Source: Pseudobutyrivibrio sp.
Lineage (GTDB): Bacteria; Bacillota; Clostridia; Lachnospirales; Lachnospiraceae
Length of the DNA: 64,000 bases
NCBI GenBank assembly: GCA_017557435.1
Contig: JAFYYR010000026.1
Location: forward strand, 1 to 64,000
Reading direction: 5' to 3'
The notes beneath the pieces are model-generated. The model saw only the letters and a program-made list of their open reading frames with translations, had not been told where the DNA came from and searched no databases. Position 1 is the stretch's first letter, and every line of letters starts with the position of its first letter. The position numbers and the translations under genes are program-made. Shown here one piece after another: positions 1 through 64,000 of the stretch.

Positions 1-6
1 ATATAA

Positions 7-321
7 AATAATGCATGCATAAATTGTTTTCTTGATGGAGCTGTGAGGATAGAGTATCAGTACGATGCATTTGGAAATAGAACATCTCTTACAGAAGGAG
101 ATACAAGTACAACCTATAGCTACGATGTGCTTGATAGACTTCTTGAGGTAAATGAACTTAATAACAATCAGTCTGTTGTCAAAACATATGACTATAATAA
201 GAGAGGCAATCAGACAAATGAGTATGTAGATGGTGTTTTAAATAAGACCTTTACTTTTAATGGACCACTAACCCCGTCCCCTAGGACCATTGGCGTGAGA
301 AATGGAGTTTTTAGTATATGA
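7..321 (+). pseudogene. RHS/YD-repeat protein, C-terminal remnant
   Basis: The frame is open from base 7, after a TAA at 4-6, and encodes YD-repeat text such as YQYDAFGNRTS and YSYDVLDRL. This is the signature of RHS repeat proteins, which are large polymorphic toxins or wall-associated proteins. No convincing start is present; the first possible one is GTG at 43. The last 19 or so residues are not RHS-like and are read through a palindrome at 259-291, so the repeat region is cut off there. The frame ends at 319-321, overlapping the EssC start. I infer a decayed fragment left after insertion or recombination. RHS toxins are common cargo near type VII secretion genes, which fits the neighbour. 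Confidence 0.6.
259..291. repeat. REP-like palindrome ending the RHS remnant
   Basis: AATGG-A-CC on the left pairs with GG-A-CCATT on the right, with one mismatch. The loop is C-rich (CCCCGTCCCC), unlike the AT-rich surroundings. The RHS reading frame loses its repeat character exactly here. It resembles small interspersed palindromic repeats, but no second copy was found in this window. Confidence 0.4.
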
Positions 322-3300
322 AAAACAATATTAAATTCAAAAATTTACAGGTGAGTTATGATATGGAAATTAGCACAGTAGGTGTTAATTCTATTGTCAT
401 AGGAAATAGACCTCATGATGATATTTGTATAACTGAAAGCCAAAGCAAGAGCTTTGCAGTTACTATAAATAGAATAAATGATGGATTTGAAGTGACTTGT
501 GATGATGAAGAGATTCCTGTTTTCATCAATGGTACCTTGGTCCAAAAAGAAAATAGTTTTTTTGCACCGGGGACTTTTTTATCTATTGATGGTATTCCTT
601 TCTATTTTGAGGAACACGCAATCAAAACATCCATGTCATTTAAGCTGAAGACTACCTTTAATTTCAAGGATTTATCTGAGTCAGGAAAAGCTATGGTGTA
701 TCCTGAGTTTTATCGTAATGTCCGCTATTTATATGAATTGCCTGAGGACAAACTAGAGGTGCTTAATCCGGAGAACCCTCCACAAAAACCAAAGAACAAT
801 CTTTTGATGACACTTACACCACTGCTTGTTTCATTGGCTTTGATGATATTTGTCAGATCGAGAATGATGCATGGCGGTATGATGTATGTGCTGTATTTTG
901 CAGGCACTATGACTGTTGGTGGATTGATGTCAGTTTGGGCGTATTTTGAGAATGGAAAGGATTTTAGAAAAAAGAGCAAAGAACGTATCCAGGTCTATGC
1001 AGAATACATAAGCAAAAAGGAAGAGGAAATCCAAAAAATACGAGACGAGGAAAAGCTAATTTTTACAAAACGAAATCCTTCTGTGGAGGAGACCGTAGAT
1101 AGAATAGAGTCATTTTCTCCAAATCTTTTTGAAAAACAAAAAGGGCAAGAGGATTATTTGGATGTAAGAATTGGTACTGGAAGTGTTAAATCTCAAGTTC
1201 AAGTTGAATATAAAAAACAAGAGTATCTCCATGTATATGATGAGTTGATTAAATATCCAGAATTCTTACATGATAAATACGAGTACATAAATGATATGCC
1301 TGTGACATTGCCACTTGGTCAGAAAAATGCAGTGGGTTTTGTAGGAAATAGAACAAAGCTGTATCAGATTATGAAAAATATGGTTCTTACCATTGCTGGC
1401 CAGGAATCTTTTACAGATGTAAAAATGATGTTCCTTTTGGATGAAGTGTATGCTCCATACATGGAATGGGTGAGATGGCTTCCAAACACATACGATGAAA
1501 ATACGGGTATGCGATTTGTCATGTATGATGAGGACAGTAGTAAGGGTGTTTTGGAATATTTGTATTCGGAAATATCTAGCAGAGATGGTCTTAAGAAGGA
1601 ACAGATTGATGAGTTGCCGGATTATGTGGTATTTGCTTTTAGATCTGAGAGATTGTCAGAGCATCCGGTAAGCAAATACTTTGAAGAGGCTAGAAAGCTA
1701 GGATTTACATTCCTGTTCTTTGAAGAAAAAGAAGAGTTCTTACATAAATCATGTGAGTTAGGCGTGTTCCTTGATGATGACCTTTACAGCGGATATATTC
1801 AGGATATAGCTGATGGTACTATTGTGCAGAATTTTACTTATTCTCATGTCAGCAAGGCCACTGCTGAGAGCTGTTCTAAAAAATTGGCTCCGGTTTATAT
1901 AAGAGAGCCATCTCTTGAGAACAATTTAAGAAAAAATATATCTTTGTATGAGCTTTTAAATATTAACTCAGTTGACGAGTTGGAATTATCCGATAGATGG
2001 AATTCTTCAAGGGTATACGACAGCATGGCTGCCCCTCTTGGTGTTAAGACAGGCGGGGAGATGGTCTATTTGGACATTCATGAAAAATATCATGGACCTC
2101 ATGGACTTGTTGCAGGAACAACAGGTTCAGGTAAATCAGAGATTCTTCAGACATACATATTGTCAATGGCTACACTTTTCCATCCATATGAAGTCAGCTT
2201 TATTATCATCGATTTTAAGGGCGGTGGAATGGCAAATCAGTTTAGAGATTTACCACATTTAAATGGAGCAATAACAAATATCGATGGCAAACAGATTAAT
2301 CGCTCATTGATGTCCATAAAGGCTGAGCTTGTTAAGAGACAGGAGCTTTTTGCAAAGTACGATGTCAATAGAATAGATGATTATATCAAGCTATATAAAG
2401 ACGGAGTTGCAGAAATCCCACTACCACATCTGATATTAATAGTGGATGAGTTTGCGGAATTGAAGAGCGAACAGCCAGAATTTATGAAAGAGCTCATCAG
2501 TGCGGCCCGTATCGGTCGAAGCCTTGGTGTGCATCTTATTTTGGCAACACAGAAGCCAGCTGGCGTTGTAAACAATCAGATTTGGAGTAACTCAAAATTC
2601 AAGCTTTGTTTGAAAGTACAGGACAAATCCGACAGTAAGGAAGTAATTAAATCGCCTCTTGCAGCAGAGATTAGAGAGCCAGGTAGAGCATATTTCCAGG
2701 TTGGAAATAATGAAATATTTGAGCTGTTCCAGTCTGCTTATAGTGGAACATACATTACAGATGGCAAAGCAAAGGCTGTTAAAAAATACGAGATATCTAC
2801 TGTAGATTTAGCAGGAAGAAGAAGCACTGTATACTCTCAGGAGCCAGCGCAAAATGATAATACGGTTACAGAACTTGATGCAATAGTTGAATATGTAAAT
2901 GACTATTGCAAGAAGGAAAATATTGAGAAGCTGCAAGAAATCTGCTTGCCTCCATTGCCTGAGATAATTGAGTATCCAAATGATTTTGAATCAAATAGCA
3001 CTGATGTGATTGTGCCTATAGGTGTATATGATGATCCTACAAGACAGGCACAGAGGATTTTACAGACAAACTTTACGCAGAATCATACATTTATTTTGGG
3101 CTCATCACTTGCAGGTAAGACATATCTTCTTCAATCTATGATATATGGTTTGGCTTCGAAATATTCGCCAGATGAAGTGAATATTTACATCCTTGATTTT
3201 GCATCAATGGTTCTTAAGAGTTTTGAGAAACTAAACCACGTTGGAGCTTTTATAAATCTAGCGGAAGAAGAGAAGCTAAACAATTTTATTGAACTCATGC

Positions 3301-4553
3301 AGAAAATTATTAACGACAGAAGAGAAATTCTTTCCTCTGTTGGTTTGAGTTCTTTTGGTGCTTACAAGGAGGGAGGTAATACTGACCTACCTCAGATTGT
3401 TATCTTCCTTGAAAACTATACAGCTTTTAGAGAGACATATCCTAGATTTGAAGAGCAATTTATTAAGATTTGTAGAGATGGAGTTGCTCTTGGTATTTCC
3501 GTTGTAGTCACTAACCAGCAAATGTCAGGTTTGGGCTTTAAGCTTTTGACTAACTTTGCAGTTAAAATTGCAATGAATTGTAATGAGCGAGCCCAGTATT
3601 CAGCGCTGCTTGATAGATGCAAGATTCAGCCTGATGAGTTCCCTGGCCGAGGACTTCTTAATATTGATGGAGATATCTTAGAATTCCAGAGCTACCTGGC
3701 ATTTTCAAAGGGCAAAGAGGTGGAGCGTCTTTCTAAGATTAATGAGTTTATAGAATCTACCAATGCTAAGTATCCAGGAAAGATGGCAGAAGCTGTTAAG
3801 TATATTCCTCCATATCTGGATGATGAATATATTGAAAGTAGATTTGGCTCAGCGAAGATGACTGATTATAATATGCTTGTTGGATTGGCATATTCTAATA
3901 TTGAACCAGTTTATAATAATCTCTTGTCAGACAACATCACAGCTATTTTTGGTCGCGAGGATTTGGGACGGGGCAAGTATGTGAATTATATGGTTGAGAA
4001 GCTGTTAATCAGCGCTAAAAATTGTCCTGTGGAGTTGCATGTGTTTGATTCCAATGAAGGAGCACTGGAGCGATTTAGCGATAATCCAGCTGTTAAGGAA
4101 TACACAGGCAGTATCATGGAGATTGTAGACTCCATAAATGACATACGTCAGATAGCAGCTAATCGCAATGAAAAAATGCAGCGAGGTGAAAGTATTGATG
4201 ACGAGCCTCTAATTGTTGTTATCCTAAACGATACCAAAGCTGCAGAGATAATAGAAAAAAATGAGACTGCTAAAAGTTCATTTAATGAGCTGGTAACACT
4301 TTATAGCGAGTGTAAGGTATCATTTATATTTACAAATGTTCCAAATGTTACACTTACTCCATCTTCAGCTAGGGTATATATGATGCTTAGAAATAGTGCA
4401 AACTTAATATTCTTCGAAGATATGATAAATATTAAGTTTATTTCTATACCAAATAGTATCGTTAGCCAGGCTAAGAAGAAAAATGGAAAGGGCGACGCTT
4501 ACTACGCCAAGGGTAACAAACTTATTAAAACAAAGACTATGGAGTGGAAGTAG
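318..4553 (+). CDS. essC: Type VII secretion ATPase EssC (FtsK/SpoIIIE family)
   Basis: This 1411-residue protein is the membrane motor of the Firmicutes type VII secretion system. The N-terminus (about 1-95) is FHA-like, as in EssC. Two hydrophobic segments lie at about 161-181 and 187-209. The first FtsK-type ATPase domain has a clear Walker A (GTTGSGKSE, near residue 600) and a Walker B with the acidic pair (LILIVDEFAEL, near 705). The second has a variant P-loop (GSSLAGKTY, 928-936). The third is degenerate (FGREDLGRGKY), as is usual for EssC. Length is close to the family norm of about 1450. A GGAG lies about 11 bases before the ATG. The EsaB-like gene follows by 11 bases, supporting an operon. 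No WXG100 substrate gene is in the window, so the locus continues to the left or is split. Confidence 0.92.
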   Translation: MKNNIKFKNLQVSYDMEISTVGVNSIVIGNRPHDDICITESQSKSFAVTINRINDGFEVTCDDEEIPVFINGTLVQKENSFFAPGTFLSIDGIPFYFEEHAIKTSMSFKLKTTFNFKDLSESGKAMVYPEFYRNVRYLYELPEDKLEVLNPENPPQKPKNNLLMTLTPLLVSLALMIFVRSRMMHGGMMYVLYFAGTMTVGGLMSVWAYFENGKDFRKKSKERIQVYAEYISKKEEEIQKIRDEEKLIFTKRNPSVEETVDRIESFSPNLFEKQKGQEDYLDVRIGTGSVKSQVQVEYKKQEYLHVYDELIKYPEFLHDKYEYINDMPVTLPLGQKNAVGFVGNRTKLYQIMKNMVLTIAGQESFTDVKMMFLLDEVYAPYMEWVRWLPNTYDENTGMRFVMYDEDSSKGVLEYLYSEISSRDGLKKEQIDELPDYVVFAFRSERLSEHPVSKYFEEARKLGFTFLFFEEKEEFLHKSCELGVFLDDDLYSGYIQDIADGTIVQNFTYSHVSKATAESCSKKLAPVYIREPSLENNLRKNISLYELLNINSVDELELSDRWNSSRVYDSMAAPLGVKTGGEMVYLDIHEKYHGPHGLVAGTTGSGKSEILQTYILSMATLFHPYEVSFIIIDFKGGGMANQFRDLPHLNGAITNIDGKQINRSLMSIKAELVKRQELFAKYDVNRIDDYIKLYKDGVAEIPLPHLILIVDEFAELKSEQPEFMKELISAARIGRSLGVHLILATQKPAGVVNNQIWSNSKFKLCLKVQDKSDSKEVIKSPLAAEIREPGRAYFQVGNNEIFELFQSAYSGTYITDGKAKAVKKYEISTVDLAGRRSTVYSQEPAQNDNTVTELDAIVEYVNDYCKKENIEKLQEICLPPLPEIIEYPNDFESNSTDVIVPIGVYDDPTRQAQRILQTNFTQNHTFILGSSLAGKTYLLQSMIYGLASKYSPDEVNIYILDFASMVLKSFEKLNHVGAFINLAEEEKLNNFIELMQKIINDRREILSSVGLSSFGAYKEGGNTDLPQIVIFLENYTAFRETYPRFEEQFIKICRDGVALGISVVVTNQQMSGLGFKLLTNFAVKIAMNCNERAQYSALLDRCKIQPDEFPGRGLLNIDGDILEFQSYLAFSKGKEVERLSKINEFIESTNAKYPGKMAEAVKYIPPYLDDEYIESRFGSAKMTDYNMLVGLAYSNIEPVYNNLLSDNITAIFGREDLGRGKYVNYMVEKLLISAKNCPVELHVFDSNEGALERFSDNPAVKEYTGSIMEIVDSINDIRQIAANRNEKMQRGESIDDEPLIVVILNDTKAAEIIEKNETAKSSFNELVTLYSECKVSFIFTNVPNVTLTPSSARVYMMLRNSANLIFFEDMINIKFISIPNSIVSQAKKKNGKGDAYYAKGNKLIKTKTMEWK

Positions 4554-4564
4554 AGGGATTTTCT

Positions 4565-4807
4565 ATGACAGATAAAATAATAATCATGTTTCACTGTGGC
4601 GGAAAATCCATAGATGTGGAAATTCCCAGCAGCATAACAGCAAACGAATTAATACATGGATTAAATGTAGGCTTTAATCTTGGGATTGATGAGTCTAATG
4701 AATCGGAGTGCTTCTTGCGCTCCGAGAATCCATTGGCTTTAATCAAAGGCAATATTGAAATTTCAGAGCTAGGGCTTAGAAATGGAAGTTCTGTATATTT
4801 GAGATAG
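4565..4807 (+). CDS. esaB: EsaB/YukD-like ubiquitin-fold protein
   Basis: This is an 80-residue protein starting MTDKIIIMFHCGGKS. Size, beta-rich pattern and position directly after EssC match the EsaB/YukD family, small ubiquitin-like accessory proteins of type VII secretion. I chose the ATG at 4565 because GAGGG precedes it at a good distance; an in-frame ATG at 4544 lies inside essC and has no ribosome site. A terminator follows at 4812-4852, closing the operon. The assignment rests on size and context more than on diagnostic residues. Confidence 0.7.
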   Translation: MTDKIIIMFHCGGKSIDVEIPSSITANELIHGLNVGFNLGIDESNESECFLRSENPLALIKGNIEISELGLRNGSSVYLR

Positions 4808-4811
4808 GTAG

Positions 4812-4852
4812 AAAATGTTATTTGACTTAGGTCGAATAACATTTTTTCTTTT
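4812..4852 (+). terminator. Intrinsic terminator after esaB
   Basis: AATGTTATT at 4814-4822 pairs perfectly with AATAACATT at 4835-4843, and a T-rich tail follows. It separates the secretion genes from the TIR genes, so the latter need their own promoter. Confidence 0.8.
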
Positions 4853-4984
4853 GCCGGTTTTAGTAGCTTTAGAATTGTAAATATGCCCAATTTATAATAA
4901 AATATGAAATAATTGTGAAGTCTGTTAAGAATTCAATTGGTATTAGTTTTGAGTTTTATGCATTAGGGAGTACAGCTTAATAAA

Positions 4985-7900
4985 ATGAAGTATGATGCAT
5001 TTATTAGCTATAGGCATTTGATGCCAGATGAGTATGTGGCTAAGAAAGTACACAAGGGACTTGAGACCCTTAGGATTCCTAAGAAGATACAAAAAGAGAT
5101 TGGGAAATCTAGGATTAATAGAGTCTTTAGAGATATGGAAGAGCTTCCAGTTGGTAGTGATTTGGGAGCTAATATTATGGCTGCTTTGGAGGAGTCAGAG
5201 TACCTGATTGTTATTAGTTCGCCTAAGACCAAGGAAAGCTATTGGTGTAATCAGGAAGTTGAGAATTTTGTGAGGATGCATGGACGAGAAAAGGTCCTTG
5301 TTGTTCTTGCAGAGGGAGAGCCTTATGAATCTTTCCCAGAGCAGTTGCTCAAAGATGAAGAAGGCAATTCGGTAGAGCCATTTGCAGCAGATTTTCGTGG
5401 TACTACCAGAAAAGAAATTAATAGAAAAGCTAAGACAGAGTTGGTGCGACTTGCAGCAGCTATTTTAGGCGTTGATTTCGACGATTTAAGGCAGCGTCAA
5501 AGAGAACGCAAAACTCGTCGCAATATGACACTTGCTCTTGGTGTTGCTGCTTTCGCTTTTGTTTTTGGTGGTTTTAGCGCATACAATTTGGCGCGAATAA
5601 ATGAGGAGTATCAGCAAAAGCTTGTTAATGAGTCGAAAGTGCTTGCAGCCAAATCAGCAGATGTTCTTGAGACTGGCGATAGAAAGACTGCGGCTCTTAT
5701 AGCTATGGAGGGCATCCCAGAAAGTGGTGAGCGACCTCTGGTTCCAGAGTCTCTGTATGCTTTATCAAAGGCTCTTGGAGTTTATGATTATAATACAGTC
5801 TTGTCTAGTGAGACTGTTATTAATGCAGATTATTCAATTAAAAAGTTTTGCAACACTGCTTTTAATGATATAGTGGGCATTTTAGACGATAACGGCAATG
5901 TCTACGTATGGGATTTAAAAGAGGGAGAGATGCTCTATGAAATTCAGGCGGAATATGTCAACGGTATTCTAGTACCTGTTTTTGACATAGGAATTAGCGA
6001 GGAGGATTCCACTCTCTTTGTTGTATCCCAAAATGGTGTCAGGGGCTATGACCTATCTGGTTCCATGGTGTATGAGTACACAACTGAGCAGCCTATACTA
6101 GTAGGTCAGGTATCTGAATATAACAATTGTATTGCGATAGAATATGCTGAAAATGGTGTGGATTATTATCCAGACACAGTGGCAGTTATCTCTCCTACGG
6201 ATGGAGAGGAACTTGGCGTTTATCACAACGATTGCCCTGCACCATATTCAGATGTAATTGAGTTCATGAATACAGGCACTACAGTTATTGTGGGCCACTT
6301 ACAAATGGATGGTGAGAAAAACTATGTATCAGTTTACGATACTGTCCATGAAGAAATAAACAACAAAAAATTATTAATAAAAAATGATTCTACCATTTCT
6401 GCAGGATTTGCTTTTACTAATGATGATATTGGAGTAATGATAGCTTCTGCTCCTTATGAGACCATTGGAGATGGCAAAGAGATATCCGTTGACTTGCAGT
6501 ACTATAGTTTGTTTGATGATAGTATAACTTGGAACACTACAGCGGACTATTATATACAGTATTCCAACAAAATGGATTACAAAATAGAAGCTATGGTTGA
6601 TGGTAATCAATTGGGGTTGTCGCTGCTTACCGCTGGCCGTTCTATATATATAGTGGATAATGCTACCGGAGAGATAGTAGATCAGATTAAGTCAGACTCA
6701 CTGTTTAGTGACGTTATCGTAGGTGATGATATTTTTGTCGTTTCTACAGAGGCGGGTTTCCTTAGATTCTATATATATTCAGAGGGAATTAAAAATCCGT
6801 TTATCGAGCGCAAAATGGCAAGTAATATTGCTCAAATCGGTATGGCTGATACTAGATTCATAACCATAGACGGCACAAGCCCTGGTGCTCGAGTATATTA
6901 CTTAAATAATACCCAGTACTTTGATACCACCTATACGGTGGATGGATATAGTAATGACGGAATGAGTAGTCCAGATGGTAAATACTACTATATTGCATCT
7001 GAGGAACAGAGCAATTCATCTGGCAGGATTTTCACTGTTTATAAATCAAGCAATCATAAAAAGGTAGGCGAATTCAGGGCTGACAATGCATATTATAGCG
7101 GTGTTCAGTTTTTAGATAATGACACGATTTTTGTACCTACCTACAACTTGGAACTGGTTTTTTATTCTATATCCAAAGATAAAAAAGAAGTTATAAAAAG
7201 TGATATAGACGTCAAAGACTTTGGAATGAACGTATCTGATAATCATAAGTTCTTTGTACTATTTAGTTATAAGTTCGCAGATGTTTACGATTTAACTACA
7301 CGCGAAAAAGTAATGCATAAGGACTTTGATTATGATATTTCTGCTTGCACCATCACTTCTGGTGGAGATTATTTTTATCTGTTCGATGACGAGTATCGGG
7401 TCCACAAGATAAGCACCAAGACAGGTAAGGATGAGCTTTTTGACCTGGGGTATGGAGTGCTGGAGCTGGCTATTAGTCCGGATGATAGCAAATTGATTCT
7501 TAATTGCGATGACAATAAATTGCGAGTGCTGAATGCAAAGACAAAAAAAGAAAAAGTTTCTTTTGATTTCGTAGCTAATCGTGAGGGTTACCTTAAAACT
7601 TCTCTAGATGGAAAATACGTATTTGCTCAGTCTTCAAACAACTTATTCCGTATATACGATATAGAAAAAGGCTCCATTGTCCTTGTGACAGATGCCATTG
7701 ATTCCAAGATAAGACGTATTTCATTTGATGAGGAGACTGGAGTATTGGCAGTATCTACAGTTGCTGATATGTACCTGCTTGATATGAAATCAGTTGGTTT
7801 GCTGGCCTATGTACCATCTGGCAGATTCTATATAAAGGGAACTAATCAAATTATCACTGGAAGTAATAGTTCTATTTATGTTTTCAATTATATGGATGCA

Positions 7901-7990
7901 GATGAGCTGATAAAAGAAGCCCGAAAACGATATGGTGATTCAGAATTATCAGAAGAACAGCGGTTGATTTTCGGAATAGAAAATGAGTAG
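4985..7990 (+). CDS. TIR domain - transmembrane - beta-propeller protein 1
   Basis: This is a 1001-residue protein. Residues 1 to about 140 form a TIR domain (start MKYDAFISYRH; SYWCNQE at 85-91, where E91 fits the catalytic glutamate of TIR NADases). One transmembrane helix lies at about 181-201 (GVAAFAFVFGGFSAYNL). A short helical stretch (EEYQQKLVNESKVLA) follows, then about 750 residues of WD40-like or PQQ-like propeller repeats. The TIR domain should face the cytoplasm and the propeller the outside. The start is preceded by AGGGAG in the string ATGCATTAGGGAG, which recurs before the next paralogue. TIR domains can cleave NAD in immunity or be scaffolds; which applies is unknown. Position beside EssC hints at a surface-sensing, defence or contact-dependent role (inference). 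Confidence 0.85.
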   Translation: MKYDAFISYRHLMPDEYVAKKVHKGLETLRIPKKIQKEIGKSRINRVFRDMEELPVGSDLGANIMAALEESEYLIVISSPKTKESYWCNQEVENFVRMHGREKVLVVLAEGEPYESFPEQLLKDEEGNSVEPFAADFRGTTRKEINRKAKTELVRLAAAILGVDFDDLRQRQRERKTRRNMTLALGVAAFAFVFGGFSAYNLARINEEYQQKLVNESKVLAAKSADVLETGDRKTAALIAMEGIPESGERPLVPESLYALSKALGVYDYNTVLSSETVINADYSIKKFCNTAFNDIVGILDDNGNVYVWDLKEGEMLYEIQAEYVNGILVPVFDIGISEEDSTLFVVSQNGVRGYDLSGSMVYEYTTEQPILVGQVSEYNNCIAIEYAENGVDYYPDTVAVISPTDGEELGVYHNDCPAPYSDVIEFMNTGTTVIVGHLQMDGEKNYVSVYDTVHEEINNKKLLIKNDSTISAGFAFTNDDIGVMIASAPYETIGDGKEISVDLQYYSLFDDSITWNTTADYYIQYSNKMDYKIEAMVDGNQLGLSLLTAGRSIYIVDNATGEIVDQIKSDSLFSDVIVGDDIFVVSTEAGFLRFYIYSEGIKNPFIERKMASNIAQIGMADTRFITIDGTSPGARVYYLNNTQYFDTTYTVDGYSNDGMSSPDGKYYYIASEEQSNSSGRIFTVYKSSNHKKVGEFRADNAYYSGVQFLDNDTIFVPTYNLELVFYSISKDKKEVIKSDIDVKDFGMNVSDNHKFFVLFSYKFADVYDLTTREKVMHKDFDYDISACTITSGGDYFYLFDDEYRVHKISTKTGKDELFDLGYGVLELAISPDDSKLILNCDDNKLRVLNAKTKKEKVSFDFVANREGYLKTSLDGKYVFAQSSNNLFRIYDIEKGSIVLVTDAIDSKIRRISFDEETGVLAVSTVADMYLLDMKSVGLLAYVPSGRFYIKGTNQIITGSNSSIYVFNYMDADELIKEARKRYGDSELSEEQRLIFGIENE

Positions 7991-8026
7991 ACACTAGTTA
8001 ATAATGCATTAGGGAGATTAAGAATT

Positions 8027-11000
8027 ATGAAATACGATGCTTTTATAAGCTACAGACACCTTGAGAAGGATATGTATGTAGCCAAAAGAGTTCATAGAGC
8101 ACTTGAAACTGCAAAGATTCCTAGAAAGATACAAAAGGAAATCGGTAGAAAGAAAATCGACAGGGTTTTCAGAGACCAGGAGGAGCTTCCTATCGGAAGT
8201 GATTTGGGCAGCAATATAGAGGCGGCTCTTAAGGAGGCAAAATACCTGGTGGTAATCTGTTCTCCAGAGACCCAAAACTCATACTGGGTAATGAAAGAGA
8301 TTGATACTTTTATTTCCATGCATGGCCGTGAGAATATTTTGGCTGTTTTGGTTGATGGGGAGCCGGGAGATTCCTTCCCACCACAGATTCTCACTGATGA
8401 AGCAGGCAACCCAGTGGAGCCTTTGGCAGCAGATGTGCGAGGAGAGAGAAAAAGAGATATTAAGCGCAAGCTTAAGACAGAAAGCCTCCGTCTTGCAGCA
8501 GCTATTTTGCAGGTGGATTATGATGACTTAAAACAGCGCAACAGGGAGCGCCAGATGCACAAGTTCCTTGCTGTAGCTATTAGTATTGCAGCTGTTATTA
8601 CTGCTCTTGCTGTAGCATTTGGTTTGTACAATGCATACAACCTAGACAAGATAAATGCAGAGTATCAGCAAAAGCTGATTAACGAATCAAAAGTATTAGC
8701 CCAAAAATCAGATGATGCTTTGGAAATAGGAAATAGAAGGGTTGCAGCTCTTTTGGCAATGGAGGGTCTTCCATCTGAGGAAAATGATAGACCGTTGGTT
8801 CCAGAGTCAGTATATGCTCTGTCAAATGCCCTTGATTGTTATGATATAGGTGCAGAGCTTCGTTACGATAAAATTCTTCCTCATAATATGCAGGTAGATG
8901 AGTTCGTTGAGAGCCTTGATGGAACTAGAGTTGTCAGCTACGATACTTCACATTATGTATATCTGTGGGATCTTAATACAGGCAAAAAGCTATTTGAATT
9001 GCCTCCGGAGTACGTTTATCTGGATTATGGATCTGTAGATGATGTGTCAATAAAAGCTGCAGGTTTTTCAGATAATGCAGTGGTAGTCATCAGTAGTACT
9101 TCTGTGACAGGATATGATGAAAAAGGAGAAATCCTTTATCAATACCAGCCTGAGGGCGGAGTTAGTAATGGTGCTATTAATCCGATGGCCAATAAGGCGG
9201 TTATTGTAGAGCGCTTTGATGGAATAGTCGATGATGAGTATGTAACAACTAAAGTATTTGTTGTATTGGACACCAAAACTGGTGAGGTTATCAAAAAATA
9301 TGAGGACCATTTAGATTTAGACTTTGATTACGGCTATAATTTTGCAATAGATAATAATGGAAAATATGTAGCAGTTGACCGTAATGTAGATGCTGCTCAG
9401 GAAAATATCTTTACGGTTTACAATCTAGAGACAGATGAATATGTTGATTGCAAATTAGCGGAGGATACTATACTTGAAGCTAAATTCACTGTTGATGGAC
9501 AACTAGCTGTTGCATCAATGGATTATGATGAACTTTTATCTGTTGACAATGCCTTGTTGTATTGTCAGAAGTTTGACATTGCAACAGGCCAGGAGTTGTG
9601 GAGGGTTGAGATGGAGGATGCCCACACAGCCTTTGATACAAGTTACACTCGACTTTCTAGCACAATTACGGATATTGATGGAGAAGAATGTGGTCGCATA
9701 ATTTGTAATACTAGCAAGGCTGTGGCTGTTTTAGATTTATATACCGGTGAATTAATTAATACTATTACCACAGATGCTTCTATCCAAAGAATAGGATTTA
9801 ATTCGGCAGGAAACTATATTTATGTTGGAACAAATGATGGTAGGTTGACACTTTATTCAACAAAACCAGGAATTACACTAACTAACAATATTACAGAGAT
9901 AATGGATAATACCATGATTGATTGGTTTATGTGTAATGGTACTGTTGTTGCCAGTTCCTATAGAGGCGCTAATCTTACCGTAATGAAGTATTCCTATGAT
10001 GAATCTTGTCTTTATGAAATTGAGCGAGATGGAGAAGTCGGAGGAATATCAGCAATATCTCCTGATGAATCTACTTATATGGCATATAGTTTGGTACGTG
10101 AGGTTGAAGATGAATTTTCTACATACGTGTTTGATATAGTTGATACTGAAACAGGTAAGATAAAGGGGACATTTAAAGTTCCTAACGCTAACCATGACGA
10201 AGCTAGATATGTGGATGATGACAATATAGTTATACCTGCGTCAGATGGAAATATATATGTATATACTATTTCAAGTGGAGAGCTAGAACAAAAGCATCTT
10301 CTGGAGAATGCATATACCGCAGTAACCAGCTACTCGGCAAATGGTAAATATATGTTATATACAAGTGGAGCAGATAAGATAGTTTTTAGCCTCCCAGATT
10401 TAGAGATAAAATATCAGAATAATAACTATGAATCTTATTTGGGAGCATATGATAGTGTAACCCTAGCTAACAATGGTAAGACTATATACTATATTTCTAC
10501 TGGTAACCAGGATAGTCTATACAAATATAATATTAAAAAGGACAAGATTGTCCCAGTTATTGAGGATTATCAAATTGATAAATTGGCAATAAGTGATGAC
10601 AACTCATTGATGGCTGTAGCTGGCAAGGACGGTAAATTGAGAATATACGATGTTAAAACAATGAAGTGTCTAGATGAATTCACCTTCTATGCTAAGTCTT
10701 TCAGTGGTTTGATAAAATTCTCAAAAGACAATAGTCAATTGTATTTGCAGGGTGCTGATTTGTATTTCAAGATTTACGACCTTAATGAGAAGAAGTATGT
10801 ATTCAAATTTAAGGGACAGACCAATGAATTAGATTTCTGTCAGTATGATGAAAAGAATAATAGACTGGTAGTATCTAATTTCATGGGCATGTCAATTATC
10901 GATCTTAATCAGATGGGTGAACTCAGTTACATCAAGCATGGATTAGTATATATGCCAAAGACCAATACTGTGGTATGTGCGTATAACTATTATATATATG

Positions 11001-11104
11001 GCTTTAAATTTAAGGAAGTAGATGAGCTAATTAAGATGGCAAATGAGCTATATGGTGATGATGAGTTAACTGATTTGGAGAAATTAGATTACGGAATTGA
11101 ATAG
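8027..11104 (+). CDS. TIR domain - transmembrane - beta-propeller protein 2
   Basis: This 1025-residue paralogue of the preceding gene has the same order: TIR domain (SYWVMKE, candidate catalytic E91), helix at about 181-203, EEYQQKL-type linker, then a propeller. The TIR and linker parts are very similar to the first copy. The propeller has diverged much more, which suggests a tandem duplication followed by divergence of the sensing part. The gap between the two genes is 36 bases and no terminator is seen, so they are probably co-transcribed. A strong terminator follows at 11115-11154. Confidence 0.85.
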   Translation: MKYDAFISYRHLEKDMYVAKRVHRALETAKIPRKIQKEIGRKKIDRVFRDQEELPIGSDLGSNIEAALKEAKYLVVICSPETQNSYWVMKEIDTFISMHGRENILAVLVDGEPGDSFPPQILTDEAGNPVEPLAADVRGERKRDIKRKLKTESLRLAAAILQVDYDDLKQRNRERQMHKFLAVAISIAAVITALAVAFGLYNAYNLDKINAEYQQKLINESKVLAQKSDDALEIGNRRVAALLAMEGLPSEENDRPLVPESVYALSNALDCYDIGAELRYDKILPHNMQVDEFVESLDGTRVVSYDTSHYVYLWDLNTGKKLFELPPEYVYLDYGSVDDVSIKAAGFSDNAVVVISSTSVTGYDEKGEILYQYQPEGGVSNGAINPMANKAVIVERFDGIVDDEYVTTKVFVVLDTKTGEVIKKYEDHLDLDFDYGYNFAIDNNGKYVAVDRNVDAAQENIFTVYNLETDEYVDCKLAEDTILEAKFTVDGQLAVASMDYDELLSVDNALLYCQKFDIATGQELWRVEMEDAHTAFDTSYTRLSSTITDIDGEECGRIICNTSKAVAVLDLYTGELINTITTDASIQRIGFNSAGNYIYVGTNDGRLTLYSTKPGITLTNNITEIMDNTMIDWFMCNGTVVASSYRGANLTVMKYSYDESCLYEIERDGEVGGISAISPDESTYMAYSLVREVEDEFSTYVFDIVDTETGKIKGTFKVPNANHDEARYVDDDNIVIPASDGNIYVYTISSGELEQKHLLENAYTAVTSYSANGKYMLYTSGADKIVFSLPDLEIKYQNNNYESYLGAYDSVTLANNGKTIYYISTGNQDSLYKYNIKKDKIVPVIEDYQIDKLAISDDNSLMAVAGKDGKLRIYDVKTMKCLDEFTFYAKSFSGLIKFSKDNSQLYLQGADLYFKIYDLNEKKYVFKFKGQTNELDFCQYDEKNNRLVVSNFMGMSIIDLNQMGELSYIKHGLVYMPKTNTVVCAYNYYIYGFKFKEVDELIKMANELYGDDELTDLEKLDYGIE

Positions 11105-11114
11105 CTAGTTTTAC

Positions 11115-11154
11115 TTAGGCCTTCGGTTTTATGACCGAGGGTCTAATTTTTTTT
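11115..11154 (+). terminator. Intrinsic terminator after the TIR pair
   Basis: TTAGGCCTTCGGT pairs with ACCGAGGGTCTAA (two wobble pairs) around a TTTATG loop, followed by eight or more T residues. Confidence 0.9.
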
Positions 11155-11174
11155 GAAAAATTTTCGAAAAAGTG

Positions 11175-11203
11175 TTGACATGAACAATTGATAGTACTAT
11201 TAT
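11175..11203 (+). promoter_or_regulatory. SigA-type promoter for the small exported protein
   Basis: TTGACA at 11175-11180 and TATTAT at 11198-11203 are separated by exactly 17 bases, followed by AAGGAGG at 11237-11243. Confidence 0.75.
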
Positions 11204-11252
11204 ACTACTCAGAAAGAAAAAATACGCTAATCTAAAGAAGGAGGATATTGAA

Positions 11253-11570
11253 ATGGCAAAGGTGGTAAACAGAATTTTATTAATAGCATTATGCGGTGTT
11301 TCCTTAATGTGTGGGGCGTATCTCGCAAAAGGAACTCCAAAGGTAGACGGACAGATTTCTACAACTATCGTAGAGCAGGCTCCTACCGAAGAAGCTGTTT
11401 CCACTATGCATAGAGGTGTGATTGTCAGAAATGAAAATCATGGTGTATCGGATGATCACAGAACTCAAATTAACCGCAAGGACCGAGTTCGCAAATCAGG
11501 TGTAATTCAGAACATTAAGCCTGGTAAACCTGCTAGCAAGCGTCCAAGTAATAATAAGAGAAATCGTTAA
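11253..11570 (+). CDS. Small basic exported or membrane-anchored protein, unknown
   Basis: This 105-residue protein is not recognised. The N-terminus (MAKVVNRILLIALCGVSLM) is a signal peptide or anchor, with a Cys at 14 and another at 20. The C-terminal half is strongly basic (KRPSNNKRNR at the end) and low in hydrophobics, so it probably binds wall polymers or nucleic acid, or is simply disordered. It has its own strong promoter and an excellent ribosome site (AAGGAGG, 9 bases before ATG), so it is likely a real, well-expressed gene. The next gene, apbE, begins 46 bases later. Confidence 0.6.
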   Translation: MAKVVNRILLIALCGVSLMCGAYLAKGTPKVDGQISTTIVEQAPTEEAVSTMHRGVIVRNENHGVSDDHRTQINRKDRVRKSGVIQNIKPGKPASKRPSNNKRNR

Positions 11571-11616
11571 TTAGTTTATGTTTTTTCAGATTTAAAGATA
11601 TGATAAAATCTGAGCT

Positions 11617-12681
11617 ATGAATAAAGGAAAACTAATTTCGATAGGGGCAATATGTATACTGATTGTATTTATAGTTTATAAAGCTATATCAGGGTCTGTT
11701 TCTGATGTGGTGCAGGACAAATATTCAATTGTGTTTATTGATTTATTTGACACACGCACAGAGATTACAGGCTATGATGTTGACGAGGAATCTTTTGCGG
11801 AGAATGCCGCTTATATAAAGGATAGACTTACTTATTACAACCAGCTATATGATATTTATAACAGTTATGAAGGGTTTAATAATATCCGGGACATTAATGA
11901 AAACGCTGGTGTTCAGCCAGTAGTAGTAAATGAAGATATTATTGAGCTAATAAAATTTGGTAAAGATATATATTATGAAACTGACGGCCAGGTCAACATC
12001 GCCATGGGTTCGCTACTTTCCATATGGCATGAGTATAGACAGGCAGGGATTGACAGTCCGAAAACTGCCGCCCTACCATCTACGGAGGAGTTGCAGGAGG
12101 CAGCGACACATACCGATATTGAGGACGTGGTGATTGATGAGGTGGCCGGTACAGTTTTTTTAGCAGATGCCCAGATGTCACTTGACGTGGGAGGCATTGC
12201 AAAGGGGTACGCAGTTGAAAGAGTAGTACAAGAGGGACGAGAGCATGGTATTGACCATTTGCTTTTAAATGTTGGCGGTAACATTTCCTGCATAGGTACT
12301 AAGGGTAACAAGGGAGATTTCAATATAGGTATCCAGAATCCAGATCTAGAGAGCGAAGAGCTTTACATAGAGACGGTTCCAATTTCAAATGGAGTTTGTG
12401 TTGTTTCAAGTGGTGATTACCAGAGATTTTACGAAGTGGACGGGACTAGATATTGCCATATCATTGACCCTGATACATTATACCCGGCCACAGAGTTTAA
12501 GCAGGTATCAATCGTCACTGATGACTCCGGAAAAGCAGATGCTTTTTCAACAGCAGTTTTTAATATGACTCTCAATGAGGGTCAGGAATACATTTCAAAC
12601 CACCCAGGTGTTGAGGCTATGTGGGTAATGCAAGATGGCTCCATAGTCTATTCAAAAGGATTTAATGATAAGCGTATTTAG
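11617..12681 (+). CDS. apbE: FAD:protein FMN transferase ApbE
   Basis: This 354-residue protein carries an N-terminal membrane anchor (residues 6-23). ApbE proteins attach FMN covalently to threonine residues of exported or membrane flavoproteins such as RnfG, RnfD or extracellular reductases. Family motifs are visible: SLDVGGIAKGYAVE near 190, NVGGNISCIG near 220, VVSSGDYQRFYEVDG near 265 and CHIIDPDT soon after. There is no lipobox Cys; the anchor appears to be a plain signal anchor. No good ribosome site precedes the ATG. Instead a hairpin (CAGATTT/AAATCTG, 11587-11612) ends 4 bases before it, so translation may be weak or structured. A terminator follows at 12681-12705. Confidence 0.9.
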   Translation: MNKGKLISIGAICILIVFIVYKAISGSVSDVVQDKYSIVFIDLFDTRTEITGYDVDEESFAENAAYIKDRLTYYNQLYDIYNSYEGFNNIRDINENAGVQPVVVNEDIIELIKFGKDIYYETDGQVNIAMGSLLSIWHEYRQAGIDSPKTAALPSTEELQEAATHTDIEDVVIDEVAGTVFLADAQMSLDVGGIAKGYAVERVVQEGREHGIDHLLLNVGGNISCIGTKGNKGDFNIGIQNPDLESEELYIETVPISNGVCVVSSGDYQRFYEVDGTRYCHIIDPDTLYPATEFKQVSIVTDDSGKADAFSTAVFNMTLNEGQEYISNHPGVEAMWVMQDGSIVYSKGFNDKRI

Positions 12682-12705
12682 GACGAGTAACATCGTCCTT
12701 TTTTC
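12681..12705 (+). terminator. Intrinsic terminator after apbE
   Basis: GGACGA and TCGTCC form a perfect 6-bp stem around a 6-base loop, followed by TTTTTTCTT. Confidence 0.85.
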
Positions 12706-12763
12706 TTGCCCCAAAAGCAATCAGTTACTATTCACAGTTCCTCCGCCTGCATTCATCATAATG

Positions 12764-12780
12764 GAAGTCTTTCAGACTTC
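12764..12780. other. Hairpin of unknown role in the apbE-trpX gap
   Basis: GAAGTCT and AGACTTC form a 7-bp stem with a 3-base loop, without a long T tail. The remaining part of the 218-base gap shows only the promoter and operator near 12821-12853. Confidence 0.4.
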
Positions 12781-12820
12781 TTTCCCAGTGCTGAAGCATT
12801 TAACATTAAATTTAAACTTT

Positions 12821-12853
12821 ACACTTTAACTTGCTAAAGTGTTGTGCTACAAT
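12821..12853 (+). promoter_or_regulatory. Promoter with dyad operator before the ABC importer
   Basis: The perfect 8-bp inverted repeat ACACTTTA-N6-TAAAGTGT (12821-12842) covers the -35 region (TTTAAC, 12825-12830). The -10 TACAAT is at 12848-12853, 17 bases from the -35. A near-identical arrangement precedes the aspartokinase gene at 15716-15747. Confidence 0.55.
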
Positions 12854-12899
12854 TATGTCTGATATTCTTAGATAAATGAGGGTTTTAGGAGGATTTAAT

Positions 12900-13952
12900 A
12901 TGAAAAAGCGATTATTTTCTATGTTCATGGTTTCTCTTATGGTAGGAGCTATGATGATTGGATGTGGAGATAAGACTACAGATGGCAATGACTCTAAGAC
13001 AGAGGTTGCTTCTGATGGTCAGACATATAAGGTGGGTATCATCCAGTATGTTGATGATGCTTCATTAAATCAGATTGTTGATAGCTTGGAAAAGCAGCTT
13101 GATGCTTTATCTGAGGAGAAGGGCGTTACATTTGAGTACGAGGATTACTATTGCAACGGACAGGCTGATTCTACAACAATCAATCAGATGGTTACAGAGC
13201 TTATCAATGATGAGGTAGATATTTTAGTACCAATCGCTACTCCTACAGCTATGATTTGCCAGGCAGCTACAGAGGACAATCAGATTCCTGTTGTATTTGC
13301 AGCTGTTTCAGATCCAGAGGGAGCAGGTCTTGTTAAGAGCAATGATGCTCCTGGTTCAAATGTAACAGGTACATCTGATGCACTTAACACAGAGGCAGTT
13401 TTAGATTTGATGATTGAGCAGGATAGAGACCTTAGCAAGGTAGGTCTTTTATATGACAAGAGCCAGGATGCTTCAGCAGCTCCTATTGCAGCAGCTAAGG
13501 AATATTTGGATGCTAAGGGAATCGACTATGTAGAAAAGACAGGTACTACTAATGATGAGGTTATGCTTGCAGCAGATGCCCTTATTGCAGCAGATGTTGA
13601 GGCAGTTTTCACACCTACTGACAATACAATTATGACAGCAGAGCTTGGTATCTATGAGAAGTTTATTGAGGCTGGCATCCCACACTACTGTGGTGCTGAC
13701 TCATTTGCATTAAATGGTGCTTATCTTGGATATGGTGTTAACTACGCTACTCTTGGTACAGAGACAGCAAACATGGTTGCAGAGATTTTAGTAGATGGCA
13801 AGGAGCCAGCTACACTTCCTGTTAAGGTTCTTGATAATGGTACTGCAACAGTTAATACTGACACAGCTGAGGCTCTTGGTTTAGACTACGAGAAACTTAG
13901 AGATATGTGTGATGGATTCGTAGAAATTCAGACAGCAGAGGAGTTTGAGTAA
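12900..13952 (+). CDS. trpX: ABC transporter substrate-binding lipoprotein (TrpX type)
   Basis: This 350-residue lipoprotein has a typical signal (MKKRLFSM..., lipobox MIGC with Cys22). The mature part belongs to the ABC_sub_bind family, whose members bind aromatic or other amino acids (TrpX in streptococci). Text such as YKVGIIQYVDDASLNQI and PIATPTAMICQAA fits the family pattern of two Rossmann-like lobes. ATG at 12900 is chosen over 12876 because AGGAGG lies just before it and the lipoprotein signal starts there. The stop overlaps the permease start (TAATG), so the three transporter genes are one operon. The substrate cannot be read from sequence; tryptophan or tyrosine is by family only. 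Confidence 0.85.
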   Translation: MKKRLFSMFMVSLMVGAMMIGCGDKTTDGNDSKTEVASDGQTYKVGIIQYVDDASLNQIVDSLEKQLDALSEEKGVTFEYEDYYCNGQADSTTINQMVTELINDEVDILVPIATPTAMICQAATEDNQIPVVFAAVSDPEGAGLVKSNDAPGSNVTGTSDALNTEAVLDLMIEQDRDLSKVGLLYDKSQDASAAPIAAAKEYLDAKGIDYVEKTGTTNDEVMLAADALIAADVEAVFTPTDNTIMTAELGIYEKFIEAGIPHYCGADSFALNGAYLGYGVNYATLGTETANMVAEILVDGKEPATLPVKVLDNGTATVNTDTAEALGLDYEKLRDMCDGFVEIQTAEEFE

Positions 13953-14905
13953 TGTCTTCACTTTTCTCGATTTCGATTTTTCAGAGTGCTTTAGAACTAG
14001 GGTGTATATACGCCCTAGTTGCTTTAGCACTTTTTATTTCTTTTACCATTTTAAATATTGCTGATTTGACCACTGACGGTTGCTTCACATTAGGTTGCGC
14101 AGTTGGTGCTATGGTTACTTTGGCTGGACATCCATTTCTTGCATTTTTTGCAGCCCTTTTGTCTGGTGTGCTGGCTGGTTTTTGTACAGCTTTTTTGCAG
14201 ACAAAACTTGGTGTTGAATCCATTCTTGCGGGAATCATTGTCAACACAGGATTGTACACCATCAATATAGCGGTAATGGGATTTTCATCTCTTACTAATC
14301 TTTTTGGTTGCGACACTATTTTCTCAATTGGCAAGGACACAATCGGAAGTGGAGTTATCGGAGATTGGTACAAGCTATTAATTGTTGGTGCTATTGTGGC
14401 CATTATCGCTGTAGTTTTATGGTGGTTCCTTGGCACTACTCTTGGTATGTCAATTAGAGCCACAGGTGACAATGCTGCCATGGTTAAGTCATCTTCAATT
14501 AATCCTACATTTACAATTACTGTGGGACTTTGTCTTTCAAATTCCCTTACAGCTTTATCTGGCGCACTTATTGCCCAGTACCAGAAGTCAGCTGATATCA
14601 ATATCGGAACAGGTATGGTTACAATCGCACTTGCTTCATTGATTATTGGCCAGACTCTTATTGGCAATAAGGGAAGCATGCTCAGACGAATCATTGGTAC
14701 TATTTTAGGTTCTGTTTTATACAGAGTTATTGTGGCTATAGCGCTTAGATTGTCAGTGCCAGCAGAGGCGCTGAAGCTTGTTTCTGCAATTATTGTTGCA
14801 GTTGCTATTGCTGCACCTTATGTACGTAAAAAGGCAGCCCTCAAAAAGAGAGAGTTTGCTAATTATAGAGGACAGCGCAGTCAGGGGGTGAGAGATAATG
14901 CTTAG
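13952..14905 (+). CDS. trpY: ABC transporter permease (TrpY type)
   Basis: This 317-residue inner-membrane permease of the branched-chain amino acid permease-like family has about eight hydrophobic segments. Text such as ALVALALFISFTILNIADLT and GSMLRRIIGTILGSVLYR is typical of permeases paired with ABC_sub_bind proteins. It starts in TAATG overlap with trpX and its end overlaps the ATPase start by 8 bases, so translation is coupled. The C-terminal tail is basic (RKKAALKKREF). Confidence 0.85.
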   Translation: MSSLFSISIFQSALELGCIYALVALALFISFTILNIADLTTDGCFTLGCAVGAMVTLAGHPFLAFFAALLSGVLAGFCTAFLQTKLGVESILAGIIVNTGLYTINIAVMGFSSLTNLFGCDTIFSIGKDTIGSGVIGDWYKLLIVGAIVAIIAVVLWWFLGTTLGMSIRATGDNAAMVKSSSINPTFTITVGLCLSNSLTALSGALIAQYQKSADINIGTGMVTIALASLIIGQTLIGNKGSMLRRIIGTILGSVLYRVIVAIALRLSVPAEALKLVSAIIVAVAIAAPYVRKKAALKKREFANYRGQRSQGVRDNA

Positions 14906-15698
14906 ACTTGATAATATTTCAAAGACATTTAACCCTGGCACTGTTAATGAAAAGGCAGCCCTTACCAATCTTAGCCTTGATTTGGCAGATGGCGATTTTG
15001 CTACAATCGTAGGCTCAAATGGTGCTGGAAAGTCCACTATGTTCAATGCCATCGCAGGCACATTTATTGTGGATGAGGGCAATATTTACCTGGATGACGA
15101 GGATATTACATTTAAAAAAGAGCATGTCCGTAGCCGTGTTATCGGTCATCTTTTTCAGGATCCACTTAAGGGTACTGCGCCTAGTATGACTATAGAGGAG
15201 AATATGGCACTGGCATTTTTGCGTGCTTCAAAAGCTTCATCTCATTTATTCTCCCGAATCAGTTCCAAGGACAAGGCTCGATTCAGAGAGCAGCTAGCAC
15301 TGCTTGGCATGGGACTTGAGGATAGAATGAAGCAGCCAGTAGGATTGCTATCTGGTGGTCAGCGTCAGGCTCTCACACTTCTTATGGCTACATTTGTTAC
15401 ACCAAAGCTATTGCTTTTGGATGAGCACACAGCAGCCCTGGATCCAGCCACAGCGGAAAAGGTATTGGAGCTTACAAAATCCATTGTGGCAGAGCGAGGA
15501 ATCACCTGTCTTATGGTTACCCACAATATGCATCAGGCACTTGAAGTGGGCAATAGAACTCTCATGATGAATGCGGGCAAAATCGTATTTGACACTGCAG
15601 GAGAGGAGAGGGCTAAGCTATCTGTTGCAGACCTGCTTGAGAAGTTTAAGGTAGGCTCTGGAGAGGAATTAGATAACGATAGAGTTCTTTTATCCTAA
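14898..15698 (+). CDS. trpZ: ABC transporter ATP-binding protein (TrpZ type)
   Basis: This 266-residue cytoplasmic ATPase drives the importer. Walker A GSNGAGKST (near 39), signature LSGGQRQAL (near 150), Walker B LLLLDEHTAALDP and the switch histidine in VTHNMHQA are all present, so the enzyme should be active. Overlap with the permease gene and the conserved order (binding protein, permease, ATPase) define the transporter. No terminator is evident before the aspartokinase promoter at 15719. Confidence 0.9.
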   Translation: MLRLDNISKTFNPGTVNEKAALTNLSLDLADGDFATIVGSNGAGKSTMFNAIAGTFIVDEGNIYLDDEDITFKKEHVRSRVIGHLFQDPLKGTAPSMTIEENMALAFLRASKASSHLFSRISSKDKARFREQLALLGMGLEDRMKQPVGLLSGGQRQALTLLMATFVTPKLLLLDEHTAALDPATAEKVLELTKSIVAERGITCLMVTHNMHQALEVGNRTLMMNAGKIVFDTAGEERAKLSVADLLEKFKVGSGEELDNDRVLLS

Positions 15699-15715
15699 AC
15701 TTTTGGGTAATTTAG

Positions 15716-15747
15716 TACTTTAATTTAGTAAAGCATTGTTGTATAGT
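15716..15747 (+). promoter_or_regulatory. Promoter with related dyad before aspartokinase
   Basis: CTTTA-N6-TAAAG (core 15718-15733) covers the -35 region (TTTAAT, 15719-15724), and the -10 TATAGT sits 17 bases on, at 15742-15747. Spacing and dyad position match the trpX promoter. The leader that follows (15764-15825) has a small stem AATTGC/GCAATT but is too short for a lysine riboswitch and shows no T-box motif. Confidence 0.5.
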
Positions 15748-15829
15748 AGTATTTAATTGCGAATCGTGAGGCAATTGGATATAAGGCGGCTAGGGCCGAC
15801 TATTAATAAATAGGAAGAGGATATATTCG

Positions 15830-17152
15830 ATGAAAAAGGTTGTAAAATTTGGCGGTAGCTCATTGGCAGACGCTAAGCAGTTCATGAAAGTTGGCGATAT
15901 TATTCGCGCTGATGAGAATAGAGTATTTGTAGTTCCTTCTGCGCCTGGTAAGCGCAATAGCAAAGACACTAAAGTTACAGATATGCTGATTAAGACCTAC
16001 GAGGATGCTAAGGCAGGTAAGGACGTATCTGAGAATCTTGTAGCTATCAAGGCTCGTTATGACGAGATTATTGATGGGCTTAATCTCAAGGGCTTCAGCC
16101 TTGAGGATGATTTTAAGAAAATCGCAGAGGATATTAAGGCAGATTTATCACTTGATTATCTTGCAAGCCGTGGTGAGTTCCTCAATGGTAAGATTATGGC
16201 TGAATACTTAGGCTATGATTTCATCGATGCTAAGGATGTTATCTTCTTTAATGAAGAGGGACATCTTAATTCATACAAGACTATGAAGGTTCTTGGACAG
16301 GCACTTGAGGAGCATCCTCATGCAGTAGTTCCAGGATTCTATGGTTGTGATAAGGACGGCCGTGTTAAGACATTCTCACGTGGTGGTTCAGACGTAACAG
16401 GTTCTATCGTTGCAGGCGCTGCAAAGGTTGACGTATATGAGAACTGGACTGACGTATCAGGATTTTTGATTTGCGATCCTCGCATCGTTAAGAATCCAGT
16501 TGGTATGCAGACTATTACATATAGAGAGCTTCGCGAGCTTTCTTACATGGGTGCATCAGTTCTTCACGAGGATGCTATTTTCCCAGTTCGTTCAGCTGGT
16601 ATTCCTATCAATATCAAGAACACTAACAGACCAGAAGATGATGGTACATGGATTGTAGAGAGCACAGGCCAGAGAAATGAGTACGTTATCACAGGTATCG
16701 CTGGTAAGAAGGGATTCTGTACAGTCCTCATTACTAAGTCACTTATGAACTCTGAGGTAGGTTTCTGTAGAAAGGCTCTTCAGGCATTCGAGGACAATGG
16801 TATCAGCATTGAGCACATGCCATCAGGTATCGATACTATGACAGTTGTTGTTCATGAGGATGAGTTCATCAACAAGGAGCAGGCTGTTGTTTCTGCTATT
16901 CACCGCAACTGTGCACCAGATTCTATCGAGATTGAATCTGACCTTGCACTTATCGCAGTCGTTGGTCGTGGTATGAAGAGCACACGCGGTACAGCTGGTC
17001 GTATCTTCTCAGCTCTCAGCCATGCACATGTTAATGTCCGCATGATTGACCAGGGTTCTTCAGAGCTTAACATCATCATCGGTGTTGAGAATCAGGACTT
17101 CGAGACAGCTGTTAAGGCTATCTACGATATTTTTGTAACTACAAAGCTTTAA
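15830..17152 (+). CDS. lysC: Aspartate kinase (monofunctional)
   Basis: This 440-residue enzyme phosphorylates L-aspartate, the first step to lysine, threonine, methionine and diaminopimelate. KFGGSSLAD at residues 6-14 is the kinase signature; SRGEFLNGKIMAEYL and SRGGSDVTGSIVA are further active-site blocks. Two ACT domains at the C-terminus (from about 295) give feedback control by amino acids. Length fits single-function enzymes and no homoserine dehydrogenase domain is attached. GGAAGAGG precedes the ATG. It stands alone, with a strong terminator after it and a promoter dyad shared with the ABC importer. Confidence 0.93.
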   Translation: MKKVVKFGGSSLADAKQFMKVGDIIRADENRVFVVPSAPGKRNSKDTKVTDMLIKTYEDAKAGKDVSENLVAIKARYDEIIDGLNLKGFSLEDDFKKIAEDIKADLSLDYLASRGEFLNGKIMAEYLGYDFIDAKDVIFFNEEGHLNSYKTMKVLGQALEEHPHAVVPGFYGCDKDGRVKTFSRGGSDVTGSIVAGAAKVDVYENWTDVSGFLICDPRIVKNPVGMQTITYRELRELSYMGASVLHEDAIFPVRSAGIPINIKNTNRPEDDGTWIVESTGQRNEYVITGIAGKKGFCTVLITKSLMNSEVGFCRKALQAFEDNGISIEHMPSGIDTMTVVVHEDEFINKEQAVVSAIHRNCAPDSIEIESDLALIAVVGRGMKSTRGTAGRIFSALSHAHVNVRMIDQGSSELNIIIGVENQDFETAVKAIYDIFVTTKL

Positions 17153-17169
17153 TTTAAAAGATAAAGATT

Positions 17170-17206
17170 TAGCTGCATCTGTTTGATGCAGCTTATTTTT
17201 TTATTT
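17170..17206 (+). terminator. Intrinsic terminator after aspartokinase
   Basis: AGCTGCATC and GATGCAGCT form a perfect 9-bp stem with a short loop, followed by a T-rich tail. Confidence 0.9.
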
Positions 17207-17218
17207 ATAAAAAGGGGG

Positions 17219-17247
17219 TTGCATTATTCAACTGAGTAGTATATAAC
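17219..17247 (+). promoter_or_regulatory. Promoter for the unknown membrane protein cluster
   Basis: TTGCAT at 17219-17224 and TATAAC at 17242-17247 are spaced by 17 bases. Confidence 0.55.
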
Positions 17248-17283
17248 TACTATATATCGATGGTATTGAGGAAGATGAAGGTA

Positions 17284-17910
17284 ATGTCTGATAAGAAACT
17301 TTTTACATTTAAAATAGTAAATATTGTTATAGGCCTTTTAGGTGTGCTTATGACTTTTTATATTAATAGATTTTTTATAGGGAATATAGGTGATGTATAC
17401 CAAGGCAGAGTAGAACACCTAAATATTTTTCAACATATATTTTTGAATCTGAATGATTTTATTCTACTACTATTTTTATTTCTGGACTTTACTAGAAAAA
17501 GATGGATTTCTTTGATTGTGACAGTAATAATGTTTATAAGTGTAGTCTATATTTTTATTGCACTAGGATTACCTGTGCTGCGCGATTACTGGGATATTAA
17601 TAGTGAAATAATGATTAGAGCTTCATTGGACCTTTTGCTGGAATTTTTAAAATTGCCTTTTTTATATGCCATTATTTTACTATACCTATTGAGTAAGAAT
17701 AAGACTAACCTATTTAGGATGTATAACATTTATTTATTGCCTGTGATTTTTTTTCTTTGCACATTCGATTGGTATTCATGTGATTCTTGGAAAGAAAAGG
17801 TGACGATGTTTTTTTCAAATCATTCGTGTTCGTTATTGTTGTGGCTGTTACTGGCAATCAGTTTGCATGTTAGGTTTGTTTATCAAAAAATGGTGCATCA
17901 CGAGAATTAG
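17284..17910 (+). CDS. Polytopic membrane protein, unknown function
   Basis: This protein of about 208 residues is almost entirely hydrophobic, with five or six predicted membrane helices and short charged loops. No family was recognised. Three in-frame ATGs (17260, 17275, 17284) are possible. The ribosome site GAGGAAG at 17268-17274 best suits the ATG at 17284 (MSDKKLFTF), though the longer forms cannot be excluded. A second membrane protein follows after 47 bases with its own ribosome site, so the two may form a pair. Confidence 0.6.
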   Translation: MSDKKLFTFKIVNIVIGLLGVLMTFYINRFFIGNIGDVYQGRVEHLNIFQHIFLNLNDFILLLFLFLDFTRKRWISLIVTVIMFISVVYIFIALGLPVLRDYWDINSEIMIRASLDLLLEFLKLPFLYAIILLYLLSKNKTNLFRMYNIYLLPVIFFLCTFDWYSCDSWKEKVTMFFSNHSCSLLLWLLLAISLHVRFVYQKMVHHEN

Positions 17911-17957
17911 CAGGAAAGCGAGTAAGGTTAAGGGATTAAAATATAAGGAGAATATAA

Positions 17958-18551
17958 ATGCAAGAAGGAAGAGTACCTTTAATATCAACTGCAGTGATAG
18001 TGCAGGCTATAGTATTTCTTTTGATGACATCCTATGGAAATATGGCTGTTTTGCCTTTTAGTGGTAGGACAATTTGTGTTGTTGCTTTGTGGGTATATGC
18101 GTTTTCCATGGTGGATTATACTTACACTAGAGAAATAAGACATGCCATAAAAATGGCAATTGTGTATACGGTGATATGGGCTGCTATTGAGACTGGAATG
18201 GAATATTTGCTGAACTGGCTGTTAGAAATGGGATTTCCAACTGTGGTTGGTGTCTGGTATGGCATTCAGAATCTGTTGTGTTTAGGAAGTGTATTGGCAA
18301 TTAATAATTATTTTGCTGAAGACGCAAAAGCGATTAAAAAATCTGTTATAGCAGTATTAGTTATGGGGGTGGTGGTATATTCATTTGCTGTACATTATGT
18401 TATTGAAAATGTGCCAAGCACCGTTCCATCAACTATTTTTGAACATGTGAAAACTACAGTTGATCAGCAGGACATTATGCTAAAGAGAATAGCGGCAATA
18501 TTCTATGGAGTTGAAGGATTTTTAATAAGTTTTTCATTGGAACGACAATGA
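17958..18551 (+). CDS. Polytopic membrane protein, unknown function
   Basis: This 197-residue protein has about six hydrophobic segments and a loop of mixed charge (FAEDAKAIKKS). AAGGAG lies before the ATG at a good distance. It is not similar in sequence to the preceding protein, and no family could be assigned. Close spacing to the genes on both sides suggests one transcript from the promoter at 17219. Confidence 0.65.
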   Translation: MQEGRVPLISTAVIVQAIVFLLMTSYGNMAVLPFSGRTICVVALWVYAFSMVDYTYTREIRHAIKMAIVYTVIWAAIETGMEYLLNWLLEMGFPTVVGVWYGIQNLLCLGSVLAINNYFAEDAKAIKKSVIAVLVMGVVVYSFAVHYVIENVPSTVPSTIFEHVKTTVDQQDIMLKRIAAIFYGVEGFLISFSLERQ

Positions 18552-18597
18552 TCTTAATGGAGAAAAGATAGATGCGTTATGGATGAAAGGGGGAAAA

Positions 18598-19674
18598 ATG
18601 GGAGAGCGTGATGAGAATAAGGCGGCTTTATACAGAGTATTAGTAAGCCTGATTTGTTTTGTGGGTATTGTGCTTGTGTTGGGAAGCATTTATGAGTTGC
18701 TTTTATTAAGAAAGAATTATGTGATGTTTCACAATCTGTACCTTTTAGATTTGGTACCTATTTTTATTGGGGCTATTATTATTGGAGTACTTCTGCTGGT
18801 GGGAGCTTTAAAATTGTACCATCATCTTTTGCCAAATGAACGCGATATTGAAAAGAGGCAAAAAGCTAAGTTGCTGAAAGAACAGAAGGCTGAATCTGAA
18901 GCTCAGAAACTGCAAGCTGAGAGAATTAGACTTGCTGCAGAAAGAACTGCAGCATTTGAGAAGGAGATGGAAAAGGAGAGGCAGGAAAATCTCAAGAGAG
19001 CGAGCATACAGGGTGACCAGGGGGGAGGACGTCAGTATGAGGATGAACAAGCCCGTGCAGCCAGATTATCCCACGTACATGGCGAGGACGAAGCTATTGA
19101 AATAGTATTTTTCAAAGGTCCATTTATTGAACTCTACCTATCCATATTTGTAGGGATAGGGATAATGATTGCATCTGCCTTTTTAATGTATAACTATGTG
19201 ACCCAATTTGACGCTTTATCTTCTGGCATGCAAAGCGAAAAGGGAACGAGCATTTACTATTGGAAAATAGCGGGATTTGTTGTCCTTTTTTGGATAGGAG
19301 TATTTTTCTGGCTCCTTGGTAAAACATATGACTACATGGTTTCCACCAGTTGTATCGCTAAATACTTAGGTAGGATTTATCTTGTGGGCTCTAAGAAGGC
19401 TATTGCCCATGAAGAAAATGGCCGACGCTTTATCAAATCAGCAGGAACTGTTGGAAAAGCTATTGATGCCGCTGCCACTAAAATAGAAAAGGATGAAGCG
19501 AGAAAAGCAATCTTACTAGAGTTCAAAGATCCAAATTTCCCAGAGCTTGCAAAGCGGATTATTACGGCAGCTGAATATCATAAATATTTAGGTGCCTATG
19601 AATTAGCCTCTTACAAGCATTTAGCTAAGACCCTTAAAAAGTACTTGATGTATTTATATAACAAGAGTAAGTGA
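18598..19674 (+). CDS. Membrane protein with central coiled coil, unknown function
   Basis: This protein has about 358 residues. Two membrane helices lie near the N-terminus (LVSLICFVGIVLVLGSIY and IFIGAIIIGVLLLVGALKLY). A charged heptad-like coiled coil (KRQKAKLLKEQKAESEAQKL and on) covers about residues 80-135. Two more helices follow at about 180-200 and 220-240, then a soluble basic C-terminal domain. ATG at 18598 is chosen because AAAGGGGG precedes it. No family was recognised. Length and membrane topology suggest an envelope scaffold or stress protein, but this is guesswork. Confidence 0.65.
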   Translation: MGERDENKAALYRVLVSLICFVGIVLVLGSIYELLLLRKNYVMFHNLYLLDLVPIFIGAIIIGVLLLVGALKLYHHLLPNERDIEKRQKAKLLKEQKAESEAQKLQAERIRLAAERTAAFEKEMEKERQENLKRASIQGDQGGGRQYEDEQARAARLSHVHGEDEAIEIVFFKGPFIELYLSIFVGIGIMIASAFLMYNYVTQFDALSSGMQSEKGTSIYYWKIAGFVVLFWIGVFFWLLGKTYDYMVSTSCIAKYLGRIYLVGSKKAIAHEENGRRFIKSAGTVGKAIDAAATKIEKDEARKAILLEFKDPNFPELAKRIITAAEYHKYLGAYELASYKHLAKTLKKYLMYLYNKSK

Positions 19675-19804
19675 TAGTAGAATTCTAGCCAAGCTTTTGG
19701 GGATGAAAGAATAAGCTGTATTTGTAGCTTGTAAAATGTGGTTTTTGTCCAAATGGTATGTTATACTATTCAAGGTTTATTTGTTAGAAAAGCGAGGGTA
19801 TAGC

Positions 19805-21082
19805 ATGAGCCTTATTATTAAAAACGGCAGGGTATTAAACCCACCTACAAACACAGATGAATTATTAGATATTAAGATAGACGGGAACATTATCTCAGCT
19901 GTTGAGGCTGATATTGTTCCCGTTTTTTCTGATACGGTGATTGATGCCAAGGGATGTTATGTCATGCCAGGTTTGATTGACATGCATGTTCACTTCAGAG
20001 ATCCCGGTCAGACTGCAAAGGAGGATATCGAGACCGGCTCTAGGGCAGCAGCAAGAGGAGGAGTTACCACAGTTCTTGCCATGCCAAATACAAAGCCAGT
20101 AGTTGATAATCCTGAGCTTGTAAAGTATGTCCATGACAAGGGTGAGGCAGTTGGATTGACACGAGTTCTCCAGGTTGGCTCAGTTACTAAGGGCATGGAA
20201 GGCAAGGAGCTTTCTGAGTTGCAGGGCATGATTGATGCAGGTATTCCAGCTATTTCAGAGGATGGCAAGTCAGTTATGGATTCTGGCCTTTACCGTGAGG
20301 CTATGAAAATCGTAGCGGCAGCCGATGTTCCAGTGCTAGCTCACTGTGAGGATATTAACTTAGTTCAGGGTGGCGTTATGAATATGGGCGCCAAATCTGA
20401 CAGTATGGGCGAGAAGGGAATCAGCAACGCAGTTGAGAATATCATCGAAGTTCGCGACATTATGCTTGCTGAAGAAACAGGTGCAACACTTCATCTTTGC
20501 CACTGCTCAACAAAGGAGAGCTATGACATTATAAAAGAGGCCAAGGCTAGAGGGGTTAAGGTCTCAGGAGAGGTTTGCCCACATCATTTCACACTTACAG
20601 AAGACGACATTGTGCCAGGAGATGGCAACTATAAAATGAATCCTCCTGTCCGTACAAAAGAGGATAGAGATTTCCTTAGAAGAGGATTAGCTGAGGGAGT
20701 ATTCGAGGTCATTTCTACAGACCATGCTCCTCACACAGCAGAGGAAAAGGCAAAGGGCTTTGCATCACCATTTGGTATCGTAGGTCTCGAGACTTCTGCC
20801 AGCCTTACATATACAGAGCTGGTACTGTCAGGGCTTATCACACCACTTACAATGGCAGCATATATGAGCTCTAATCCAGCTAGAATCTTAGGCCGCGATG
20901 ACCTGGGAAATATTGCACCAGGCAAGGCAGCCGATATCACCATTTTTGACCCAAGCATTGAATACGAAATTCATGCAGCTGATTTTGTTGGCAAATCAAA
21001 GAATATGCCATTCGAAGGCCGTAAGGTCCAGGGCAAGGTGGTAAAGACTATCTTTGGTGGTAATGTAGTTTATAGTGAATAG
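19805..21082 (+). CDS. pyrC: Dihydroorotase
   Basis: This 425-residue cytoplasmic zinc amidohydrolase closes carbamoyl-aspartate to dihydroorotate in pyrimidine synthesis. DMHVHFRDPG (59-68) holds the first two metal ligands; the block LAHCED, the LHLCHCST histidine and ISTDHAPH with the catalytic Asp are all present. ATG at 19805 is used because GCGAGGG precedes it; an ATG at 19736 would add 23 hydrophobic residues not seen in the family. A good -10 (TATACT at 19762-19767) lies upstream without a clear -35. It opens the run pyrC-pyrF-pyrK-pyrD. Confidence 0.94.
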   Translation: MSLIIKNGRVLNPPTNTDELLDIKIDGNIISAVEADIVPVFSDTVIDAKGCYVMPGLIDMHVHFRDPGQTAKEDIETGSRAAARGGVTTVLAMPNTKPVVDNPELVKYVHDKGEAVGLTRVLQVGSVTKGMEGKELSELQGMIDAGIPAISEDGKSVMDSGLYREAMKIVAAADVPVLAHCEDINLVQGGVMNMGAKSDSMGEKGISNAVENIIEVRDIMLAEETGATLHLCHCSTKESYDIIKEAKARGVKVSGEVCPHHFTLTEDDIVPGDGNYKMNPPVRTKEDRDFLRRGLAEGVFEVISTDHAPHTAEEKAKGFASPFGIVGLETSASLTYTELVLSGLITPLTMAAYMSSNPARILGRDDLGNIAPGKAADITIFDPSIEYEIHAADFVGKSKNMPFEGRKVQGKVVKTIFGGNVVYSE

Positions 21083-21090
21083 ATGAGCAA

Positions 21091-21180
21091 GTAGCTATCA
21101 AGCTCTTAGATTTCTCAAGCGAATCGTGTTAGATGAGCGGAGAAATGCTAAGGCTTGAGAGTGTAACAGGCGGATTATGG
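21091..21180 (+). ncRNA. Dispersed structured element, copy A (pyrC-pyrF gap)
   Basis: A long hairpin has stem parts CAAGC/GCTTG, CTTAG/CTAAG and ATTTCTC/GAGAAAT, with a small tip stem ATC/GAT around GTGTTA. It ends in the shared string GTGTAAC. The outer closing stem seen in the other copies is not preserved, so this copy looks partly decayed. It lies 47 bases before copy B. Confidence 0.55.
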
Positions 21181-21227
21181 AATGGCTGAAAGTGTAGGTC
21201 ATTAGTTTAGTGAAGAGAAAGTTTATA

Positions 21228-21310
21228 GTCGGTAGACATCAAGCTCTTATATCTCTCAAGGGAGACGTGTTGTCGAGCGGAGAGATATAAGGCTTGTAGG
21301 CGTAACCGAC
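21228..21310 (+). ncRNA. Dispersed structured element, copy B (pyrC-pyrF gap)
   Basis: The outer stem is GTCGGT/ACCGAC. The inner stems are CAAGC/GCTTG and CTTATATCTCT/AGAGATATAAG, with tip stem GAC/GTC around GTGTT. The conserved linker GGCGTAAC precedes the 3' outer strand. It ends 23 bases before the pyrF start. Confidence 0.65.
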
Positions 21311-21333
21311 TAGGTAATAGAAAGGATAAAGTT

Positions 21334-22254
21334 ATGATACAGAAACTTATTAGTGGAATTAAAGAGAAGGATGCTCCAATTGTTGTAGGTCTTGACCCTA
21401 CCATGAAGCTTATGCCTAAGAGTCTTGTGGACAAGCACATGGCTGAGCATGGCCAGACACTTGAGGCAGTTGGCGAGGCAATGTTTGATTACAACAAGCA
21501 GATTATGGATGCTTGTGCTGATTTGATTCCAGCAGTTAAGCCACAGATTGCCATGTATGAAAGCTATGGTATTCCAGGTATGATTGCATACAAGAAGACA
21601 GTTGATTACGCTAAGGAGCTTGGCCTTGTTGTTATTGCAGATATCAAGCGCGGTGACATTGGTTCTACATCTACAGCTTATGCTCTCGGTCACCTTGGCT
21701 CAGTTCAGGTAGGCGATTACAAGTATCAGGGATTTGATGCAGATATGGCAACAGTTAATCCTTACCTTGGAACAGATGGAGTCAAGCCATTTGTTGACGT
21801 ATGCAAGGAGGAGGACAAGGGTATCTTTGTACTTTGCAAGACATCTAATCCATCTTCTGGCGAGTTCCAGGACAGACTTATCGATGGCAGACCTCTCTAT
21901 GAGCACATGGCAGAGAAAATTGAGGAGTGGGGCGCAGACACACGTGAGGGCAACTACTCAAATGTAGGTGCAGTTGTTGGTGCTACATATCCAGAGATGG
22001 GCGCAAAGCTTCGTAAGCTCATGCCTCACACATATATCCTTGTTCCAGGATACGGTGCACAGGGCGGCAAGGGCGCAGACCTTGTAAATTTCTTCAACGA
22101 GGATGGACTTGGCGCAATTGTTAATTCTAGCCGTGGAATCATTGCTGCTTACCAGCAGGAGAAATACGCTAAATATGGCGAGGCTAATTTTGCAGAGGCA
22201 AGCCGTGCAGCAGTAGAGGATATGCTTGCTGATATCAGAGGAGCGCTTAACTAG
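21334..22254 (+). CDS. pyrF: Orotidine 5'-phosphate decarboxylase (type 2)
   Basis: This 306-residue enzyme makes UMP from OMP. The catalytic DxKxxD element is ADIKRGDIGST (D103, K105, D108). Length of about 300 and text such as PAVKPQIAMYESYG and NSSRGIIAAY match the longer type 2 (mycobacterial/clostridial) subfamily. GAAAGGA stands before the ATG. It lies 251 bases after pyrC; that gap holds two copies of a structured repeat. Tandem hairpins follow before pyrK. Confidence 0.95.
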   Translation: MIQKLISGIKEKDAPIVVGLDPTMKLMPKSLVDKHMAEHGQTLEAVGEAMFDYNKQIMDACADLIPAVKPQIAMYESYGIPGMIAYKKTVDYAKELGLVVIADIKRGDIGSTSTAYALGHLGSVQVGDYKYQGFDADMATVNPYLGTDGVKPFVDVCKEEDKGIFVLCKTSNPSSGEFQDRLIDGRPLYEHMAEKIEEWGADTREGNYSNVGAVVGATYPEMGAKLRKLMPHTYILVPGYGAQGGKGADLVNFFNEDGLGAIVNSSRGIIAAYQQEKYAKYGEANFAEASRAAVEDMLADIRGALN

Positions 22255-22259
22255 TAATT

Positions 22260-22353
22260 ACCTCATACCGAAGAGGAAGCCGGTTTTGAGAGGTAAAAAG
22301 AAGAGAATTTTACCACCCCAAAAGAGGAAATCCGGTTGTGAGTGGTAAAGAAA
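22260..22353 (+). ncRNA. Tandem hairpin pair between pyrF and pyrK
   Basis: Two successive units of about 40 nt each align with each other. The closing stems are TTACCT/AGGTAA in the first and TTACCA/TGGTAA in the second, a compensatory T-A to A-T change. Both share the internal strings AAGAGGAA and CCGGTT. The loops CC-GAAGA-GG and CC-CAAAAGA-GG loosely recall PyrR-binding loops but do not match the usual consensus well. Possible roles are a regulatory site or an RNA processing signal. Confidence 0.5.
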
Positions 22354-22375
22354 ATTTTTAGGAGTCATGGAATCA

Positions 22376-23140
22376 ATGAAAGTAAAAGAAAAAGCCCAGG
22401 TTTTAGAACAAATGAAGCTGGCTGAAGGAGTATACAGCTTGAAGCTTAAGACTACAGCTGCTGAGTATGCTATCCCAGGTCAGTTCATAAGTATATACAG
22501 CAACAATGGAAGCAAGCTTCTTCCACGTCCAATCAGTATCTGCGAGATAGATAAAAATGCAGGTACACTTCGCGTTGTTTACCGTGTAGTAGGTGAGGGA
22601 ACAGCAGAGTTTTCTCAGTTGAACGCTGGGGATGAAGTGGAGGTTATGGGACCTCTTGGCAATGGTTTCCCACTTGAAGGAGAAAAGACAGTCGTTGTTG
22701 GTGGCGGAATCGGTGTGCCTCCAATGCTTGAGCTTGCAAAGCAGCTTTCCGGCAGCGTAACTGCTGTAATGGGATATAGAAATGACGACATGTTCCTTAC
22801 AGAGGAGTTCACAGATGTTGCTGCAGAGCTTATTATTGCAACAGATGATGGCTCAGTAGGTGTTCATGGTACAGTTGTTGATGCCATGAAAGAAAACAAT
22901 TTGGATGCAGACGTTATCTATGCTTGCGGTCCAAAGCCAATGCTTAGGGGCGTGGCTGAGTATGCAGCTGAGCGTGGAATCAAATGCTATGTATCAATGG
23001 AAGAGCGTATGGCCTGCGGCGTGGGAGCATGCTTAGGTTGCGTATGCCAGTCCACTGAAAAAGATGACCACAGTCATGTTAACAATAAAAGGGTTTGCAA
23101 GGACGGACCAGTATTTCTTTCTACGGAGGTGGTATTGTAA
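22376..23140 (+). CDS. pyrK: Dihydroorotate dehydrogenase B, electron transfer subunit
   Basis: This subunit of about 254 residues holds FAD and a [2Fe-2S] cluster, passing electrons from the PyrD flavin to NAD. Visible are the FAD-binding RPISICEI, the NAD-binding VVVGGGIGVPPMLELA, and the cysteine cluster MACGVGACLGCVCQ near the C-terminus. The start is ambiguous: AGGAG (22360-22364) is 2 bases from ATG 22367 and 11 from ATG 22376; I took the latter. The stop overlaps the pyrD ATG as TAATG, so the two subunits are translationally coupled. Confidence 0.93.
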   Translation: MKVKEKAQVLEQMKLAEGVYSLKLKTTAAEYAIPGQFISIYSNNGSKLLPRPISICEIDKNAGTLRVVYRVVGEGTAEFSQLNAGDEVEVMGPLGNGFPLEGEKTVVVGGGIGVPPMLELAKQLSGSVTAVMGYRNDDMFLTEEFTDVAAELIIATDDGSVGVHGTVVDAMKENNLDADVIYACGPKPMLRGVAEYAAERGIKCYVSMEERMACGVGACLGCVCQSTEKDDHSHVNNKRVCKDGPVFLSTEVVL

Positions 23141-24048
23141 TGAATACAAAAGTTACCATTGCAGGAGTTGAATTTCAGAATCCTATTATGGAGGCTTCAG
23201 GCACCTTCGGTTCAGGAATGGAGTACTCAGAATTTGTTGATTTAAATAAGCTTGGAGCTGTTGTTACAAAGGGTGTTGCCAATGTGCCATGGCCAGGCAA
23301 TCCAACACCTCGTATTGCTGAGGTTAGCTCAGGAATGCTTAACGCTATCGGCCTTCAGAATCCAGGCGTTGAAGTGTTCTGCGAAAGAGATTTAAAATTC
23401 TTAGAGCAGTTTAAAGATGCTAGAGTGGTGGTTAATGTTTGCGGACATTCAGCCGAAGAATATATTGAAGTGGTAGACAGATTGGCCAGTGAATCTAGAG
23501 TAGATATGCTAGAAATCAACATTTCTTGCCCTAATGTTAAGGAGGGCGGAATCGCCTTTGGTCAGGATCCAAAAGCAGTTGAGGAAATCACTAAATTGGT
23601 CAAGGCTCACGCTAAGCAGCCTATCATTATGAAGCTTTCGCCAAATGTTACTGACATTAAGGTAATGGCAAAGGCAGCAGAGGCAGGCGGTGCAGATGCC
23701 ATTTCACTCATTAATACTCTTACAGGAATGAAAATCGATGTGGAACGTCAGAGCTTTGTCTTAGCTAATAAGACTGGCGGAATGTCAGGTCCAGCAGTTC
23801 ATCCAATTGCAGTTAGAATGGTATACGAGTGTGCAAATGCAGTTAACATTCCAATAATAGGAATGGGCGGCATTTCAACTTGGCAGGATGCAGTGGAGAT
23901 GATGCTTGCCGGCGCCACAGCTATATCTGTAGGAACAGCAAACTTCTATAATCCAACAGCTACCCTTGATATATTAGAGGGAATGAAAGATTATATGGTT
24001 CGCAAGAAAATCGATGATATAAATGATATAATAGGAATTGTAAAGTAG
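23140..24048 (+). CDS. pyrD: Dihydroorotate dehydrogenase B, catalytic subunit
   Basis: This is a 302-residue FMN enzyme of class 1B. The catalytic cysteine is in NISCPNVK (C130). FMN and phosphate-binding blocks GMGGISTWQDAVEM and AISVGTANF are present. ATG at 23140 overlaps the pyrK stop and follows GGAGGT; the longer open frame starting at 23095 runs inside pyrK and is not used. Pairing with PyrK defines the NAD-dependent form typical of Firmicutes. Confidence 0.95.
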   Translation: MNTKVTIAGVEFQNPIMEASGTFGSGMEYSEFVDLNKLGAVVTKGVANVPWPGNPTPRIAEVSSGMLNAIGLQNPGVEVFCERDLKFLEQFKDARVVVNVCGHSAEEYIEVVDRLASESRVDMLEINISCPNVKEGGIAFGQDPKAVEEITKLVKAHAKQPIIMKLSPNVTDIKVMAKAAEAGGADAISLINTLTGMKIDVERQSFVLANKTGGMSGPAVHPIAVRMVYECANAVNIPIIGMGGISTWQDAVEMMLAGATAISVGTANFYNPTATLDILEGMKDYMVRKKIDDINDIIGIVK

Positions 24049-24117
24049 AATTGATTGATACTTATCCTTATGTTCACAGAAAAATCAGACAATATACTCA
24101 GAAATTTCCGTGACACT

Positions 24118-24146
24118 TTTACATCGATTTGCTAAACTTTTATTAC
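24118..24146 (+). promoter_or_regulatory. Promoter for mecA
   Basis: TTTACA at 24118-24123 and TATTAC at 24141-24146 with a 17-base spacer; AAAGGAGGGGG follows just before the ATG. Confidence 0.55.
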
Positions 24147-24178
24147 ATCGACACACTATGTGAAAGGAGGGGGAGCTG

Positions 24179-24877
24179 ATGAAGTTCAAGAGAATAGGCG
24201 AGGATAAAATACGCTGCGTCATCACCAAAGAAGAAATGGAACAGAACGGCATGGAGCTTGGAGATTTCGTCAGTGACCAGGAGAAAACCCAAAGCTTTAT
24301 CAGGGATATTTTAGCTGAGGCATGTGAGACTCTAGGTATGGAGACCCACGCTAAGGCTTATAGTGTTCAGATGACAGTTATGCCACAGGGCGATGTTGCA
24401 TTACTTATATCCCCAGATTCAAGTTCAGGACTGGCAACTGCAATTGAGGAATTGAAGAAACATTTAACAGGTTTACAGGAGACACTTTCTACAACTAAGA
24501 ATCCACCTCCTATTTCAGCTAGCACAGCTGATGTACCGGTACAGAACGCAACAGTACTTAAGGACGAGAGAGACGAGGTTACAGATCAGTATCTTGATAC
24601 ACCATTGTGGGCGATTCTTCCAGATTTGGATGCTGCTATTGAATTATGCAGACACGTTCCAAAGTACGAGGGAATTAAGAGCTCCCTATATCGTTACGGC
24701 GATGATTACTATATCAAGCTTAACTTCCAGTTAACACGTCGTCAGATTTCAGCGGTGATTCTTGTTATTGCTGAGTTCGCAAGCCAGATGTTTACAGAGA
24801 GCTTTGATGGAGCATTCCTATTAGAGCACGGAGATTTGATTTGCGATGACTGTGTAAATGTTTTATCTCAGATTTAA
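24179..24877 (+). CDS. mecA: Adaptor protein MecA
   Basis: This 232-residue protein starts MKFKRIGEDKIRCVITKEE, the usual MecA N-terminal domain that binds substrates. A low-complexity linker (about 105-130) follows, then a C-terminal domain (PLWAILPDLDAAIELCR...) that docks on ClpC. MecA targets competence and other regulators to ClpCP. Length fits the family. The gene stands alone between a promoter and a terminator. Confidence 0.88.
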   Translation: MKFKRIGEDKIRCVITKEEMEQNGMELGDFVSDQEKTQSFIRDILAEACETLGMETHAKAYSVQMTVMPQGDVALLISPDSSSGLATAIEELKKHLTGLQETLSTTKNPPPISASTADVPVQNATVLKDERDEVTDQYLDTPLWAILPDLDAAIELCRHVPKYEGIKSSLYRYGDDYYIKLNFQLTRRQISAVILVIAEFASQMFTESFDGAFLLEHGDLICDDCVNVLSQI

Positions 24878-24904
24878 GGCATATTAATTAAATAGAATAA
24901 ATAC

Positions 24905-24941
24905 AAAGAGTGAACTCTATTTTGAGTCCACTCTTTTTTTG
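24905..24941 (+). terminator. Intrinsic terminator after mecA
   Basis: AGAGTGAACTC pairs with GAGTCCACTCT (one mismatch), followed by a run of seven or more T residues. Confidence 0.88.
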
Positions 24942-25129
24942 TCGGAAACTTTTGATTGTGCATCATCAACAAAAAGGAGAGGGCAAAACTGGGCAAAATG
25001 TATGTTGTACTTAGATAAATACACCAAATGTTATAAAAGCATGTTATACTCTCGAACTGTGTTAAAAATATAACACATCGAAAGTGCACTAGTAACTATA
25101 TGGAATTTTGGTTATTTATGGAGGAACTT

Positions 25130-27121
25130 ATGAATAAAAAGAATAAGAAGATACGTGGAGGTGTAAGACAGAAATTAATAGCAATTATGCTTTTAATAGC
25201 TATTATACCTTTGGTTGTTGCTGTTTCTATCAGCTATATTAACTCAACAAACAGCGCAAAGGAACAAGCTAAGCAGAATTTAGATTGGCAGGCAAAATAC
25301 ATTGAGTCTGAAATCGACAAGATATTTTCAAAGTGTGAAACAGCCCTTAACAGTTTTGCATCATCTCAGCAGACAATCGCTTTTCTTAAAGGCGAGTTAA
25401 CTGACCCTGCTGAAGTTAAAAACCAGATGGTAGCAATTAATGAGTCTTTTGGAGATTCCAATACAATTGTTATGTCAAATTCAAATGGTGACATGGTATT
25501 ACGTAGCGATGATGGTGCTCTTAAGAATATTAAAGAAAGAGATTACTGGCAGAACGCTATGAAGGGAAAGACATTTATTTCTAGCGTATTCGTAAGCTCG
25601 GTTACTAATACAAGAAATATTTGTGTAGCCGTTCCTGTTTTTGACAATGATAAGAAGACAGTAATTGGTGTTGTACATAAAACATTAAATCCGGATGAAA
25701 TCCATACATTATTAGCAGAAGATGCAGAAGAAGCTTTCCTTGTAGACCAGGAAGCTACAATGGTTGCTCACTCTGATTTTGAAATTGCAGTTGATGATGA
25801 GCCAGTTAACTATGCATCATCACCTTATATGACATCAACCGATAAGAACGGTTTTTATGTAAGTACAGCTAAGGGTTACCCAGTATATGTAAGCTATTCA
25901 AAGAATGAGGCTTCTGGATACACAGTTTGTGCTGGAAAGAGCGAAAGCGAAGTTGTAAGCGAAGCTAGACGTGGAGCAATGTTAATTGTAATCACAGGAT
26001 TATGCATGGTTGCTGCAGTATTAGTTCTTTCTATTTTCGTTGCAAACGGATTTACAAATCCAATTCTTGAAGTAAACAAGATGATTTCTGCTCTTGCAAA
26101 TGGTGAGTTTGTTAAGACAAAGAAGTATACAAAGCGTAAAGATGAGTTTGGTCAGATGATTAACAATACAAACTCACTTGTTGATACATTATCTACAATC
26201 GTTGGACATATTAAGGATTCTTCTAACACAGTTGGAGAGTCTTCTGAGGAACTTTCATGTATGGCTGATCAGATTGCAGCTACAACAGAGGGTGTTGCAA
26301 CAGCAGTTCAGCAGATTGCTAGCGGTGCAATTCAGCAGGCGGAGGATATTCAGTCTGCAGCAGAGAGCACAAATCAGATTACAGATGCTGTTGAAAATGT
26401 TCAGGCATCTACAAACGACATGACTTCACTTGCAAGTCGTATGAAGGATGCATCAGAGGCATCAGGAAGTTCATTAATGAACCTTCAGACTGCAAGTACT
26501 GAAATGACAAATAAGATTGAAGAAATTGCTACAAAGATTTCATCTACTCAGCATGCAGTTTCTAATATTAACGAAAGAGTTGAGGGTATTTCAGGTATTG
26601 CCGCTCAGACAAATCTTCTTTCATTAAACGCTTCTATTGAAGCAGCACGTGCTGGCGAGGCTGGTAGAGGTTTCGCTGTCGTAGCAGAGGAAATCAGAAA
26701 GCTTGCTGATGATTCAGAGAGCCTTGCTTCTGAAATTAGAATTTTAATGGATGAGCTTTTAGCTGAAGCAGAAGAGGCTGTAAAGGCTGCTTCCCTTGTT
26801 ATGGAAGGAAATATCGAGCAGCAGAAGGCTCTTGGCGATACACTTGAGTCAGTTCAGGGTATGCTTACTGATATTGAAGAAACGGTAAATAGCGTTGCTA
26901 AGATTTCTGGCGAAGCAAATACTTGTGTATCTTCTAATTCAGTTGTTTCAAGTGCAATGTCATCTCTTTCAGCTATTTCAGAGGAGAATGCAGCATCTAC
27001 AGAGACAACAGGTGCATCAGTTGAAGAGTTATCTGCAACTGTAACTACACTTGCAGAGTCTGCAAATCACCTTAAGACAATTGCTGAGAAGTTAAACGAG
27101 GATATGAAGTTCTTTAAGTAA
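25130..27121 (+). CDS. Methyl-accepting chemotaxis protein
   Basis: This is a chemoreceptor of about 663 residues. The order is: N-terminal helix (about 15-36), a large extracellular Cache-type sensor (about 37-280, with [19 protein letters not shown] and [13 protein letters not shown] typical of dCache), a second helix (about 283-304), a HAMP region, and the coiled-coil signalling domain. The hairpin tip carries the conserved [20 protein letters not shown] and [19 protein letters not shown] at 25130 follows GGAGG by 5 bases; earlier ATGs at 25100 and 25118 lack such a site. The ligand is unknown. CheW follows directly. Confidence 0.93.
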
Positions 27122-27154
27122 GTTTTGATGTTTTGAAAATGTAGGAGATTATAA

Positions 27155-27628
27155 ATGTCAAATTTAGTAGCAATAAGGGAAAAAATTGTTGAGGAAAAGC
27201 AGTATATTGTTTTCTCATTAAATGAAGAATCTTTTGGCATCGATATTTCAGATGTAAACAGTATTATCATGATGCCAAAGATTACAAGTGTTCCTATGAC
27301 AGAGGATTATATTTCAGGTATTATCAATCTTCGTGGAAGAATCGTGCCAATTCTTAGCATGCACAAAAGAATGAAGCGCGGAGAAGATGTAATCACAAAA
27401 GATTCTCGTGTTATCATTTTAAATCTTGAGGATGATAAATTACTTGGAATCATTGTTGATGATGTTAAGGAAGTAATGAACATTTCTTCTGAAGAAATCG
27501 AAGAGCCAAATGAATATTTAAAGAAAGATGATTCATTTATCAGCGGTGTCGGAAAGAAGGATGATGATTTAATTTCCATCTTTGAAGTAAACTCAATTAC
27601 AGATCCATCAGCCCTTGAAGTAGGTTAA
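27155..27628 (+). CDS. cheW: Chemotaxis coupling protein CheW
   Basis: This 157-residue protein links receptors to CheA. Characteristic CheW text includes QYIVFSLNEESFGIDIS, ISGIINLRGRIVPIL and GIIVDDVKEVMNI. AGGAG precedes the ATG. The gene lies 34 bases after the receptor, so they are co-transcribed. No CheA or CheY is in this window, so this is a satellite receptor-coupler pair. A stem CAGCCCTT/AAGGGCTG overlaps the end of the gene without a T tail. Confidence 0.93.
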   Translation: MSNLVAIREKIVEEKQYIVFSLNEESFGIDISDVNSIIMMPKITSVPMTEDYISGIINLRGRIVPILSMHKRMKRGEDVITKDSRVIILNLEDDKLLGIIVDDVKEVMNISSEEIEEPNEYLKKDDSFISGVGKKDDDLISIFEVNSITDPSALEVG

Positions 27629-27652
27629 GGGCTGACTTCAATCAAAAAAGTA

Positions 27653-27712
27653 TTGACAACTTAAAATTAATTGCGTACAATCTAATTATAAAAATTAATT
27701 GCGCACAATTAA
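27653..27712 (+). promoter_or_regulatory. Promoter with paired OhrR-like operators before gpx
   Basis: TTGACA (27653-27658) and TACAAT (27676-27681) are 17 bases apart. Two similar boxes, at 27667-27685 and 27695-27712, overlap the -10 and the likely start of transcription. The second is the perfect dyad TTAATTG-N4-CAATTAA. Both contain AATTGCGYACAAT, which resembles the AATTGCGCACAATT-like operators of OhrR/MarR peroxide sensors. No such regulator gene is in the window. Confidence 0.6.
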
Positions 27713-27766
27713 ACTTATTAAAAAACATATTTAGTCAATGAAATTTTTGATTGAAGGAGGACGAAA

Positions 27767-28309
27767 ATGGGATTTTATGATTTAACAGTTGAGAAGACTG
27801 ACGGTACACAGCTTTCAATGGCTGACTTTAAGGGTAAGGTAGTTTTAGTTGTAAACACTGCTACCGGTTGTGGATTCACACCACATTATGAGCCAATTGA
27901 AAAGATGTACGAGAAGTACCACGAGCAGGGATTTGAAGTAGTAGACGTTCCATGTAATCAGTTCGCAGGCCAGACACCTGGTAACGATGATGAGATTCAT
28001 GAGTTCTGCCAGCTTAACTACAACACACAGTTCCCACAGATGAAGAAGGCAGATGTTAACGGCGAGAACGCTATTGAGTTATTCAAGTATCTTAAGTCTC
28101 AGAAGGGATTTGAGGGATTTGGTAAGGGACCAGCTGCTCTTGCAATGGGCGTAATGCTTAAGAAGATTGATAAGGATTACAAGAAGAATCCTGACATTAA
28201 GTGGAACTTCACAAAGTTTGTTGTTGACCGCGAAGGTAACGTAGTTGCACGTTTCGAGCCAACAGCTGACATGAAGAAGGTTGAGGAGTGCGTAGCAAGC
28301 CTCATGTAA
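27767..28309 (+). CDS. gpx: Glutathione peroxidase family protein (thiol type)
   Basis: This 180-residue thiol peroxidase has the block NTATGCGFT with the peroxidatic Cys35 (Cys, not selenocysteine), then PCNQFAGQTPG and WNFTKFVVD carrying the Gln and Trp of the catalytic tetrad. In bacteria such proteins usually take electrons from thioredoxin and reduce organic or lipid peroxides. The ribosome site is GAAGGAGG. The operator pair upstream suggests induction by organic peroxide. A strong hairpin follows at 28411-28463. Confidence 0.93.
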   Translation: MGFYDLTVEKTDGTQLSMADFKGKVVLVVNTATGCGFTPHYEPIEKMYEKYHEQGFEVVDVPCNQFAGQTPGNDDEIHEFCQLNYNTQFPQMKKADVNGENAIELFKYLKSQKGFEGFGKGPAALAMGVMLKKIDKDYKKNPDIKWNFTKFVVDREGNVVARFEPTADMKKVEECVASLM

Positions 28310-28410
28310 TGATACACCTGCCTGTTTAGTACAGGCCATGACTTAACATTTTCAATAGAAAGTGTTTCCAGTTGTAATACAAATAGATTTTCTCCATATT
28401 ACTTTTACAG

Positions 28411-28463
28411 AAGTGGCCGGATTTGATTTCCCTCAAATAATCAAATCCGGCCGCTTGTTTTTA
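28411..28463. terminator. Bidirectional terminator between gpx and the VanZ-like gene
   Basis: AAGTGGCCGGATTTGAT pairs with ATCAAATCCGGCCGCTT (one wobble), followed on the + strand by GTTTTTATT. It lies between convergent genes. A weaker hairpin GCCTGT/ACAGGC lies at 28320-28337. Confidence 0.8.
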
Positions 28464-28859
28464 TTATCGATTTCTAATTAACTTAATAATTCCCTTGATG
28501 ATGCCGCGGACAGTGGCGAAGATTAGGAACATGAGCATGAAGCCCCAAACGCCGAATACAATGTCGTTAAAGTCCATGACGCCTGTGTGGGTTACCTTCT
28601 GTCCGATTTCAATGGCAAATGTAAGCAGGATAATAAGTGTGAAAACATAAATCCAGCTGATGGCAAGTACATGACCACTCTTTGCTAGAAGAGTAAATAG
28701 TGGGTGCACAATAAAAATCATAATCATGCCAATTACACCGATTACAATGAAATGAAGCTGTTTGTCAGTGAAATTTGCCTCGAATGAATCGTTTAAGGAC
28801 AAAAAGTACGTATGGAAGTAAGTAATTATGTCAATAATGCCATATAAAAAATTGTTCAT
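28464..28859 (-). CDS. VanZ-like membrane protein
   Basis: This is a 131-residue protein with four hydrophobic segments. The pattern IEIGQKVTHTGVMDFNDIVFG, an E..Q block followed by DxxD and a glycine, recalls VanZ-family membrane proteins. ATG at 28859 (MNNFLYG) is used because AGGAGAGA lies before it on this strand; the longer frame upstream has no ribosome site. It is divergent from the phosphofructokinase gene and their starts are about 65 bases apart. The function of most VanZ-like proteins is unknown. Confidence 0.6.
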   Translation of the reverse strand: MNNFLYGIIDIITYFHTYFLSLNDSFEANFTDKQLHFIVIGVIGMIMIFIVHPLFTLLAKSGHVLAISWIYVFTLIILLTFAIEIGQKVTHTGVMDFNDIVFGVWGFMLMFLIFATVRGIIKGIIKLIRNR

Positions 28860-28925
28860 AAAATGTCTCTCCTGTGTTACAATCATCCCATCAGATACTC
28901 TAATTTCATAGGGAGGATATATATT

Positions 28926-30137
28926 ATGGGTAACGTAATAGTAGCACAATCAGGTGGCCCGACTGTGGCTATCAATGCCAGTCTAGCTGGTGTAATCGAA
29001 GGAACTATTGGTTCAAACTACGACAAAATTTACGGATCAATTAATGGCATCTTGGGTATTCGAGATGACAATATAATTGATTTATCTTCTATCGTGGCTT
29101 CAGACCCTCATTTCTTAAAGCGTTTAAAAACAACTCCAGCTATGTATCTAGGTTCATGTCGTTTTAAACTTCCAGCCATTGACTCTGGTGACCCTATCTA
29201 TAATACATTATTTGACCAATTTAACAAATACCAAATAGAGGCATTTTTCTATATCGGTGGCAATGACTCTATGGATACAGTAGACAAGCTTTCTGCATAT
29301 GCAGCGCAGATTGGCTCTGATATTAGATTCGTAGGTGTACCTAAGACAGTTGATAATGACCTTTGTGTAACTGACCATACACCTGGATTTGGTTCAGCTG
29401 CAAAATACATTGCAACTTCAACAATGGAAGTTATTTTCGATGCGCAGATTTATGACAACCCTAGTGTTACTATCATCGAGGTAATGGGACGTGATGCTGG
29501 ATGGCTTACAGCTGCCACATCTCTTGCAAAGACAGAATGTTGCGACGGTCCTGACCTTATCTATCTTCCAGAGGTTGCATTTGATAAGGAAAAATTCATC
29601 CATGACGTTAAGTCAATTCTCGGTGAGAAGACCAACGTTGTTGTTGCAGTTTCTGAGGGAATCAGAGATGCACAGGGTGAGTACATTTCTGCATCAACAG
29701 GCACACTTGATAATTTCGGTCATGCTCAGCTTTCAGGTGCTGGCAAGACATTAGAGTATCTTGTAAAGGACAAGCTTGGCGTTAAGGTTCGTTCAATCGA
29801 GGTAAATGTTCTTCAGAGAGCAGCAGCTCATATGTCCAGCCTTACAGACATCAATGAGTCAGAGGCAATTGGTAAAAAGGCTGTTGATATTGCTGAGGAA
29901 GGTGTTACTGGCGCAATGGTTACAATGGAGCGTATCAGCAATGCACCTTATGAGATTAAGTTCGATTATGCAAAGATTCATGACATTGCAAACGAGGCCA
30001 AGGAAGTACCTCAGGATTGGATTAATGCAGAGCACAACGGCGTTACAAAGGACATGGTGAAGTATCTCCAGCCACTAGTTATCGGACTCCCAGATGTAGA
30101 GTATAAAAACGGACTTCCAGTATATGTAAGCAGATAA
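28926..30137 (+). CDS. pfp: PPi-dependent 6-phosphofructokinase
   Basis: This 403-residue enzyme interconverts fructose 6-phosphate and fructose 1,6-bisphosphate. GGNDSMDT has Asp where ATP enzymes have Gly, and PKTVDNDL has the Lys that marks pyrophosphate users. The N-terminal AQSGGPTVAINAS is the PPi-binding loop. ATG at 28926 follows GGGAGG; the upstream frame to 28863 is ignored. A terminator follows. PPi-PFK is common in anaerobic Firmicutes and makes glycolysis reversible and ATP-sparing. Confidence 0.92.
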   Translation: MGNVIVAQSGGPTVAINASLAGVIEGTIGSNYDKIYGSINGILGIRDDNIIDLSSIVASDPHFLKRLKTTPAMYLGSCRFKLPAIDSGDPIYNTLFDQFNKYQIEAFFYIGGNDSMDTVDKLSAYAAQIGSDIRFVGVPKTVDNDLCVTDHTPGFGSAAKYIATSTMEVIFDAQIYDNPSVTIIEVMGRDAGWLTAATSLAKTECCDGPDLIYLPEVAFDKEKFIHDVKSILGEKTNVVVAVSEGIRDAQGEYISASTGTLDNFGHAQLSGAGKTLEYLVKDKLGVKVRSIEVNVLQRAAAHMSSLTDINESEAIGKKAVDIAEEGVTGAMVTMERISNAPYEIKFDYAKIHDIANEAKEVPQDWINAEHNGVTKDMVKYLQPLVIGLPDVEYKNGLPVYVSR

Positions 30138-30143
30138 ATATAC

Positions 30144-30170
30144 TGCAATAAAATATAAGACAATGTTGCA
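30144..30170. promoter_or_regulatory. TGCAA-N17-TTGCA dyad, site 1
   Basis: TGCAA at 30144-30148 and TTGCA at 30166-30170 with exactly 17 bases between. It lies 162 bases before the FeS-flavoprotein gene and overlaps the left arm of the pfp terminator. The string TGCAATAAAATATAAGA of this site recurs exactly at 51647-51663, before the MFS gene. Confidence 0.5.
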
Positions 30171-30207
30171 CGGTGGATTATTAAGGTAATCTACCGTGCA
30201 ATTTTTT
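30166..30207 (+). terminator. Intrinsic terminator after pfp
   Basis: TTGCACGGTGGATTA pairs with TAATCTACCGTGCAA (one wobble), followed by TTTTTTG. Confidence 0.9.
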
Positions 30208-30331
30208 GTTAAAAATCCAGAAAAAAATTAAAAGATACAACCACAGTCATTAAATAGAATAGTATTTGTCAAAATGAAGATTGATTAATAAAGTTCTTAT
30301 TTTCTAATAGTTTTTAAAGGAGTCTAAAATT

Positions 30332-32455
30332 ATGGGAAAAGTCAATTTGATCATTGATGGCAAAGCTATTTTGGCAGATGAGTCAAAGACTGTCCTTGAG
30401 GCAGCCCTTGATAATGGAATCTACATCCCTCATCTATGTCATCATGATGATTTACATCCAAATGGTGGATGCCGTCTCTGTGTGGTGAAACAGGACGGAG
30501 TAGACGGTGTGATTACTTCATGCTCTACCAAGGTAAAAGAGGGCATGGTGATTACAACAAAAGACGAGACAGCGGAAAAGGTAAGAAAGCTTTCTGTAGA
30601 TTTGATGTTTAAGACTCATCCTAGTGAGTGCGTAGGTTGTCCTAAATATGGAAAATGTCAGCTGGCTTCTATCTCTCAGTACGTAGGAGATTCAGGAAGA
30701 GACCTACGTCAGCAGAAATTACCACTTATTGAAAATGAAGAAAATCCACTTATGCTCCACGAGATGTATCGCTGCATTCTCTGCGGTCGTTGCGTTAGAG
30801 CATGTTCTGAGCTTCGCGGAGTAGGTGCCCTTAAATTTGAAAAAGTTGATGGCAGGATGAAGGTTGTTATCAACGGCAAGAGCCTAGAGGAGGCAGGCTG
30901 CCAGTTCTGTGGTGCCTGTGTTGAGGTATGTCCTACTGGTTCAATCAGAGATAAGGTGGGAGTGTTTAAGGATGACCCAGGTCTTAGCCGTGAGATGACA
31001 CTTGTTCCTTGTAGCGAGGGATGTCCAGCTCATATCAATGTGCCTAAATACATTAGATTCATTAAGGAAGGTAACTACCCAGCAGCTGCAGCAACAGTTC
31101 GTGAGAAGGCACCATTCCCAGAATCACTTGGATATATTTGTGTTCACTCATGTGAGCTTCAGTGTAAGAGAAATCATTTAGATGGCCCTCTTTCAATTAG
31201 AAATCTCAAGAGATTTGCAGCAAGTCAGGATGATGGAAGCTGGAAATCAAAAGCATTTATGAAAGAGGCAACTGGCAAGAAAGTGGCTGTAATTGGAGCA
31301 GGTCCTGCAGGACTTACAGCAGGCTACTATCTTAAGAAACTGGGTCATGAAGTAACTATTTTTGAAAAGCTTCCACAGGCTGGTGGACAGATGAGATATG
31401 GAATTCCATCTTATAGATTGCCACGTGAGGTTCTTGATAGAGAAATAGCTGAGATTGAATCTATTGGAGTGGAAATCAAGTGCAATCAGGATGTTAAGTC
31501 TGCAGCAGAGCTTAAATCACAGGGGTACGATGCAGTATTCGTATCAGTTGGAACCCATGCAGGTAACAGACTTCCTCTTGAGGGAAATGATTTACCAGGT
31601 GTATATCTCAATGCAGATTTCCTTCGTGCAATCAACTTGGGACAGCCACGTGAGGTTGGCGAAAATGTAGTTGTCCTTGGTGGTGGAAATGTAGCTATCG
31701 ACTGTGCTGAATCTGCTCTTAGACTAGGAGCAAAGCATGTTACTATGACATGTCTTGAGGCCCCTGATAAGATGACTGCTTCTGAAGAGGAAGTCACATG
31801 GGCAAAGGAAGATGGAATTGTAGTTGAAAATTCACGTACATTTGATGCTATTGAGTCAGAAAATGGCAAGGTGACAGGACTTACTGTTACAGGAATTGAG
31901 GGACTTAAATTTGGACCTAAGGGACCTGAGTTTACACGTATTCCAGACTCTACTGTTACATTCAAAGCTGACACTATTATTTTTGCAGTTGGTCAGCATC
32001 CTGATATTACTGAAGAGTTTGGTCTTGAGCTTAATAGAGGTCGAATTCTTACAAATGATGGACATAAGACATCGGTAGAAGGCATCTATGCAGCAGGTGA
32101 TGCTGTTACAGGTACTCGCTCAGTTATCGCAGCAATTGCAGAGGCGAGAGAGGCTGTATCTGAAATAGATAAGTTCCTTGGTGGTGATGGAAACATTGAG
32201 GAGAATCTTGCACCAGAGCAGTTTGCTAATCCTTGCATCGGAAAAAATGAAGAGTTAACAAAGCTTCACAGAAATGAGCCAGCAGTTACAGAGGCTGATT
32301 CTAGAAAATGTAATTTTGAGCCTATGGACCTGGGATTTGATTGTAGCAAGGCAGGTTGCGAGGCAAGTCGTTGTCTACAGTGTGACCTTCGCGTTCAGAT
32401 TTCGCCACAGAAATTCTGGAGTGATTTCTTGGCAGAGGAAGGAGGTCAGCAGTAA
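30332..32455 (+). CDS. NuoG-like ferredoxin domain fused to GltD/NfnB-like NAD(P)H oxidoreductase
   Basis: This is a 707-residue cytoplasmic iron-sulfur flavoprotein. Residues 1 to about 80 form a [2Fe-2S] ferredoxin domain (CHHDDLHPNGGCRLC). A NuoG-type His/Cys cluster motif (HPSECVGCPKYGKC) and two [4Fe-4S] motifs (CILCGRCVRAC and CQFCGACVEVC) follow. From about 225 there is a glutamate-synthase-like unit: SEGCPAHINVPKY, FAD fold VAVIGAGPAGLTAGYYL, second nucleotide fold VVVLGGGNVAIDCAESAL and the C-terminal CEASRCLQC. It should take electrons from NADPH or NADH and pass them through the clusters. ATG follows AAGGAG by 9 bases. It overlaps the next gene as TAATG, so the two form a complex. 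Related modules occur in NfnB, hydrogenases and formate dehydrogenases, but none of those partners is here. Confidence 0.85.
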   Translation: MGKVNLIIDGKAILADESKTVLEAALDNGIYIPHLCHHDDLHPNGGCRLCVVKQDGVDGVITSCSTKVKEGMVITTKDETAEKVRKLSVDLMFKTHPSECVGCPKYGKCQLASISQYVGDSGRDLRQQKLPLIENEENPLMLHEMYRCILCGRCVRACSELRGVGALKFEKVDGRMKVVINGKSLEEAGCQFCGACVEVCPTGSIRDKVGVFKDDPGLSREMTLVPCSEGCPAHINVPKYIRFIKEGNYPAAAATVREKAPFPESLGYICVHSCELQCKRNHLDGPLSIRNLKRFAASQDDGSWKSKAFMKEATGKKVAVIGAGPAGLTAGYYLKKLGHEVTIFEKLPQAGGQMRYGIPSYRLPREVLDREIAEIESIGVEIKCNQDVKSAAELKSQGYDAVFVSVGTHAGNRLPLEGNDLPGVYLNADFLRAINLGQPREVGENVVVLGGGNVAIDCAESALRLGAKHVTMTCLEAPDKMTASEEEVTWAKEDGIVVENSRTFDAIESENGKVTGLTVTGIEGLKFGPKGPEFTRIPDSTVTFKADTIIFAVGQHPDITEEFGLELNRGRILTNDGHKTSVEGIYAAGDAVTGTRSVIAAIAEAREAVSEIDKFLGGDGNIEENLAPEQFANPCIGKNEELTKLHRNEPAVTEADSRKCNFEPMDLGFDCSKAGCEASRCLQCDLRVQISPQKFWSDFLAEEGGQQ

Positions 32456-33561
32456 TGGAGAATTTATTAGTTGTAAGTTGCGTAAGCGATGATGTAAAAG
32501 CACCTCTTTCAATGTACATACTTAGGAATTATAAAGCTGATGTGATAGCAGGTGTAGAAAAATATGCAAAAGAGTTTGGTGCTGAAATTTTATATCTTCT
32601 TCCAGAGCAGGAAGAGGTGGATGGATTAAATGGTGAGATTCGATATACAAAAATGTCCTCGCCAACACTTAACAATCCATACGCAGTAGCCCAGGTTTTA
32701 TCTGGCAATCTTCCTCGTCCTATGATTCAGGATGATTATGTGGCAATCTACGATGAAAAAGCTGTATCAGTTATAACTCCTGAGGCTGCCTATGGCATGA
32801 CAAAAGGCTTTGATGAAAAGTTTGTTGCGATAAATTCAGGTGAGAAAACAGAAATCAAGAAGACTACAGTGGGACAGTCAGTGGGAGAGATTGCATCAGT
32901 AGATAGCGCCAAGGCAGTACTTCTCGGTGGCCTAAAGGGAAGATTTGTCACAGGCCCAGAAGCTTCAAAGATTAAGATTGATGAAACAGAAAACTTCAGC
33001 TCAATAACTATTTATAATGAGGAAGATTGCATTGTAGATGCCTGTGTGCAGCTGATGAATGCAGCCTATGAAAATTCTTGCGGAAAATGCGTTCTCTGCC
33101 GCGAGGGCACATCCCAGTTCAAGCAGATTGTAACTGAGATGACAACAGGCAAGGCTAAGATGTCTGATGTGGACCTTATCAAAGAGGTGTCAGAGCTTAT
33201 TACAATTGGAGCGTATTGCCCATTTGGTCAGCACATGACAAGACCTCTTACCACAGCAATGGAGTTATTTGCTGAGGAATTTGAGGAGCATATTAAAAAG
33301 AAGTCATGCAAATGTGGTAAATGCTATAAGCAGGCAGAGCTTTACTACATCGATCCAGATGAATGTATCGGCTGCGGCGAGTGTATCGATGCTTGCCCAG
33401 AGGATGCAATAGAAGGAAAGGATGGATTTATCCATATAATTGACCAGGACCTTTGCGAGCAATGTGGTAAGTGCTTAGCAGCCTGCGAAGAGGGCTGCAT
33501 CAAGACGGCTACAAAGCTTCCTAAGCTTCCAAAGAAAAAAACAAAATGTGGTAAATGGTAA
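32455..33561 (+). CDS. NuoF-like iron-sulfur subunit without FMN/NADH domain
   Basis: This 368-residue protein carries SLBB-like and NADH_4Fe-4S regions of NuoF (CGKCVLCREGTSQF, later CPFGQH) and, at the C-terminus, two ferredoxin [4Fe-4S] motifs (CIGCGECIDACPED and CEQCGKCLAACEEG). The glycine-rich NADH/FMN Rossmann region that opens normal NuoF or HydB is missing, and a different N-terminal stretch of about 150 residues takes its place. It therefore probably relays electrons from the preceding FAD subunit rather than oxidising NADH itself. A GGAGG ribosome site lies inside the preceding gene. A terminator-like hairpin (also operator site 2) follows. Confidence 0.8.
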   Translation: MENLLVVSCVSDDVKAPLSMYILRNYKADVIAGVEKYAKEFGAEILYLLPEQEEVDGLNGEIRYTKMSSPTLNNPYAVAQVLSGNLPRPMIQDDYVAIYDEKAVSVITPEAAYGMTKGFDEKFVAINSGEKTEIKKTTVGQSVGEIASVDSAKAVLLGGLKGRFVTGPEASKIKIDETENFSSITIYNEEDCIVDACVQLMNAAYENSCGKCVLCREGTSQFKQIVTEMTTGKAKMSDVDLIKEVSELITIGAYCPFGQHMTRPLTTAMELFAEEFEEHIKKKSCKCGKCYKQAELYYIDPDECIGCGECIDACPEDAIEGKDGFIHIIDQDLCEQCGKCLAACEEGCIKTATKLPKLPKKKTKCGKW

Positions 33562-33568
33562 TTTTAAA

Positions 33569-33611
33569 GTCCGTGCAACGAAAGCTTGTCTTTTATTGCA
33601 CGGATTTTTTA
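33569..33611 (+). terminator. Terminator hairpin, also containing dyad site 2
   Basis: GTCCGTGCAA pairs with TTGCACGGAT (terminal G-T pair) and is followed by TTTTTT. The stem contains TGCAA (33574-33578) and TTGCA (33596-33600) separated by exactly 17 bases, the same spacing as five other intergenic dyads. It may serve as terminator, operator or both. It lies 190 bases before the FAD reductase gene. Confidence 0.65.
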
Positions 33612-33790
33612 TGCCCTTTTTTTGAATGCAATAATAGATAAAGATTCAGGAACTCGATAGAAGTTGCAAGTGACCTCTGATGATACATTATTAACAAGAA
33701 AATAAGAACCATACACGAGCAAAAGCCAAGAGTGAAAGGCTATTTTGCACGTGAATGAGAATTAGAAAGATCGTTATAAAGGAGAAGAAA

Positions 33791-35239
33791 ATGGAAAACT
33801 TGAAAACACAGATAGTTGTCATTGCAGGTGGTCCAGCAGGTATGTCTGCAGCGGTTCAGGCAGCTGAAGATGGAGCAGATGTCATTGTAATTGAGAAGGC
33901 AAACATCACAGGTGGTGCAGCTAATATGGGTATGGGCCCACTTGGTATTGGAACAAAATATCAGCAGGAGCAGATGATTGATATCACTGTTGAGAAGGCA
34001 TTTAACATGTTTATGGACTACACACATTACAATGTTGATGCACGACTCATCAAGCGATATTTTGAGCAGTCTGGCGAGACAATTGAGTGGTTAGAGGACA
34101 TGGGGGTTGAGTTTGAAGGAGCTTTCAAATATTTTCCACAGTCAGAGGCTACATGGCACATCGTTAAGACAGGAAACAAAATTGGACCACGTGCAGCAGG
34201 TCATATGAATAAGGCTCTTCTTAATAAGGCTCAGGAGCTTGGTGTTAAGGTGCTTCTTGAGACAGCTGGAAAGAAGATTTTAAAAGATGATGAAGGCAAA
34301 GTTTGCGGTGTAGTTGCTGTAAATAAAGATGGCGAGGAATTCACAATTGAGTGTAAGGCTGCAATCATTGCAACAGGTGGTGCTGGTAATAACCCAGAGC
34401 TTATCAAGGAGGAAATCGGATTAGAGTTTGGCAAGGATGTATTTAACTTTGCAATTCCAGGTCTTATGGGTGATGGTCTCAAGATGGCTTGGGAGGCAGG
34501 TGCAGATCACCTTCCAGTTAGAATTGAGCAGGCTTGTGATGTAGGTGGCGGCGAGGAAGCATCAGCTTCAGTTAAGAACGTCCTTAGACAGCCAAACCTT
34601 CTTGTTAACAAGTTTGGTAAGAGAATCATGAACGAGGAGTTCATGCAGAATACAACATATCTTTCAAATGTAGCAATGCATCAGAAGGATAAGACTATCT
34701 ACTCAATCGTAGATTCATCAATCGTTAAGTCATACATCAAAAATGGCGTAGATGTAACAAGCCTTGTTACTCCAGACCCAGATGTTTCAGATTTCAATGA
34801 GGGAATGGAGGAGCTTCTTTCAAAGGGCTCAAAGAATTTCTTCAAGGCAGATACTATTGAGGAGCTTGCTGAGCAGATTGGCATTGACCCAGAGGTTCTT
34901 GCGGAGACAGTTGATGATTACAATGATTACTGTGAAGGCAGAGATGAAGAGTTCTTCAAGAACTATAGATTCCTTCGCAAGTTAAAGAAGGGACCATTCT
35001 ACGCAGGTGCTTTCCATCCAGGCGGATACGGCACAGTAGGTGGAATCCGTATAAACGAAAACTGTGAGTGCTGCGACAAAGACTTTATGCCTATTCCAGG
35101 ACTTTATGCTTGTGGCGCTGATTCATGCAACATCTACGATGATAGCTACATGTTCTTGCTTCCAGGCAACTCAATGGGATACGCAGTCAACACAGGACGT
35201 ATCGCGGGTATGGAGGCTGCGGAATATATAGAGGATTAA
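33791..35239 (+). CDS. FAD-dependent reductase, fumarate reductase flavoprotein type
   Basis: This is a 482-residue flavoprotein of the FAD_binding_2 family (fumarate, urocanate and other enoate reductases). The dinucleotide loop is VIAGGPAGMSAAVQAAEDGA, followed by TGGAANMGMG, the substrate-domain texts IIATGGAGNNPELI and FHPGGYGTVGGIRIN, and the C-terminal FAD contact PGNSMGYAVNTGRIAGMEAA. There is no signal peptide, heme or covalent-FMN domain, so it is soluble and needs electrons from a partner, plausibly the FeS pair just upstream. ATG at 33791 follows AAGGAG. The likely role is reduction of an unsaturated bond, perhaps in an aglycone or keto-sugar product; the substrate is unknown. Confidence 0.82.
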   Translation: MENLKTQIVVIAGGPAGMSAAVQAAEDGADVIVIEKANITGGAANMGMGPLGIGTKYQQEQMIDITVEKAFNMFMDYTHYNVDARLIKRYFEQSGETIEWLEDMGVEFEGAFKYFPQSEATWHIVKTGNKIGPRAAGHMNKALLNKAQELGVKVLLETAGKKILKDDEGKVCGVVAVNKDGEEFTIECKAAIIATGGAGNNPELIKEEIGLEFGKDVFNFAIPGLMGDGLKMAWEAGADHLPVRIEQACDVGGGEEASASVKNVLRQPNLLVNKFGKRIMNEEFMQNTTYLSNVAMHQKDKTIYSIVDSSIVKSYIKNGVDVTSLVTPDPDVSDFNEGMEELLSKGSKNFFKADTIEELAEQIGIDPEVLAETVDDYNDYCEGRDEEFFKNYRFLRKLKKGPFYAGAFHPGGYGTVGGIRINENCECCDKDFMPIPGLYACGADSCNIYDDSYMFLLPGNSMGYAVNTGRIAGMEAAEYIED

Positions 35240-35252
35240 ACTTAGAATATGA

Positions 35253-35336
35253 GTCCGTAGTAGACAATCTCTTAGGACTCTGCAGTCTCACATGTAGTGA
35301 GCGAAAGAGTCACTAAGGATTGTCTGCGTAACGGAC
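35253..35336 (+). ncRNA. Dispersed structured element, copy C
   Basis: The outer stem is GTCCGT/ACGGAC. The inner stems are GACAATC/GATTGTC and CTTAGGACTCT/AGAGTCACTAAG (one bulge), with tip CTCAC/GTGAG around ATGTA. Paired bases differ from copies B and D while pairing is kept. GCGTAAC is conserved. It ends 26 bases before the deglycosidase beta subunit gene. Confidence 0.65.
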
Positions 35337-35362
35337 GGATTAGAATAGGGAGGAAAAATAAA

Positions 35363-35755
35363 ATGGCAGGAAGACCTATATATAAACCATCTAGCTTTAG
35401 GAATGTAGAGTGTGATGGTAAGGTTGTCGGCTTTTCATTTGATTGGAAAGCCCAGTACTATCGTTCATTTACACTTTCAATTTTGAGAGATTTGATTATT
35501 AAGGTGGATGGACAGGATATTAACAGAGACGATATTAGAATCACAGTAAACAATGTACAGTTCACACTTGAGGAGTGTAGAACAGTTGTGGACCCAGAGT
35601 ATAGATGGGAATTTGGCGAGTACGCAACAGTTACAGTATTAAAAGAGGGCGGCCTTTCAAAGGGTAAGCATTACATCGAAGCAGTACAAAAAATTGCTCC
35701 TTCATATATGCCATTCGTTATTGAGGCTCCATGTAATACAGAGTTCGAAATATAG
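35363..35755 (+). CDS. dgpC: C-glycoside deglycosidase beta subunit-like (DUF6379)
   Basis: This 130-residue beta-rich protein (MAGRPIYKPSSFRNVECDG...) matches in size and pattern the small beta subunit that pairs with a TIM-barrel alpha subunit in C-glycoside deglycosidases (DgpC/CarC type), which cleave the C-C bond of 3-oxo-C-glycosides. GGGAGG precedes the ATG at 35363; the longer frame upstream crosses the structured element and is rejected. The alpha subunit gene follows 16 bases later. The identification is from memory of the family and context; O-glycoside activity is equally possible. Confidence 0.65.
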   Translation: MAGRPIYKPSSFRNVECDGKVVGFSFDWKAQYYRSFTLSILRDLIIKVDGQDINRDDIRITVNNVQFTLEECRTVVDPEYRWEFGEYATVTVLKEGGLSKGKHYIEAVQKIAPSYMPFVIEAPCNTEFEI

Positions 35756-35771
35756 GTAGGAGGACAGATAA

Positions 35772-36827
35772 ATGAGTGATATTAAAAGATGTGTGTCTCT
35801 CTATAGCTATCAGGACGAGTTCTATCTTGGTAAGCTTGATTTAGAGGGATGCTTGAGAGAGACAGCTGCAACAGGAGCAACAGGTGTAGAGCTTCTTGCA
35901 GAGCAAATGATTAGAAAGTTTCCACTCCCAATTGAGACACAGGATTTCAGAGACCAGTGGTTTGAGTGGATGAAAAAATACAATCTTACACCAGCATGCT
36001 ACGATGCATTTTTGGAAAATCATATATATGACAACCGTACACTTACTCTAAAGGAGCAGGTGAACATGATGAATAGAGATATTCGCCTTGCTTCACTTCT
36101 TGGATTTCCAGTGCTTCGTACATTGGTTTCGACCCCAATGGATGTAATCGAAGGAAGCTTGCCTTATGCAGAGGAGATGGGGGTAAAGATTGGTCTTGAA
36201 GTACATGCTCCATTCTCGCTTAATTCAGGCTGGGCAGATGGATATATGGAAATGATTAAGAGAACAGGCACAAAGTTCTTTGGATTTGTTCCAGATATGG
36301 GTATCTTCTGCAAGAACATTCCTGATGTGGTTCGTGACAAGGCTCGTCGTCACGGGGCAAAGGAAGAGTGCATCAAGATTGTAGATGACGCATACGCAAA
36401 GCGAGTAGCTAACGGATTTACAAAGATCAAGTATGACCTTAACCTTGGCAAGGCCAATATGGAATACCGTATGGCCAATGGAATGGCTGAAATGATGGAT
36501 GCTGTAAAGGCTGCAGGCGGTGGCCCAGCAGACTTAGAGTACGCTGGTTCTTCATTTACATACTCATGGTCAGAGCCACAGGATATTATTGACAACATCG
36601 ATTACATTTTCCATACACATGCTAAGTTCTACAATGTGCATGAGGACCTTGAAGAGACAGCAGTTGCTCTTCCAGAGGTAATCGAAGCATACAAGAAAGC
36701 TGGGTACACAGGCTTCTTAAGTTCTGAGTATGAAGGCGGAGAGCACTTGAGAGCTGACTTAGATGTTGACAGTATTGAGCAGGTACGTCGTCATCAGGCT
36801 GCTATGAAAAAATACATAGGAAAATAA
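35772..36827 (+). CDS. dgpB: C-glycoside deglycosidase alpha subunit-like, xylose isomerase-type TIM barrel
   Basis: This 351-residue protein of the sugar phosphate isomerase/epimerase (AP endonuclease 2-like) fold carries likely metal ligands E143 (GLEVHAP), D175 (PDMG), H283 (THAKF) and E319 (SSEYEGG). Its pairing with a DUF6379 protein is the arrangement of DgpB-DgpC type C-glycoside deglycosidases, where a Mn-bound barrel acts on a 3-oxo-glycoside by beta-elimination-like chemistry. GTAGGAGG precedes the ATG. A Gfo/Idh enzyme able to make the 3-oxo sugar is encoded at 39592. The exact substrate cannot be read; it could be a simple isomerase. Confidence 0.7.
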   Translation: MSDIKRCVSLYSYQDEFYLGKLDLEGCLRETAATGATGVELLAEQMIRKFPLPIETQDFRDQWFEWMKKYNLTPACYDAFLENHIYDNRTLTLKEQVNMMNRDIRLASLLGFPVLRTLVSTPMDVIEGSLPYAEEMGVKIGLEVHAPFSLNSGWADGYMEMIKRTGTKFFGFVPDMGIFCKNIPDVVRDKARRHGAKEECIKIVDDAYAKRVANGFTKIKYDLNLGKANMEYRMANGMAEMMDAVKAAGGGPADLEYAGSSFTYSWSEPQDIIDNIDYIFHTHAKFYNVHEDLEETAVALPEVIEAYKKAGYTGFLSSEYEGGEHLRADLDVDSIEQVRRHQAAMKKYIGK

Positions 36828-36890
36828 TTAAAACCAGTATTTAACAATTGCCAAGAATGCCACAAATACAAGGTTTCGGGGCGGTTGGAT

Positions 36891-36920
36891 AAGGGGGGAG
36901 TAATTTACTTCTCCCTTATT
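36891..36920 (+). terminator. Terminator after the deglycosidase genes
   Basis: AAGGGGGGAGTAA and TTTACTTCTCCCTT form a near-perfect stem, then ATTTCTG. It partly overlaps the promoter of the regulator that follows. Confidence 0.65.
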
Positions 36921-36933
36921 TCTGTTGTATAAT
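36904..36933 (+). promoter_or_regulatory. Promoter of the first AraC-GH39 regulator
   Basis: TTTACT at 36904-36909 and TATAAT at 36928-36933 with an 18-base spacer. AATTGCCAAGAATGCC at 36846-36861 upstream contains a TTGCCA string also present at 43353. Confidence 0.5.
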
Positions 36934-36957
36934 GTTGTCCTAAGGTTAGGAGATACT

Positions 36958-39369
36958 ATGAATAGTTTTAATCAGTTCAAAGTTAACATTTACAGGGATA
37001 TGTCTGAGTCTCAGCATCTGCATACAGATGTTGAGTTATTATATGTCGTTGAAGGCAGTATCAACATCAAGATAAAAGATGCTGTTTTTACCTTACAGCG
37101 CGATGATGTATTTGTTATTAATTCAAGTATTCAGCACAGCATAGAGACAGTAGACAAGAGCATTGTCTGCTCTATTATGTACGACTATCAGATTTTGGTT
37201 CACATTCTTAAAAAGCCTAACAGCTTTTTCCTTTGCAACAGCGCTGCCGACAAATCCAAGAGCTATAACGAGATAATTAGACTCTGCCGAGATGTGGTTT
37301 ACCAGCATGTTGCGTCTATCAAAAAGACAGATAGCTTGATGTACAGTATGCTCTACAAATTGCTTGATGAGCTTGTTGAACATCACATGGTTGATGATAC
37401 TAATTCAGAGATCTCCGAGAATCATGATGCAGATGAGAAGCTCCAAATCATTATTCACTATGTTCATACTAATTATCAGGATGGAATTAGTCTTTCTGAT
37501 TTGGCTAAGCAGATGTACACATCTACATCTACTCTTTCTAGATTATTTAAAAAGCAGACAGGTACTTATTTTGCAGAGTACGTAAATCAGGTGCGTACTC
37601 GCTATGCAATAGATGAGCTTTTATATACAGAGAAAAACATGACTAAGATAGCCATGGATTGTGGTTTTTCAAATGCCAGTGCATTTACTAAGGTATTTAG
37701 AGAAATCTACAACATGGCACCTACAGAATATCGTCAGAAAATGAAGGGCACTGTTAAAAATGAAGTCCAGGTTGATGATGATATCAAGGAGAAAATTGAG
37801 ACTGAATTCAAGCGTCCAGAGGAGGATGAGTATCAGGTGGCTCCTGTGGAGACAGTGGTGGATGTAAAGGAGACAACTGAGCTTAAGCGCTGCTGGAACA
37901 AGCTTGTAAATGTTGGCTTTATCCATGATGTTTTACGAGCTAATACCCAGTATCACATTGAGTATCTCCACAAGGAATTGGGATTTACCTATGCCAGAAT
38001 CTGGATGGTATTTAACTCAAAGACAATGGTCTCTGATGGTGTGACTGTAGGCAATTACAACTTCGATATGATATTCGAGGCTCTTGATTTCTTAGTGGAT
38101 CACCACATTACTCCTTGGCTTGATTTCACTAATCGTCCTTATGCTAATGTGACAAACTCTGAGGAGTCTGCATGGTTTGAGGATATCCGCATTATCTATA
38201 AGGACAAGAGAGTATGGGAGAATCTATACAAGCAGTTCTTCAAGATGCTGGTTCGTAGATACGGAGATAAGGAAGTCGCCAAGTGGAGATTTGAAATTGG
38301 CTTGGAGGGCTTCCATTCAGACTACGATACATTCTATATTTTAGATGGCTATGATTTCATAGATGTCTATGAGTTTATTGCACAGACTGTCAAAAAGCTG
38401 GTTCCAGAGGCTAAGGTAGGCTATTCAGCAGGCCCTGGAATTGAAGGTCAGGTGTCATTTGACTCTATTTTACTTAAGCTTAGGGATTGCAAGGTGCAGC
38501 CTGACTTTATCTCAGTGATACTGTTTCCATATATTCCAAAGAGCGTGGCTGGAATAAAGGGTGGCAAGGCCCAGTTCGTCCGCTCTCAGGACCGTGATTT
38601 CGAGGGCAACGAGCTTGCTCGTATAGGCAAGGCATTTGACAAGCTAGGTATCCCAAGAGAGAAAATTGTCATCTCCGAGTGGAACCTTACATGTTCTAAT
38701 CGCAACTACTTAAATGACAGTACATTTAGGGCATGCCTGTTTATCAGAAATATTGTTAAGTTTGGCGCTGACATTGATGTGTGGGGACTTTGGTTCGCCT
38801 CAGATTGGCAGTGCAATTCATATTCAGCCAGAAATGTTATCAATGGCGGCGGTGGTCTTCTTTCAAAAGACACCATTAGAAAGCCTATCTTTTACGCTAT
38901 CAAGATGATTAATCATTTGGGTGCCCAGGTGGTAGCGCGAGGGGAGAATTTCATGGTTACCAAGCTGGCGGCAGATGAGTTCCAGATTGTATGCTTCAAC
39001 TTGAATTGGTACAATTCCAGCTATTTTATCAATGCTGAAAACCAGGCTACAGTGGCAGAGGCTAAGGCATATTTTGACCATAATAAGGGTAAGAAAAAGA
39101 TAGTTATCAAGCTTTCTGGTGTCAGCGAGAATAGCGGTTACTATGTTAAGCGCAGAAGCGTTAATAGCAATCAGGGTTCTATCATTGATGAATGGGGCAA
39201 GTTCGACAATGATGAGAAGCTAGAGAGAACAGAGATTAAGTATCTTCAGGAGATGTGTGTTCCTCAGCTTTCTAGAACTAAGGTCCAGTCCAAGGGACAT
39301 GTTCTCACGTTGGAATTAGAGCTTGAACCACAGGAATTTTGCATGCTCCATGTGCTGCCTGAATACTAG
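36958..39369 (+). CDS. AraC-family regulator fused to GH39-like TIM barrel
   Basis: This is an 803-residue protein. A cupin sensor (about 1-95, with HLHTDVELLYVVEGS) is followed by an AraC DNA-binding domain (about 158-265: LSDLAKQMYTSTSTLSRLFKK and IAMDCGFSNASAFTKVF). From about 300 there is a GH39 (beta-xylosidase/iduronidase-like) barrel. The nucleophile block ISEWN (E574) is kept. The acid/base NEP block reads LEG (E450), so the Glu is retained but its neighbours are changed. There is no signal peptide, so it is cytoplasmic and most likely senses a sugar or glycoside. ATG at 36958 follows AGGAG. It has its own promoter and sits between the deglycosidase genes and the Gfo/Idh gene it probably controls. 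Confidence 0.85.
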   Translation: MNSFNQFKVNIYRDMSESQHLHTDVELLYVVEGSINIKIKDAVFTLQRDDVFVINSSIQHSIETVDKSIVCSIMYDYQILVHILKKPNSFFLCNSAADKSKSYNEIIRLCRDVVYQHVASIKKTDSLMYSMLYKLLDELVEHHMVDDTNSEISENHDADEKLQIIIHYVHTNYQDGISLSDLAKQMYTSTSTLSRLFKKQTGTYFAEYVNQVRTRYAIDELLYTEKNMTKIAMDCGFSNASAFTKVFREIYNMAPTEYRQKMKGTVKNEVQVDDDIKEKIETEFKRPEEDEYQVAPVETVVDVKETTELKRCWNKLVNVGFIHDVLRANTQYHIEYLHKELGFTYARIWMVFNSKTMVSDGVTVGNYNFDMIFEALDFLVDHHITPWLDFTNRPYANVTNSEESAWFEDIRIIYKDKRVWENLYKQFFKMLVRRYGDKEVAKWRFEIGLEGFHSDYDTFYILDGYDFIDVYEFIAQTVKKLVPEAKVGYSAGPGIEGQVSFDSILLKLRDCKVQPDFISVILFPYIPKSVAGIKGGKAQFVRSQDRDFEGNELARIGKAFDKLGIPREKIVISEWNLTCSNRNYLNDSTFRACLFIRNIVKFGADIDVWGLWFASDWQCNSYSARNVINGGGGLLSKDTIRKPIFYAIKMINHLGAQVVARGENFMVTKLAADEFQIVCFNLNWYNSSYFINAENQATVAEAKAYFDHNKGKKKIVIKLSGVSENSGYYVKRRSVNSNQGSIIDEWGKFDNDEKLERTEIKYLQEMCVPQLSRTKVQSKGHVLTLELELEPQEFCMLHVLPEY

Positions 39370-39426
39370 AAGCAAAACCATTGTCTGAGGCAATTTGCAT
39401 GGGACTAGCTTTCCTCTGTGCCGCCG

Positions 39427-39453
39427 TGCAATAAAATGATATATTTGATTGCG
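39427..39453. promoter_or_regulatory. TGCAA-N17-TTGCG dyad, site 3
   Basis: TGCAA at 39427-39431 and TTGCG at 39449-39453 with 17 bases between, followed by GTGATTTTTT. It lies 139 bases before the Gfo/Idh gene. Confidence 0.55.
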
Positions 39454-39528
39454 GTGATTTTTTCCAAAATAATTGTCTTTGCAACAGATAATAAAATTTT
39501 GAAAAGTTAATAAGAGAATATAAATAAG

Positions 39529-39573
39529 AAAGTCGGTATATTTTATGTAGATAAAAGATATCGACTTTTTTTA
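39529..39573 (+). terminator. Terminator-like hairpin just before the Gfo/Idh start
   Basis: AAAGTCGGTAT pairs with ATATCGACTTT (one wobble), followed by TTTTTATT. It ends about 20 bases before the ATG at 39592, downstream of dyad site 3. It could be an attenuator in the leader, or the end of a short transcript. Confidence 0.65.
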
Positions 39574-39591
39574 TTTATAAAGGAGAGACAT

Positions 39592-40662
39592 ATGGAAACT
39601 ATCAGAATTGGTATCATAGGCCATGGTTTCATGGGCCATGAGCATGAGTCCATGCTCACACGTCTAGATGGCTACAAGGTAGTTGGTATTTCAGATATCG
39701 ACCCAAAGCAGCTTGAAGATGTAAAAGAAGGCATAAAAAGATATGCTAACAATGAGGAGATGTTCAATGATCCTGAGGTGGATGTAGTTATCATTGCTGC
39801 AAACAACAATCAGCATCATGACCTGGTAATTCAGGCTGCAAAAGCTGGCAAGGACATCATCTGTGAGAAGCCAGTAGCCATGAATTTACAAGAGCTTGAT
39901 GAAATGGTAAAGGTTGTAGACGAGTGTGGTGTGAATTTTACAGTTCATCACCAGAGACGTTTCGACAAGGATTTCCGTACAATGAAAAACGTATATGACA
40001 GCGAGACACTTGGAGATATTTATTCTATCAAGAGCAGCTTGTACGGTTTCAACGGAAATATGCACGATTGGCATGTGTACATTGCAGAGGGCGGCGGAAT
40101 GCTATTTGATTGGGGCGTTCACCTTCTTGACCAGGTGCTTTGGATGATGCCAGGAGCAAAGATTAAATCCGTATTTGCGGATGTTAGAAATGTGATTAAT
40201 TTTGAGGTTGATGATTACTTCAAGATTCTTATGAAATTTGACAATGGAATTATGGCAGAGGTAGAGCTTGGCACATATTTCCTTACTGACAAAATGGACA
40301 GCAAGTGGTTTGAGCGCCACTGGATTATGGGTGGAAATAAGGGTACTGCTTATCTTGATGGATTTGACCCACAGGGTGCAATCGTTCGTACAAATGGACT
40401 TCTCCAGAATGTAGGCGGTCAGAGAACTATGACAGCTGCAGGCCCAACTCGTTCATTTGGTCCACCACCAGAGGGCAAGCTTGTTACTGAGCCACTTCCT
40501 ATTGCTGACACAACTCATGAGGATTATTTTGAGAATTATCGCAAGGCATTTGATGGTCAGGAAGAGTTCGTTGTGAAGATTCCAGAGACAAGAAGAGTTT
40601 TAAGACTTATGGAGGCTGCAAGAGAGTCAGCTCACACAGGAAAATCAATCGATTTTGAATAG
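39592..40662 (+). CDS. dgpA: Gfo/Idh/MocA oxidoreductase, DgpA-like glycoside 3-dehydrogenase candidate
   Basis: This 356-residue NAD-dependent enzyme has the Rossmann start IGIIGHGFMGHEHE, the EKPVA motif (92-96, catalytic Lys93), DWHVYIAEGGG and WGVHLLDQVLW. Members of this family oxidise the sugar 3-OH of glycosides; DgpA does so on C-glycosides before bond cleavage by DgpB-DgpC. The presence of both subunits nearby supports this role. AAAGGAGAG lies before the ATG. A terminator-like hairpin sits just ahead of the ribosome site and dyad site 3 further upstream, so expression is likely controlled twice. A terminator follows at 40669-40740. Confidence 0.8.
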   Translation: METIRIGIIGHGFMGHEHESMLTRLDGYKVVGISDIDPKQLEDVKEGIKRYANNEEMFNDPEVDVVIIAANNNQHHDLVIQAAKAGKDIICEKPVAMNLQELDEMVKVVDECGVNFTVHHQRRFDKDFRTMKNVYDSETLGDIYSIKSSLYGFNGNMHDWHVYIAEGGGMLFDWGVHLLDQVLWMMPGAKIKSVFADVRNVINFEVDDYFKILMKFDNGIMAEVELGTYFLTDKMDSKWFERHWIMGGNKGTAYLDGFDPQGAIVRTNGLLQNVGGQRTMTAAGPTRSFGPPPEGKLVTEPLPIADTTHEDYFENYRKAFDGQEEFVVKIPETRRVLRLMEAARESAHTGKSIDFE

Positions 40663-40668
40663 GATTAT

Positions 40669-40740
40669 AAAGTTGGTTTCTACCACAGAATTGAGGCATT
40701 TTACATAGCTGAAAAAGTCTGTGGCGGGCCAACTTTTTTT
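40669..40740 (+). terminator. Terminator after the Gfo/Idh gene
   Basis: Nested stems AAGTTGG/CCAACTT and CCACAGA/TCTGTGG are followed by TTTTTTT. Confidence 0.8.
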
Positions 40741-40741
40741 G

Positions 40742-40768
40742 TGCAACAAATTACCCCAAAACGTTGTA
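40742..40768. promoter_or_regulatory. TGCAA-N17-TTGTA dyad, site 4
   Basis: TGCAA at 40742-40746 and TTGTA at 40764-40768, one base off the consensus, with the same 17-base spacing. It lies 97 bases before the second AraC-GH39 gene. Confidence 0.4.
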
Positions 40769-40864
40769 ACTCCTAATACGTTTAAGTAAAAATCTGCAAA
40801 AAAATAAAAGCCAGCAGTGGGTTTTAATCAAGCAATATTACATTGGCTACTATATAATTTTTCC

Positions 40865-43264
40865 ATGGAAAATATAAGGGAAATAGTGCAATTTAATATT
40901 ATTCATGAATCGAGCAGTGAGCCAAGGGAGCAACACTATCATCAGAATCTTGATATGCTTTATGTTCTTTCAGGTTCTGTTGATGTGGTGATTGATGATA
41001 AGGAGTATCACCTGAAAGAGGAGGATATGATTTTAATCAATTCCAATAAGCGTCATAAGTTCGAAAACTCAGGCAATCTTTTGGCTATCAGATTTGCAAT
41101 CGATTATTATCTGTTGTCACAGACCGTAGGAACTACTCAAATGCTTTTCCTATGCAATTCTGCAGTGGATAAAAACTCAGCCTACGACTAGCTGCGCCAC
41201 CAGATTAAGGAGATTATCAGATACTACTATACTGAGACCAAGGGAGATAAATGTTATCTTCAGGCTCTCTACTATCAGATGCTCCATGTGCTGATAGCCA
41301 ATTTCATGGTAAAGACTGAGGAGGCCAAAGTCCTATTTGACCATAACTCAGACAAGGAGCGAATCAGCGAGATTCAAAGCTATATCCAAGGCCATTATCA
41401 GTCCCCAATCAGTCTAAATGATTTGGCAGAGCAAATGTTTTTGACACCGGCATATCTTTCCAAATACATCAAAAAGAAATTTGGAATGACATTCATAGAT
41501 TATCTAAACAACATAAGACTTTTCCATGCAGTGGATGAGCTGGTATACACCAATAAGAGCCTGACACATATTGCTATGGACAATGGCTTTTGCACATCGG
41601 CAGCCCTTAATAAATCCTTTAAAAAAGTTTTCAATATGTCACCAGGTGAATACAGAAAATCTGCAGAAAAATGCGCCGAGCAGGTGGCCAAAGAAGATGA
41701 AATCGGCAAGCAGGAAATCATCTCATTTATTGAAAATGAAAGCAGCAAGTTAAATACAGGTAAGGTTAATCAGAAACTTGTGGAGGTTGATGCTTCAGTT
41801 TACAAGAAAAAATATGTGGACGAGACACGAGTGATTAATATTGGCAGCATCTATATGTTGCTTCAGCAGGAGGCTCAGGAGCAGCTTTTAGAGCTTAAGG
41901 AAAAGCTTGGAATAACTCACGTGAGAGTGTGGAATGTATTCGCCTTAAATACATGCATCAGAGAACAGGAGACCTACAGTTTTCACAAGCTGGACAACGT
42001 CCTTGATTTTCTGGTGGACAACGACATTAAGCTTTACATGGAACTAGGCCAAAAGCCAACACTTCTCATGTATGCACCGGAGAGATACATTAATCCAGAC
42101 TCAAAAGAAATCAAATTGTTTGAATATGATTTCTACAAAAAGCTAATCAAGGATTTGAGCATCCATCTGGTAAACAGATATGGCATTGAGGAAATTGAAA
42201 AATGGTACTTCGAATTTTGGAACAATCCTCTTTTAAAAATTGGAGAGGAAAATGGTGAGTACTACAGATATTTCGATTTGATATACAAGACATTTAAAAA
42301 TATAAGTGAGGATATTAATATCGGCGGCCCGGGACTTGTTCTTGGTTATGAAAAGGCCCTGGCTGACAAGGTATTTGCAATTTGGAAAAAGAGGGAAATA
42401 TGGCCTGATTTTATTTCATTTGGTTCCTTCCAGTACATTTCATTTACAGATGGGCAGTTTGTTTACGGTAAGAAATCTCTGGATAAGGATTACGTTATCA
42501 ATCAGGTTTCTGTTATGAAGCAGTCCATGGCGGATATTGGATTTAACGTAAAAGAGTTCCATCTAGACGAATGGAATTACACTGTTTCAAATCGAAATGT
42601 CATCAGCGATAGCTGTGAGCATGCAGCCTACATTATGAAAAACTACATCGACATGATTGGACTTGTGGATGTGATGTGCTATTGGCATGGACTGGATTTG
42701 TATGCAGAGTACTACGACACCAATTCACTTTTAAGTGGTGATGCGGGATTGATTTCTAGAGATGGAATAAAAAAGCCTTCATTTTACGCAGTGGAGTTCT
42801 TGAATCGCAGTTATTGCAATGAGATTGCCAGAAATGAAAATGGAATCATTTCCACAAATGGACGAGGCAGCTACTCCATTGTATGTCACAATTTCAAGCC
42901 TCTATCTGAAAAGTATCTAGATATAGAGGAAGACTTAATTCAGATAAAAGATATTGACCATTACATACAGGACACTGAGGATCTTGGAATGAAATGCATT
43001 TTGGACAAAGTTCAAAATGGAAATTACCAGATTAAAACATACTACATTAATCCAGAGTATGGCAGTGTGCAGGATATGTGGAAGCGCCTTGGCCTTGCAG
43101 AATCCATGGAAAGTGAGGAGATTCAGTTCATTAAGCAGCACGCCAATCCTAACATGGAGATGCAGCAAGTGGAGGTTAGCGACAATAAGCTGGAAATCGA
43201 TTTTAGCCTAAAGGCTACAGAAATCAGGTTCATAGAAATAAAGTATCAATTCAAATATGAGTAG
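40865..43264 (+). pseudogene. AraC-GH39 regulator interrupted by an in-frame TAG
   Basis: One frame runs from 40865 to 43264, broken only by TAG at 41189-41191 (codon 109). Residues on both sides match the intact paralogue at 36958: LFLCNSAVDKNSAYD before the stop aligns with its FFLCNSAADKSKSYN, and LRHQIKEII after it continues the same helix. The downstream part holds the AraC domain (LNDLAEQMFLTPAYLSKYIKK) and a GH39-like barrel. The nucleophile block DEWN (E569) is kept, but the NEP acid/base block is NNP (N453-N454-P455), so the acid/base Glu is lost and hydrolysis is unlikely. No ribosome site precedes ATG 40865; a TATAAT lies about 10 bases before it. Internal ATGs (such as 41279) could give a protein without the cupin. 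It may be a nonsense mutant, a sequencing error, or read through. Confidence 0.8.
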
Positions 43265-43273
43265 TAGTAATTT

Positions 43274-43315
43274 TGGAGAACAAAAATTGTACTATGATTT
43301 TTGCTCTCCATATTT
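43274..43315 (+). terminator. Weak terminator after the second AraC-GH39 gene
   Basis: GGAGAACAAAAAT pairs with ATTTTTGCTCTCC (one mismatch), but the tail ATATTTAT is not a clean T run. Further along, TTCACAT/ATGTGAA (43399-43425) forms a hairpin touching the ribosome site of the next gene. Confidence 0.5.
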
Positions 43316-43433
43316 ATGGGTGGTTTTAAAGAGCTAATTCAGATAATGAAAATTGCCAAATGCAGAAAAGTAGAAAAAGGCAATAGGACATAAAATATTC
43401 ACATACTCATTCAAGATGTGAAAGGAGATAGGA

Positions 43434-44390
43434 ATGAAAGTATTAGGTATTTCCTTTGGTCGTATAGATCAAAGAAGTGATGTCATGGTGAAGGAGGCGC
43501 TGTTTGCAGCAAAAGAAGCTGGAGCAGAAGTTGAATTTATCAACACAGTCAGACTTAATATTGGTCATTGCCGAGCATGTGATTATTGCAGTCGTTGCCG
43601 TGATAAGGGAGATGTTGAAATTCACTGCTGTATGAAAGACGACTACTCAGTCCTCGAAGAGAAGTGTCTTGAAGCAGACGGTATTATCATCGCAGCACCT
43701 GTTTATGCAGTTGGTATTGTAGGCCAGTTTAAGAACTTTGTTGATAGATTTGGCCCATCTCATGACAGAGCAGCACTTTTAGAGGAGAACAAGAAGAGAG
43801 AAGAAGCCGGAAAGCCACTTCTTGATCAGCGTTATTTCAAAGACAGATATGTTGGATACATTTCAGTTGGCGGTGCGCAGACACACAACTGGGTTTCACT
43901 TGGCCTTCCAATGCTTGACTTATTCTCATTCTCATTCTGCATGAAATGTGTTGGTCACGTGGATGCTTACGACCAGGGTCGTACAGGTCATCCTTTATTT
44001 GACAAGGAGTTAATGAAGAAGTGTGCAGCACTTGGAACTGCAGTAGCTGAGTCACTTGGCAAGCCATATGATGAGGTTGATACATGGGTTGGCGATGAGG
44101 GTGTCTGCCCAGTATGCCACAATCCACTTCTTTCAATGAATGGCACAACAACTGTTGAATGCCCAATCTGCGGTATCTACGGAAAGCTTTCAGTAGACGG
44201 AGACAAGGTAACAGTTGATTTCTCTGAGGAGGAGAAGAACAGAGCTCGTAATACATTGGTGGGTATTTATGAGCATTACAACGAAATTCAGAACATGATT
44301 ACAGTTTGTGTTCCAAAGCTTATGGCTAACAAGGACACACTTCCTAAGATGATGGAGAAGTATAAGAATTTCGATTTACATTGGAGTTAA
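43434..44390 (+). CDS. Iron-sulfur flavoprotein (flavodoxin fold) with zinc ribbon tail, copy 1
   Basis: This 318-residue protein begins with a flavodoxin-like FMN reductase fold (VLGISFGRIDQRSD, AAPVYAVGIVGQFKNFVDR). The cysteine set C46, C49, C52 and C66, with extra C55 and C65, resembles the [4Fe-4S] motif of archaeal Isf-type flavoproteins. Near residue 224 a CPVC...CPIC pair forms a rubredoxin-like or zinc ribbon domain, uncommon in plain Isf. Such proteins pass single electrons from ferredoxin or NAD(P)H. AAAGGAG precedes the ATG. A paralogue lies at 46123, with a sugar transporter between them. Role in the pathway: probably redox steps on the aglycone or keto-sugar (inference). Confidence 0.75.
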   Translation: MKVLGISFGRIDQRSDVMVKEALFAAKEAGAEVEFINTVRLNIGHCRACDYCSRCRDKGDVEIHCCMKDDYSVLEEKCLEADGIIIAAPVYAVGIVGQFKNFVDRFGPSHDRAALLEENKKREEAGKPLLDQRYFKDRYVGYISVGGAQTHNWVSLGLPMLDLFSFSFCMKCVGHVDAYDQGRTGHPLFDKELMKKCAALGTAVAESLGKPYDEVDTWVGDEGVCPVCHNPLLSMNGTTTVECPICGIYGKLSVDGDKVTVDFSEEEKNRARNTLVGIYEHYNEIQNMITVCVPKLMANKDTLPKMMEKYKNFDLHWS

Positions 44391-44427
44391 TGGTTCATTG
44401 TATTAGAGAATAATGGGGGAAAAGAAA

Positions 44428-45900
44428 ATGGACGCAACAAATTTCGCGGGAACACCTGCAAAGTCTGGTGGTACAAAATTAAACCAGTACGGAATGGCTC
44501 CTTTAAAGCCAATTAATTATTTTGTCTATGGTATGGGAAATTTTGCTTCTCAGCTTTCATGGACAATGGTAAGCACTTACCTTTCATTTTTCTACACTGA
44601 TGTATTTGGTCTTGGAACTGGTGCTGTTGCACTGCTTATGCTTATTGCTAAGGTTTGGGATGGTATCAATGATCCTATGATGGGAACAATCATGGAACGT
44701 ACTCATACAAAGCATGGTCGCTTCCGTCCATACATCGTAGTAGGTGCTATATTCCTTGTAATATTTACAATTCTTACATTTACAGTGCCAGGATTTGGTG
44801 GCCCAGCTAAGCTTGCTTACGCTTACATCACATACATCGGTCTTGGTATGTCATACACAATGACAAACGTACCTTATCTTGCAATGCCTGTTGTTATGAC
44901 ACGTGATCCAAAGGAAATCAACAGACTTAACGCAGCTCAGATGATGGGAATGACAATCGGTCAGATTATCCTTAACCTTTTCGTACTTCGTCTCGTTGTT
45001 TGGTTTGGTAAGGGAAATCAGGCTGCAGGTTATCAGTCAACAGCTATTCTTCTTGCACTTGTAGCTCTTCCAATGTTCTGGGCAGTAGCAGCTCTTTCAA
45101 AGGAGAGAATCGATGTTAAGAAGAGTGAGCAGGGTAGTATTATTGAGGGCTTAAAGCTCATCGCAAAGAATAAGAACCTTGTATGTGCACTTTTATACAG
45201 CTTATTCAATATGTTTGGTATGCTTGGTCGTATCTCAGTTGCAGTATTCTTCTATATGCACGTTGTAGGCGATATGGAGCACATCACAATCTTCATGATG
45301 ATGCAGATGATTGTTGGTACTCTTGTAATGCCATTTGCACCAAAGCTTTGCCTTAAGTATGGTAAGAGAAATATCGCTATTCTTTCAATGCTCATCCAGG
45401 GACTTTCACTTATCATCATCTTCTTTGGACCTTCACAGAGTGTTCTATTCAACTTCGTAATGATGGTTGTATACGGACTTGGATACATCGCTGGTCCTTC
45501 AGGTTCAGGTATGGTAGTTGACGCTATTGATGATTTCGATCTTAAGTATGGTTACAGAAATGATGGTATGGCATTCTCATTCTCAGGAATGGCTACAAAG
45601 ATTGGTACAGCTCTTGCTAACTCAATCTTCCTTCTTATCATGGGCTTCTACGGCTATGATCAGATGTTTGGAATCAGAGCACAGCTTGAGGAAGTTACAG
45701 ATGCAGCAGTTAAGTCTGACCTTTTAGGACAGATTTCACACATCCAGTTTGGTATTAACATGTGTGCAAACCTTCTTCCAGGTATTGTATTCCTTCTTGG
45801 AATCATCCCACTTCTTATCTACAATCTTGATAAGCCAGGATACATGGATAAGGTTAGAGACGGTCTTACAGAGAGAAATAAGGCTCGTTCAGCAGAATAA
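44428..45900 (+). CDS. GPH-family glycoside/sugar symporter
   Basis: This 490-residue cytoplasmic-membrane protein has 12 hydrophobic segments. It belongs to the glycoside-pentoside-hexuronide:cation symporter family (MelB, XylP, GusB). The conserved DGINDPMMGTIMERTHTKHG loop and RFRPYIVVGAI are characteristic. ATG at 44428 is used because GGGGGAAAA lies just before it; an ATG at 44413 lacks such a site. It is flanked by two iron-sulfur flavoprotein genes and is the only sugar-type transporter of the locus, so it likely imports the glycoside. A terminator follows. Confidence 0.88.
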   Translation: MDATNFAGTPAKSGGTKLNQYGMAPLKPINYFVYGMGNFASQLSWTMVSTYLSFFYTDVFGLGTGAVALLMLIAKVWDGINDPMMGTIMERTHTKHGRFRPYIVVGAIFLVIFTILTFTVPGFGGPAKLAYAYITYIGLGMSYTMTNVPYLAMPVVMTRDPKEINRLNAAQMMGMTIGQIILNLFVLRLVVWFGKGNQAAGYQSTAILLALVALPMFWAVAALSKERIDVKKSEQGSIIEGLKLIAKNKNLVCALLYSLFNMFGMLGRISVAVFFYMHVVGDMEHITIFMMMQMIVGTLVMPFAPKLCLKYGKRNIAILSMLIQGLSLIIIFFGPSQSVLFNFVMMVVYGLGYIAGPSGSGMVVDAIDDFDLKYGYRNDGMAFSFSGMATKIGTALANSIFLLIMGFYGYDQMFGIRAQLEEVTDAAVKSDLLGQISHIQFGINMCANLLPGIVFLLGIIPLLIYNLDKPGYMDKVRDGLTERNKARSAE

Positions 45901-45939
45901 GATTACTTTTCTAGAAACTATATAAACATCCTTTTACTT

Positions 45940-45972
45940 GGGGTCAGGAATGGGGTTCCTGACTCCATTTTT
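45940..45972 (+). terminator. Terminator after the GPH symporter
   Basis: GGGTCAGGAA pairs with TTCCTGACTC around a short G-rich loop, then CATTTTT. Confidence 0.8.
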
Positions 45973-45974
45973 GA

Positions 45975-46001
45975 TGCAATAAATAATAAGGGACTATTGC
46001 G
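45975..46001. promoter_or_regulatory. TGCAA-N17-TTGCG dyad, site 5
   Basis: TGCAA at 45975-45979 and TTGCG at 45997-46001 with 17 bases between. It lies 122 bases before the second iron-sulfur flavoprotein gene. A possible promoter (TTGACA near 46034, poor -10) follows. Confidence 0.55.
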
Positions 46002-46122
46002 CTTTTTAGAATGCCGAAAACGAGGTGCAATATTTGACAAAATAGAGCTCAACATTTTTAAAGTGCCACTGGGATTCTTCATTTATAGTATCAGTATAAA
46101 AGGAGAAACACGGAGGTAAAAA

Positions 46123-47121
46123 ATGGAAAAGAAAAAAGTACTTGGTATTTCATTTGGTCGAAAGATGTCAAACTGCGATGTCATGGTCAAGGAAGCACTT
46201 ATGGAGTGTGAAAGAGAAGGCTGTGATGTGGCATTTATCAGAGCAGATGATTTAGAGATTAATAATTGTACAGGTTGTATTGCCTGTGTTATCGGAATGA
46301 TGTCAGGCAGAGGCCGAGGATACTGTGTAAAGCATGATGATTTTGACATTTTAGATGAAGCCATCATGCAGTCAGATGCAGTGATTCTTGCATGCCCAAC
46401 ATATGAGACATCAGTTACTGGCAGGTTCAAAACTATCTGCGATAGAATTGGACCAAGCCACGATATTACATTTAGAAAGGCGAGATACGACGAGGGCAAA
46501 GCGGCAGGTGTTCCTGAGGAGCAGTTACCAGATGCACGTGCATTTAAGAAGCGCTCGGCAGCTCTTATTTCTGTTGGTGGTGCCATGACCGAGGAGTGGA
46601 TTGCACTTACTCTTCCTATGATGTATGAGTTTACTTTCCCAATGGCTATTGATGTGGTGGATACTGTTGAGTACTACGGCGCAATGGCCTGTGAAAATGT
46701 GGCGGGAAATCCAGAGATGATGAAGAGAATGACTCGTGTTGGAAAAAATATTGTGGAGTCAATCAATGCAAATGATGAGGATGAGCGAATCAAGTATCGT
46801 GGCGATGAAGAGGGCACATGCCCAATTTGTCATACTCGACTTATCCAGTTTTCACATGATAAAAAAACAGCTTCTTGCCTGGTATGCGGAAACCTTGGAA
46901 CTTTTGATATTGTGGATGGCAAATTTACAATGCACTATACACAAGAAGAGCTTGATCGCTCTCGCCTTCGCTGGGGTGGCAAGCTTGAGCATTCTACAGA
47001 GATTAAGACCCAGGCCCAGCCAGCTGGAACCATTAAGAATCTAAAGGAACTTAAGCAGCCTTATGCTGATTTCAATCCTGGAGTATGGCCAGTGGATAAA
47101 AATGCCTGTGGAAATATATAG
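46123..47121 (+). CDS. Iron-sulfur flavoprotein with zinc ribbon tail, copy 2
   Basis: This 332-residue paralogue of the 43434 protein has the flavodoxin fold (VLGISFGRKMSNCD, ACPTYETSVTGRFKTICDR), the cluster motif with C49, C52, C55 and C68 (NCTGCIACV...YCVKHDDF), and a C-terminal CPIC...CLVC ribbon near residue 232. The tail after the ribbon is longer than in copy 1 (ending CGNI). The cysteine spacing is kept between the copies, supporting a real cluster. GGAGG lies before the ATG. It has its own upstream dyad (site 5), so it may be regulated separately from copy 1. Confidence 0.75.
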   Translation: MEKKKVLGISFGRKMSNCDVMVKEALMECEREGCDVAFIRADDLEINNCTGCIACVIGMMSGRGRGYCVKHDDFDILDEAIMQSDAVILACPTYETSVTGRFKTICDRIGPSHDITFRKARYDEGKAAGVPEEQLPDARAFKKRSAALISVGGAMTEEWIALTLPMMYEFTFPMAIDVVDTVEYYGAMACENVAGNPEMMKRMTRVGKNIVESINANDEDERIKYRGDEEGTCPICHTRLIQFSHDKKTASCLVCGNLGTFDIVDGKFTMHYTQEELDRSRLRWGGKLEHSTEIKTQAQPAGTIKNLKELKQPYADFNPGVWPVDKNACGNI

Positions 47122-47138
47122 AGATTAGTATGAGTCAG

Positions 47139-47167
47139 AGAGCAGCTTTATGGCTGCTCTTTTTTTG
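47139..47167 (+). terminator. Terminator after the second iron-sulfur flavoprotein
   Basis: AGAGCAGC and GCTGCTCT form a perfect 8-bp stem, then TTTTTT. Confidence 0.9.
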
Positions 47168-47183
47168 TTTAAATAATAAAAAT

Positions 47184-47233
47184 AATAATAATTACTATTT
47201 TTATATTGACAAAGCCAAGAATAATGTTAATAT
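47184..47233 (+). promoter_or_regulatory. perR promoter with possible Per box
   Basis: The near-palindrome AATAATAATTACTATT (47184-47199, 14 of 16 positions symmetric) lies just before TTGACA (47206-47211) and TAATAT (47228-47233, 16-base spacer). Fur/PerR boxes are AT-rich dyads of this kind, so autoregulation is likely. Confidence 0.5.
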
Positions 47234-47290
47234 ATAGATAACCATTATTGATTTTTACATATTTATGGTTTTAGTAAGGAAGTAAGTTTT

Positions 47291-47680
47291 ATGAATTACA
47301 GTAGACAGAGAGAATCAATAAAAGAATATTTAATGTCTACCAGGGAGCACCCTACAGCTGAGGTTATTTATCAGCATGTTAGGGAGGAGTATCCTAAGAT
47401 TAGTCTTGGCACCGTATATAGGAATCTGACACTTCTAGTGGATTTAGGCGAGGTGAAGAAGATTTCCACTGGCGATGGTACCGAGCACTATGATGGGGAC
47501 ACATCAGCCCATAGTCATTACTATTGCAGATGCTGCCACAGGATTTTTGATGTGGAGGTGACTCCTAGTATTGACCAGATTCTAGCTGCATCTAGTGTGG
47601 GGCTAGGGACAGTGGAGCAGGCTGCCTTACTATTTACTGGAGTATGTAAGGATTGTATTAATAATGATAATAATGTTTGA
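47291..47680 (+). CDS. perR: Fur-family peroxide repressor PerR
   Basis: This is a 129-residue winged-helix metalloregulator. The helix text HPTAEVIYQHVREEYPKISLGTVYRNL is typical of the family. HYDGDTSAHSHYYC carries the regulatory metal ligands and CRCC plus CKDC the structural zinc site. The rubrerythrin gene 20 bases downstream points to peroxide stress (PerR) rather than iron (Fur) or zinc (Zur). AAGGAAG precedes the ATG. Confidence 0.85.
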   Translation: MNYSRQRESIKEYLMSTREHPTAEVIYQHVREEYPKISLGTVYRNLTLLVDLGEVKKISTGDGTEHYDGDTSAHSHYYCRCCHRIFDVEVTPSIDQILAASSVGLGTVEQAALLFTGVCKDCINNDNNV

Positions 47681-47700
47681 AAATTGGAAGGAGTTTAATT

Positions 47701-48288
47701 ATGGCAAAGTATGTATGTCCTGTTTGTGGTTATATTCATGAGGGTGATAATCCACCTGAGGAATGTCCAGTATGTCACGTTTCTGGTGACAAGTTTAAGA
47801 AGGTAGAGGGTGAGCTTACTCTTGCTGCAGAGCATGAATTCGGTGTTTATGCTTCTACAGTTAAGAACAACCCTGATATCTCTGAAGAAGATAAGAAGTA
47901 CATCTTCGAGCAGCTTAAGGCTAATTTCGAAGGAGAGTGCTCTGAGGTAGGTATGTATCTTTGCATGGCTCGTGTAGCTCATAGAGAGGGCTATCCAGAA
48001 ATCGGATTATACTGGGAGAAGGCAGCTTTTGAAGAGGCTGAGCATGCAGCTAAGTTTGCAGAGTTGCTTGGTTCAGACCTTGAGTCAAACATGACAAATT
48101 CTACTAAGAAGAATCTTGCATGGAGAGTTGATTGCGAGTTCGGTGCTACACAGGGAAAGGTTGATCTTGCTACATGTGCTAAGAAGAATAATCTTGACGC
48201 TATCCATGATACAGTTCACGAGATGGCTCGTGACGAGGCTAGACATGGCAAGGCATTAAAGGGATTCTTAGATCGTTACTTTAACTAA
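47701..48288 (+). CDS. Reverse rubrerythrin
   Basis: This is a 195-residue peroxidase of anaerobes. A rubredoxin domain is at the N-terminus (YVCPVCGYIHEG and CPVCHVSGDKF), followed by a four-helix diiron domain with ExxH motifs (FEGECSEVGMYL, FEEAEHAA, DEARHGKA). The domain order is the reverse of classic rubrerythrin, as in the clostridial proteins that reduce hydrogen peroxide and oxygen with NADH via rubredoxin reductase. ATG at 47701 follows GGAAGGAG. It sits 20 bases after perR, making a self-regulated stress operon closed by a terminator. Confidence 0.9.
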   Translation: MAKYVCPVCGYIHEGDNPPEECPVCHVSGDKFKKVEGELTLAAEHEFGVYASTVKNNPDISEEDKKYIFEQLKANFEGECSEVGMYLCMARVAHREGYPEIGLYWEKAAFEEAEHAAKFAELLGSDLESNMTNSTKKNLAWRVDCEFGATQGKVDLATCAKKNNLDAIHDTVHEMARDEARHGKALKGFLDRYFN

Positions 48289-48316
48289 TTTAATAATTAC
48301 TAATTTTTCCCAAAAG

Positions 48317-48347
48317 AAGGGCAGGATTTAATTCCTGCCCTTTTTTA
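48317..48347 (+). terminator. Terminator after reverse rubrerythrin
   Basis: AAGGGCAGGA and TCCTGCCCTT form a perfect 10-bp stem, then TTTT. Confidence 0.92.
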
Positions 48348-48383
48348 CGTTTACATTATCCCCCAGATTTGTTATAGTGTCCC

Positions 48384-48412
48384 TTGGATGGTATTCGATA
48401 AGAAACTATACC
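48384..48412 (+). promoter_or_regulatory. Promoter of the pantothenate operon
   Basis: TTGGAT at 48384-48389 and TATACC at 48407-48412 with a 17-base spacer. The leader of about 90 bases contains the stem CTCGT/ACGAG and no recognised riboswitch. Confidence 0.5.
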
Positions 48413-48507
48413 CTTATAATTTCTAAATTTTAAAAATAAAAGACCCGTGGCATGCTCGTATCATTCTGAACGAGACTGTATCACCTTAAATAAAGGAGGT
48501 GTTGCCA

Positions 48508-49350
48508 TTGAAGGTTGGATTTGTAGGCGCTGGCAAAGTGGGCTGTTCCCTTGGAATGCTTTTTAACGAATGTCAGCACAATCTATTGGGCTATTATAGC
48601 CGCACTTCATCATCTGCTATTGATGCAGCTGATTTTACCAAATCAACTTATTTTCAAGATTTAGAGACATTAATTAAAGATAGTGATGCAGTGTTTATCA
48701 CTGTTCCAGACGATGCGATTTCTATTGTGTGGGAGCAGATTAAGCACATGTCTATTACTGGCAAAATGATATGTCATTGCAGCGGATCTTTATCTTCAGA
48801 AATCTTTAAGGATATAGAAGAAACTGGCGCATTCGGTTTCTCAGTCCATCCATTACTGGCTGTATCGGATAGATACAATTCATACCAGGAACTTCCAAAA
48901 GCTTTATTTACTATTGAAGGAAATGAAAAACACATTGATGAAATTGAAGGCTTACTAACTGCCTGTGGTTTATCGACAGCACGTATAAGAGCCAAGATGA
49001 AAACTCGCTATCATGGTGCTGCAGTTTTAGCATCTAATCTTGTTGTGGGACTGATTCAGTCTGCAAAAGAGGAACTTCGTATATGCGGATTTTCAGAAGA
49101 GCAGGTAACAGATGCAATCACCCCTTTAATAGTGGGGAATGTGAACAAGGTGCTATCTGTTGGCACAAAGGATGCACTGACAGGTCCTATTGAAAGAAAT
49201 GATGTGGGAACGGTGAAAAAGCACATAGATACCTTCGATGGAAATAATCTGGATGTGTACAAAATTCTTTCTAGAAAGGCTCTGGAAATAGCAAAGGATA
49301 AGCATCCAGACTTAGATTATAAAGCAATGGAACAATTATTATCTTCTTAA
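48508..49350 (+). CDS. Rossmann-fold DUF2520 protein, candidate ketopantoate reductase
   Basis: This protein has about 280 residues. The N-terminus KVGFVGAGKVGCSLG is an NADP-binding loop and the C-terminal half is the DUF2520 helical domain (YHGAAVLASNLVVGLI). TTG at 48508 is chosen as start because AAGGAGGT lies 7 bases before it and the Rossmann fold begins there; GTG at 48499 overlaps the ribosome site. It leads an operon with panB, panC and panD, and no classical panE is present, so it is a good candidate for the missing ketopantoate reductase step. The fold resembles that of PanE and related dehydrogenases, but activity is inferred only from context. Confidence 0.75.
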   Translation: MKVGFVGAGKVGCSLGMLFNECQHNLLGYYSRTSSSAIDAADFTKSTYFQDLETLIKDSDAVFITVPDDAISIVWEQIKHMSITGKMICHCSGSLSSEIFKDIEETGAFGFSVHPLLAVSDRYNSYQELPKALFTIEGNEKHIDEIEGLLTACGLSTARIRAKMKTRYHGAAVLASNLVVGLIQSAKEELRICGFSEEQVTDAITPLIVGNVNKVLSVGTKDALTGPIERNDVGTVKKHIDTFDGNNLDVYKILSRKALEIAKDKHPDLDYKAMEQLLSS

Positions 49351-49368
49351 AAAAGGATGGAAAACAAA

Positions 49369-50247
49369 ATGAAAAACACAGTAACAACTCTTCAGGAGAT
49401 GAAGAGAAATGGTGAAAAAATCAGCATGCTCACATGCTATGACTACACCACTGCATGTCTCATGGAAGATGCAGGAATTAATGCAATTTTAATAGGTGAT
49501 TCTCTTGGAATGACCATGATGGGATACAGCGATACCCTCCCTGTAACAGTGGATGATATTATCCATCATTGCGCAAGCGTATCACGTGGATTAAAGGATA
49601 CATTTCTTGTGGCAGATATGCCATTTATGTCATATCAGACATCAGTTTACGATGCAGTAAAAAATGCAGGTAGACTTGTAAAGGAAGGCCATGCCCAGGC
49701 AGTAAAGCTTGAGGGAGGTGCTACTGTATGTGAGCAGATTAAGGCTATCGTAAATGCGGATATTCCAGTTGTGGCACACATTGGATTAACACCACAGTCA
49801 ATCAATGCATTTGGTGGCTTTAAGGTACAGGGCAAAAATATTGAGCGTGCCCTTCAGATAGTAGAGGATGCCAAGGCAGTTGAGGCAGCCGGTGCCTTTA
49901 TGGTTACTTTAGAGTGTGTTCCAGAGGAGCTTGCAACACTTATTTCTAAGGAACTTACTATTCCAACAATCGGTATCGGCGCTGGTGCTGGCTGCGATGG
50001 TCAGGTACTTGTATACCAGGATATGCTTGGAATGTTTTCTGGATTTAAGCCTAAATTTGTCAAGCATTATGCAAATATCGGTGAGGAAATGAAGAATGCA
50101 TTTAAGGCCTATGATGAAGAGGTCAAGGCAAAGACTTTCCCAGCTGCAGAGCATAATTTTGCCATTGATGCTGATGTAATGAAGGCGGTGAGGGCAGCAC
50201 AGGGTAATGCAGAATTTAGAGTAGAATTTGAAACTGAGACAGTGTAA
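49369..50247 (+). CDS. panB: 3-methyl-2-oxobutanoate hydroxymethyltransferase
   Basis: This 292-residue enzyme adds a hydroxymethyl group from methylene-tetrahydrofolate to ketoisovalerate, giving ketopantoate. Family blocks are [51 protein letters not shown] and [18 protein letters not shown] at 49369 follows AAGGATGG; 49357 is too close to that site. It is part of the pantothenate operon and the next gene starts 13 bases later. Confidence 0.95.
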
Positions 50248-50260
50248 TAAAGGAGAAAAA

Positions 50261-51103
50261 ATGTTAGTAGCAACAACAATAGAAGAAGTAAAAGCAAATG
50301 TAAGACAGTGGAAGAAGGATGGTCTTAAAATTGGTTTAGTACCAACTATGGGATATTTACATGAGGGGCACGCAAGCCTAATATCGCGTGCACGTGGGGA
50401 GTGTGACAAAGTAATCGTATCGGATTTTGTTAATCCAATTCAATTTGGTCCTAAGGAAGACCTTGCAACATATCCAAGAGATTTTGATGCAGATTGCAAA
50501 TTATGTGAAGGTCTTGGCGCTGATTTAATATTTCACCCAGAACCAAGTGAGATGTACTGCCCAGATTTCCATTCCTATGTGGGAGTTGATACATTATCAG
50601 CTGGGCTTTGCGGCAAGAGCAGACCAATACATTTCAATGGTGTCTGCACAGTAGTTAGCAAGCTTTTCAATATAACAGAAGCAGACAAGGCATACTTTGG
50701 TCAGAAGGATGCTCAGCAGCTTGCAATTGTAAAGCGCATGGTTAGAGATCTTAATTTCAATATTGAGATAGTAGGTTGCCCTATCATCCGTGAGGAAGAT
50801 GGTCTTGCAAAGAGCTCTAGAAATACATACTTATCAAAGGATGCTAGAGCAAAGGCAACTATTCTTCATAAGGCACTTACTAAGGGTGAAGAAATGGTTA
50901 GAGCTGGTGAGACTGACGCAATAAAAGTTCGCACAGAGATCACTAATATCATTGAATCAGAGCCTCTTGCGAAAATTGATTATGTTGAGGTGGTTGATTT
51001 AGGAGAGCTCCAGCAGTGTGATGTTATCGATGGGCCAATCCTTACAGCGGTAGCTGTTTACATTGACAATGTAAGATTGATTGATAACTTCATCGTTGAA
51101 TAG
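50261..51103 (+). CDS. panC: Pantothenate synthetase
   Basis: This 280-residue enzyme joins pantoate and beta-alanine using ATP. Nucleotidyltransferase motifs PTMGYLHEGHASLI (HxGH type), FVNPIQFGPKEDLATYPR, YFGQKDAQQLAIVKRM and SSRNTYLS are all present. ATG at 50261 follows AAAGGAG. It lies 13 bases after panB. Confidence 0.95.
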   Translation: MLVATTIEEVKANVRQWKKDGLKIGLVPTMGYLHEGHASLISRARGECDKVIVSDFVNPIQFGPKEDLATYPRDFDADCKLCEGLGADLIFHPEPSEMYCPDFHSYVGVDTLSAGLCGKSRPIHFNGVCTVVSKLFNITEADKAYFGQKDAQQLAIVKRMVRDLNFNIEIVGCPIIREEDGLAKSSRNTYLSKDARAKATILHKALTKGEEMVRAGETDAIKVRTEITNIIESEPLAKIDYVEVVDLGELQQCDVIDGPILTAVAVYIDNVRLIDNFIVE

Positions 51104-51192
51104 CGATAAATAGATATTAGGAAACAGATAGTTTTATAGCTGATTTGAACTGTGATTAAAGCTATAGAATGATTCAGAGAAATGAGGATATT

Positions 51193-51585
51193 ATGAATTT
51201 AACAATGCTTAAAGGTAAAATTCACAGAGCGACAGTTACACAGGCAGCCCTTGATTATGTGGGAAGCATTACTATTGATGAGGATTTGCTGGATGCTGCT
51301 GGAATTTTAGAATATGAGATGGTGCAGATTGTTGATGTAGAAAATGGCAATCGCTTTGAGACATACACTATCGCCGGTGAGCGTGGAAGTGGAGTAATCT
51401 GTCTAAACGGTGCAGCGGCACGCTGCGTTCAGGTGGGAGATCATGTAATTATCATGTGCTATTGCAGCATAGATGCTGATGAAGCAAAAGGCCACAAGCC
51501 TAGCGTAGTTTTCGTAGATGATAAAAATGACATAAAGCGCATCACATGCTATGAGAAGCACGGAAGACTAGAGGATATGTCCTGA
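51193..51585 (+). CDS. panD: Aspartate 1-decarboxylase proenzyme
   Basis: This 130-residue pyruvoyl enzyme makes beta-alanine from aspartate. The self-cleavage site is Gly24-Ser25 in YVGSITID, and [16 protein letters not shown] is the conserved active-site block. ATG at 51193 puts the serine at the usual position 25 and follows GAGGA. An earlier ATG at 51169 would move it. It is the last gene of the pantothenate operon; a terminator follows. Confidence 0.95.
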
Positions 51586-51609
51586 AAAGATATCTTGTAA
51601 ATGATTGCA

Positions 51610-51646
51610 CATAGCAGGTCATCAATTGTATGGCCTGCTATTTTGT
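51610..51646 (+). terminator. Terminator after panD
   Basis: ATAGCAGG and CCTGCTAT form an 8-bp stem extended by CAT/ATG, then TTTTGTTG. The string TGCAATAAAATATAAGA at 51647-51663 follows and is identical to dyad site 1, but lacks the second half-site. Confidence 0.75.
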
Positions 51647-51740
51647 TGCAATAAAATATAAGATTAAGGAAATCATCTAACTATTTAATATTTGGTTTGC
51701 CATTTAGAATATTCATAATAAAAAACAGCGAGGAATTATT

Positions 51741-52898
51741 ATGAACAAACTAAAGATTAAAATTGGAATAATGTCCATTTGCGCGGTGGCTCTTTCCTAT
51801 ATGGTGTTGCCGCCAATTATAGCAAGCATCGGGGCAGATTTTCCTGGAGTCAATGAGACATTGGTGCAGATGGTTTATACTCTGCCAAGTTTATTATTTA
51901 TCATTGGATCACCCCTTAGTGGAATTGCCATGAGCTACATTAATAAAAAGACTATAGCCCTATTTGCCTTGGGATGTTATTTGATAGGCGGACTATTTCC
52001 TTTCTTTTTCAATTCAAGTATATGGTTACTTTTGGTTGGAAGCTTGATAATAGGCGTTGGTACAGGATTTTTGATGCCGCTTATTAATGGATTTATAGTG
52101 CAATATTTTGATAAACAAGAGCGAGCTACTCTTATGGGAATGAATGCTATTTTTACAGCCCTTGGAGCTCTTGCATTTATTTTTATAGCTGGTCAGTTGG
52201 CTAGATTTGGATGGAAATATACGTATCTGGCATTTACTCTTGTGATTGTCATAATCATATTAGCTGTCATTTGTCTTCCAACTGGAGAGCCACAGAAGGC
52301 AGAAGTCTCTGATAACAATGGCAAGACCAGTGCTTTTGAGATGAATCCATATATATTTGGATTGTTTGTAATTGGATTTATTTATTTCGTAATGCAGAAT
52401 TCCTTTAATACAAATTCATCCGCATATGCGATAAATGTTTTAGGTAAAGATGCTGCTATGGCAAGCCTTGTTACCATGATTAACACATTAGGTGGAATTA
52501 CTGGTGGTATGAGTTTTAGCTGCATTGCATACAAGACAAAGAATCAGGTAGAGACGCTAACTCTAGCAATTGTTGCAGTGGGATTCTTTGTTACCTGCTT
52601 AATCCCAAGTACTATAGCGTTCCTTGTTGGAAGCTTTTTTATTGGATTTGGTTTTGCTTTATTTAATGCAGCTGGTTCATATTTACTTTCTTATAATACG
52701 AGACCAGAGACTAACGCATTTACGGTATCGGTGTATTTAGCCCTGATTAATTTTGGCGCAGCAATTTCTCCGATTGTGGTTAATGCTTGTACAGGATTTC
52801 TGGGAAAAGAAATCTCAATCAAGTTTTTATTTGTAGGAATTGTAATTGCAGTAATTAGTGTGTGCTCATACTTTTTAAATGTTAAGAAGGATAATTAG
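51741..52898 (+). CDS. Major facilitator superfamily transporter
   Basis: This 385-residue protein has 12 hydrophobic segments, cytoplasmic ends and the loop between helices 6 and 7 (PTGEPQKAEVSDNNGK). The first half has MFS-like text (GSPLSGIAMSYINKKTIALF, VGTGFLMPLINGFIVQYF). No drug- or sugar-specific motif was recognised, so the substrate is unknown. GAGGA precedes the ATG. It stands alone, with a bidirectional terminator after it. Confidence 0.8.
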   Translation: MNKLKIKIGIMSICAVALSYMVLPPIIASIGADFPGVNETLVQMVYTLPSLLFIIGSPLSGIAMSYINKKTIALFALGCYLIGGLFPFFFNSSIWLLLVGSLIIGVGTGFLMPLINGFIVQYFDKQERATLMGMNAIFTALGALAFIFIAGQLARFGWKYTYLAFTLVIVIIILAVICLPTGEPQKAEVSDNNGKTSAFEMNPYIFGLFVIGFIYFVMQNSFNTNSSAYAINVLGKDAAMASLVTMINTLGGITGGMSFSCIAYKTKNQVETLTLAIVAVGFFVTCLIPSTIAFLVGSFFIGFGFALFNAAGSYLLSYNTRPETNAFTVSVYLALINFGAAISPIVVNACTGFLGKEISIKFLFVGIVIAVISVCSYFLNVKKDN

Positions 52899-52923
52899 TA
52901 TGTGAATTTGTAAGAATAAATAG

Positions 52924-52967
52924 ATAACCCCTAGTCAATCAGGAATGATTAACTAGGGGTTGTTTTG
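52924..52967. terminator. Bidirectional terminator between convergent genes
   Basis: AACCCCTAGT pairs with ACTAGGGGTT around an A/T-rich loop, then GTTTTGG on the + strand. It lies between the MFS gene and the TraX-like gene. Confidence 0.85.
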
Positions 52968-52970
52968 GCT

Positions 52971-53747
52971 TTAATAAAGTTTAGGTGTTATATATAGAAT
53001 ATCTATTATTGCAATCACCCATAGATGAAGAGGATAGAAAATATAGAAGAACCATTTGCTAAATGCAGTTTTTCTTCCTTCCTGTCCGTTGTATAGAAAG
53101 ATGAAAGGAACAACCAATAAAGTCATCCAATCACTGTTAAAACAGAACATTTGGAAACTGTTTTGTATTCCTGCAAATCCACCGTAGAAGGCAAAGAACA
53201 TAAATATGCTGTATATGATAATTGCAATAGCCTGTTTTGCCTTACTATCATGGAAGAAGTAAGCGAACAGAATTAATGGAATCAGTTGGATTCCACCTTC
53301 TAACATAATATAGTTACCAAATGGCAAAGGAATAAATAAGATTAGAGCAACAAAAGTCATGAGAATTGCCGCTACTTTTAGCATATATTTTTTTCCAGTC
53401 TCCTGGGTATTCTTTGCAATGTCAAAGAGCCATATGATGGTAAATCCAAAAGCAAGTGTTAGGAAAATATTATCCGGAATACCATCGCCATTAAAAACTA
53501 TATATGAGATTACGCTTCCGATTTGCGTAATAATTGCTGCGATCCAAAGGCGAGCGCAATATTTACCTTTGGATTTAGTATGGAAAAATCCATCAACCAT
53601 CAACCAGGCAAAAAGTGCTGAAACAAATCGTGTTATTGGATGCACAATTGGGTTTAGAACTGTAGGACAGCGCAGCCATAAATTATCAAGAACCATAAAT
53701 ATCAGCGCAATGTTTTTCAATTGAGCTCTATTTAATCCAAATTTCAT
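52971..53747 (-). CDS. TraX-family membrane protein
   Basis: This 258-residue protein has about eight hydrophobic segments. The N-terminal text (LNRAQLKNIALIFMVLDNLW) and the C-terminal WFFYIFYPLHLWVIAIIDIL are typical of TraX, named for F-pilin acetylation but widespread in Firmicutes with no plasmid link. AAGGAG lies before the ATG on this strand. The function here is unknown; it may acylate a surface polymer. Confidence 0.8.
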   Translation of the reverse strand: MKFGLNRAQLKNIALIFMVLDNLWLRCPTVLNPIVHPITRFVSALFAWLMVDGFFHTKSKGKYCARLWIAAIITQIGSVISYIVFNGDGIPDNIFLTLAFGFTIIWLFDIAKNTQETGKKYMLKVAAILMTFVALILFIPLPFGNYIMLEGGIQLIPLILFAYFFHDSKAKQAIAIIIYSIFMFFAFYGGFAGIQNSFQMFCFNSDWMTLLVVPFIFLYNGQEGRKTAFSKWFFYIFYPLHLWVIAIIDILYITPKLY

Positions 53748-53792
53748 AACATCAACTCCTTTTTGTTTTCTAATACTTTTATAGATTAATAT

Positions 53793-54689
53793 CTAACCTG
53801 CGTAAGCTATATTGGTGAATAAATCGTACTCGCTTACACCGTCTACATAGAATACTTCGCGGCCATCCTCTTCTTTAGAGCTGTAGATGAGATAGCCGAG
53901 AAATTCATCATTCTCATCGGAAAAACCGATGCAATTTTGTCCTAGGATACAAGGATAAATTTTATCTCCTGCCTTAGCTGATTTTGGCTCCTCACCGGAT
54001 TCATCATAGAATGTAATATCCTGTTTCAGTTCAAGTCCGGTTGGGTTTGTGATTTTAGGATGTTTTTCGGCAGTCCAAAGGCCGGTCTTATCATAATAAA
54101 ATTGATTAGAAGTAATCCAAGTACCAAAGACGTCTACAACCTCTCCTAATAAGAGATTATTATCGGTAAATTCATAAACATTATATCCATCTAAAGAGTC
54201 GATTTCCTTAAGCTCGCCATCTTCCCATCTGTACAAAATAGTCTGATAGGTACAACAAATTCCACTAAGAGAGGCAATTACATAATTGCCATCTTCAGCT
54301 TGAGAATAGTATGCCGATGCAAATTCGATGTCTGGATCTGTATTCTCATCTACGACGGATATAGTTTGATCCTTAATTTGAATGTCATAGTAGTATTTGT
54401 CTTCATCCTCTAAATAATTAGACTCAAAAGTGATTTCATCCATTTGACCATCAGAATCAATATCTATCTCTTTAGGGCTATTTTCCTCCAATTGAAGAGA
54501 AAAGAAGTCTTGGTCTGTGGCGTCACTATCATCTGAATCTTCTTCATCAGTTGATGCAGCAGTTTCAGTTGTGGTCTGCGCTGGTGTATTTCCTGCCACC
54601 TCTGTGTTGTCTGGTTTGTTTTCCCCGCAAGAAGTGAGCATAGCTGCAGACAATGAAAGTGATATTAATAAATTTAATTCTCTTTTCAT
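53793..54689 (-). CDS. Lipoprotein, unknown function
   Basis: This 298-residue protein has a lipoprotein signal (lipobox LTSC, Cys21). An acidic Thr/Ser/Asp-rich linker (about 25-60) is followed by a globular beta-rich region with the EF-hand-like loop DIDSDGQMDEI. Such loops in dockerin- or FG-GAP-like lipoproteins may bind calcium. No enzyme motif is seen. GGAGG lies before the ATG. It has an excellent promoter overlapped by an 11-bp dyad (54738-54766). Confidence 0.75.
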   Translation of the reverse strand: MKRELNLLISLSLSAAMLTSCGENKPDNTEVAGNTPAQTTTETAASTDEEDSDDSDATDQDFFSLQLEENSPKEIDIDSDGQMDEITFESNYLEDEDKYYYDIQIKDQTISVVDENTDPDIEFASAYYSQAEDGNYVIASLSGICCTYQTILYRWEDGELKEIDSLDGYNVYEFTDNNLLLGEVVDVFGTWITSNQFYYDKTGLWTAEKHPKITNPTGLELKQDITFYDESGEEPKSAKAGDKIYPCILGQNCIGFSDENDEFLGYLIYSSKEEDGREVFYVDGVSEYDLFTNIAYAG

Positions 54690-54725
54690 AACTACCTCCG
54701 TTTTAAAACATTAATTGTTTGTACA

Positions 54726-54766
54726 ATAATATGCTAAAAACTGTATTATGTCAAATAATACAGTTT
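54726..54766 (-). promoter_or_regulatory. Promoter of the lipoprotein gene with long dyad operator
   Basis: Reading on the minus strand, TTGACA (54749-54754) and TATTAT (54726-54731) are 17 bases apart. The perfect inverted repeat AAACTGTATTA-N7-TAATACAGTTT (54738-54766) covers the -35 and part of the spacer, so a repressor is likely to block this promoter. Confidence 0.65.
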
Positions 54767-54845
54767 GCAGACTAGAATGTTCATACAAATAATGGCATAA
54801 TAAATAGAGTTAATTTATGAAAAATAGAAATAAGGGGGGCTAATT

Positions 54846-55058
54846 ATGAATAAAGAATTTCTTGAAGAACGTGAATTTAAAAAATTGCTGGCAGAAAAGA
54901 AATATAAGATTTATTTCCAAGAGGAAAGTGACTGCGTTATAGCTGAAACAGAAGTAGGTGATGTGGTTGTCGCCTTTAGTGAGTATGAATATTACTCTAT
55001 GAATCCGGATGAAATCGAGCAAAAAATATATGAGGGAATAAAGTCTAGGAGTAGATAA
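54846..55058 (+). CDS. Small acidic protein, unknown
   Basis: This is a 70-residue soluble protein with mixed charge (EREFKKLLAEKKYKIYF). It has no known motif, no signal and no membrane segment. AAGGGGGG precedes the ATG, a strong ribosome site. The next gene begins 9 bases later, so they are co-transcribed and perhaps functionally linked. Confidence 0.6.
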   Translation: MNKEFLEEREFKKLLAEKKYKIYFQEESDCVIAETEVGDVVVAFSEYEYYSMNPDEIEQKIYEGIKSRSR

Positions 55059-55067
55059 GGATAATAA

Positions 55068-56177
55068 ATGAGCGATAAAAATAAGATTGTTATAAGAGCA
55101 TATAAAGGGATGGTTCTAGCCATAGTTAGTTTTATATGTTTGATAATATTGACTGTACTTGTATTATTAGGTGGAGCATTTGATTTTGAGGCATTTGAGT
55201 TTAGTTATAATTGCTTGAATATTGCATACGCATTTTATATTGCTGTCGCAGCATTTGTAGTTTTAATAATAGTTGGTATAGGTCTATATTCTTCCAGCAA
55301 AAATGATTCTGCCTGGGACGACTTGATAACAATAGATACAGATAGTATAGAGGATAAAAGATTATCTATTAATGAGATAGCGCGCAAGAATAATATTGTG
55401 CTCCCAAAGCTTTTTATAGGCATGTTATTACCTATTATTCCTTTTATTATTTTTTCGGTTCTTGAGACTGCTCTTGAAGATTATGATTTCAAAATGCCAG
55501 AGCCAGAAGTTGAAGTGGAAGAAATAGCGGACGAGACTATAGATTTTGATTTAGATGTTGAAGATAAACTTGAATCAGAAGCTAATCATGATGCAGTTAT
55601 TGATGAGATAGATGATAGCGAATCTTCATATGATCCATTTGAGTATACGAATATAGAAGATGAAAAGATAAAAGAACTAATGACGGAGATGGAGAGTATA
55701 GCGGAGGATAATGGGTATCTAGCTCTGACTTGTGGATATAATGATGAGGCTGAAGAATATGATATCCTATTTGACAGTGATTACGATTATAATTCTAAGG
55801 ATTGGAGTGGCAATCATCTTTATGTCAGGACGGATAGTTATGGAAATGTAATATGGTGTTCATATATCTTTTATTTTAATGAAGAGTTGTCCGATTCTAG
55901 TAATTTAGCTGATGCAAAAAAGTATATTGCTGATATGAGTAAATTATTAGAACTTTTCTATGATGCTGGTCTAATAAAAGATAAGGAATATTTTGAAGAG
56001 ACAAAAATAGAAGATACTATAGTAGAAGATATAAGAAAAGAAGAAAAGGGATGGATAAAGAGAAAAATTAATTCAGAGATGAGTGTGGTATATGAAATTG
56101 AGAACGTCAATGGTGAATACCATGACTATGAGGATTGCTTCGAGGTTCATATTTACTATGAAAACCCTGAGAAATAA
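55068..56177 (+). CDS. Membrane protein with large acidic extracellular domain, unknown
   Basis: This 369-residue protein has two helices near the N-terminus (about 13-38 and 50-75), a third at about 115-135, then a very acidic linker (PEPEVEVEEIADETIDFD). A folded domain of about 170 residues follows, rich in Tyr, Asp and Ser (DILFDSDYDYNSKDW). Charge and composition resemble extracellular sensing or surface domains, but no family was recognised. It is downstream of the 70-residue gene in the same transcript. Confidence 0.6.
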   Translation: MSDKNKIVIRAYKGMVLAIVSFICLIILTVLVLLGGAFDFEAFEFSYNCLNIAYAFYIAVAAFVVLIIVGIGLYSSSKNDSAWDDLITIDTDSIEDKRLSINEIARKNNIVLPKLFIGMLLPIIPFIIFSVLETALEDYDFKMPEPEVEVEEIADETIDFDLDVEDKLESEANHDAVIDEIDDSESSYDPFEYTNIEDEKIKELMTEMESIAEDNGYLALTCGYNDEAEEYDILFDSDYDYNSKDWSGNHLYVRTDSYGNVIWCSYIFYFNEELSDSSNLADAKKYIADMSKLLELFYDAGLIKDKEYFEETKIEDTIVEDIRKEEKGWIKRKINSEMSVVYEIENVNGEYHDYEDCFEVHIYYENPEK

Positions 56178-56182
56178 AAAAC

Positions 56183-56211
56183 TTACACAGACAAAAAAAT
56201 TCTGCTATAAT
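56183..56211 (+). promoter_or_regulatory. Promoter of the DUF2798-like gene
   Basis: TTACAC at 56183-56188 and TATAAT at 56206-56211 with a 17-base spacer, followed by a leader of about 110 bases. Confidence 0.65.
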
Positions 56212-56232
56212 CCCTACTTGTGTTAAAAATAT

Positions 56233-56304
56233 AGAAGATGTACGCAGGTATCATTGGAAACGCACACCCTTGTGGTGATAACGAACAACACGCTGAAGTC
56301 TTCT
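56233..56304 (+). ncRNA. Structured 5' leader of unknown class
   Basis: AGAAGA/TCTTCT closes a fold with an inner stem GTATCA/TGATAAC (one bulged base) and a tip CACA/TGTG around CCCT. The single-stranded stretches ACGAACAACACGC and TTGGAAACG look conserved-like but match no riboswitch I can name. It ends 25 bases before the gene. Confidence 0.35.
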
Positions 56305-56329
56305 CTGGTTTTATGAAAGGAGAAACAAC

Positions 56330-56806
56330 GTGTTACCACAGAATAAGTTTCAAGAAGTTATTTTTACAATGTTTATGGCTTTTGTCATGGTGTATGCAAT
56401 GATTTGCTACAATATCTCACTTAATGTTGGAGGATTAAAGAATTTTGTATTTCTCGCTGCATTTAAGGAGATGATAGTCATGTGGCCTATTGCAGTAGTA
56501 TTAGAATTGCTTTTTGTTGGCAAGCTGGCACAGAAGCTTGCATTTAGATTCGTCACACCAGGCAAAGATTCAATTATAATGGTGATTCTTGCAATTTCTA
56601 CAATGTCAGTTTGCCTCATGTGTCCGCTCATGAGTTTGACAGCAACAATTCTTTTTAAGAATGCTGGAATTGAGATTGTGGCTGTATGGCTTCAGACTAC
56701 AGCTATGAATTTTCTAGTAGCTCTCTGTTGGCAGATTTTCTTTGCGGGCCCATTTGTTAGAAATGTTTTTGGCTTTTTTGTAAAGAAGAAAAATAAACAT
56801 ATATAG
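56330..56806 (+). CDS. DUF2798-like four-helix membrane protein
   Basis: This 158-residue protein has four hydrophobic segments. The pattern of two repeated two-helix units (MVYAMICYNISLNVGG... and LTATILFKNAGIEIVAVWLQ) fits DUF2798 membrane proteins. AAAGGAG lies before the start. The structured leader upstream suggests control in the RNA. A 27-codon open frame directly after it (56807-56890, ending AFTSFPDGK) has no ribosome site and may be a remnant. Confidence 0.6.
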   Translation: MLPQNKFQEVIFTMFMAFVMVYAMICYNISLNVGGLKNFVFLAAFKEMIVMWPIAVVLELLFVGKLAQKLAFRFVTPGKDSIIMVILAISTMSVCLMCPLMSLTATILFKNAGIEIVAVWLQTTAMNFLVALCWQIFFAGPFVRNVFGFFVKKKNKHI

Positions 56807-56906
56807 ATGATGTTTTCCGATGCAAAGGAAAAATATGGGGAGCCAGAAATTGAGAGAGGAGCATTTACAAGCTTTCCAGATGGAAAATAATAAGGGATAA
56901 AAAATA

Positions 56907-56958
56907 AGCCCCGCTAGAAGTTAGAAGGAGAATCTAAATTCTAGCGAGGCTTTTTTAT
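56907..56958. terminator. Bidirectional terminator between convergent genes
   Basis: AAGCCCCGCTAGAA pairs with TTCTAGCGAGGCTT (one mismatch), then TTTTATT on the + strand. It lies between the DUF2798-like gene and the DUF4867 gene. Confidence 0.8.
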
Positions 56959-56965
56959 TTATAAT

Positions 56966-57610
56966 TTACTGAATATCATTTGCGATATCGATGTTTTCGC
57001 CTGTGATTCCTACCCAAGCGCCATCCTTTGCTTCAGATGCTTCTGCATGAGCAAGGAGCCACTTGTTAGTAGCTGTAAGAAGCTTGTCCTCTGTGTTAAG
57101 GCGAGGGAAGTCTGGGCAGCCTACATTTGTTCCCTTTGGAAGACCAACAAGTACCTGGAATCCAGAATCCTTGTGTGCCTGACATGGAGCATAGTGAAGT
57201 GCTGTTGCGTATACTTCAATCATTGTGCCTGCTGGGCAGAAGAATGCTTTTACTTTGTTAGAATCAAGCTTGAAATCAACGATTTCTTCTCTCTTTGCAA
57301 GAAGTAAAATGAAATCTGTAGCTCCTAAGTTAATCTCGCTTGAGCGATGATACTCAAGGCAGTTGAGCTTTGTGTTGTGACCGTTGCACCAACCAAACTG
57401 CATTGGTGAACCACCAAATAATGAATTAGTGATTTTATCTGCAGCAGCAAGTGACTGAAGTTCCTTCTCCTCTGCCACATAGTCTGTGCCTTCTGGAATA
57501 GGTGTCTTATCTCTAAGAGCCTCTACAATTGCCTTTTTCTCTGCTTCATACCCCTCGATAATTCTTCCATAGTTAGTAAACTCTGGATCTGTTACATTAT
57601 AAATTTTCAT
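56966..57610 (-). CDS. DUF4867 family protein (cupin-like)
   Basis: This 214-residue soluble protein (MKIYNVTDPEFTNYGRIIEG, ECHRS-type block LEYHRSSEINLGATDFILLL, CPAGTMIEVYATALHYAPC) fits DUF4867, a cupin-like family often found with sugar isomerases and Gfo/Idh enzymes. ATG at 57610 is favoured over 57613 because AAGGAGG lies 5 bases before it. It is divergent from the sugar isomerase at 58021 across a 410-base gap holding two dyads. It probably takes part in keto-sugar or lactone metabolism (inference). Confidence 0.75.
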   Translation of the reverse strand: MKIYNVTDPEFTNYGRIIEGYEAEKKAIVEALRDKTPIPEGTDYVAEEKELQSLAAADKITNSLFGGSPMQFGWCNGHNTKLNCLEYHRSSEINLGATDFILLLAKREEIVDFKLDSNKVKAFFCPAGTMIEVYATALHYAPCQAHKDSGFQVLVGLPKGTNVGCPDFPRLNTEDKLLTATNKWLLAHAEASEAKDGAWVGITGENIDIANDIQ

Positions 57611-57669
57611 CATATCCTCCTTTTACATAGAGTAGGACTAATCCCATAGATACCATGGGAATGCCAGAA

Positions 57670-57703
57670 TCTTGCCAGATGCCTTCTCTTTTATTTGGCA
57701 AGA
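57670..57703. promoter_or_regulatory. Dyad TCTTGCCA-N18-TGGCAAGA near the DUF4867 promoter
   Basis: This perfect 8-bp inverted repeat lies about 60 bases upstream of the DUF4867 start. The half-site TTGCCA also occurs at 36848 and 43353. A smaller stem CCCAT/ATGGG lies between it and the gene. Confidence 0.45.
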
Positions 57704-57833
57704 AGTCCCACTTTTTCTTGAATAAAATTATACAGCTTATGGTTTTTCCCTGCTTATAAATAATTAACTAAATAGAGTCAAAAAATTGTCTGGCAAAGCT
57801 CCAGTAAAAGCCGTGATAGGACAATTTTTAACT

Positions 57834-57864
57834 TGTGCAAGAGATGACATAAATCTGTTGCACA
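57834..57864. promoter_or_regulatory. TGCAA-N17-TTGCA dyad, site 6 (extended)
   Basis: TGCAA at 57836-57840 and TTGCA at 57858-57862 with 17 bases between; the arms extend to TGTGCAA/TTGCACA. It is followed by GGATTTTTT. It lies 159 bases before the sugar isomerase gene and could also serve the divergent DUF4867 gene. Confidence 0.6.
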
Positions 57865-58020
57865 GGATTTTTTATAAAAGAGACAAGATGCAAATATTGA
57901 ATTAAAATCAAAAAAATTTCTAAAGTGAGGGCCTTCTTTTTTTCATAGAATAAAGCTAGTCAAAGACAAGAAACGTAGATGACAAAAGGAGAATTATTTA
58001 CATAAGAAAAGGAGAAGACA

Positions 58021-58860
58021 ATGGGAAAAAAACTTCCAGTTGGTATTCAGGTATATGGTCTTAGAGACTTGCTTGAAAACACACCAGAAAATTTCAAAAA
58101 TGTTATGACAAAAGTGAAGGAAATGGGGTATGACGGAGTTGAGCTTGCTGGCCTCTATGGCTTGGAGCCAAAGTTCGTTAAGGAGACTCTTGATGAGGTT
58201 GGTCTTATTCCTATCTCGGCTCACGTAGCATTCCAGGAAATGATGGATGACATCGACAAAGTCATTGCAGATTATTCAGTAATCGGAGTGAAATATCTTG
58301 TAATGCCTTATATGGCTGAGGAATATCGTCCAGCTAATCCAGAAGGTTTCAAGGAGTTCCTTCCATTATTAAATCAGGTGGGAGAGAAAATTCACAAGGC
58401 AGGAATGACTTTCCTTTATCACAACCACGATTTCGAGTTTGTAAAGCTTGAAAATGGCAAGTGGGGATATGACGAAATGTTTGATGCAATTCCAGCAGAG
58501 AACTTGCAGTCAGAGCTTGATACTTGCTGGTGTGATGTAGCAACAGGTGAGGCACCAGAATTCATCAAGAAGTACACTGACAGAATCCCAGTAGTTCACC
58601 TTAAGGACTACATCAAAAAGGGTGAAGTTAAAAATATGTACAAGCTCATCGGAATCGATGAGGAAGAATCTGAGGGAGACACAGGATACTTCGGATTCCG
58701 CTCAGTTGGCTTTGGCCAAATGCTCTGGGAGCCAGTACTTGAGGCAGCCATTGATGCCAACGCACAGTGGGTAATCGTAGAGCAGGATGAGCACTACGAA
58801 CTTGAGCCACTTGAGTGCGCTCGCCGCAGCCGCGAATACCTACGTATCCTTGGCTGGTAA
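58021..58860 (+). CDS. Sugar phosphate isomerase/epimerase family TIM barrel
   Basis: This 279-residue protein has the xylose isomerase-like barrel. Likely metal-site blocks are FLYHNHDFEF, ELDTCWCDVA, VVHLKDYI and WVIVEQDEH. Related proteins include IolE, hydroxypyruvate isomerase and 3-keto-glycoside hydrolases of Gfo/Idh clusters. It is shorter than the 35772 barrel and has no DUF6379 partner, so it probably acts on a free keto-sugar or O-glycoside. AAAGGAG precedes the ATG. Dyad site 6 lies upstream, linking it to the other locus genes. Confidence 0.8.
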   Translation: MGKKLPVGIQVYGLRDLLENTPENFKNVMTKVKEMGYDGVELAGLYGLEPKFVKETLDEVGLIPISAHVAFQEMMDDIDKVIADYSVIGVKYLVMPYMAEEYRPANPEGFKEFLPLLNQVGEKIHKAGMTFLYHNHDFEFVKLENGKWGYDEMFDAIPAENLQSELDTCWCDVATGEAPEFIKKYTDRIPVVHLKDYIKKGEVKNMYKLIGIDEEESEGDTGYFGFRSVGFGQMLWEPVLEAAIDANAQWVIVEQDEHYELEPLECARRSREYLRILGW

Positions 58861-58868
58861 AACCGTAT

Positions 58869-59002
58869 GCGGCCATTTAGTTTTTCATGCTCCCGCAGGG
58901 CACCCTTCATACTCGGGCATGGGCCCCACCCGCCCGGTGTAGGTCCCTCCCATGCCCGGCATGACTCTTCCCTGCTCGCGCTTGCCAAGTGAGTGAGGCC
59001 GC
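58869..59002. repeat. GC-rich nested palindrome between the isomerase and Gfo/Idh genes
   Basis: Three nested stems occur in order: GCGGCC/GGCCGC (58869-58874, 58997-59002), GCAGGG/CCCTGC (58895-58900, 58970-58975) and the 10-bp CGGGCATGGG/CCCATGCCCG (58914-58923, 58949-58958), with a CACC/GGTG tip. The stretch is much richer in G and C than anything else in the window. It may be a MITE-like repeat, an untranslated RNA or an unusual terminator. It lies 38 bases before structured element copy D. Confidence 0.55.
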
Positions 59003-59039
59003 AATTGATATTATTAGAACAAGTAAATATAGCCGGCGA

Positions 59040-59125
59040 GTCCGGTAGGCATCAAGCTCTTAGGTCTCTCAAGCGAGACATGTAGTCGAGCGGAGAGACT
59101 CTAAGGCTTGTAGACGTAACCGGAC
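59040..59125 (+). ncRNA. Dispersed structured element, copy D
   Basis: The outer stem is GTCCGGT/ACCGGAC. The inner stems are CAAGC/GCTTG and CTTAGGTCTCT/AGAGACTCTAAG (one bulge), with tip GAC/GTC around ATGTA. GACGTAAC and the trailing GGATTA are shared with copy C. It ends 34 bases before the Gfo/Idh start. Confidence 0.65.
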
Positions 59126-59159
59126 GGATTACGTAGCCACGAAATATTAGGAGGAAAAC

Positions 59160-60443
59160 ATGAAAAAGGAAATTAGAATTGCGATTATTGGATGTGGTAT
59201 GATTTCACATCGTCACATGACAGTTATTGAAAACCTTAATAAGAGAGGGGAGAACCTTAGAGTTGTAGCTGCCGCTGAAATCGATAAGGAGAGACTTTTA
59301 GCTTGGGGCAAGCAGTATGGTATCGATGAGAAGGACCTCTATCAGGACTTCCGCGAGATGCTTAAGAGAGATGACATTGATGAGGTGGAGGTATGCGTAC
59401 ACAACAACCTTCATACTTCAGTGGCTACTGCAGTTATGGCAGCTGGTTTCCCTTGCTACTCAGAGAAGCCAATGGCTTGCTCATACGCTGATGCTAAGAT
59501 TCTCTATGATGCACAGAAGAAATATGGACAGAAGCTTGCAGTTCAGATTAGCTCAATTTACAACCCACAGACACGTATTGCAAAGAAGATGATAGAGGAA
59601 GGCAAGCTTGGTAAGGTTTACCATGCACGCTCAGTTGGTCACAGACGTCAGGGACGTCCAGGTTACGATATGCAGTTCTTCTCAAAGGACTTCATTGATC
59701 CAGAGATTGGTGTACATGGTCCATTATTTGACCTTGGTATTTATCACCTTGCACAGATGCTTTATGTACTTGGTATGCCAGAGCTTGAGAGCGTATACGG
59801 TGTTCAGTCTTGCGATTATTGGACACATCCAACAATCGATGCTCAGACAAACCGCAAGGCTCCAGTAGAGGATTTAGGTATTGGTATTGCAAGATTTAAG
59901 AATGGTCTTTCAATGGATATCTATGAGGACTGGGCTATTCACATGGATGAAATCGGAACAAGCTTCATCGCTGGTAAGAACGGCGGTATTAAGTTTATCG
60001 ATGTTGACTCAACAGGTGGTCCTATGGCTGTTCCAGAGGGCGGTGGAATCGTAGGTGGCGGTCACCTTCAGACTCCAAAGCTTGAGCACTTCGGTGTTGA
60101 TGAGGATGGCAATTTATTTGCAACAAAGCTTGATTGTGCAATTGGTGACATCACTGGTCAGCAGGAGCTTGCTCTTCACCCAGAGATGGTTATGTACAAT
60201 GACAACCAGCTTCACTGGTATTCATACCTTCGCGGCGACCTTACAGATGAGACAAGAATTGATTCACCATACATTGCTATGCAGACAGCATTCCTTTCAG
60301 AAGGTGTTGTTCTTTCAAATGAGCTTGGTCGCTCAGTTACAGCTGATGAAATCAAGAAGATGTCTAAGTCAATTGCTATCCGCGAGCAGAAGACAGACTT
60401 TGGTGTAATCAAGTACGATTTTGATGAGTACGTTCCAGAGTAA
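59160..60443 (+). CDS. Gfo/Idh/MocA oxidoreductase
   Basis: This 427-residue NAD(P)-dependent enzyme has the Rossmann start IAIIGCGMISHRHM and EKPMA (102-106, catalytic Lys103). HGPLFDLGIYHLAQML carries the distal active-site Asp and His. It is about 70 residues longer than the DgpA-like enzyme, with a C-terminal insertion (GGHLQTPKLEHFGVDEDG). TTAGGAGG precedes the ATG. It follows the sugar isomerase in the same orientation, and such pairs oxidise and rearrange sugars in 3-keto pathways. The substrate is unknown. Confidence 0.85.
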   Translation: MKKEIRIAIIGCGMISHRHMTVIENLNKRGENLRVVAAAEIDKERLLAWGKQYGIDEKDLYQDFREMLKRDDIDEVEVCVHNNLHTSVATAVMAAGFPCYSEKPMACSYADAKILYDAQKKYGQKLAVQISSIYNPQTRIAKKMIEEGKLGKVYHARSVGHRRQGRPGYDMQFFSKDFIDPEIGVHGPLFDLGIYHLAQMLYVLGMPELESVYGVQSCDYWTHPTIDAQTNRKAPVEDLGIGIARFKNGLSMDIYEDWAIHMDEIGTSFIAGKNGGIKFIDVDSTGGPMAVPEGGGIVGGGHLQTPKLEHFGVDEDGNLFATKLDCAIGDITGQQELALHPEMVMYNDNQLHWYSYLRGDLTDETRIDSPYIAMQTAFLSEGVVLSNELGRSVTADEIKKMSKSIAIREQKTDFGVIKYDFDEYVPE

Positions 60444-60493
60444 AGAGGGGATAATTATATAAAGCTTACAATTCCCTAGCATCCAATCATTTT

Positions 60494-60522
60494 TTGACAA
60501 ATGATAGTTAGTTTTATACTAT
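60494..60522 (+). promoter_or_regulatory. Promoter of the sensing operon
   Basis: TTGACA at 60494-60499 and TACTAT at 60517-60522 with a 17-base spacer. Confidence 0.7.
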
Positions 60523-60548
60523 AGTTTCTATCACTTAGGGAGAATGAT

Positions 60549-61652
60549 ATGTTGGGGAAGTTGAAGGAGAGAAGTTTACAGAAACAAGGCAGAGTCTACA
60601 TTGCGCTAGCAGTATGCCTTGTTTCTTTTTTTGTTATAGGAATTTTAGGCAGGCTTTTATACAATTTAATGGCCAATGAAAAGAGGGTGGCGGACAAACT
60701 GGTGGTAGTATCACCTCACCCAGTTAGCTTTATGGAGCCTCTCATAAATGAGTTTGAAATCGAAACAGGAATTCAGGTGGAGGTCATAAGCTGTGGTACC
60801 ACAGAGGCTATTCAGATGATAGAAGAGGATGAGAATGTGGACTTGATGTGGGGCGGCTCAGTGCTCACAGTTGGTCCATACAAGGATGATTTTCTATCAT
60901 ATAAAAGCAATGCATCGGATTGTCTCTACCCACAGTTCAAGGACAATTCCTTTAACACCAATTGCTTTACTGACGTGCCTAGTGTGTTAATGGTAAATAC
61001 GGATTTGATAGGTGATATTAAAATCTCGGGTTATGAGGATTTGCTGCAGCCTGAGCTAAAAGGGAAAATCGCATTTGCGGATCCTAACAAGTCCTCATCA
61101 TCCTACGAGCATCTTGTAAATATGCTCTACGCCATGGGCTCAGATGATTCTGATGGAAATGCCAACGGAGATACACCATCTGTTAACTCAGAAAAAGGAT
61201 TTGAATACGTAAATGCGTTACTGAAGCAGCTAGATGGAAATCTACTGGATAGTTCATCAGAAGTATATGAGGGTGTTGCCAATGGTAAATATGTGGTGGG
61301 TCTTACATTTGAGGAGGCTGCACTTACCATGCTTTCAGCTGGAAAGCATGTGCGTATCATCTACATGAAGGAGGGAGTAGTTTCCACTCCTGACGGTATC
61401 TACATTAATAAGAACACTAAAAGAGCCGATGATGCCAAGGCATTTGTGGACTTTATGCTAAGCTATGACACCCAGGTCTATGTGGCTCAGTATCTAGGCA
61501 GACGTTCTGTCAGGACAGACGTATCCAATTCCTCAGAGGTACTTGCCAAGGCCCAAATCAACATGATTGAAGTTGATAGAGACTTTGTTATAGAAAGCAG
61601 AGAAAAATGGCTTTCAGAGTTTAGTGATATAGAAAAAAAGAGGAGGGATTAG
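60549..61652 (+). CDS. Membrane-anchored extracellular solute-binding protein
   Basis: This 367-residue protein has a signal anchor at about 18-42 and no lipobox. The outer part has the Fe/putrescine-type binding-protein fold (LVVVSPHPVSFMEPLINEFE, GKIAFADPNKSSSSYEHLVN, DGIYINKNTKRADDAKAFVDF). There is no permease or ATPase gene; instead it heads an operon with a LytS-type kinase and a YesN-type regulator. This arrangement is known for periplasmic binding proteins that act as sensor co-receptors. GGGAGAA precedes the ATG. The kinase start follows the stop by 1 base. Confidence 0.82.
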   Translation: MLGKLKERSLQKQGRVYIALAVCLVSFFVIGILGRLLYNLMANEKRVADKLVVVSPHPVSFMEPLINEFEIETGIQVEVISCGTTEAIQMIEEDENVDLMWGGSVLTVGPYKDDFLSYKSNASDCLYPQFKDNSFNTNCFTDVPSVLMVNTDLIGDIKISGYEDLLQPELKGKIAFADPNKSSSSYEHLVNMLYAMGSDDSDGNANGDTPSVNSEKGFEYVNALLKQLDGNLLDSSSEVYEGVANGKYVVGLTFEEAALTMLSAGKHVRIIYMKEGVVSTPDGIYINKNTKRADDAKAFVDFMLSYDTQVYVAQYLGRRSVRTDVSNSSEVLAKAQINMIEVDRDFVIESREKWLSEFSDIEKKRRD

Positions 61653-61653
61653 T

Positions 61654-63312
61654 ATGGCCAGTGAAATAAAATCCTTCCAGGAAAATATTAGAAAGTCTTT
61701 TATTTGGTACTCCCTCACACCTGTTATCATCATTGTCATTACAGCAGTTGTTATTTTTATTTCAGCCTGGGGAATAAGCCTTAGGATGTCTACCATTAAT
61801 GAAAATGAAGATATAAAAAACAGGATAGATTCAGCCATGAACACCTATTATTCCATGGTTGATAAGGTAAGTGATATAGTGGTTGATTCTGAAGACAACA
61901 ACCAGGAGGATAAGATATTTGCCACCCTATATAGAGCTACATCTAACTATGATGAGCTGGGAGAGCTGATTATTTTAGATGGAAGTGGAGACACTGTTTT
62001 CACCAGTGGGGAAAGCACATATCCATTTTTAACACAGCGTGGTATGAATAACTGGGGTGTGTGGAAAATGGCCAAGAGGCATCCTGATGAGACTAATACC
62101 ATTCTATTTGAAGGCAAGCTTTTCATAGTTAAGGGCGTATATGAAAATGACAAATTAAAATATGGGATTTTTTATATAGTGCCATCTGAGGTCATAAGAA
62201 ATCAGTTCAAAGGCGAGGAGAAGTCAGTACTGATTACCGACAGTCTAGGCTGGGTTTATCTATATAATAACAAGGCTCTGTTAGATGATTTCGGGCGAGT
62301 AGACCCTCAGCTTGAGAATGCCTCCGGATATACCATAATTGACGGGCATATTTATTATGGAAAAAGAATAGATAGCAAAAAGGGGATATCCGTATATACG
62401 ATATCTGACGTCCACAGGAGTATTCGCACCATAGAAGTAATAGTACTTATTATAGTGATTATATTCATTGGCATTATACTAATCTCCTATAGAAATGCTG
62501 ATAACAGTTCTAGAGAATACACCAAGGATGTTAAGAAAATCGAGCAGGCTTTTGAGGCTGTCCAGCAGGGCGACTTGAATGTCAGTCTTAATATAGACAG
62601 TAGCACAGAGTTTCAGACTATAGGTCGAGACTTCAATCAGATGCTTGAGGGACTTAAGGAGGAGATTGCACAGAATCAGGAGCTGGCAGAGAATGCAGCA
62701 TTCTCACAGGTGAAGCAGCTTGAAAGCCAGTTTAACCCTCACTTTTTATTTAACACATTAGATAACATCAGGTTCATGGCCAAAATCGATGCCAAGGCTG
62801 CAGATAAGATGATAGTATCTCTTTCAGGACTTCTTCGTTATAGTATCAGGGAGACCAGGGATGAGGTGACAGTTCAGGAGGATTTGCATAATCTGCAGCT
62901 GTACCTTAATATTTTACAAATCAGATTCAACAAGAGATTCTCTTACTCAATTGACGTGGCAGAGGAGATCTACGATTGTCTGATTCCAAAGCTTGTTATC
63001 CAGCCACTAATTGAGAATGCTATCAAATATGGATTTGAGGGAAGAGAGACTCTTGATGTGAAAATAAGGGGAACACAGCATCAGGACAATATTATCTTTG
63101 TTTGTGAGGACAATGGAGCAGGAATGGATCAGGCTCTTCTAGTAGAACTTAAGCAACAGCTGGAGGGTGAGAAGAATGAATCATCCCACCTAGGCCTTTA
63201 CAATATTCACCGCAGAATTCAGCTGATGTACAAGGGTGACTACGGTCTTAATATAGAAAGCGAAAAAGATAAGGGAACATTGGTAAGAGTTACAATACCA
63301 AAGCATAGATAG
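61654..63312 (+). CDS. LytS/YesM-type sensor histidine kinase
   Basis: This is a 552-residue membrane kinase with helices at about 17-40 and 258-278 around an extracellular domain of about 215 residues. A HAMP segment follows, then the His_kinase domain with QFNPHFLFNTLDNIR (phospho-acceptor H363), and a C-terminal ATPase with LVIQPLIENAIKYGFEG and EDNGAGMD. AGGAGGG precedes the start. It is paired with the binding protein before it and the response regulator after it; the outer domain probably contacts the binding protein. Confidence 0.9.
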   Translation: MASEIKSFQENIRKSFIWYSLTPVIIIVITAVVIFISAWGISLRMSTINENEDIKNRIDSAMNTYYSMVDKVSDIVVDSEDNNQEDKIFATLYRATSNYDELGELIILDGSGDTVFTSGESTYPFLTQRGMNNWGVWKMAKRHPDETNTILFEGKLFIVKGVYENDKLKYGIFYIVPSEVIRNQFKGEEKSVLITDSLGWVYLYNNKALLDDFGRVDPQLENASGYTIIDGHIYYGKRIDSKKGISVYTISDVHRSIRTIEVIVLIIVIIFIGIILISYRNADNSSREYTKDVKKIEQAFEAVQQGDLNVSLNIDSSTEFQTIGRDFNQMLEGLKEEIAQNQELAENAAFSQVKQLESQFNPHFLFNTLDNIRFMAKIDAKAADKMIVSLSGLLRYSIRETRDEVTVQEDLHNLQLYLNILQIRFNKRFSYSIDVAEEIYDCLIPKLVIQPLIENAIKYGFEGRETLDVKIRGTQHQDNIIFVCEDNGAGMDQALLVELKQQLEGEKNESSHLGLYNIHRRIQLMYKGDYGLNIESEKDKGTLVRVTIPKHR

Positions 63313-63321
63313 GGAATAGTT

Positions 63322-64000
63322 ATGTATAGAGTGTTAATTGCAGAGGATGAAGATATCATCCGCAAGGGAATTGCCTACACCATGGACTGGGTATCCATGG
63401 GATGCACCATTGTAGGTGAGGCGTCAAATGGAAAAGAAGGAATCGAAAAGATAAAGGAGCTCAGTCCAGATATAGTTCTTGCTGACATTAAGATGCCTAT
63501 AGTAGATGGAATTGAGATGGTAAAAACTGCAGGCAGTCAGGCACAGTTCAAAACTATTATCATGACAAGCTATGCAGATTTTGAATACGCCAAGCAGGCT
63601 ATAGATTTAGGCGTATCGGCCTACCTGATGAAGCCTGTGGATGAGGATGAGCTTAAGAAAAATGTTGGGAAAATCATCCAGGAAATCGAAAAGGACAATC
63701 AGCTTAAGCAGATATCAGAGAAGCAGACTGTGTACGTGAAATCTGATGCGGACAATGATTATGTTCAGCACATTTTAACTGCCACTGAGTCCAGATATGC
63801 TGAGAAGATTAGCATAGAGAGTTTTTCTGAAGAACTTGGTGTGTCTGCCAGCTACCTATCGAGAAAGTTCAAGGAAGCCACCGGCTCTACTTACCTGGAT
63901 TTCCTTAATAAATACAGAGTTCAAAAGGCTATTAAGTTACTTGAAACTGGAAAATATAAGATATATCAGGTGTCAGATATGACTGGATTTTCAGATTATA
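63322..64000 (+). CDS. YesN-type response regulator with AraC domain (cut by window end)
   Basis: The receiver domain (1 to about 120) carries AEDED, phospho-acceptor D55 in VLADIKMPIVDG, and LMKPVDE with the conserved Lys. After a short linker, an AraC helix-turn-helix domain starts (IESFSEELGVSASYLSRKFKEATG) and is still open at the window end. The start is ATG 63322 with AGGGAA before it, 9 bases after the kinase stop. It probably regulates a nearby transporter or catabolic gene, possibly beyond the right edge. Confidence 0.9.
   Translation, partial: MYRVLIAEDEDIIRKGIAYTMDWVSMGCTIVGEASNGKEGIEKIKELSPDIVLADIKMPIVDGIEMVKTAGSQAQFKTIIMTSYADFEYAKQAIDLGVSAYLMKPVDEDELKKNVGKIIQEIEKDNQLKQISEKQTVYVKSDADNDYVQHILTATESRYAEKISIESFSEELGVSASYLSRKFKEATGSTYLDFLNKYRVQKAIKLLETGKYKIYQVSDMTGFSDY

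Follow-up and report, generated by a model that had tools for sequence, protein, structure and literature searches.

The window, a stretch of Pseudobutyrivibrio DNA analysed over its whole length of 64,000 nucleotides, contains four strong copies of an element located between genes. Copy 1 (21083-21181, + strand) begins immediately 3' of the stop codon of a dihydroorotase-like gene (19736-21082) and comprises a TGAG flank, a P1 stem of GCAAGT/ACAGGC, GTAG, a P2-P3 hairpin, a tip, a GTAAC linker and a GCGGATTA tail. Copy 2 (21224-21320, + strand; P1 GTCGGT/ACCGAC) is located directly upstream of an OMP decarboxylase (pyrF-like) gene which starts at 21334. Copy 3 (35249-35346, + strand; P1 GTCCGT/ACGGAC, inner CAATC/GATTG) has a FAD-binding oxidoreductase gene (33755-35239) on one side and, on the other, a CGDB-family gene whose ATG is at 35363. 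Copy 4 (59037-59134, + strand; P1 GTCCGGT/ACCGGAC) separates a xylose-isomerase-like gene (58021-58860) from a GFO/IDH/MocA gene (59160-60443). Each of the four has the same orientation as the gene that follows it, as the first-pass annotation had reported; the distance from the end of P1 to the start codon is 23, 26 and 34 bases in copies 2, 3 and 4, respectively, and copy 1 adjoins copy 2.

A model search of the whole window returned copies 1-4 as the only strong matches, their scores not being independent because the model was partly built from them; the next-best match is 17.2 bits at 42871-42972 on the - strand. Folding against 200 shuffles per copy, a measure independent of the model scores, gave z values from -4.4 to -7.2 (copy 1, -4.35; copy 2, -5.66; copy 3, -7.15; copy 4, -6.82), with 0 of 200 shuffles folding as well as the real copy in each case. 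Thus, the dispersed structured element initially placed at about 21091, 21228, 35253 and 59040 is real. The plan ascribed to it, an outer stem, a GCGTAAC-type linker, a long inner stem and a tip hairpin around RTGTW, is as described, and the exchanges between copies are present in the outer stems of copies 2-4, in the inner stem (CAAGC/GCTTG versus CAATC/GATTG) and in the tip (GAC/GTC versus CAC/GTG). Maintenance of outer pairing despite base changes holds for copies 2-4 but not for copy 1, in which 2 of 6 outer pairs are broken. The G013 ortholog of copy 1 has a fully paired outer stem, GCAAGT/ACTTGC.

Structure and covariation of the element

The element is composed of the outer stem P1, a linker of the GTAG...CGTAAC type, a long inner stem of 22 pairs with one bulged T (U in RNA) and a small hairpin at the tip, the loop of which is of the RTGTW type. 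The two arms of P1 form an inverted repeat, the letters of which differ from copy to copy. The internal loop is near-invariant and asymmetric, with A opposite GUA beside invariant G-C and U-A pairs; in 29 of 29 own-genome copies GTA is invariant and the G and T of the GTA(G) tag pair with the C and A of GTAAC. Conservation extends beyond P1 in many copies, with TGAG 5' of the stem and CGGAYTA 3' of it, the copies used for one count of this conservation having been found with a model that already included these flanks. The two flanks show weak complementarity to each other.

The compensatory changes proposed from the four copies were borne out in larger sets. In the 29 own-genome copies, 25 of 33 pairs have changes on both sides and 91.9% of 953 cells are paired compared with 28-41% when slid, 0 of 500 shuffles being as good, with the structure drawn from the same rows that were scored. 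In 68 non-redundant copies from other genomes, which are <85% identical to the copies of alignment A3 and to each other and were joined to A3 by sequence only, 93.4% of cells are paired versus 30-42% when slid, and 384 cells are doubly changed versus a shuffle maximum of 129. This covariation overstates the number of independent compensations because part of it arises where the two arms have changed jointly, as a block.

Comparison of the whole window, and of 16 of the 30 loci, with Rfam ruled out a known RNA family at threshold, in agreement with the earlier statement that no known riboswitch has such a plan. At gathering scores the window gave a single match, to the pan motif, elsewhere than the copies, and the 16 loci, searched with E values of up to 1, gave no family at the gathering threshold. 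Sub-threshold matches were mir-306 (27.3 bits, gathering 52), antisense of the L002 copy, and snoU61 (24.3 bits, gathering 55), off the copy.

Distribution, gene context and mismatch asymmetry

The original count of four is correct for strong copies in the window, but the family amounts to 78 model matches in the same genome, the assembly of which is 96.2% complete. Over 29 genomes of the genus at least 1,352 matches were obtained, no more than 67 candidates being scored in each genome, and the family is present in 28 of the 29. G020, G007 and G004, of which only 82-86% is complete, gave 0, 1 and 6 matches, respectively. In the stretches sampled for density there are ~29-40 matches per Mb. Within the genomes sampled it is restricted to Pseudobutyrivibrio, being found in 0 of 32 genomes of other genera and 0 of 297 in a second, family-level draw that partly overlaps with the 32. 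All but one of the 80 GTDB pattern matches listed are titled Pseudobutyrivibrio, the exception being titled Butyrivibrio fibrisolvens 16/4. The exact pattern gave 0 matches in viral contigs, and blastn with copy 4 found nothing in plasmids or phages. In a literature search with most subscription journals outside its reach, the records listed included no paper on the family, and none was found joining Pseudobutyrivibrio with repetitive extragenic palindromic sequences.

The 61 copies placed relative to genes are biased in both orientation and position: 44 are sense, 11 antisense, 4 convergent, 0 divergent and 2 within an ORF, such that 44 of the 55 between co-directional genes are sense. In sense copies the median distance between the end of the match and the start codon is 20 bases, and 33 of the 44 lie no more than 50 bases away. 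Among gaps of 100 bases or more, none of the 48 with the element is divergent versus 102 of 504 without it (p 5e-5), and convergent gaps are occupied about as often (4/34) as co-directional gaps (44/416). In a wider set, 5 of 107 placements are divergent. The genes downstream are unrelated to one another, some copies are found within terminator-like stems, and inverted and nested copies also occur.

Mismatches within the stems depend on gene direction. G.T:A.C is 93:24 in 108 sense copies and 20:22 in 27 antisense copies, a difference with a label permutation p of 0.0011, or 0.0017 after 85% filtering. This excess of G.U over A.C in sense but not antisense copies can be read either as RNA-level selection or as mutation biased by strand: if transcription favours C-to-T changes on the coding strand, sense copies would likewise acquire G.T and antisense copies A.C. 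In convergent copies the ratio is 15:3, a value which neither RNA selection nor strand-biased mutation predicts in particular.

Gain, loss and block change at orthologous sites

Close species differ in the presence or absence of the element, with gains, losses and nesting, and orthologous gaps are empty in many congeners; in the pyrC-pyrF gap, a copy or remnant is found in 14 of 27 genomes read. Three automatically called absences were occupied when checked by eye and are therefore not losses. At the G013 sites of L039 and L028 the element sequence is still there, although split by a different palindromic repeat, and reverse mapping shows G012 382151 to be occupied in G019. No target-site duplication was seen by eye in the readable filled/empty pairs, among which clean sites are few. 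Insertion into pre-existing terminator loops looked attractive since several copies lie inside terminator-like stems; in the one informative pair, G019:C13 ~99111 versus G012, the loop is GTAGCGTAAC, which is consistent with the inner hairpin having been deleted and not with an empty target.

Across 20 pairs of orthologous copies there are 655 pair cells, of which 70 have changed on both sides and 45 on one. Omitting L058-G013:C11 475284, a doubtful ortholog because own L048, adjoining L058 and inverted, has the same P1, gives 59 on both sides and 37 on one, of 622. Both arms often change jointly as blocks between species with flanks 88-94% identical, and in 9 of 18 pairs the core is nearer to a paralog than to its ortholog. 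The G013:C11 552451 copy resembles its neighbouring copy up to GTAAC. About half of the orthologous copies hardly change.

Interpretation and relation to known repeats

The best reading of the family is a REP/BOX-like non-autonomous repeat acting, or tolerated, as an intercistronic RNA hairpin. We assign a probability of roughly 0.6 to the family being Pseudobutyrivibrio-specific dispersed intergenic hairpin repeats of ~90 nt which spread in a REP/BOX/MITE-like manner and, between co-directional genes, are transcribed and kept paired as RNA. Copies would spread within genomes as such non-autonomous repeats, probably through the action of an enzyme, and would swap hairpin blocks with paralogous copies. 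Those between co-directional genes, in gaps that are presumably transcribed, would be read out as an RNA hairpin in which pairing is kept, most likely as an intercistronic mRNA element that would process, stabilise or insulate the downstream cistron, while a minority would act as terminators through an extended P1 beside a T-run. Two of the initial suggestions, a MITE and an intra-operon RNA, each have support, the former from dispersed-repeat behaviour (density, gains, losses, nesting) and the latter from mostly sense placement between co-directional genes with the G.U/A.C asymmetry; a regulatory role is not supported if it is gene-specific, because many congeners have no element in the corresponding gaps. 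It is possible, if somewhat doubtful, that intercistronic hairpins renew their arms as matched blocks, paralogous modules being replaced at a fixed site with pairing kept and turnover exceeding that of neighbouring DNA, and that the A/GUA loop is the site of a protein acting on RNA or ssDNA.

One of the closest parallels is with RAYT-associated REPs, which, as described in PMC3733652, carry a conserved GTAG at the base of an imperfect hairpin, have many intergenic copies, mainly between unidirectional or convergent genes, and form sub-families with alternative complementary stem letters. The element shares the GTAG at the hairpin foot, high copy number, intergenic location and rarity in divergent gaps (PMC3733652), but differs in length (~90 versus 20-50 nt), in having the G and T of its tag paired in the outer stem where the REP tag lies outside the stem, and in its second conserved strand, CGTAAC, and conserved outer flanks. 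The main text of PMC3733652 contains no occurrence of Firmicutes, Clostridi- or Butyrivibrio. A selfish ssDNA hairpin repeat, recognised as DNA by an enzyme, with RNA irrelevant and placement reflecting tolerance only, would explain the presence/absence differences and nesting as well as the REP-like features, namely an invariant GTA where a bulged hairpin begins, high copy number, intergenic location and rarity in divergent gaps (PMC3733652; PMC8266576). We consider it rather unlikely, as a strand-specific DNA substrate does not predict the sense/antisense mismatch difference, the sense bias close to start codons also stands against it, and a Y1/RAYT partner was not found with the element. 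The transposase search, which covered Y1_Tnp, gave 0 in the own genome and none in 19 of 29 genomes of the genus, the same search being positive in 5 of 14 control genomes, and 0 model matches to the element were obtained near the 12 examined of 18 Y1_Tnp places in the genus.

Paired changes could alternatively reflect how the copies mutate, by template switching or by gene conversion from one copy to another, with little selection on structure, as the block changes between closely similar flanks and the cores nearer to paralogs would suggest. This we judge unlikely, since pairs would often be disrupted by conversion tracts placed at random, yet 92-93% of cells are paired, and mismatch type depends on gene direction; the process is compatible with the best explanation, so the odds of the explanations need not sum to one. 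A duplicated gene-specific cis-regulatory RNA, a riboswitch or leader, would fit the sense placement near start codons, the conserved internal loop, the covariation and the occupancy of the pyrC-pyrF gap, but is very improbable because orthologous gaps are empty in many relatives, the genes are unrelated and copies lie inside terminator-like stems and each other; inverted copies and the lack of an Rfam match at threshold also oppose it.

The family is RNA-like and has no entry in the version of Rfam searched. It offers a compact natural system in which RNA-level can be told from DNA-level selection on a repeat, a usefulness that rests on many matches, strong covariation, both gene orientations and sites shared by orthology between close species. 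Comparing mismatches between sense and antisense copies could be extended to REP, BOX and ERIC, in which RNA function versus selfish DNA is debated. Streptococcus pneumoniae BOX, RUP and SPRITE are described as small dispersed repeats that fold on transcription, with paired BOX and RUP ends, a modular BOX interior and a terminator-like SPRITE (PMC3049150), as inserted into one another (PMC10969869) and as over-represented between convergent genes. The element resembles them in these respects except the last, being mostly sense between co-directional genes without convergent-gap enrichment. It also differs from Correia elements, alternatively named NEMIS, and from ERIC in occurring in other bacteria and having another structure. 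Both of these are small repeats transcribed through as hairpins, and RNase III cuts Correia-containing transcripts (available text of PMC10969869); the 22-pair inner stem of the element would likewise be a plausible RNase III substrate. A likeness to intrinsic terminators is observed in the 30 of 184 copies with a lengthened P1, 21 of which are flanked by a T- or A-run, in contrast to the 154 of 184 with a short P1, of which 14 have such a run beside them.

Structure and covariation of the element

The four structured copies proposed for the window in the first-pass annotation, here placed at 21083-21181, 21224-21320, 35249-35346 and 59037-59134 (all + strand), are real and are the sole strong family members there, with folding energies 4.4 to 7.2 SD below dinucleotide shuffles. 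A weak match at 42871-42972 (- strand; 17.2 bits, E 0.018), within a predicted ORF, is probably due to chance. With copy 4 as blastn query, 36 matches with E up to 1 are observed in the window's own genome (G000, 2.84 Mb); the weakest of these may have arisen by chance, and two represent the halves of a single miniature copy. The covariance model R1, built from 29 copies of the own genome, detects at least 78 matches in G000, each with E below 1e-3, a number that may be an underestimate since scoring covered 150 of the 883 first-look candidates, and 66 under the stricter filters of the 29-genome survey. Miniature copies, retaining the outer stem (P1) and GTAG/GTAAC linker but having lost most of the inner hairpin, are found at G000:C25:86509-86564 (loci L027/L029) and, in a second genome of the genus, at G012:C1 about 1447634.

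In A3, the alignment of the 29 own copies, many copies are flanked by TGAG 5' and CGGAYTA 3'. P1 consists of 6 pairs, paired though the letters are free. GTA is present in 29/29 copies opposite GTAAC (GTGAC in two), forming G-C and T-A pairs in all 29 and leaving an asymmetric loop, A / GTA. Of the inner-stem parts, P2 comprises 10 pairs with CAAGC/GCTTG, or CAATC/GATTG in two copies, and is surmounted by a single bulged T and then CTTAG/CTAAG; P3 comprises 7 pairs and is bulged on its 3' side, and a GC pair and tandem G.A often follow it. The tip has 3 pairs and an RTGTW-type loop.

The compensatory changes claimed earlier are borne out, 25 of 33 pairs varying on both sides and 91.9% of 953 cells being paired in a structure drawn from the same rows on which pairing was counted, compared with 28–41% with one strand slid; 0/500 shuffles were as high. 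Covariation was repeated on 68 non-redundant copies from other genomes, joined to A3 by sequence alone but, being R1 finds, retaining some lean towards structure. In these, 93.4% of cells are paired (30–42% with the strand slid), 29/33 pairs carry double changes, and 384 double-change cells are observed against a shuffle maximum of 129.

Distribution and placement

Of 29 genomes sampled within the genus, own counted, R1 detects the element in 28, with none in G020, one copy in G007 and six in G004; the closest relative is G013 (93% in the pyrF-like gene). A covariance-model search and a comparison with Rfam, both suggested in the first-pass annotation, returned the element in 0/32 genomes of other genera and, for the copies in the window and 16 of 30 loci, no family at threshold, respectively. 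In a draw of 299 genomes of the family, with 13 candidates scored per genome, both own-genus members were positive and 0/297 others, some of which overlap the 32-genome set. A degenerate DNA pattern recovered at least 80 stretches from GTDB genomes, the 80 listed being titled Pseudobutyrivibrio (79) and Butyrivibrio fibrisolvens 16/4 (one). Viral contigs held 0 exact matches to the element pattern, and blastn with copy 4 gave no match to plasmids or phages. No paper on the family appeared among those listed in literature searches, and the words Butyrivibrio and Lachnospir- are absent from the RepRanger main text (PMC12306157). Elsewhere in the window, the Rfam pan motif (RF01749, 42.9 bits) lies at 48385-48481 (+), directly 5' of an ORF starting at 48499.

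Placement was determined for 61 copies in own contig C23 and 1.46 Mb of G013, using a simple ORF caller. Co-directional gaps hold 44 sense and 11 antisense copies, with 4 copies convergent, 0 divergent and 2 within an ORF. Among gaps of at least 100 bases, divergent gaps constitute 0/48 with an element and 102/504 without (Fisher p 5e-5), and occupancy is 4/34 in convergent and 44/416 in co-directional gaps. Sense copies end a median of 20 bases before the start codon, and within 50 in 33/44. The 107 copies in GTDB loci comprise 58 in sense and 16 in antisense orientation, 15 in convergent and 5 in divergent gaps, 11 located at an edge and 2 inside; divergent placement is thus rare, not forbidden.

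A proposed mobile repeat and its putative transcript

We favour a non-autonomous, REP/BOX-like repeat maintained as a paired intercistronic RNA hairpin. The element would spread as such a repeat and, between genes, would stay paired in RNA. REPs share with it the GTAG foot, bulged hairpin, copy number and placement (PMC3733652; PMC8266576), but neither a REP-type unpaired tag nor a REP-type RAYT partner was found on testing; BOX elements resemble it in their paired ends and modular interior and differ in being over-represented in convergent gaps (PMC3049150). Y1_Tnp, the transposase family searched, is absent from the own genome and from 19/29 genomes of the genus, and no element lies near 12 of its 18 places in the genus; no transposase could be tied to the element.

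Mismatches within stems bear on whether RNA or DNA is under selection. G.T and A.C occur at 93:24 in 108 sense copies, 20:22 in 27 antisense copies and 15:3 in 22 convergent copies (40:11, 7:7 and 3:1, respectively, in a smaller subset). Shuffling sense/antisense labels gives p 0.0011 for 135 copies and p 0.0017 for the 110 left by an 85% identity filter. Were the element acted on by a protein at one of its DNA strands, an equal ratio would be expected in both orientations, whereas the observed ratio differs between them. Selection on the transcript predicts such a difference and is backed by the asymmetry, which is support and not proof because C-to-T mutation, strand-biased during transcription, predicts the same difference and likewise fits 93:24 against 20:22. 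For the favoured RNA hairpin, we infer from position and mismatch asymmetry a role in processing, stability or insulation. A minority of copies is terminator-like: in 30/184 copies an extended P1 has 7 or more pairs outside the invariant G-C, and a T-run or A-run adjoins P1 in 21/30 of these compared with 14/154 others.

Orthologous gaps and neighbouring repeats

Presence at orthologous gaps was judged by eye. The pyrC-pyrF gap, holding copies 1 and 2, lacks the element in 13 of 27 genomes, carries one or two copies in 12 and a remnant in 2 (G001, G016), the copies being oriented towards pyrF. The gene downstream of copy 3 (CGDB family) is found in nine genomes, with the element in G000, G013 and G028, its interior differing in G028; G002, G012, G021 and G027 share the upstream gene and show a short, element-free gap, and G024 and G011 have another upstream gene and no element. 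In eight genomes with the copy 4 gap, preceding a GFO/IDH/MocA gene, a sense copy is present in G000, G002, G021 and G027 and an antisense copy farther upstream in G013; no clear copy is seen in G012 or G016, and the stretch read in G028 holds only a GC-rich repeat. A second, GC-rich dispersed repeat adjoins copy 4 at about 58900-58990, its - strand containing TTGGCAAGCGCGAGCAGGG, and is found between genes elsewhere in the genus (L334, L336, L338, G012/G013 sites).

Between the own genome and G013, 18 of 38 copies tested are occupied in the same orientation, 15 have no site in the fetched part of G013, and 5 sites lack a model match, two of which hold an interrupted element. In two elements on G013:C11, the orthologs of L039 and L028, the tip region is interrupted by a third, palindromic repeat (CATGCTAAAA...TTTTAG-ATG type), which also stands alone, as in G026 5' of pyrF (L182), a gap without element. 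Between G012 and G019, 10 copies gave 2 occupied, 1 inverted, 2 unmapped and 5 without match, one of the 5 being a mapping miss; the inverted copy lies within a terminator-like stem common to both (G012:C1 about 1415030, G019:C13 203405).

The 20 occupied pairs contain 655 pair cells, of which 540 are identical, 45 differ on one side and 70 differ on both, a standard pair being kept in 58/70; without the doubtful ortholog L058 the values are 526, 37 and 59 of 622. By our own arithmetic, the flanks being 91.5% identical on average, independent change should alter about 102 of 655 cells on one side and about 5 on both; the flanks include coding DNA, such that the free intergenic rate could exceed this. 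Change is uneven, with zero changed cells in five ortholog pairs and 7 to 11 double changes each in L041, L043, L045, L052 and window copy 3, in which P1 is GTCCGT/ACGGAC compared with GCTTGT/ACAAGC in its ortholog. In 9/18 own-G013 pairs the core is nearer a paralog than the ortholog, in both genomes. At G013:C11 552451, the copy is similar to its neighbour as far as GTAAC and retains the old outer 3' arm. The hairpin is replaced in blocks, with pairing mostly preserved.

Nesting is also seen, some elements lying within the loop of a second, element-like hairpin (L009 = L050, G000:C23:131861; L030, G000:C25:128087; L193 in G028), and the nesting at G000:C23:131861 is common to G013 despite differing stem letters.
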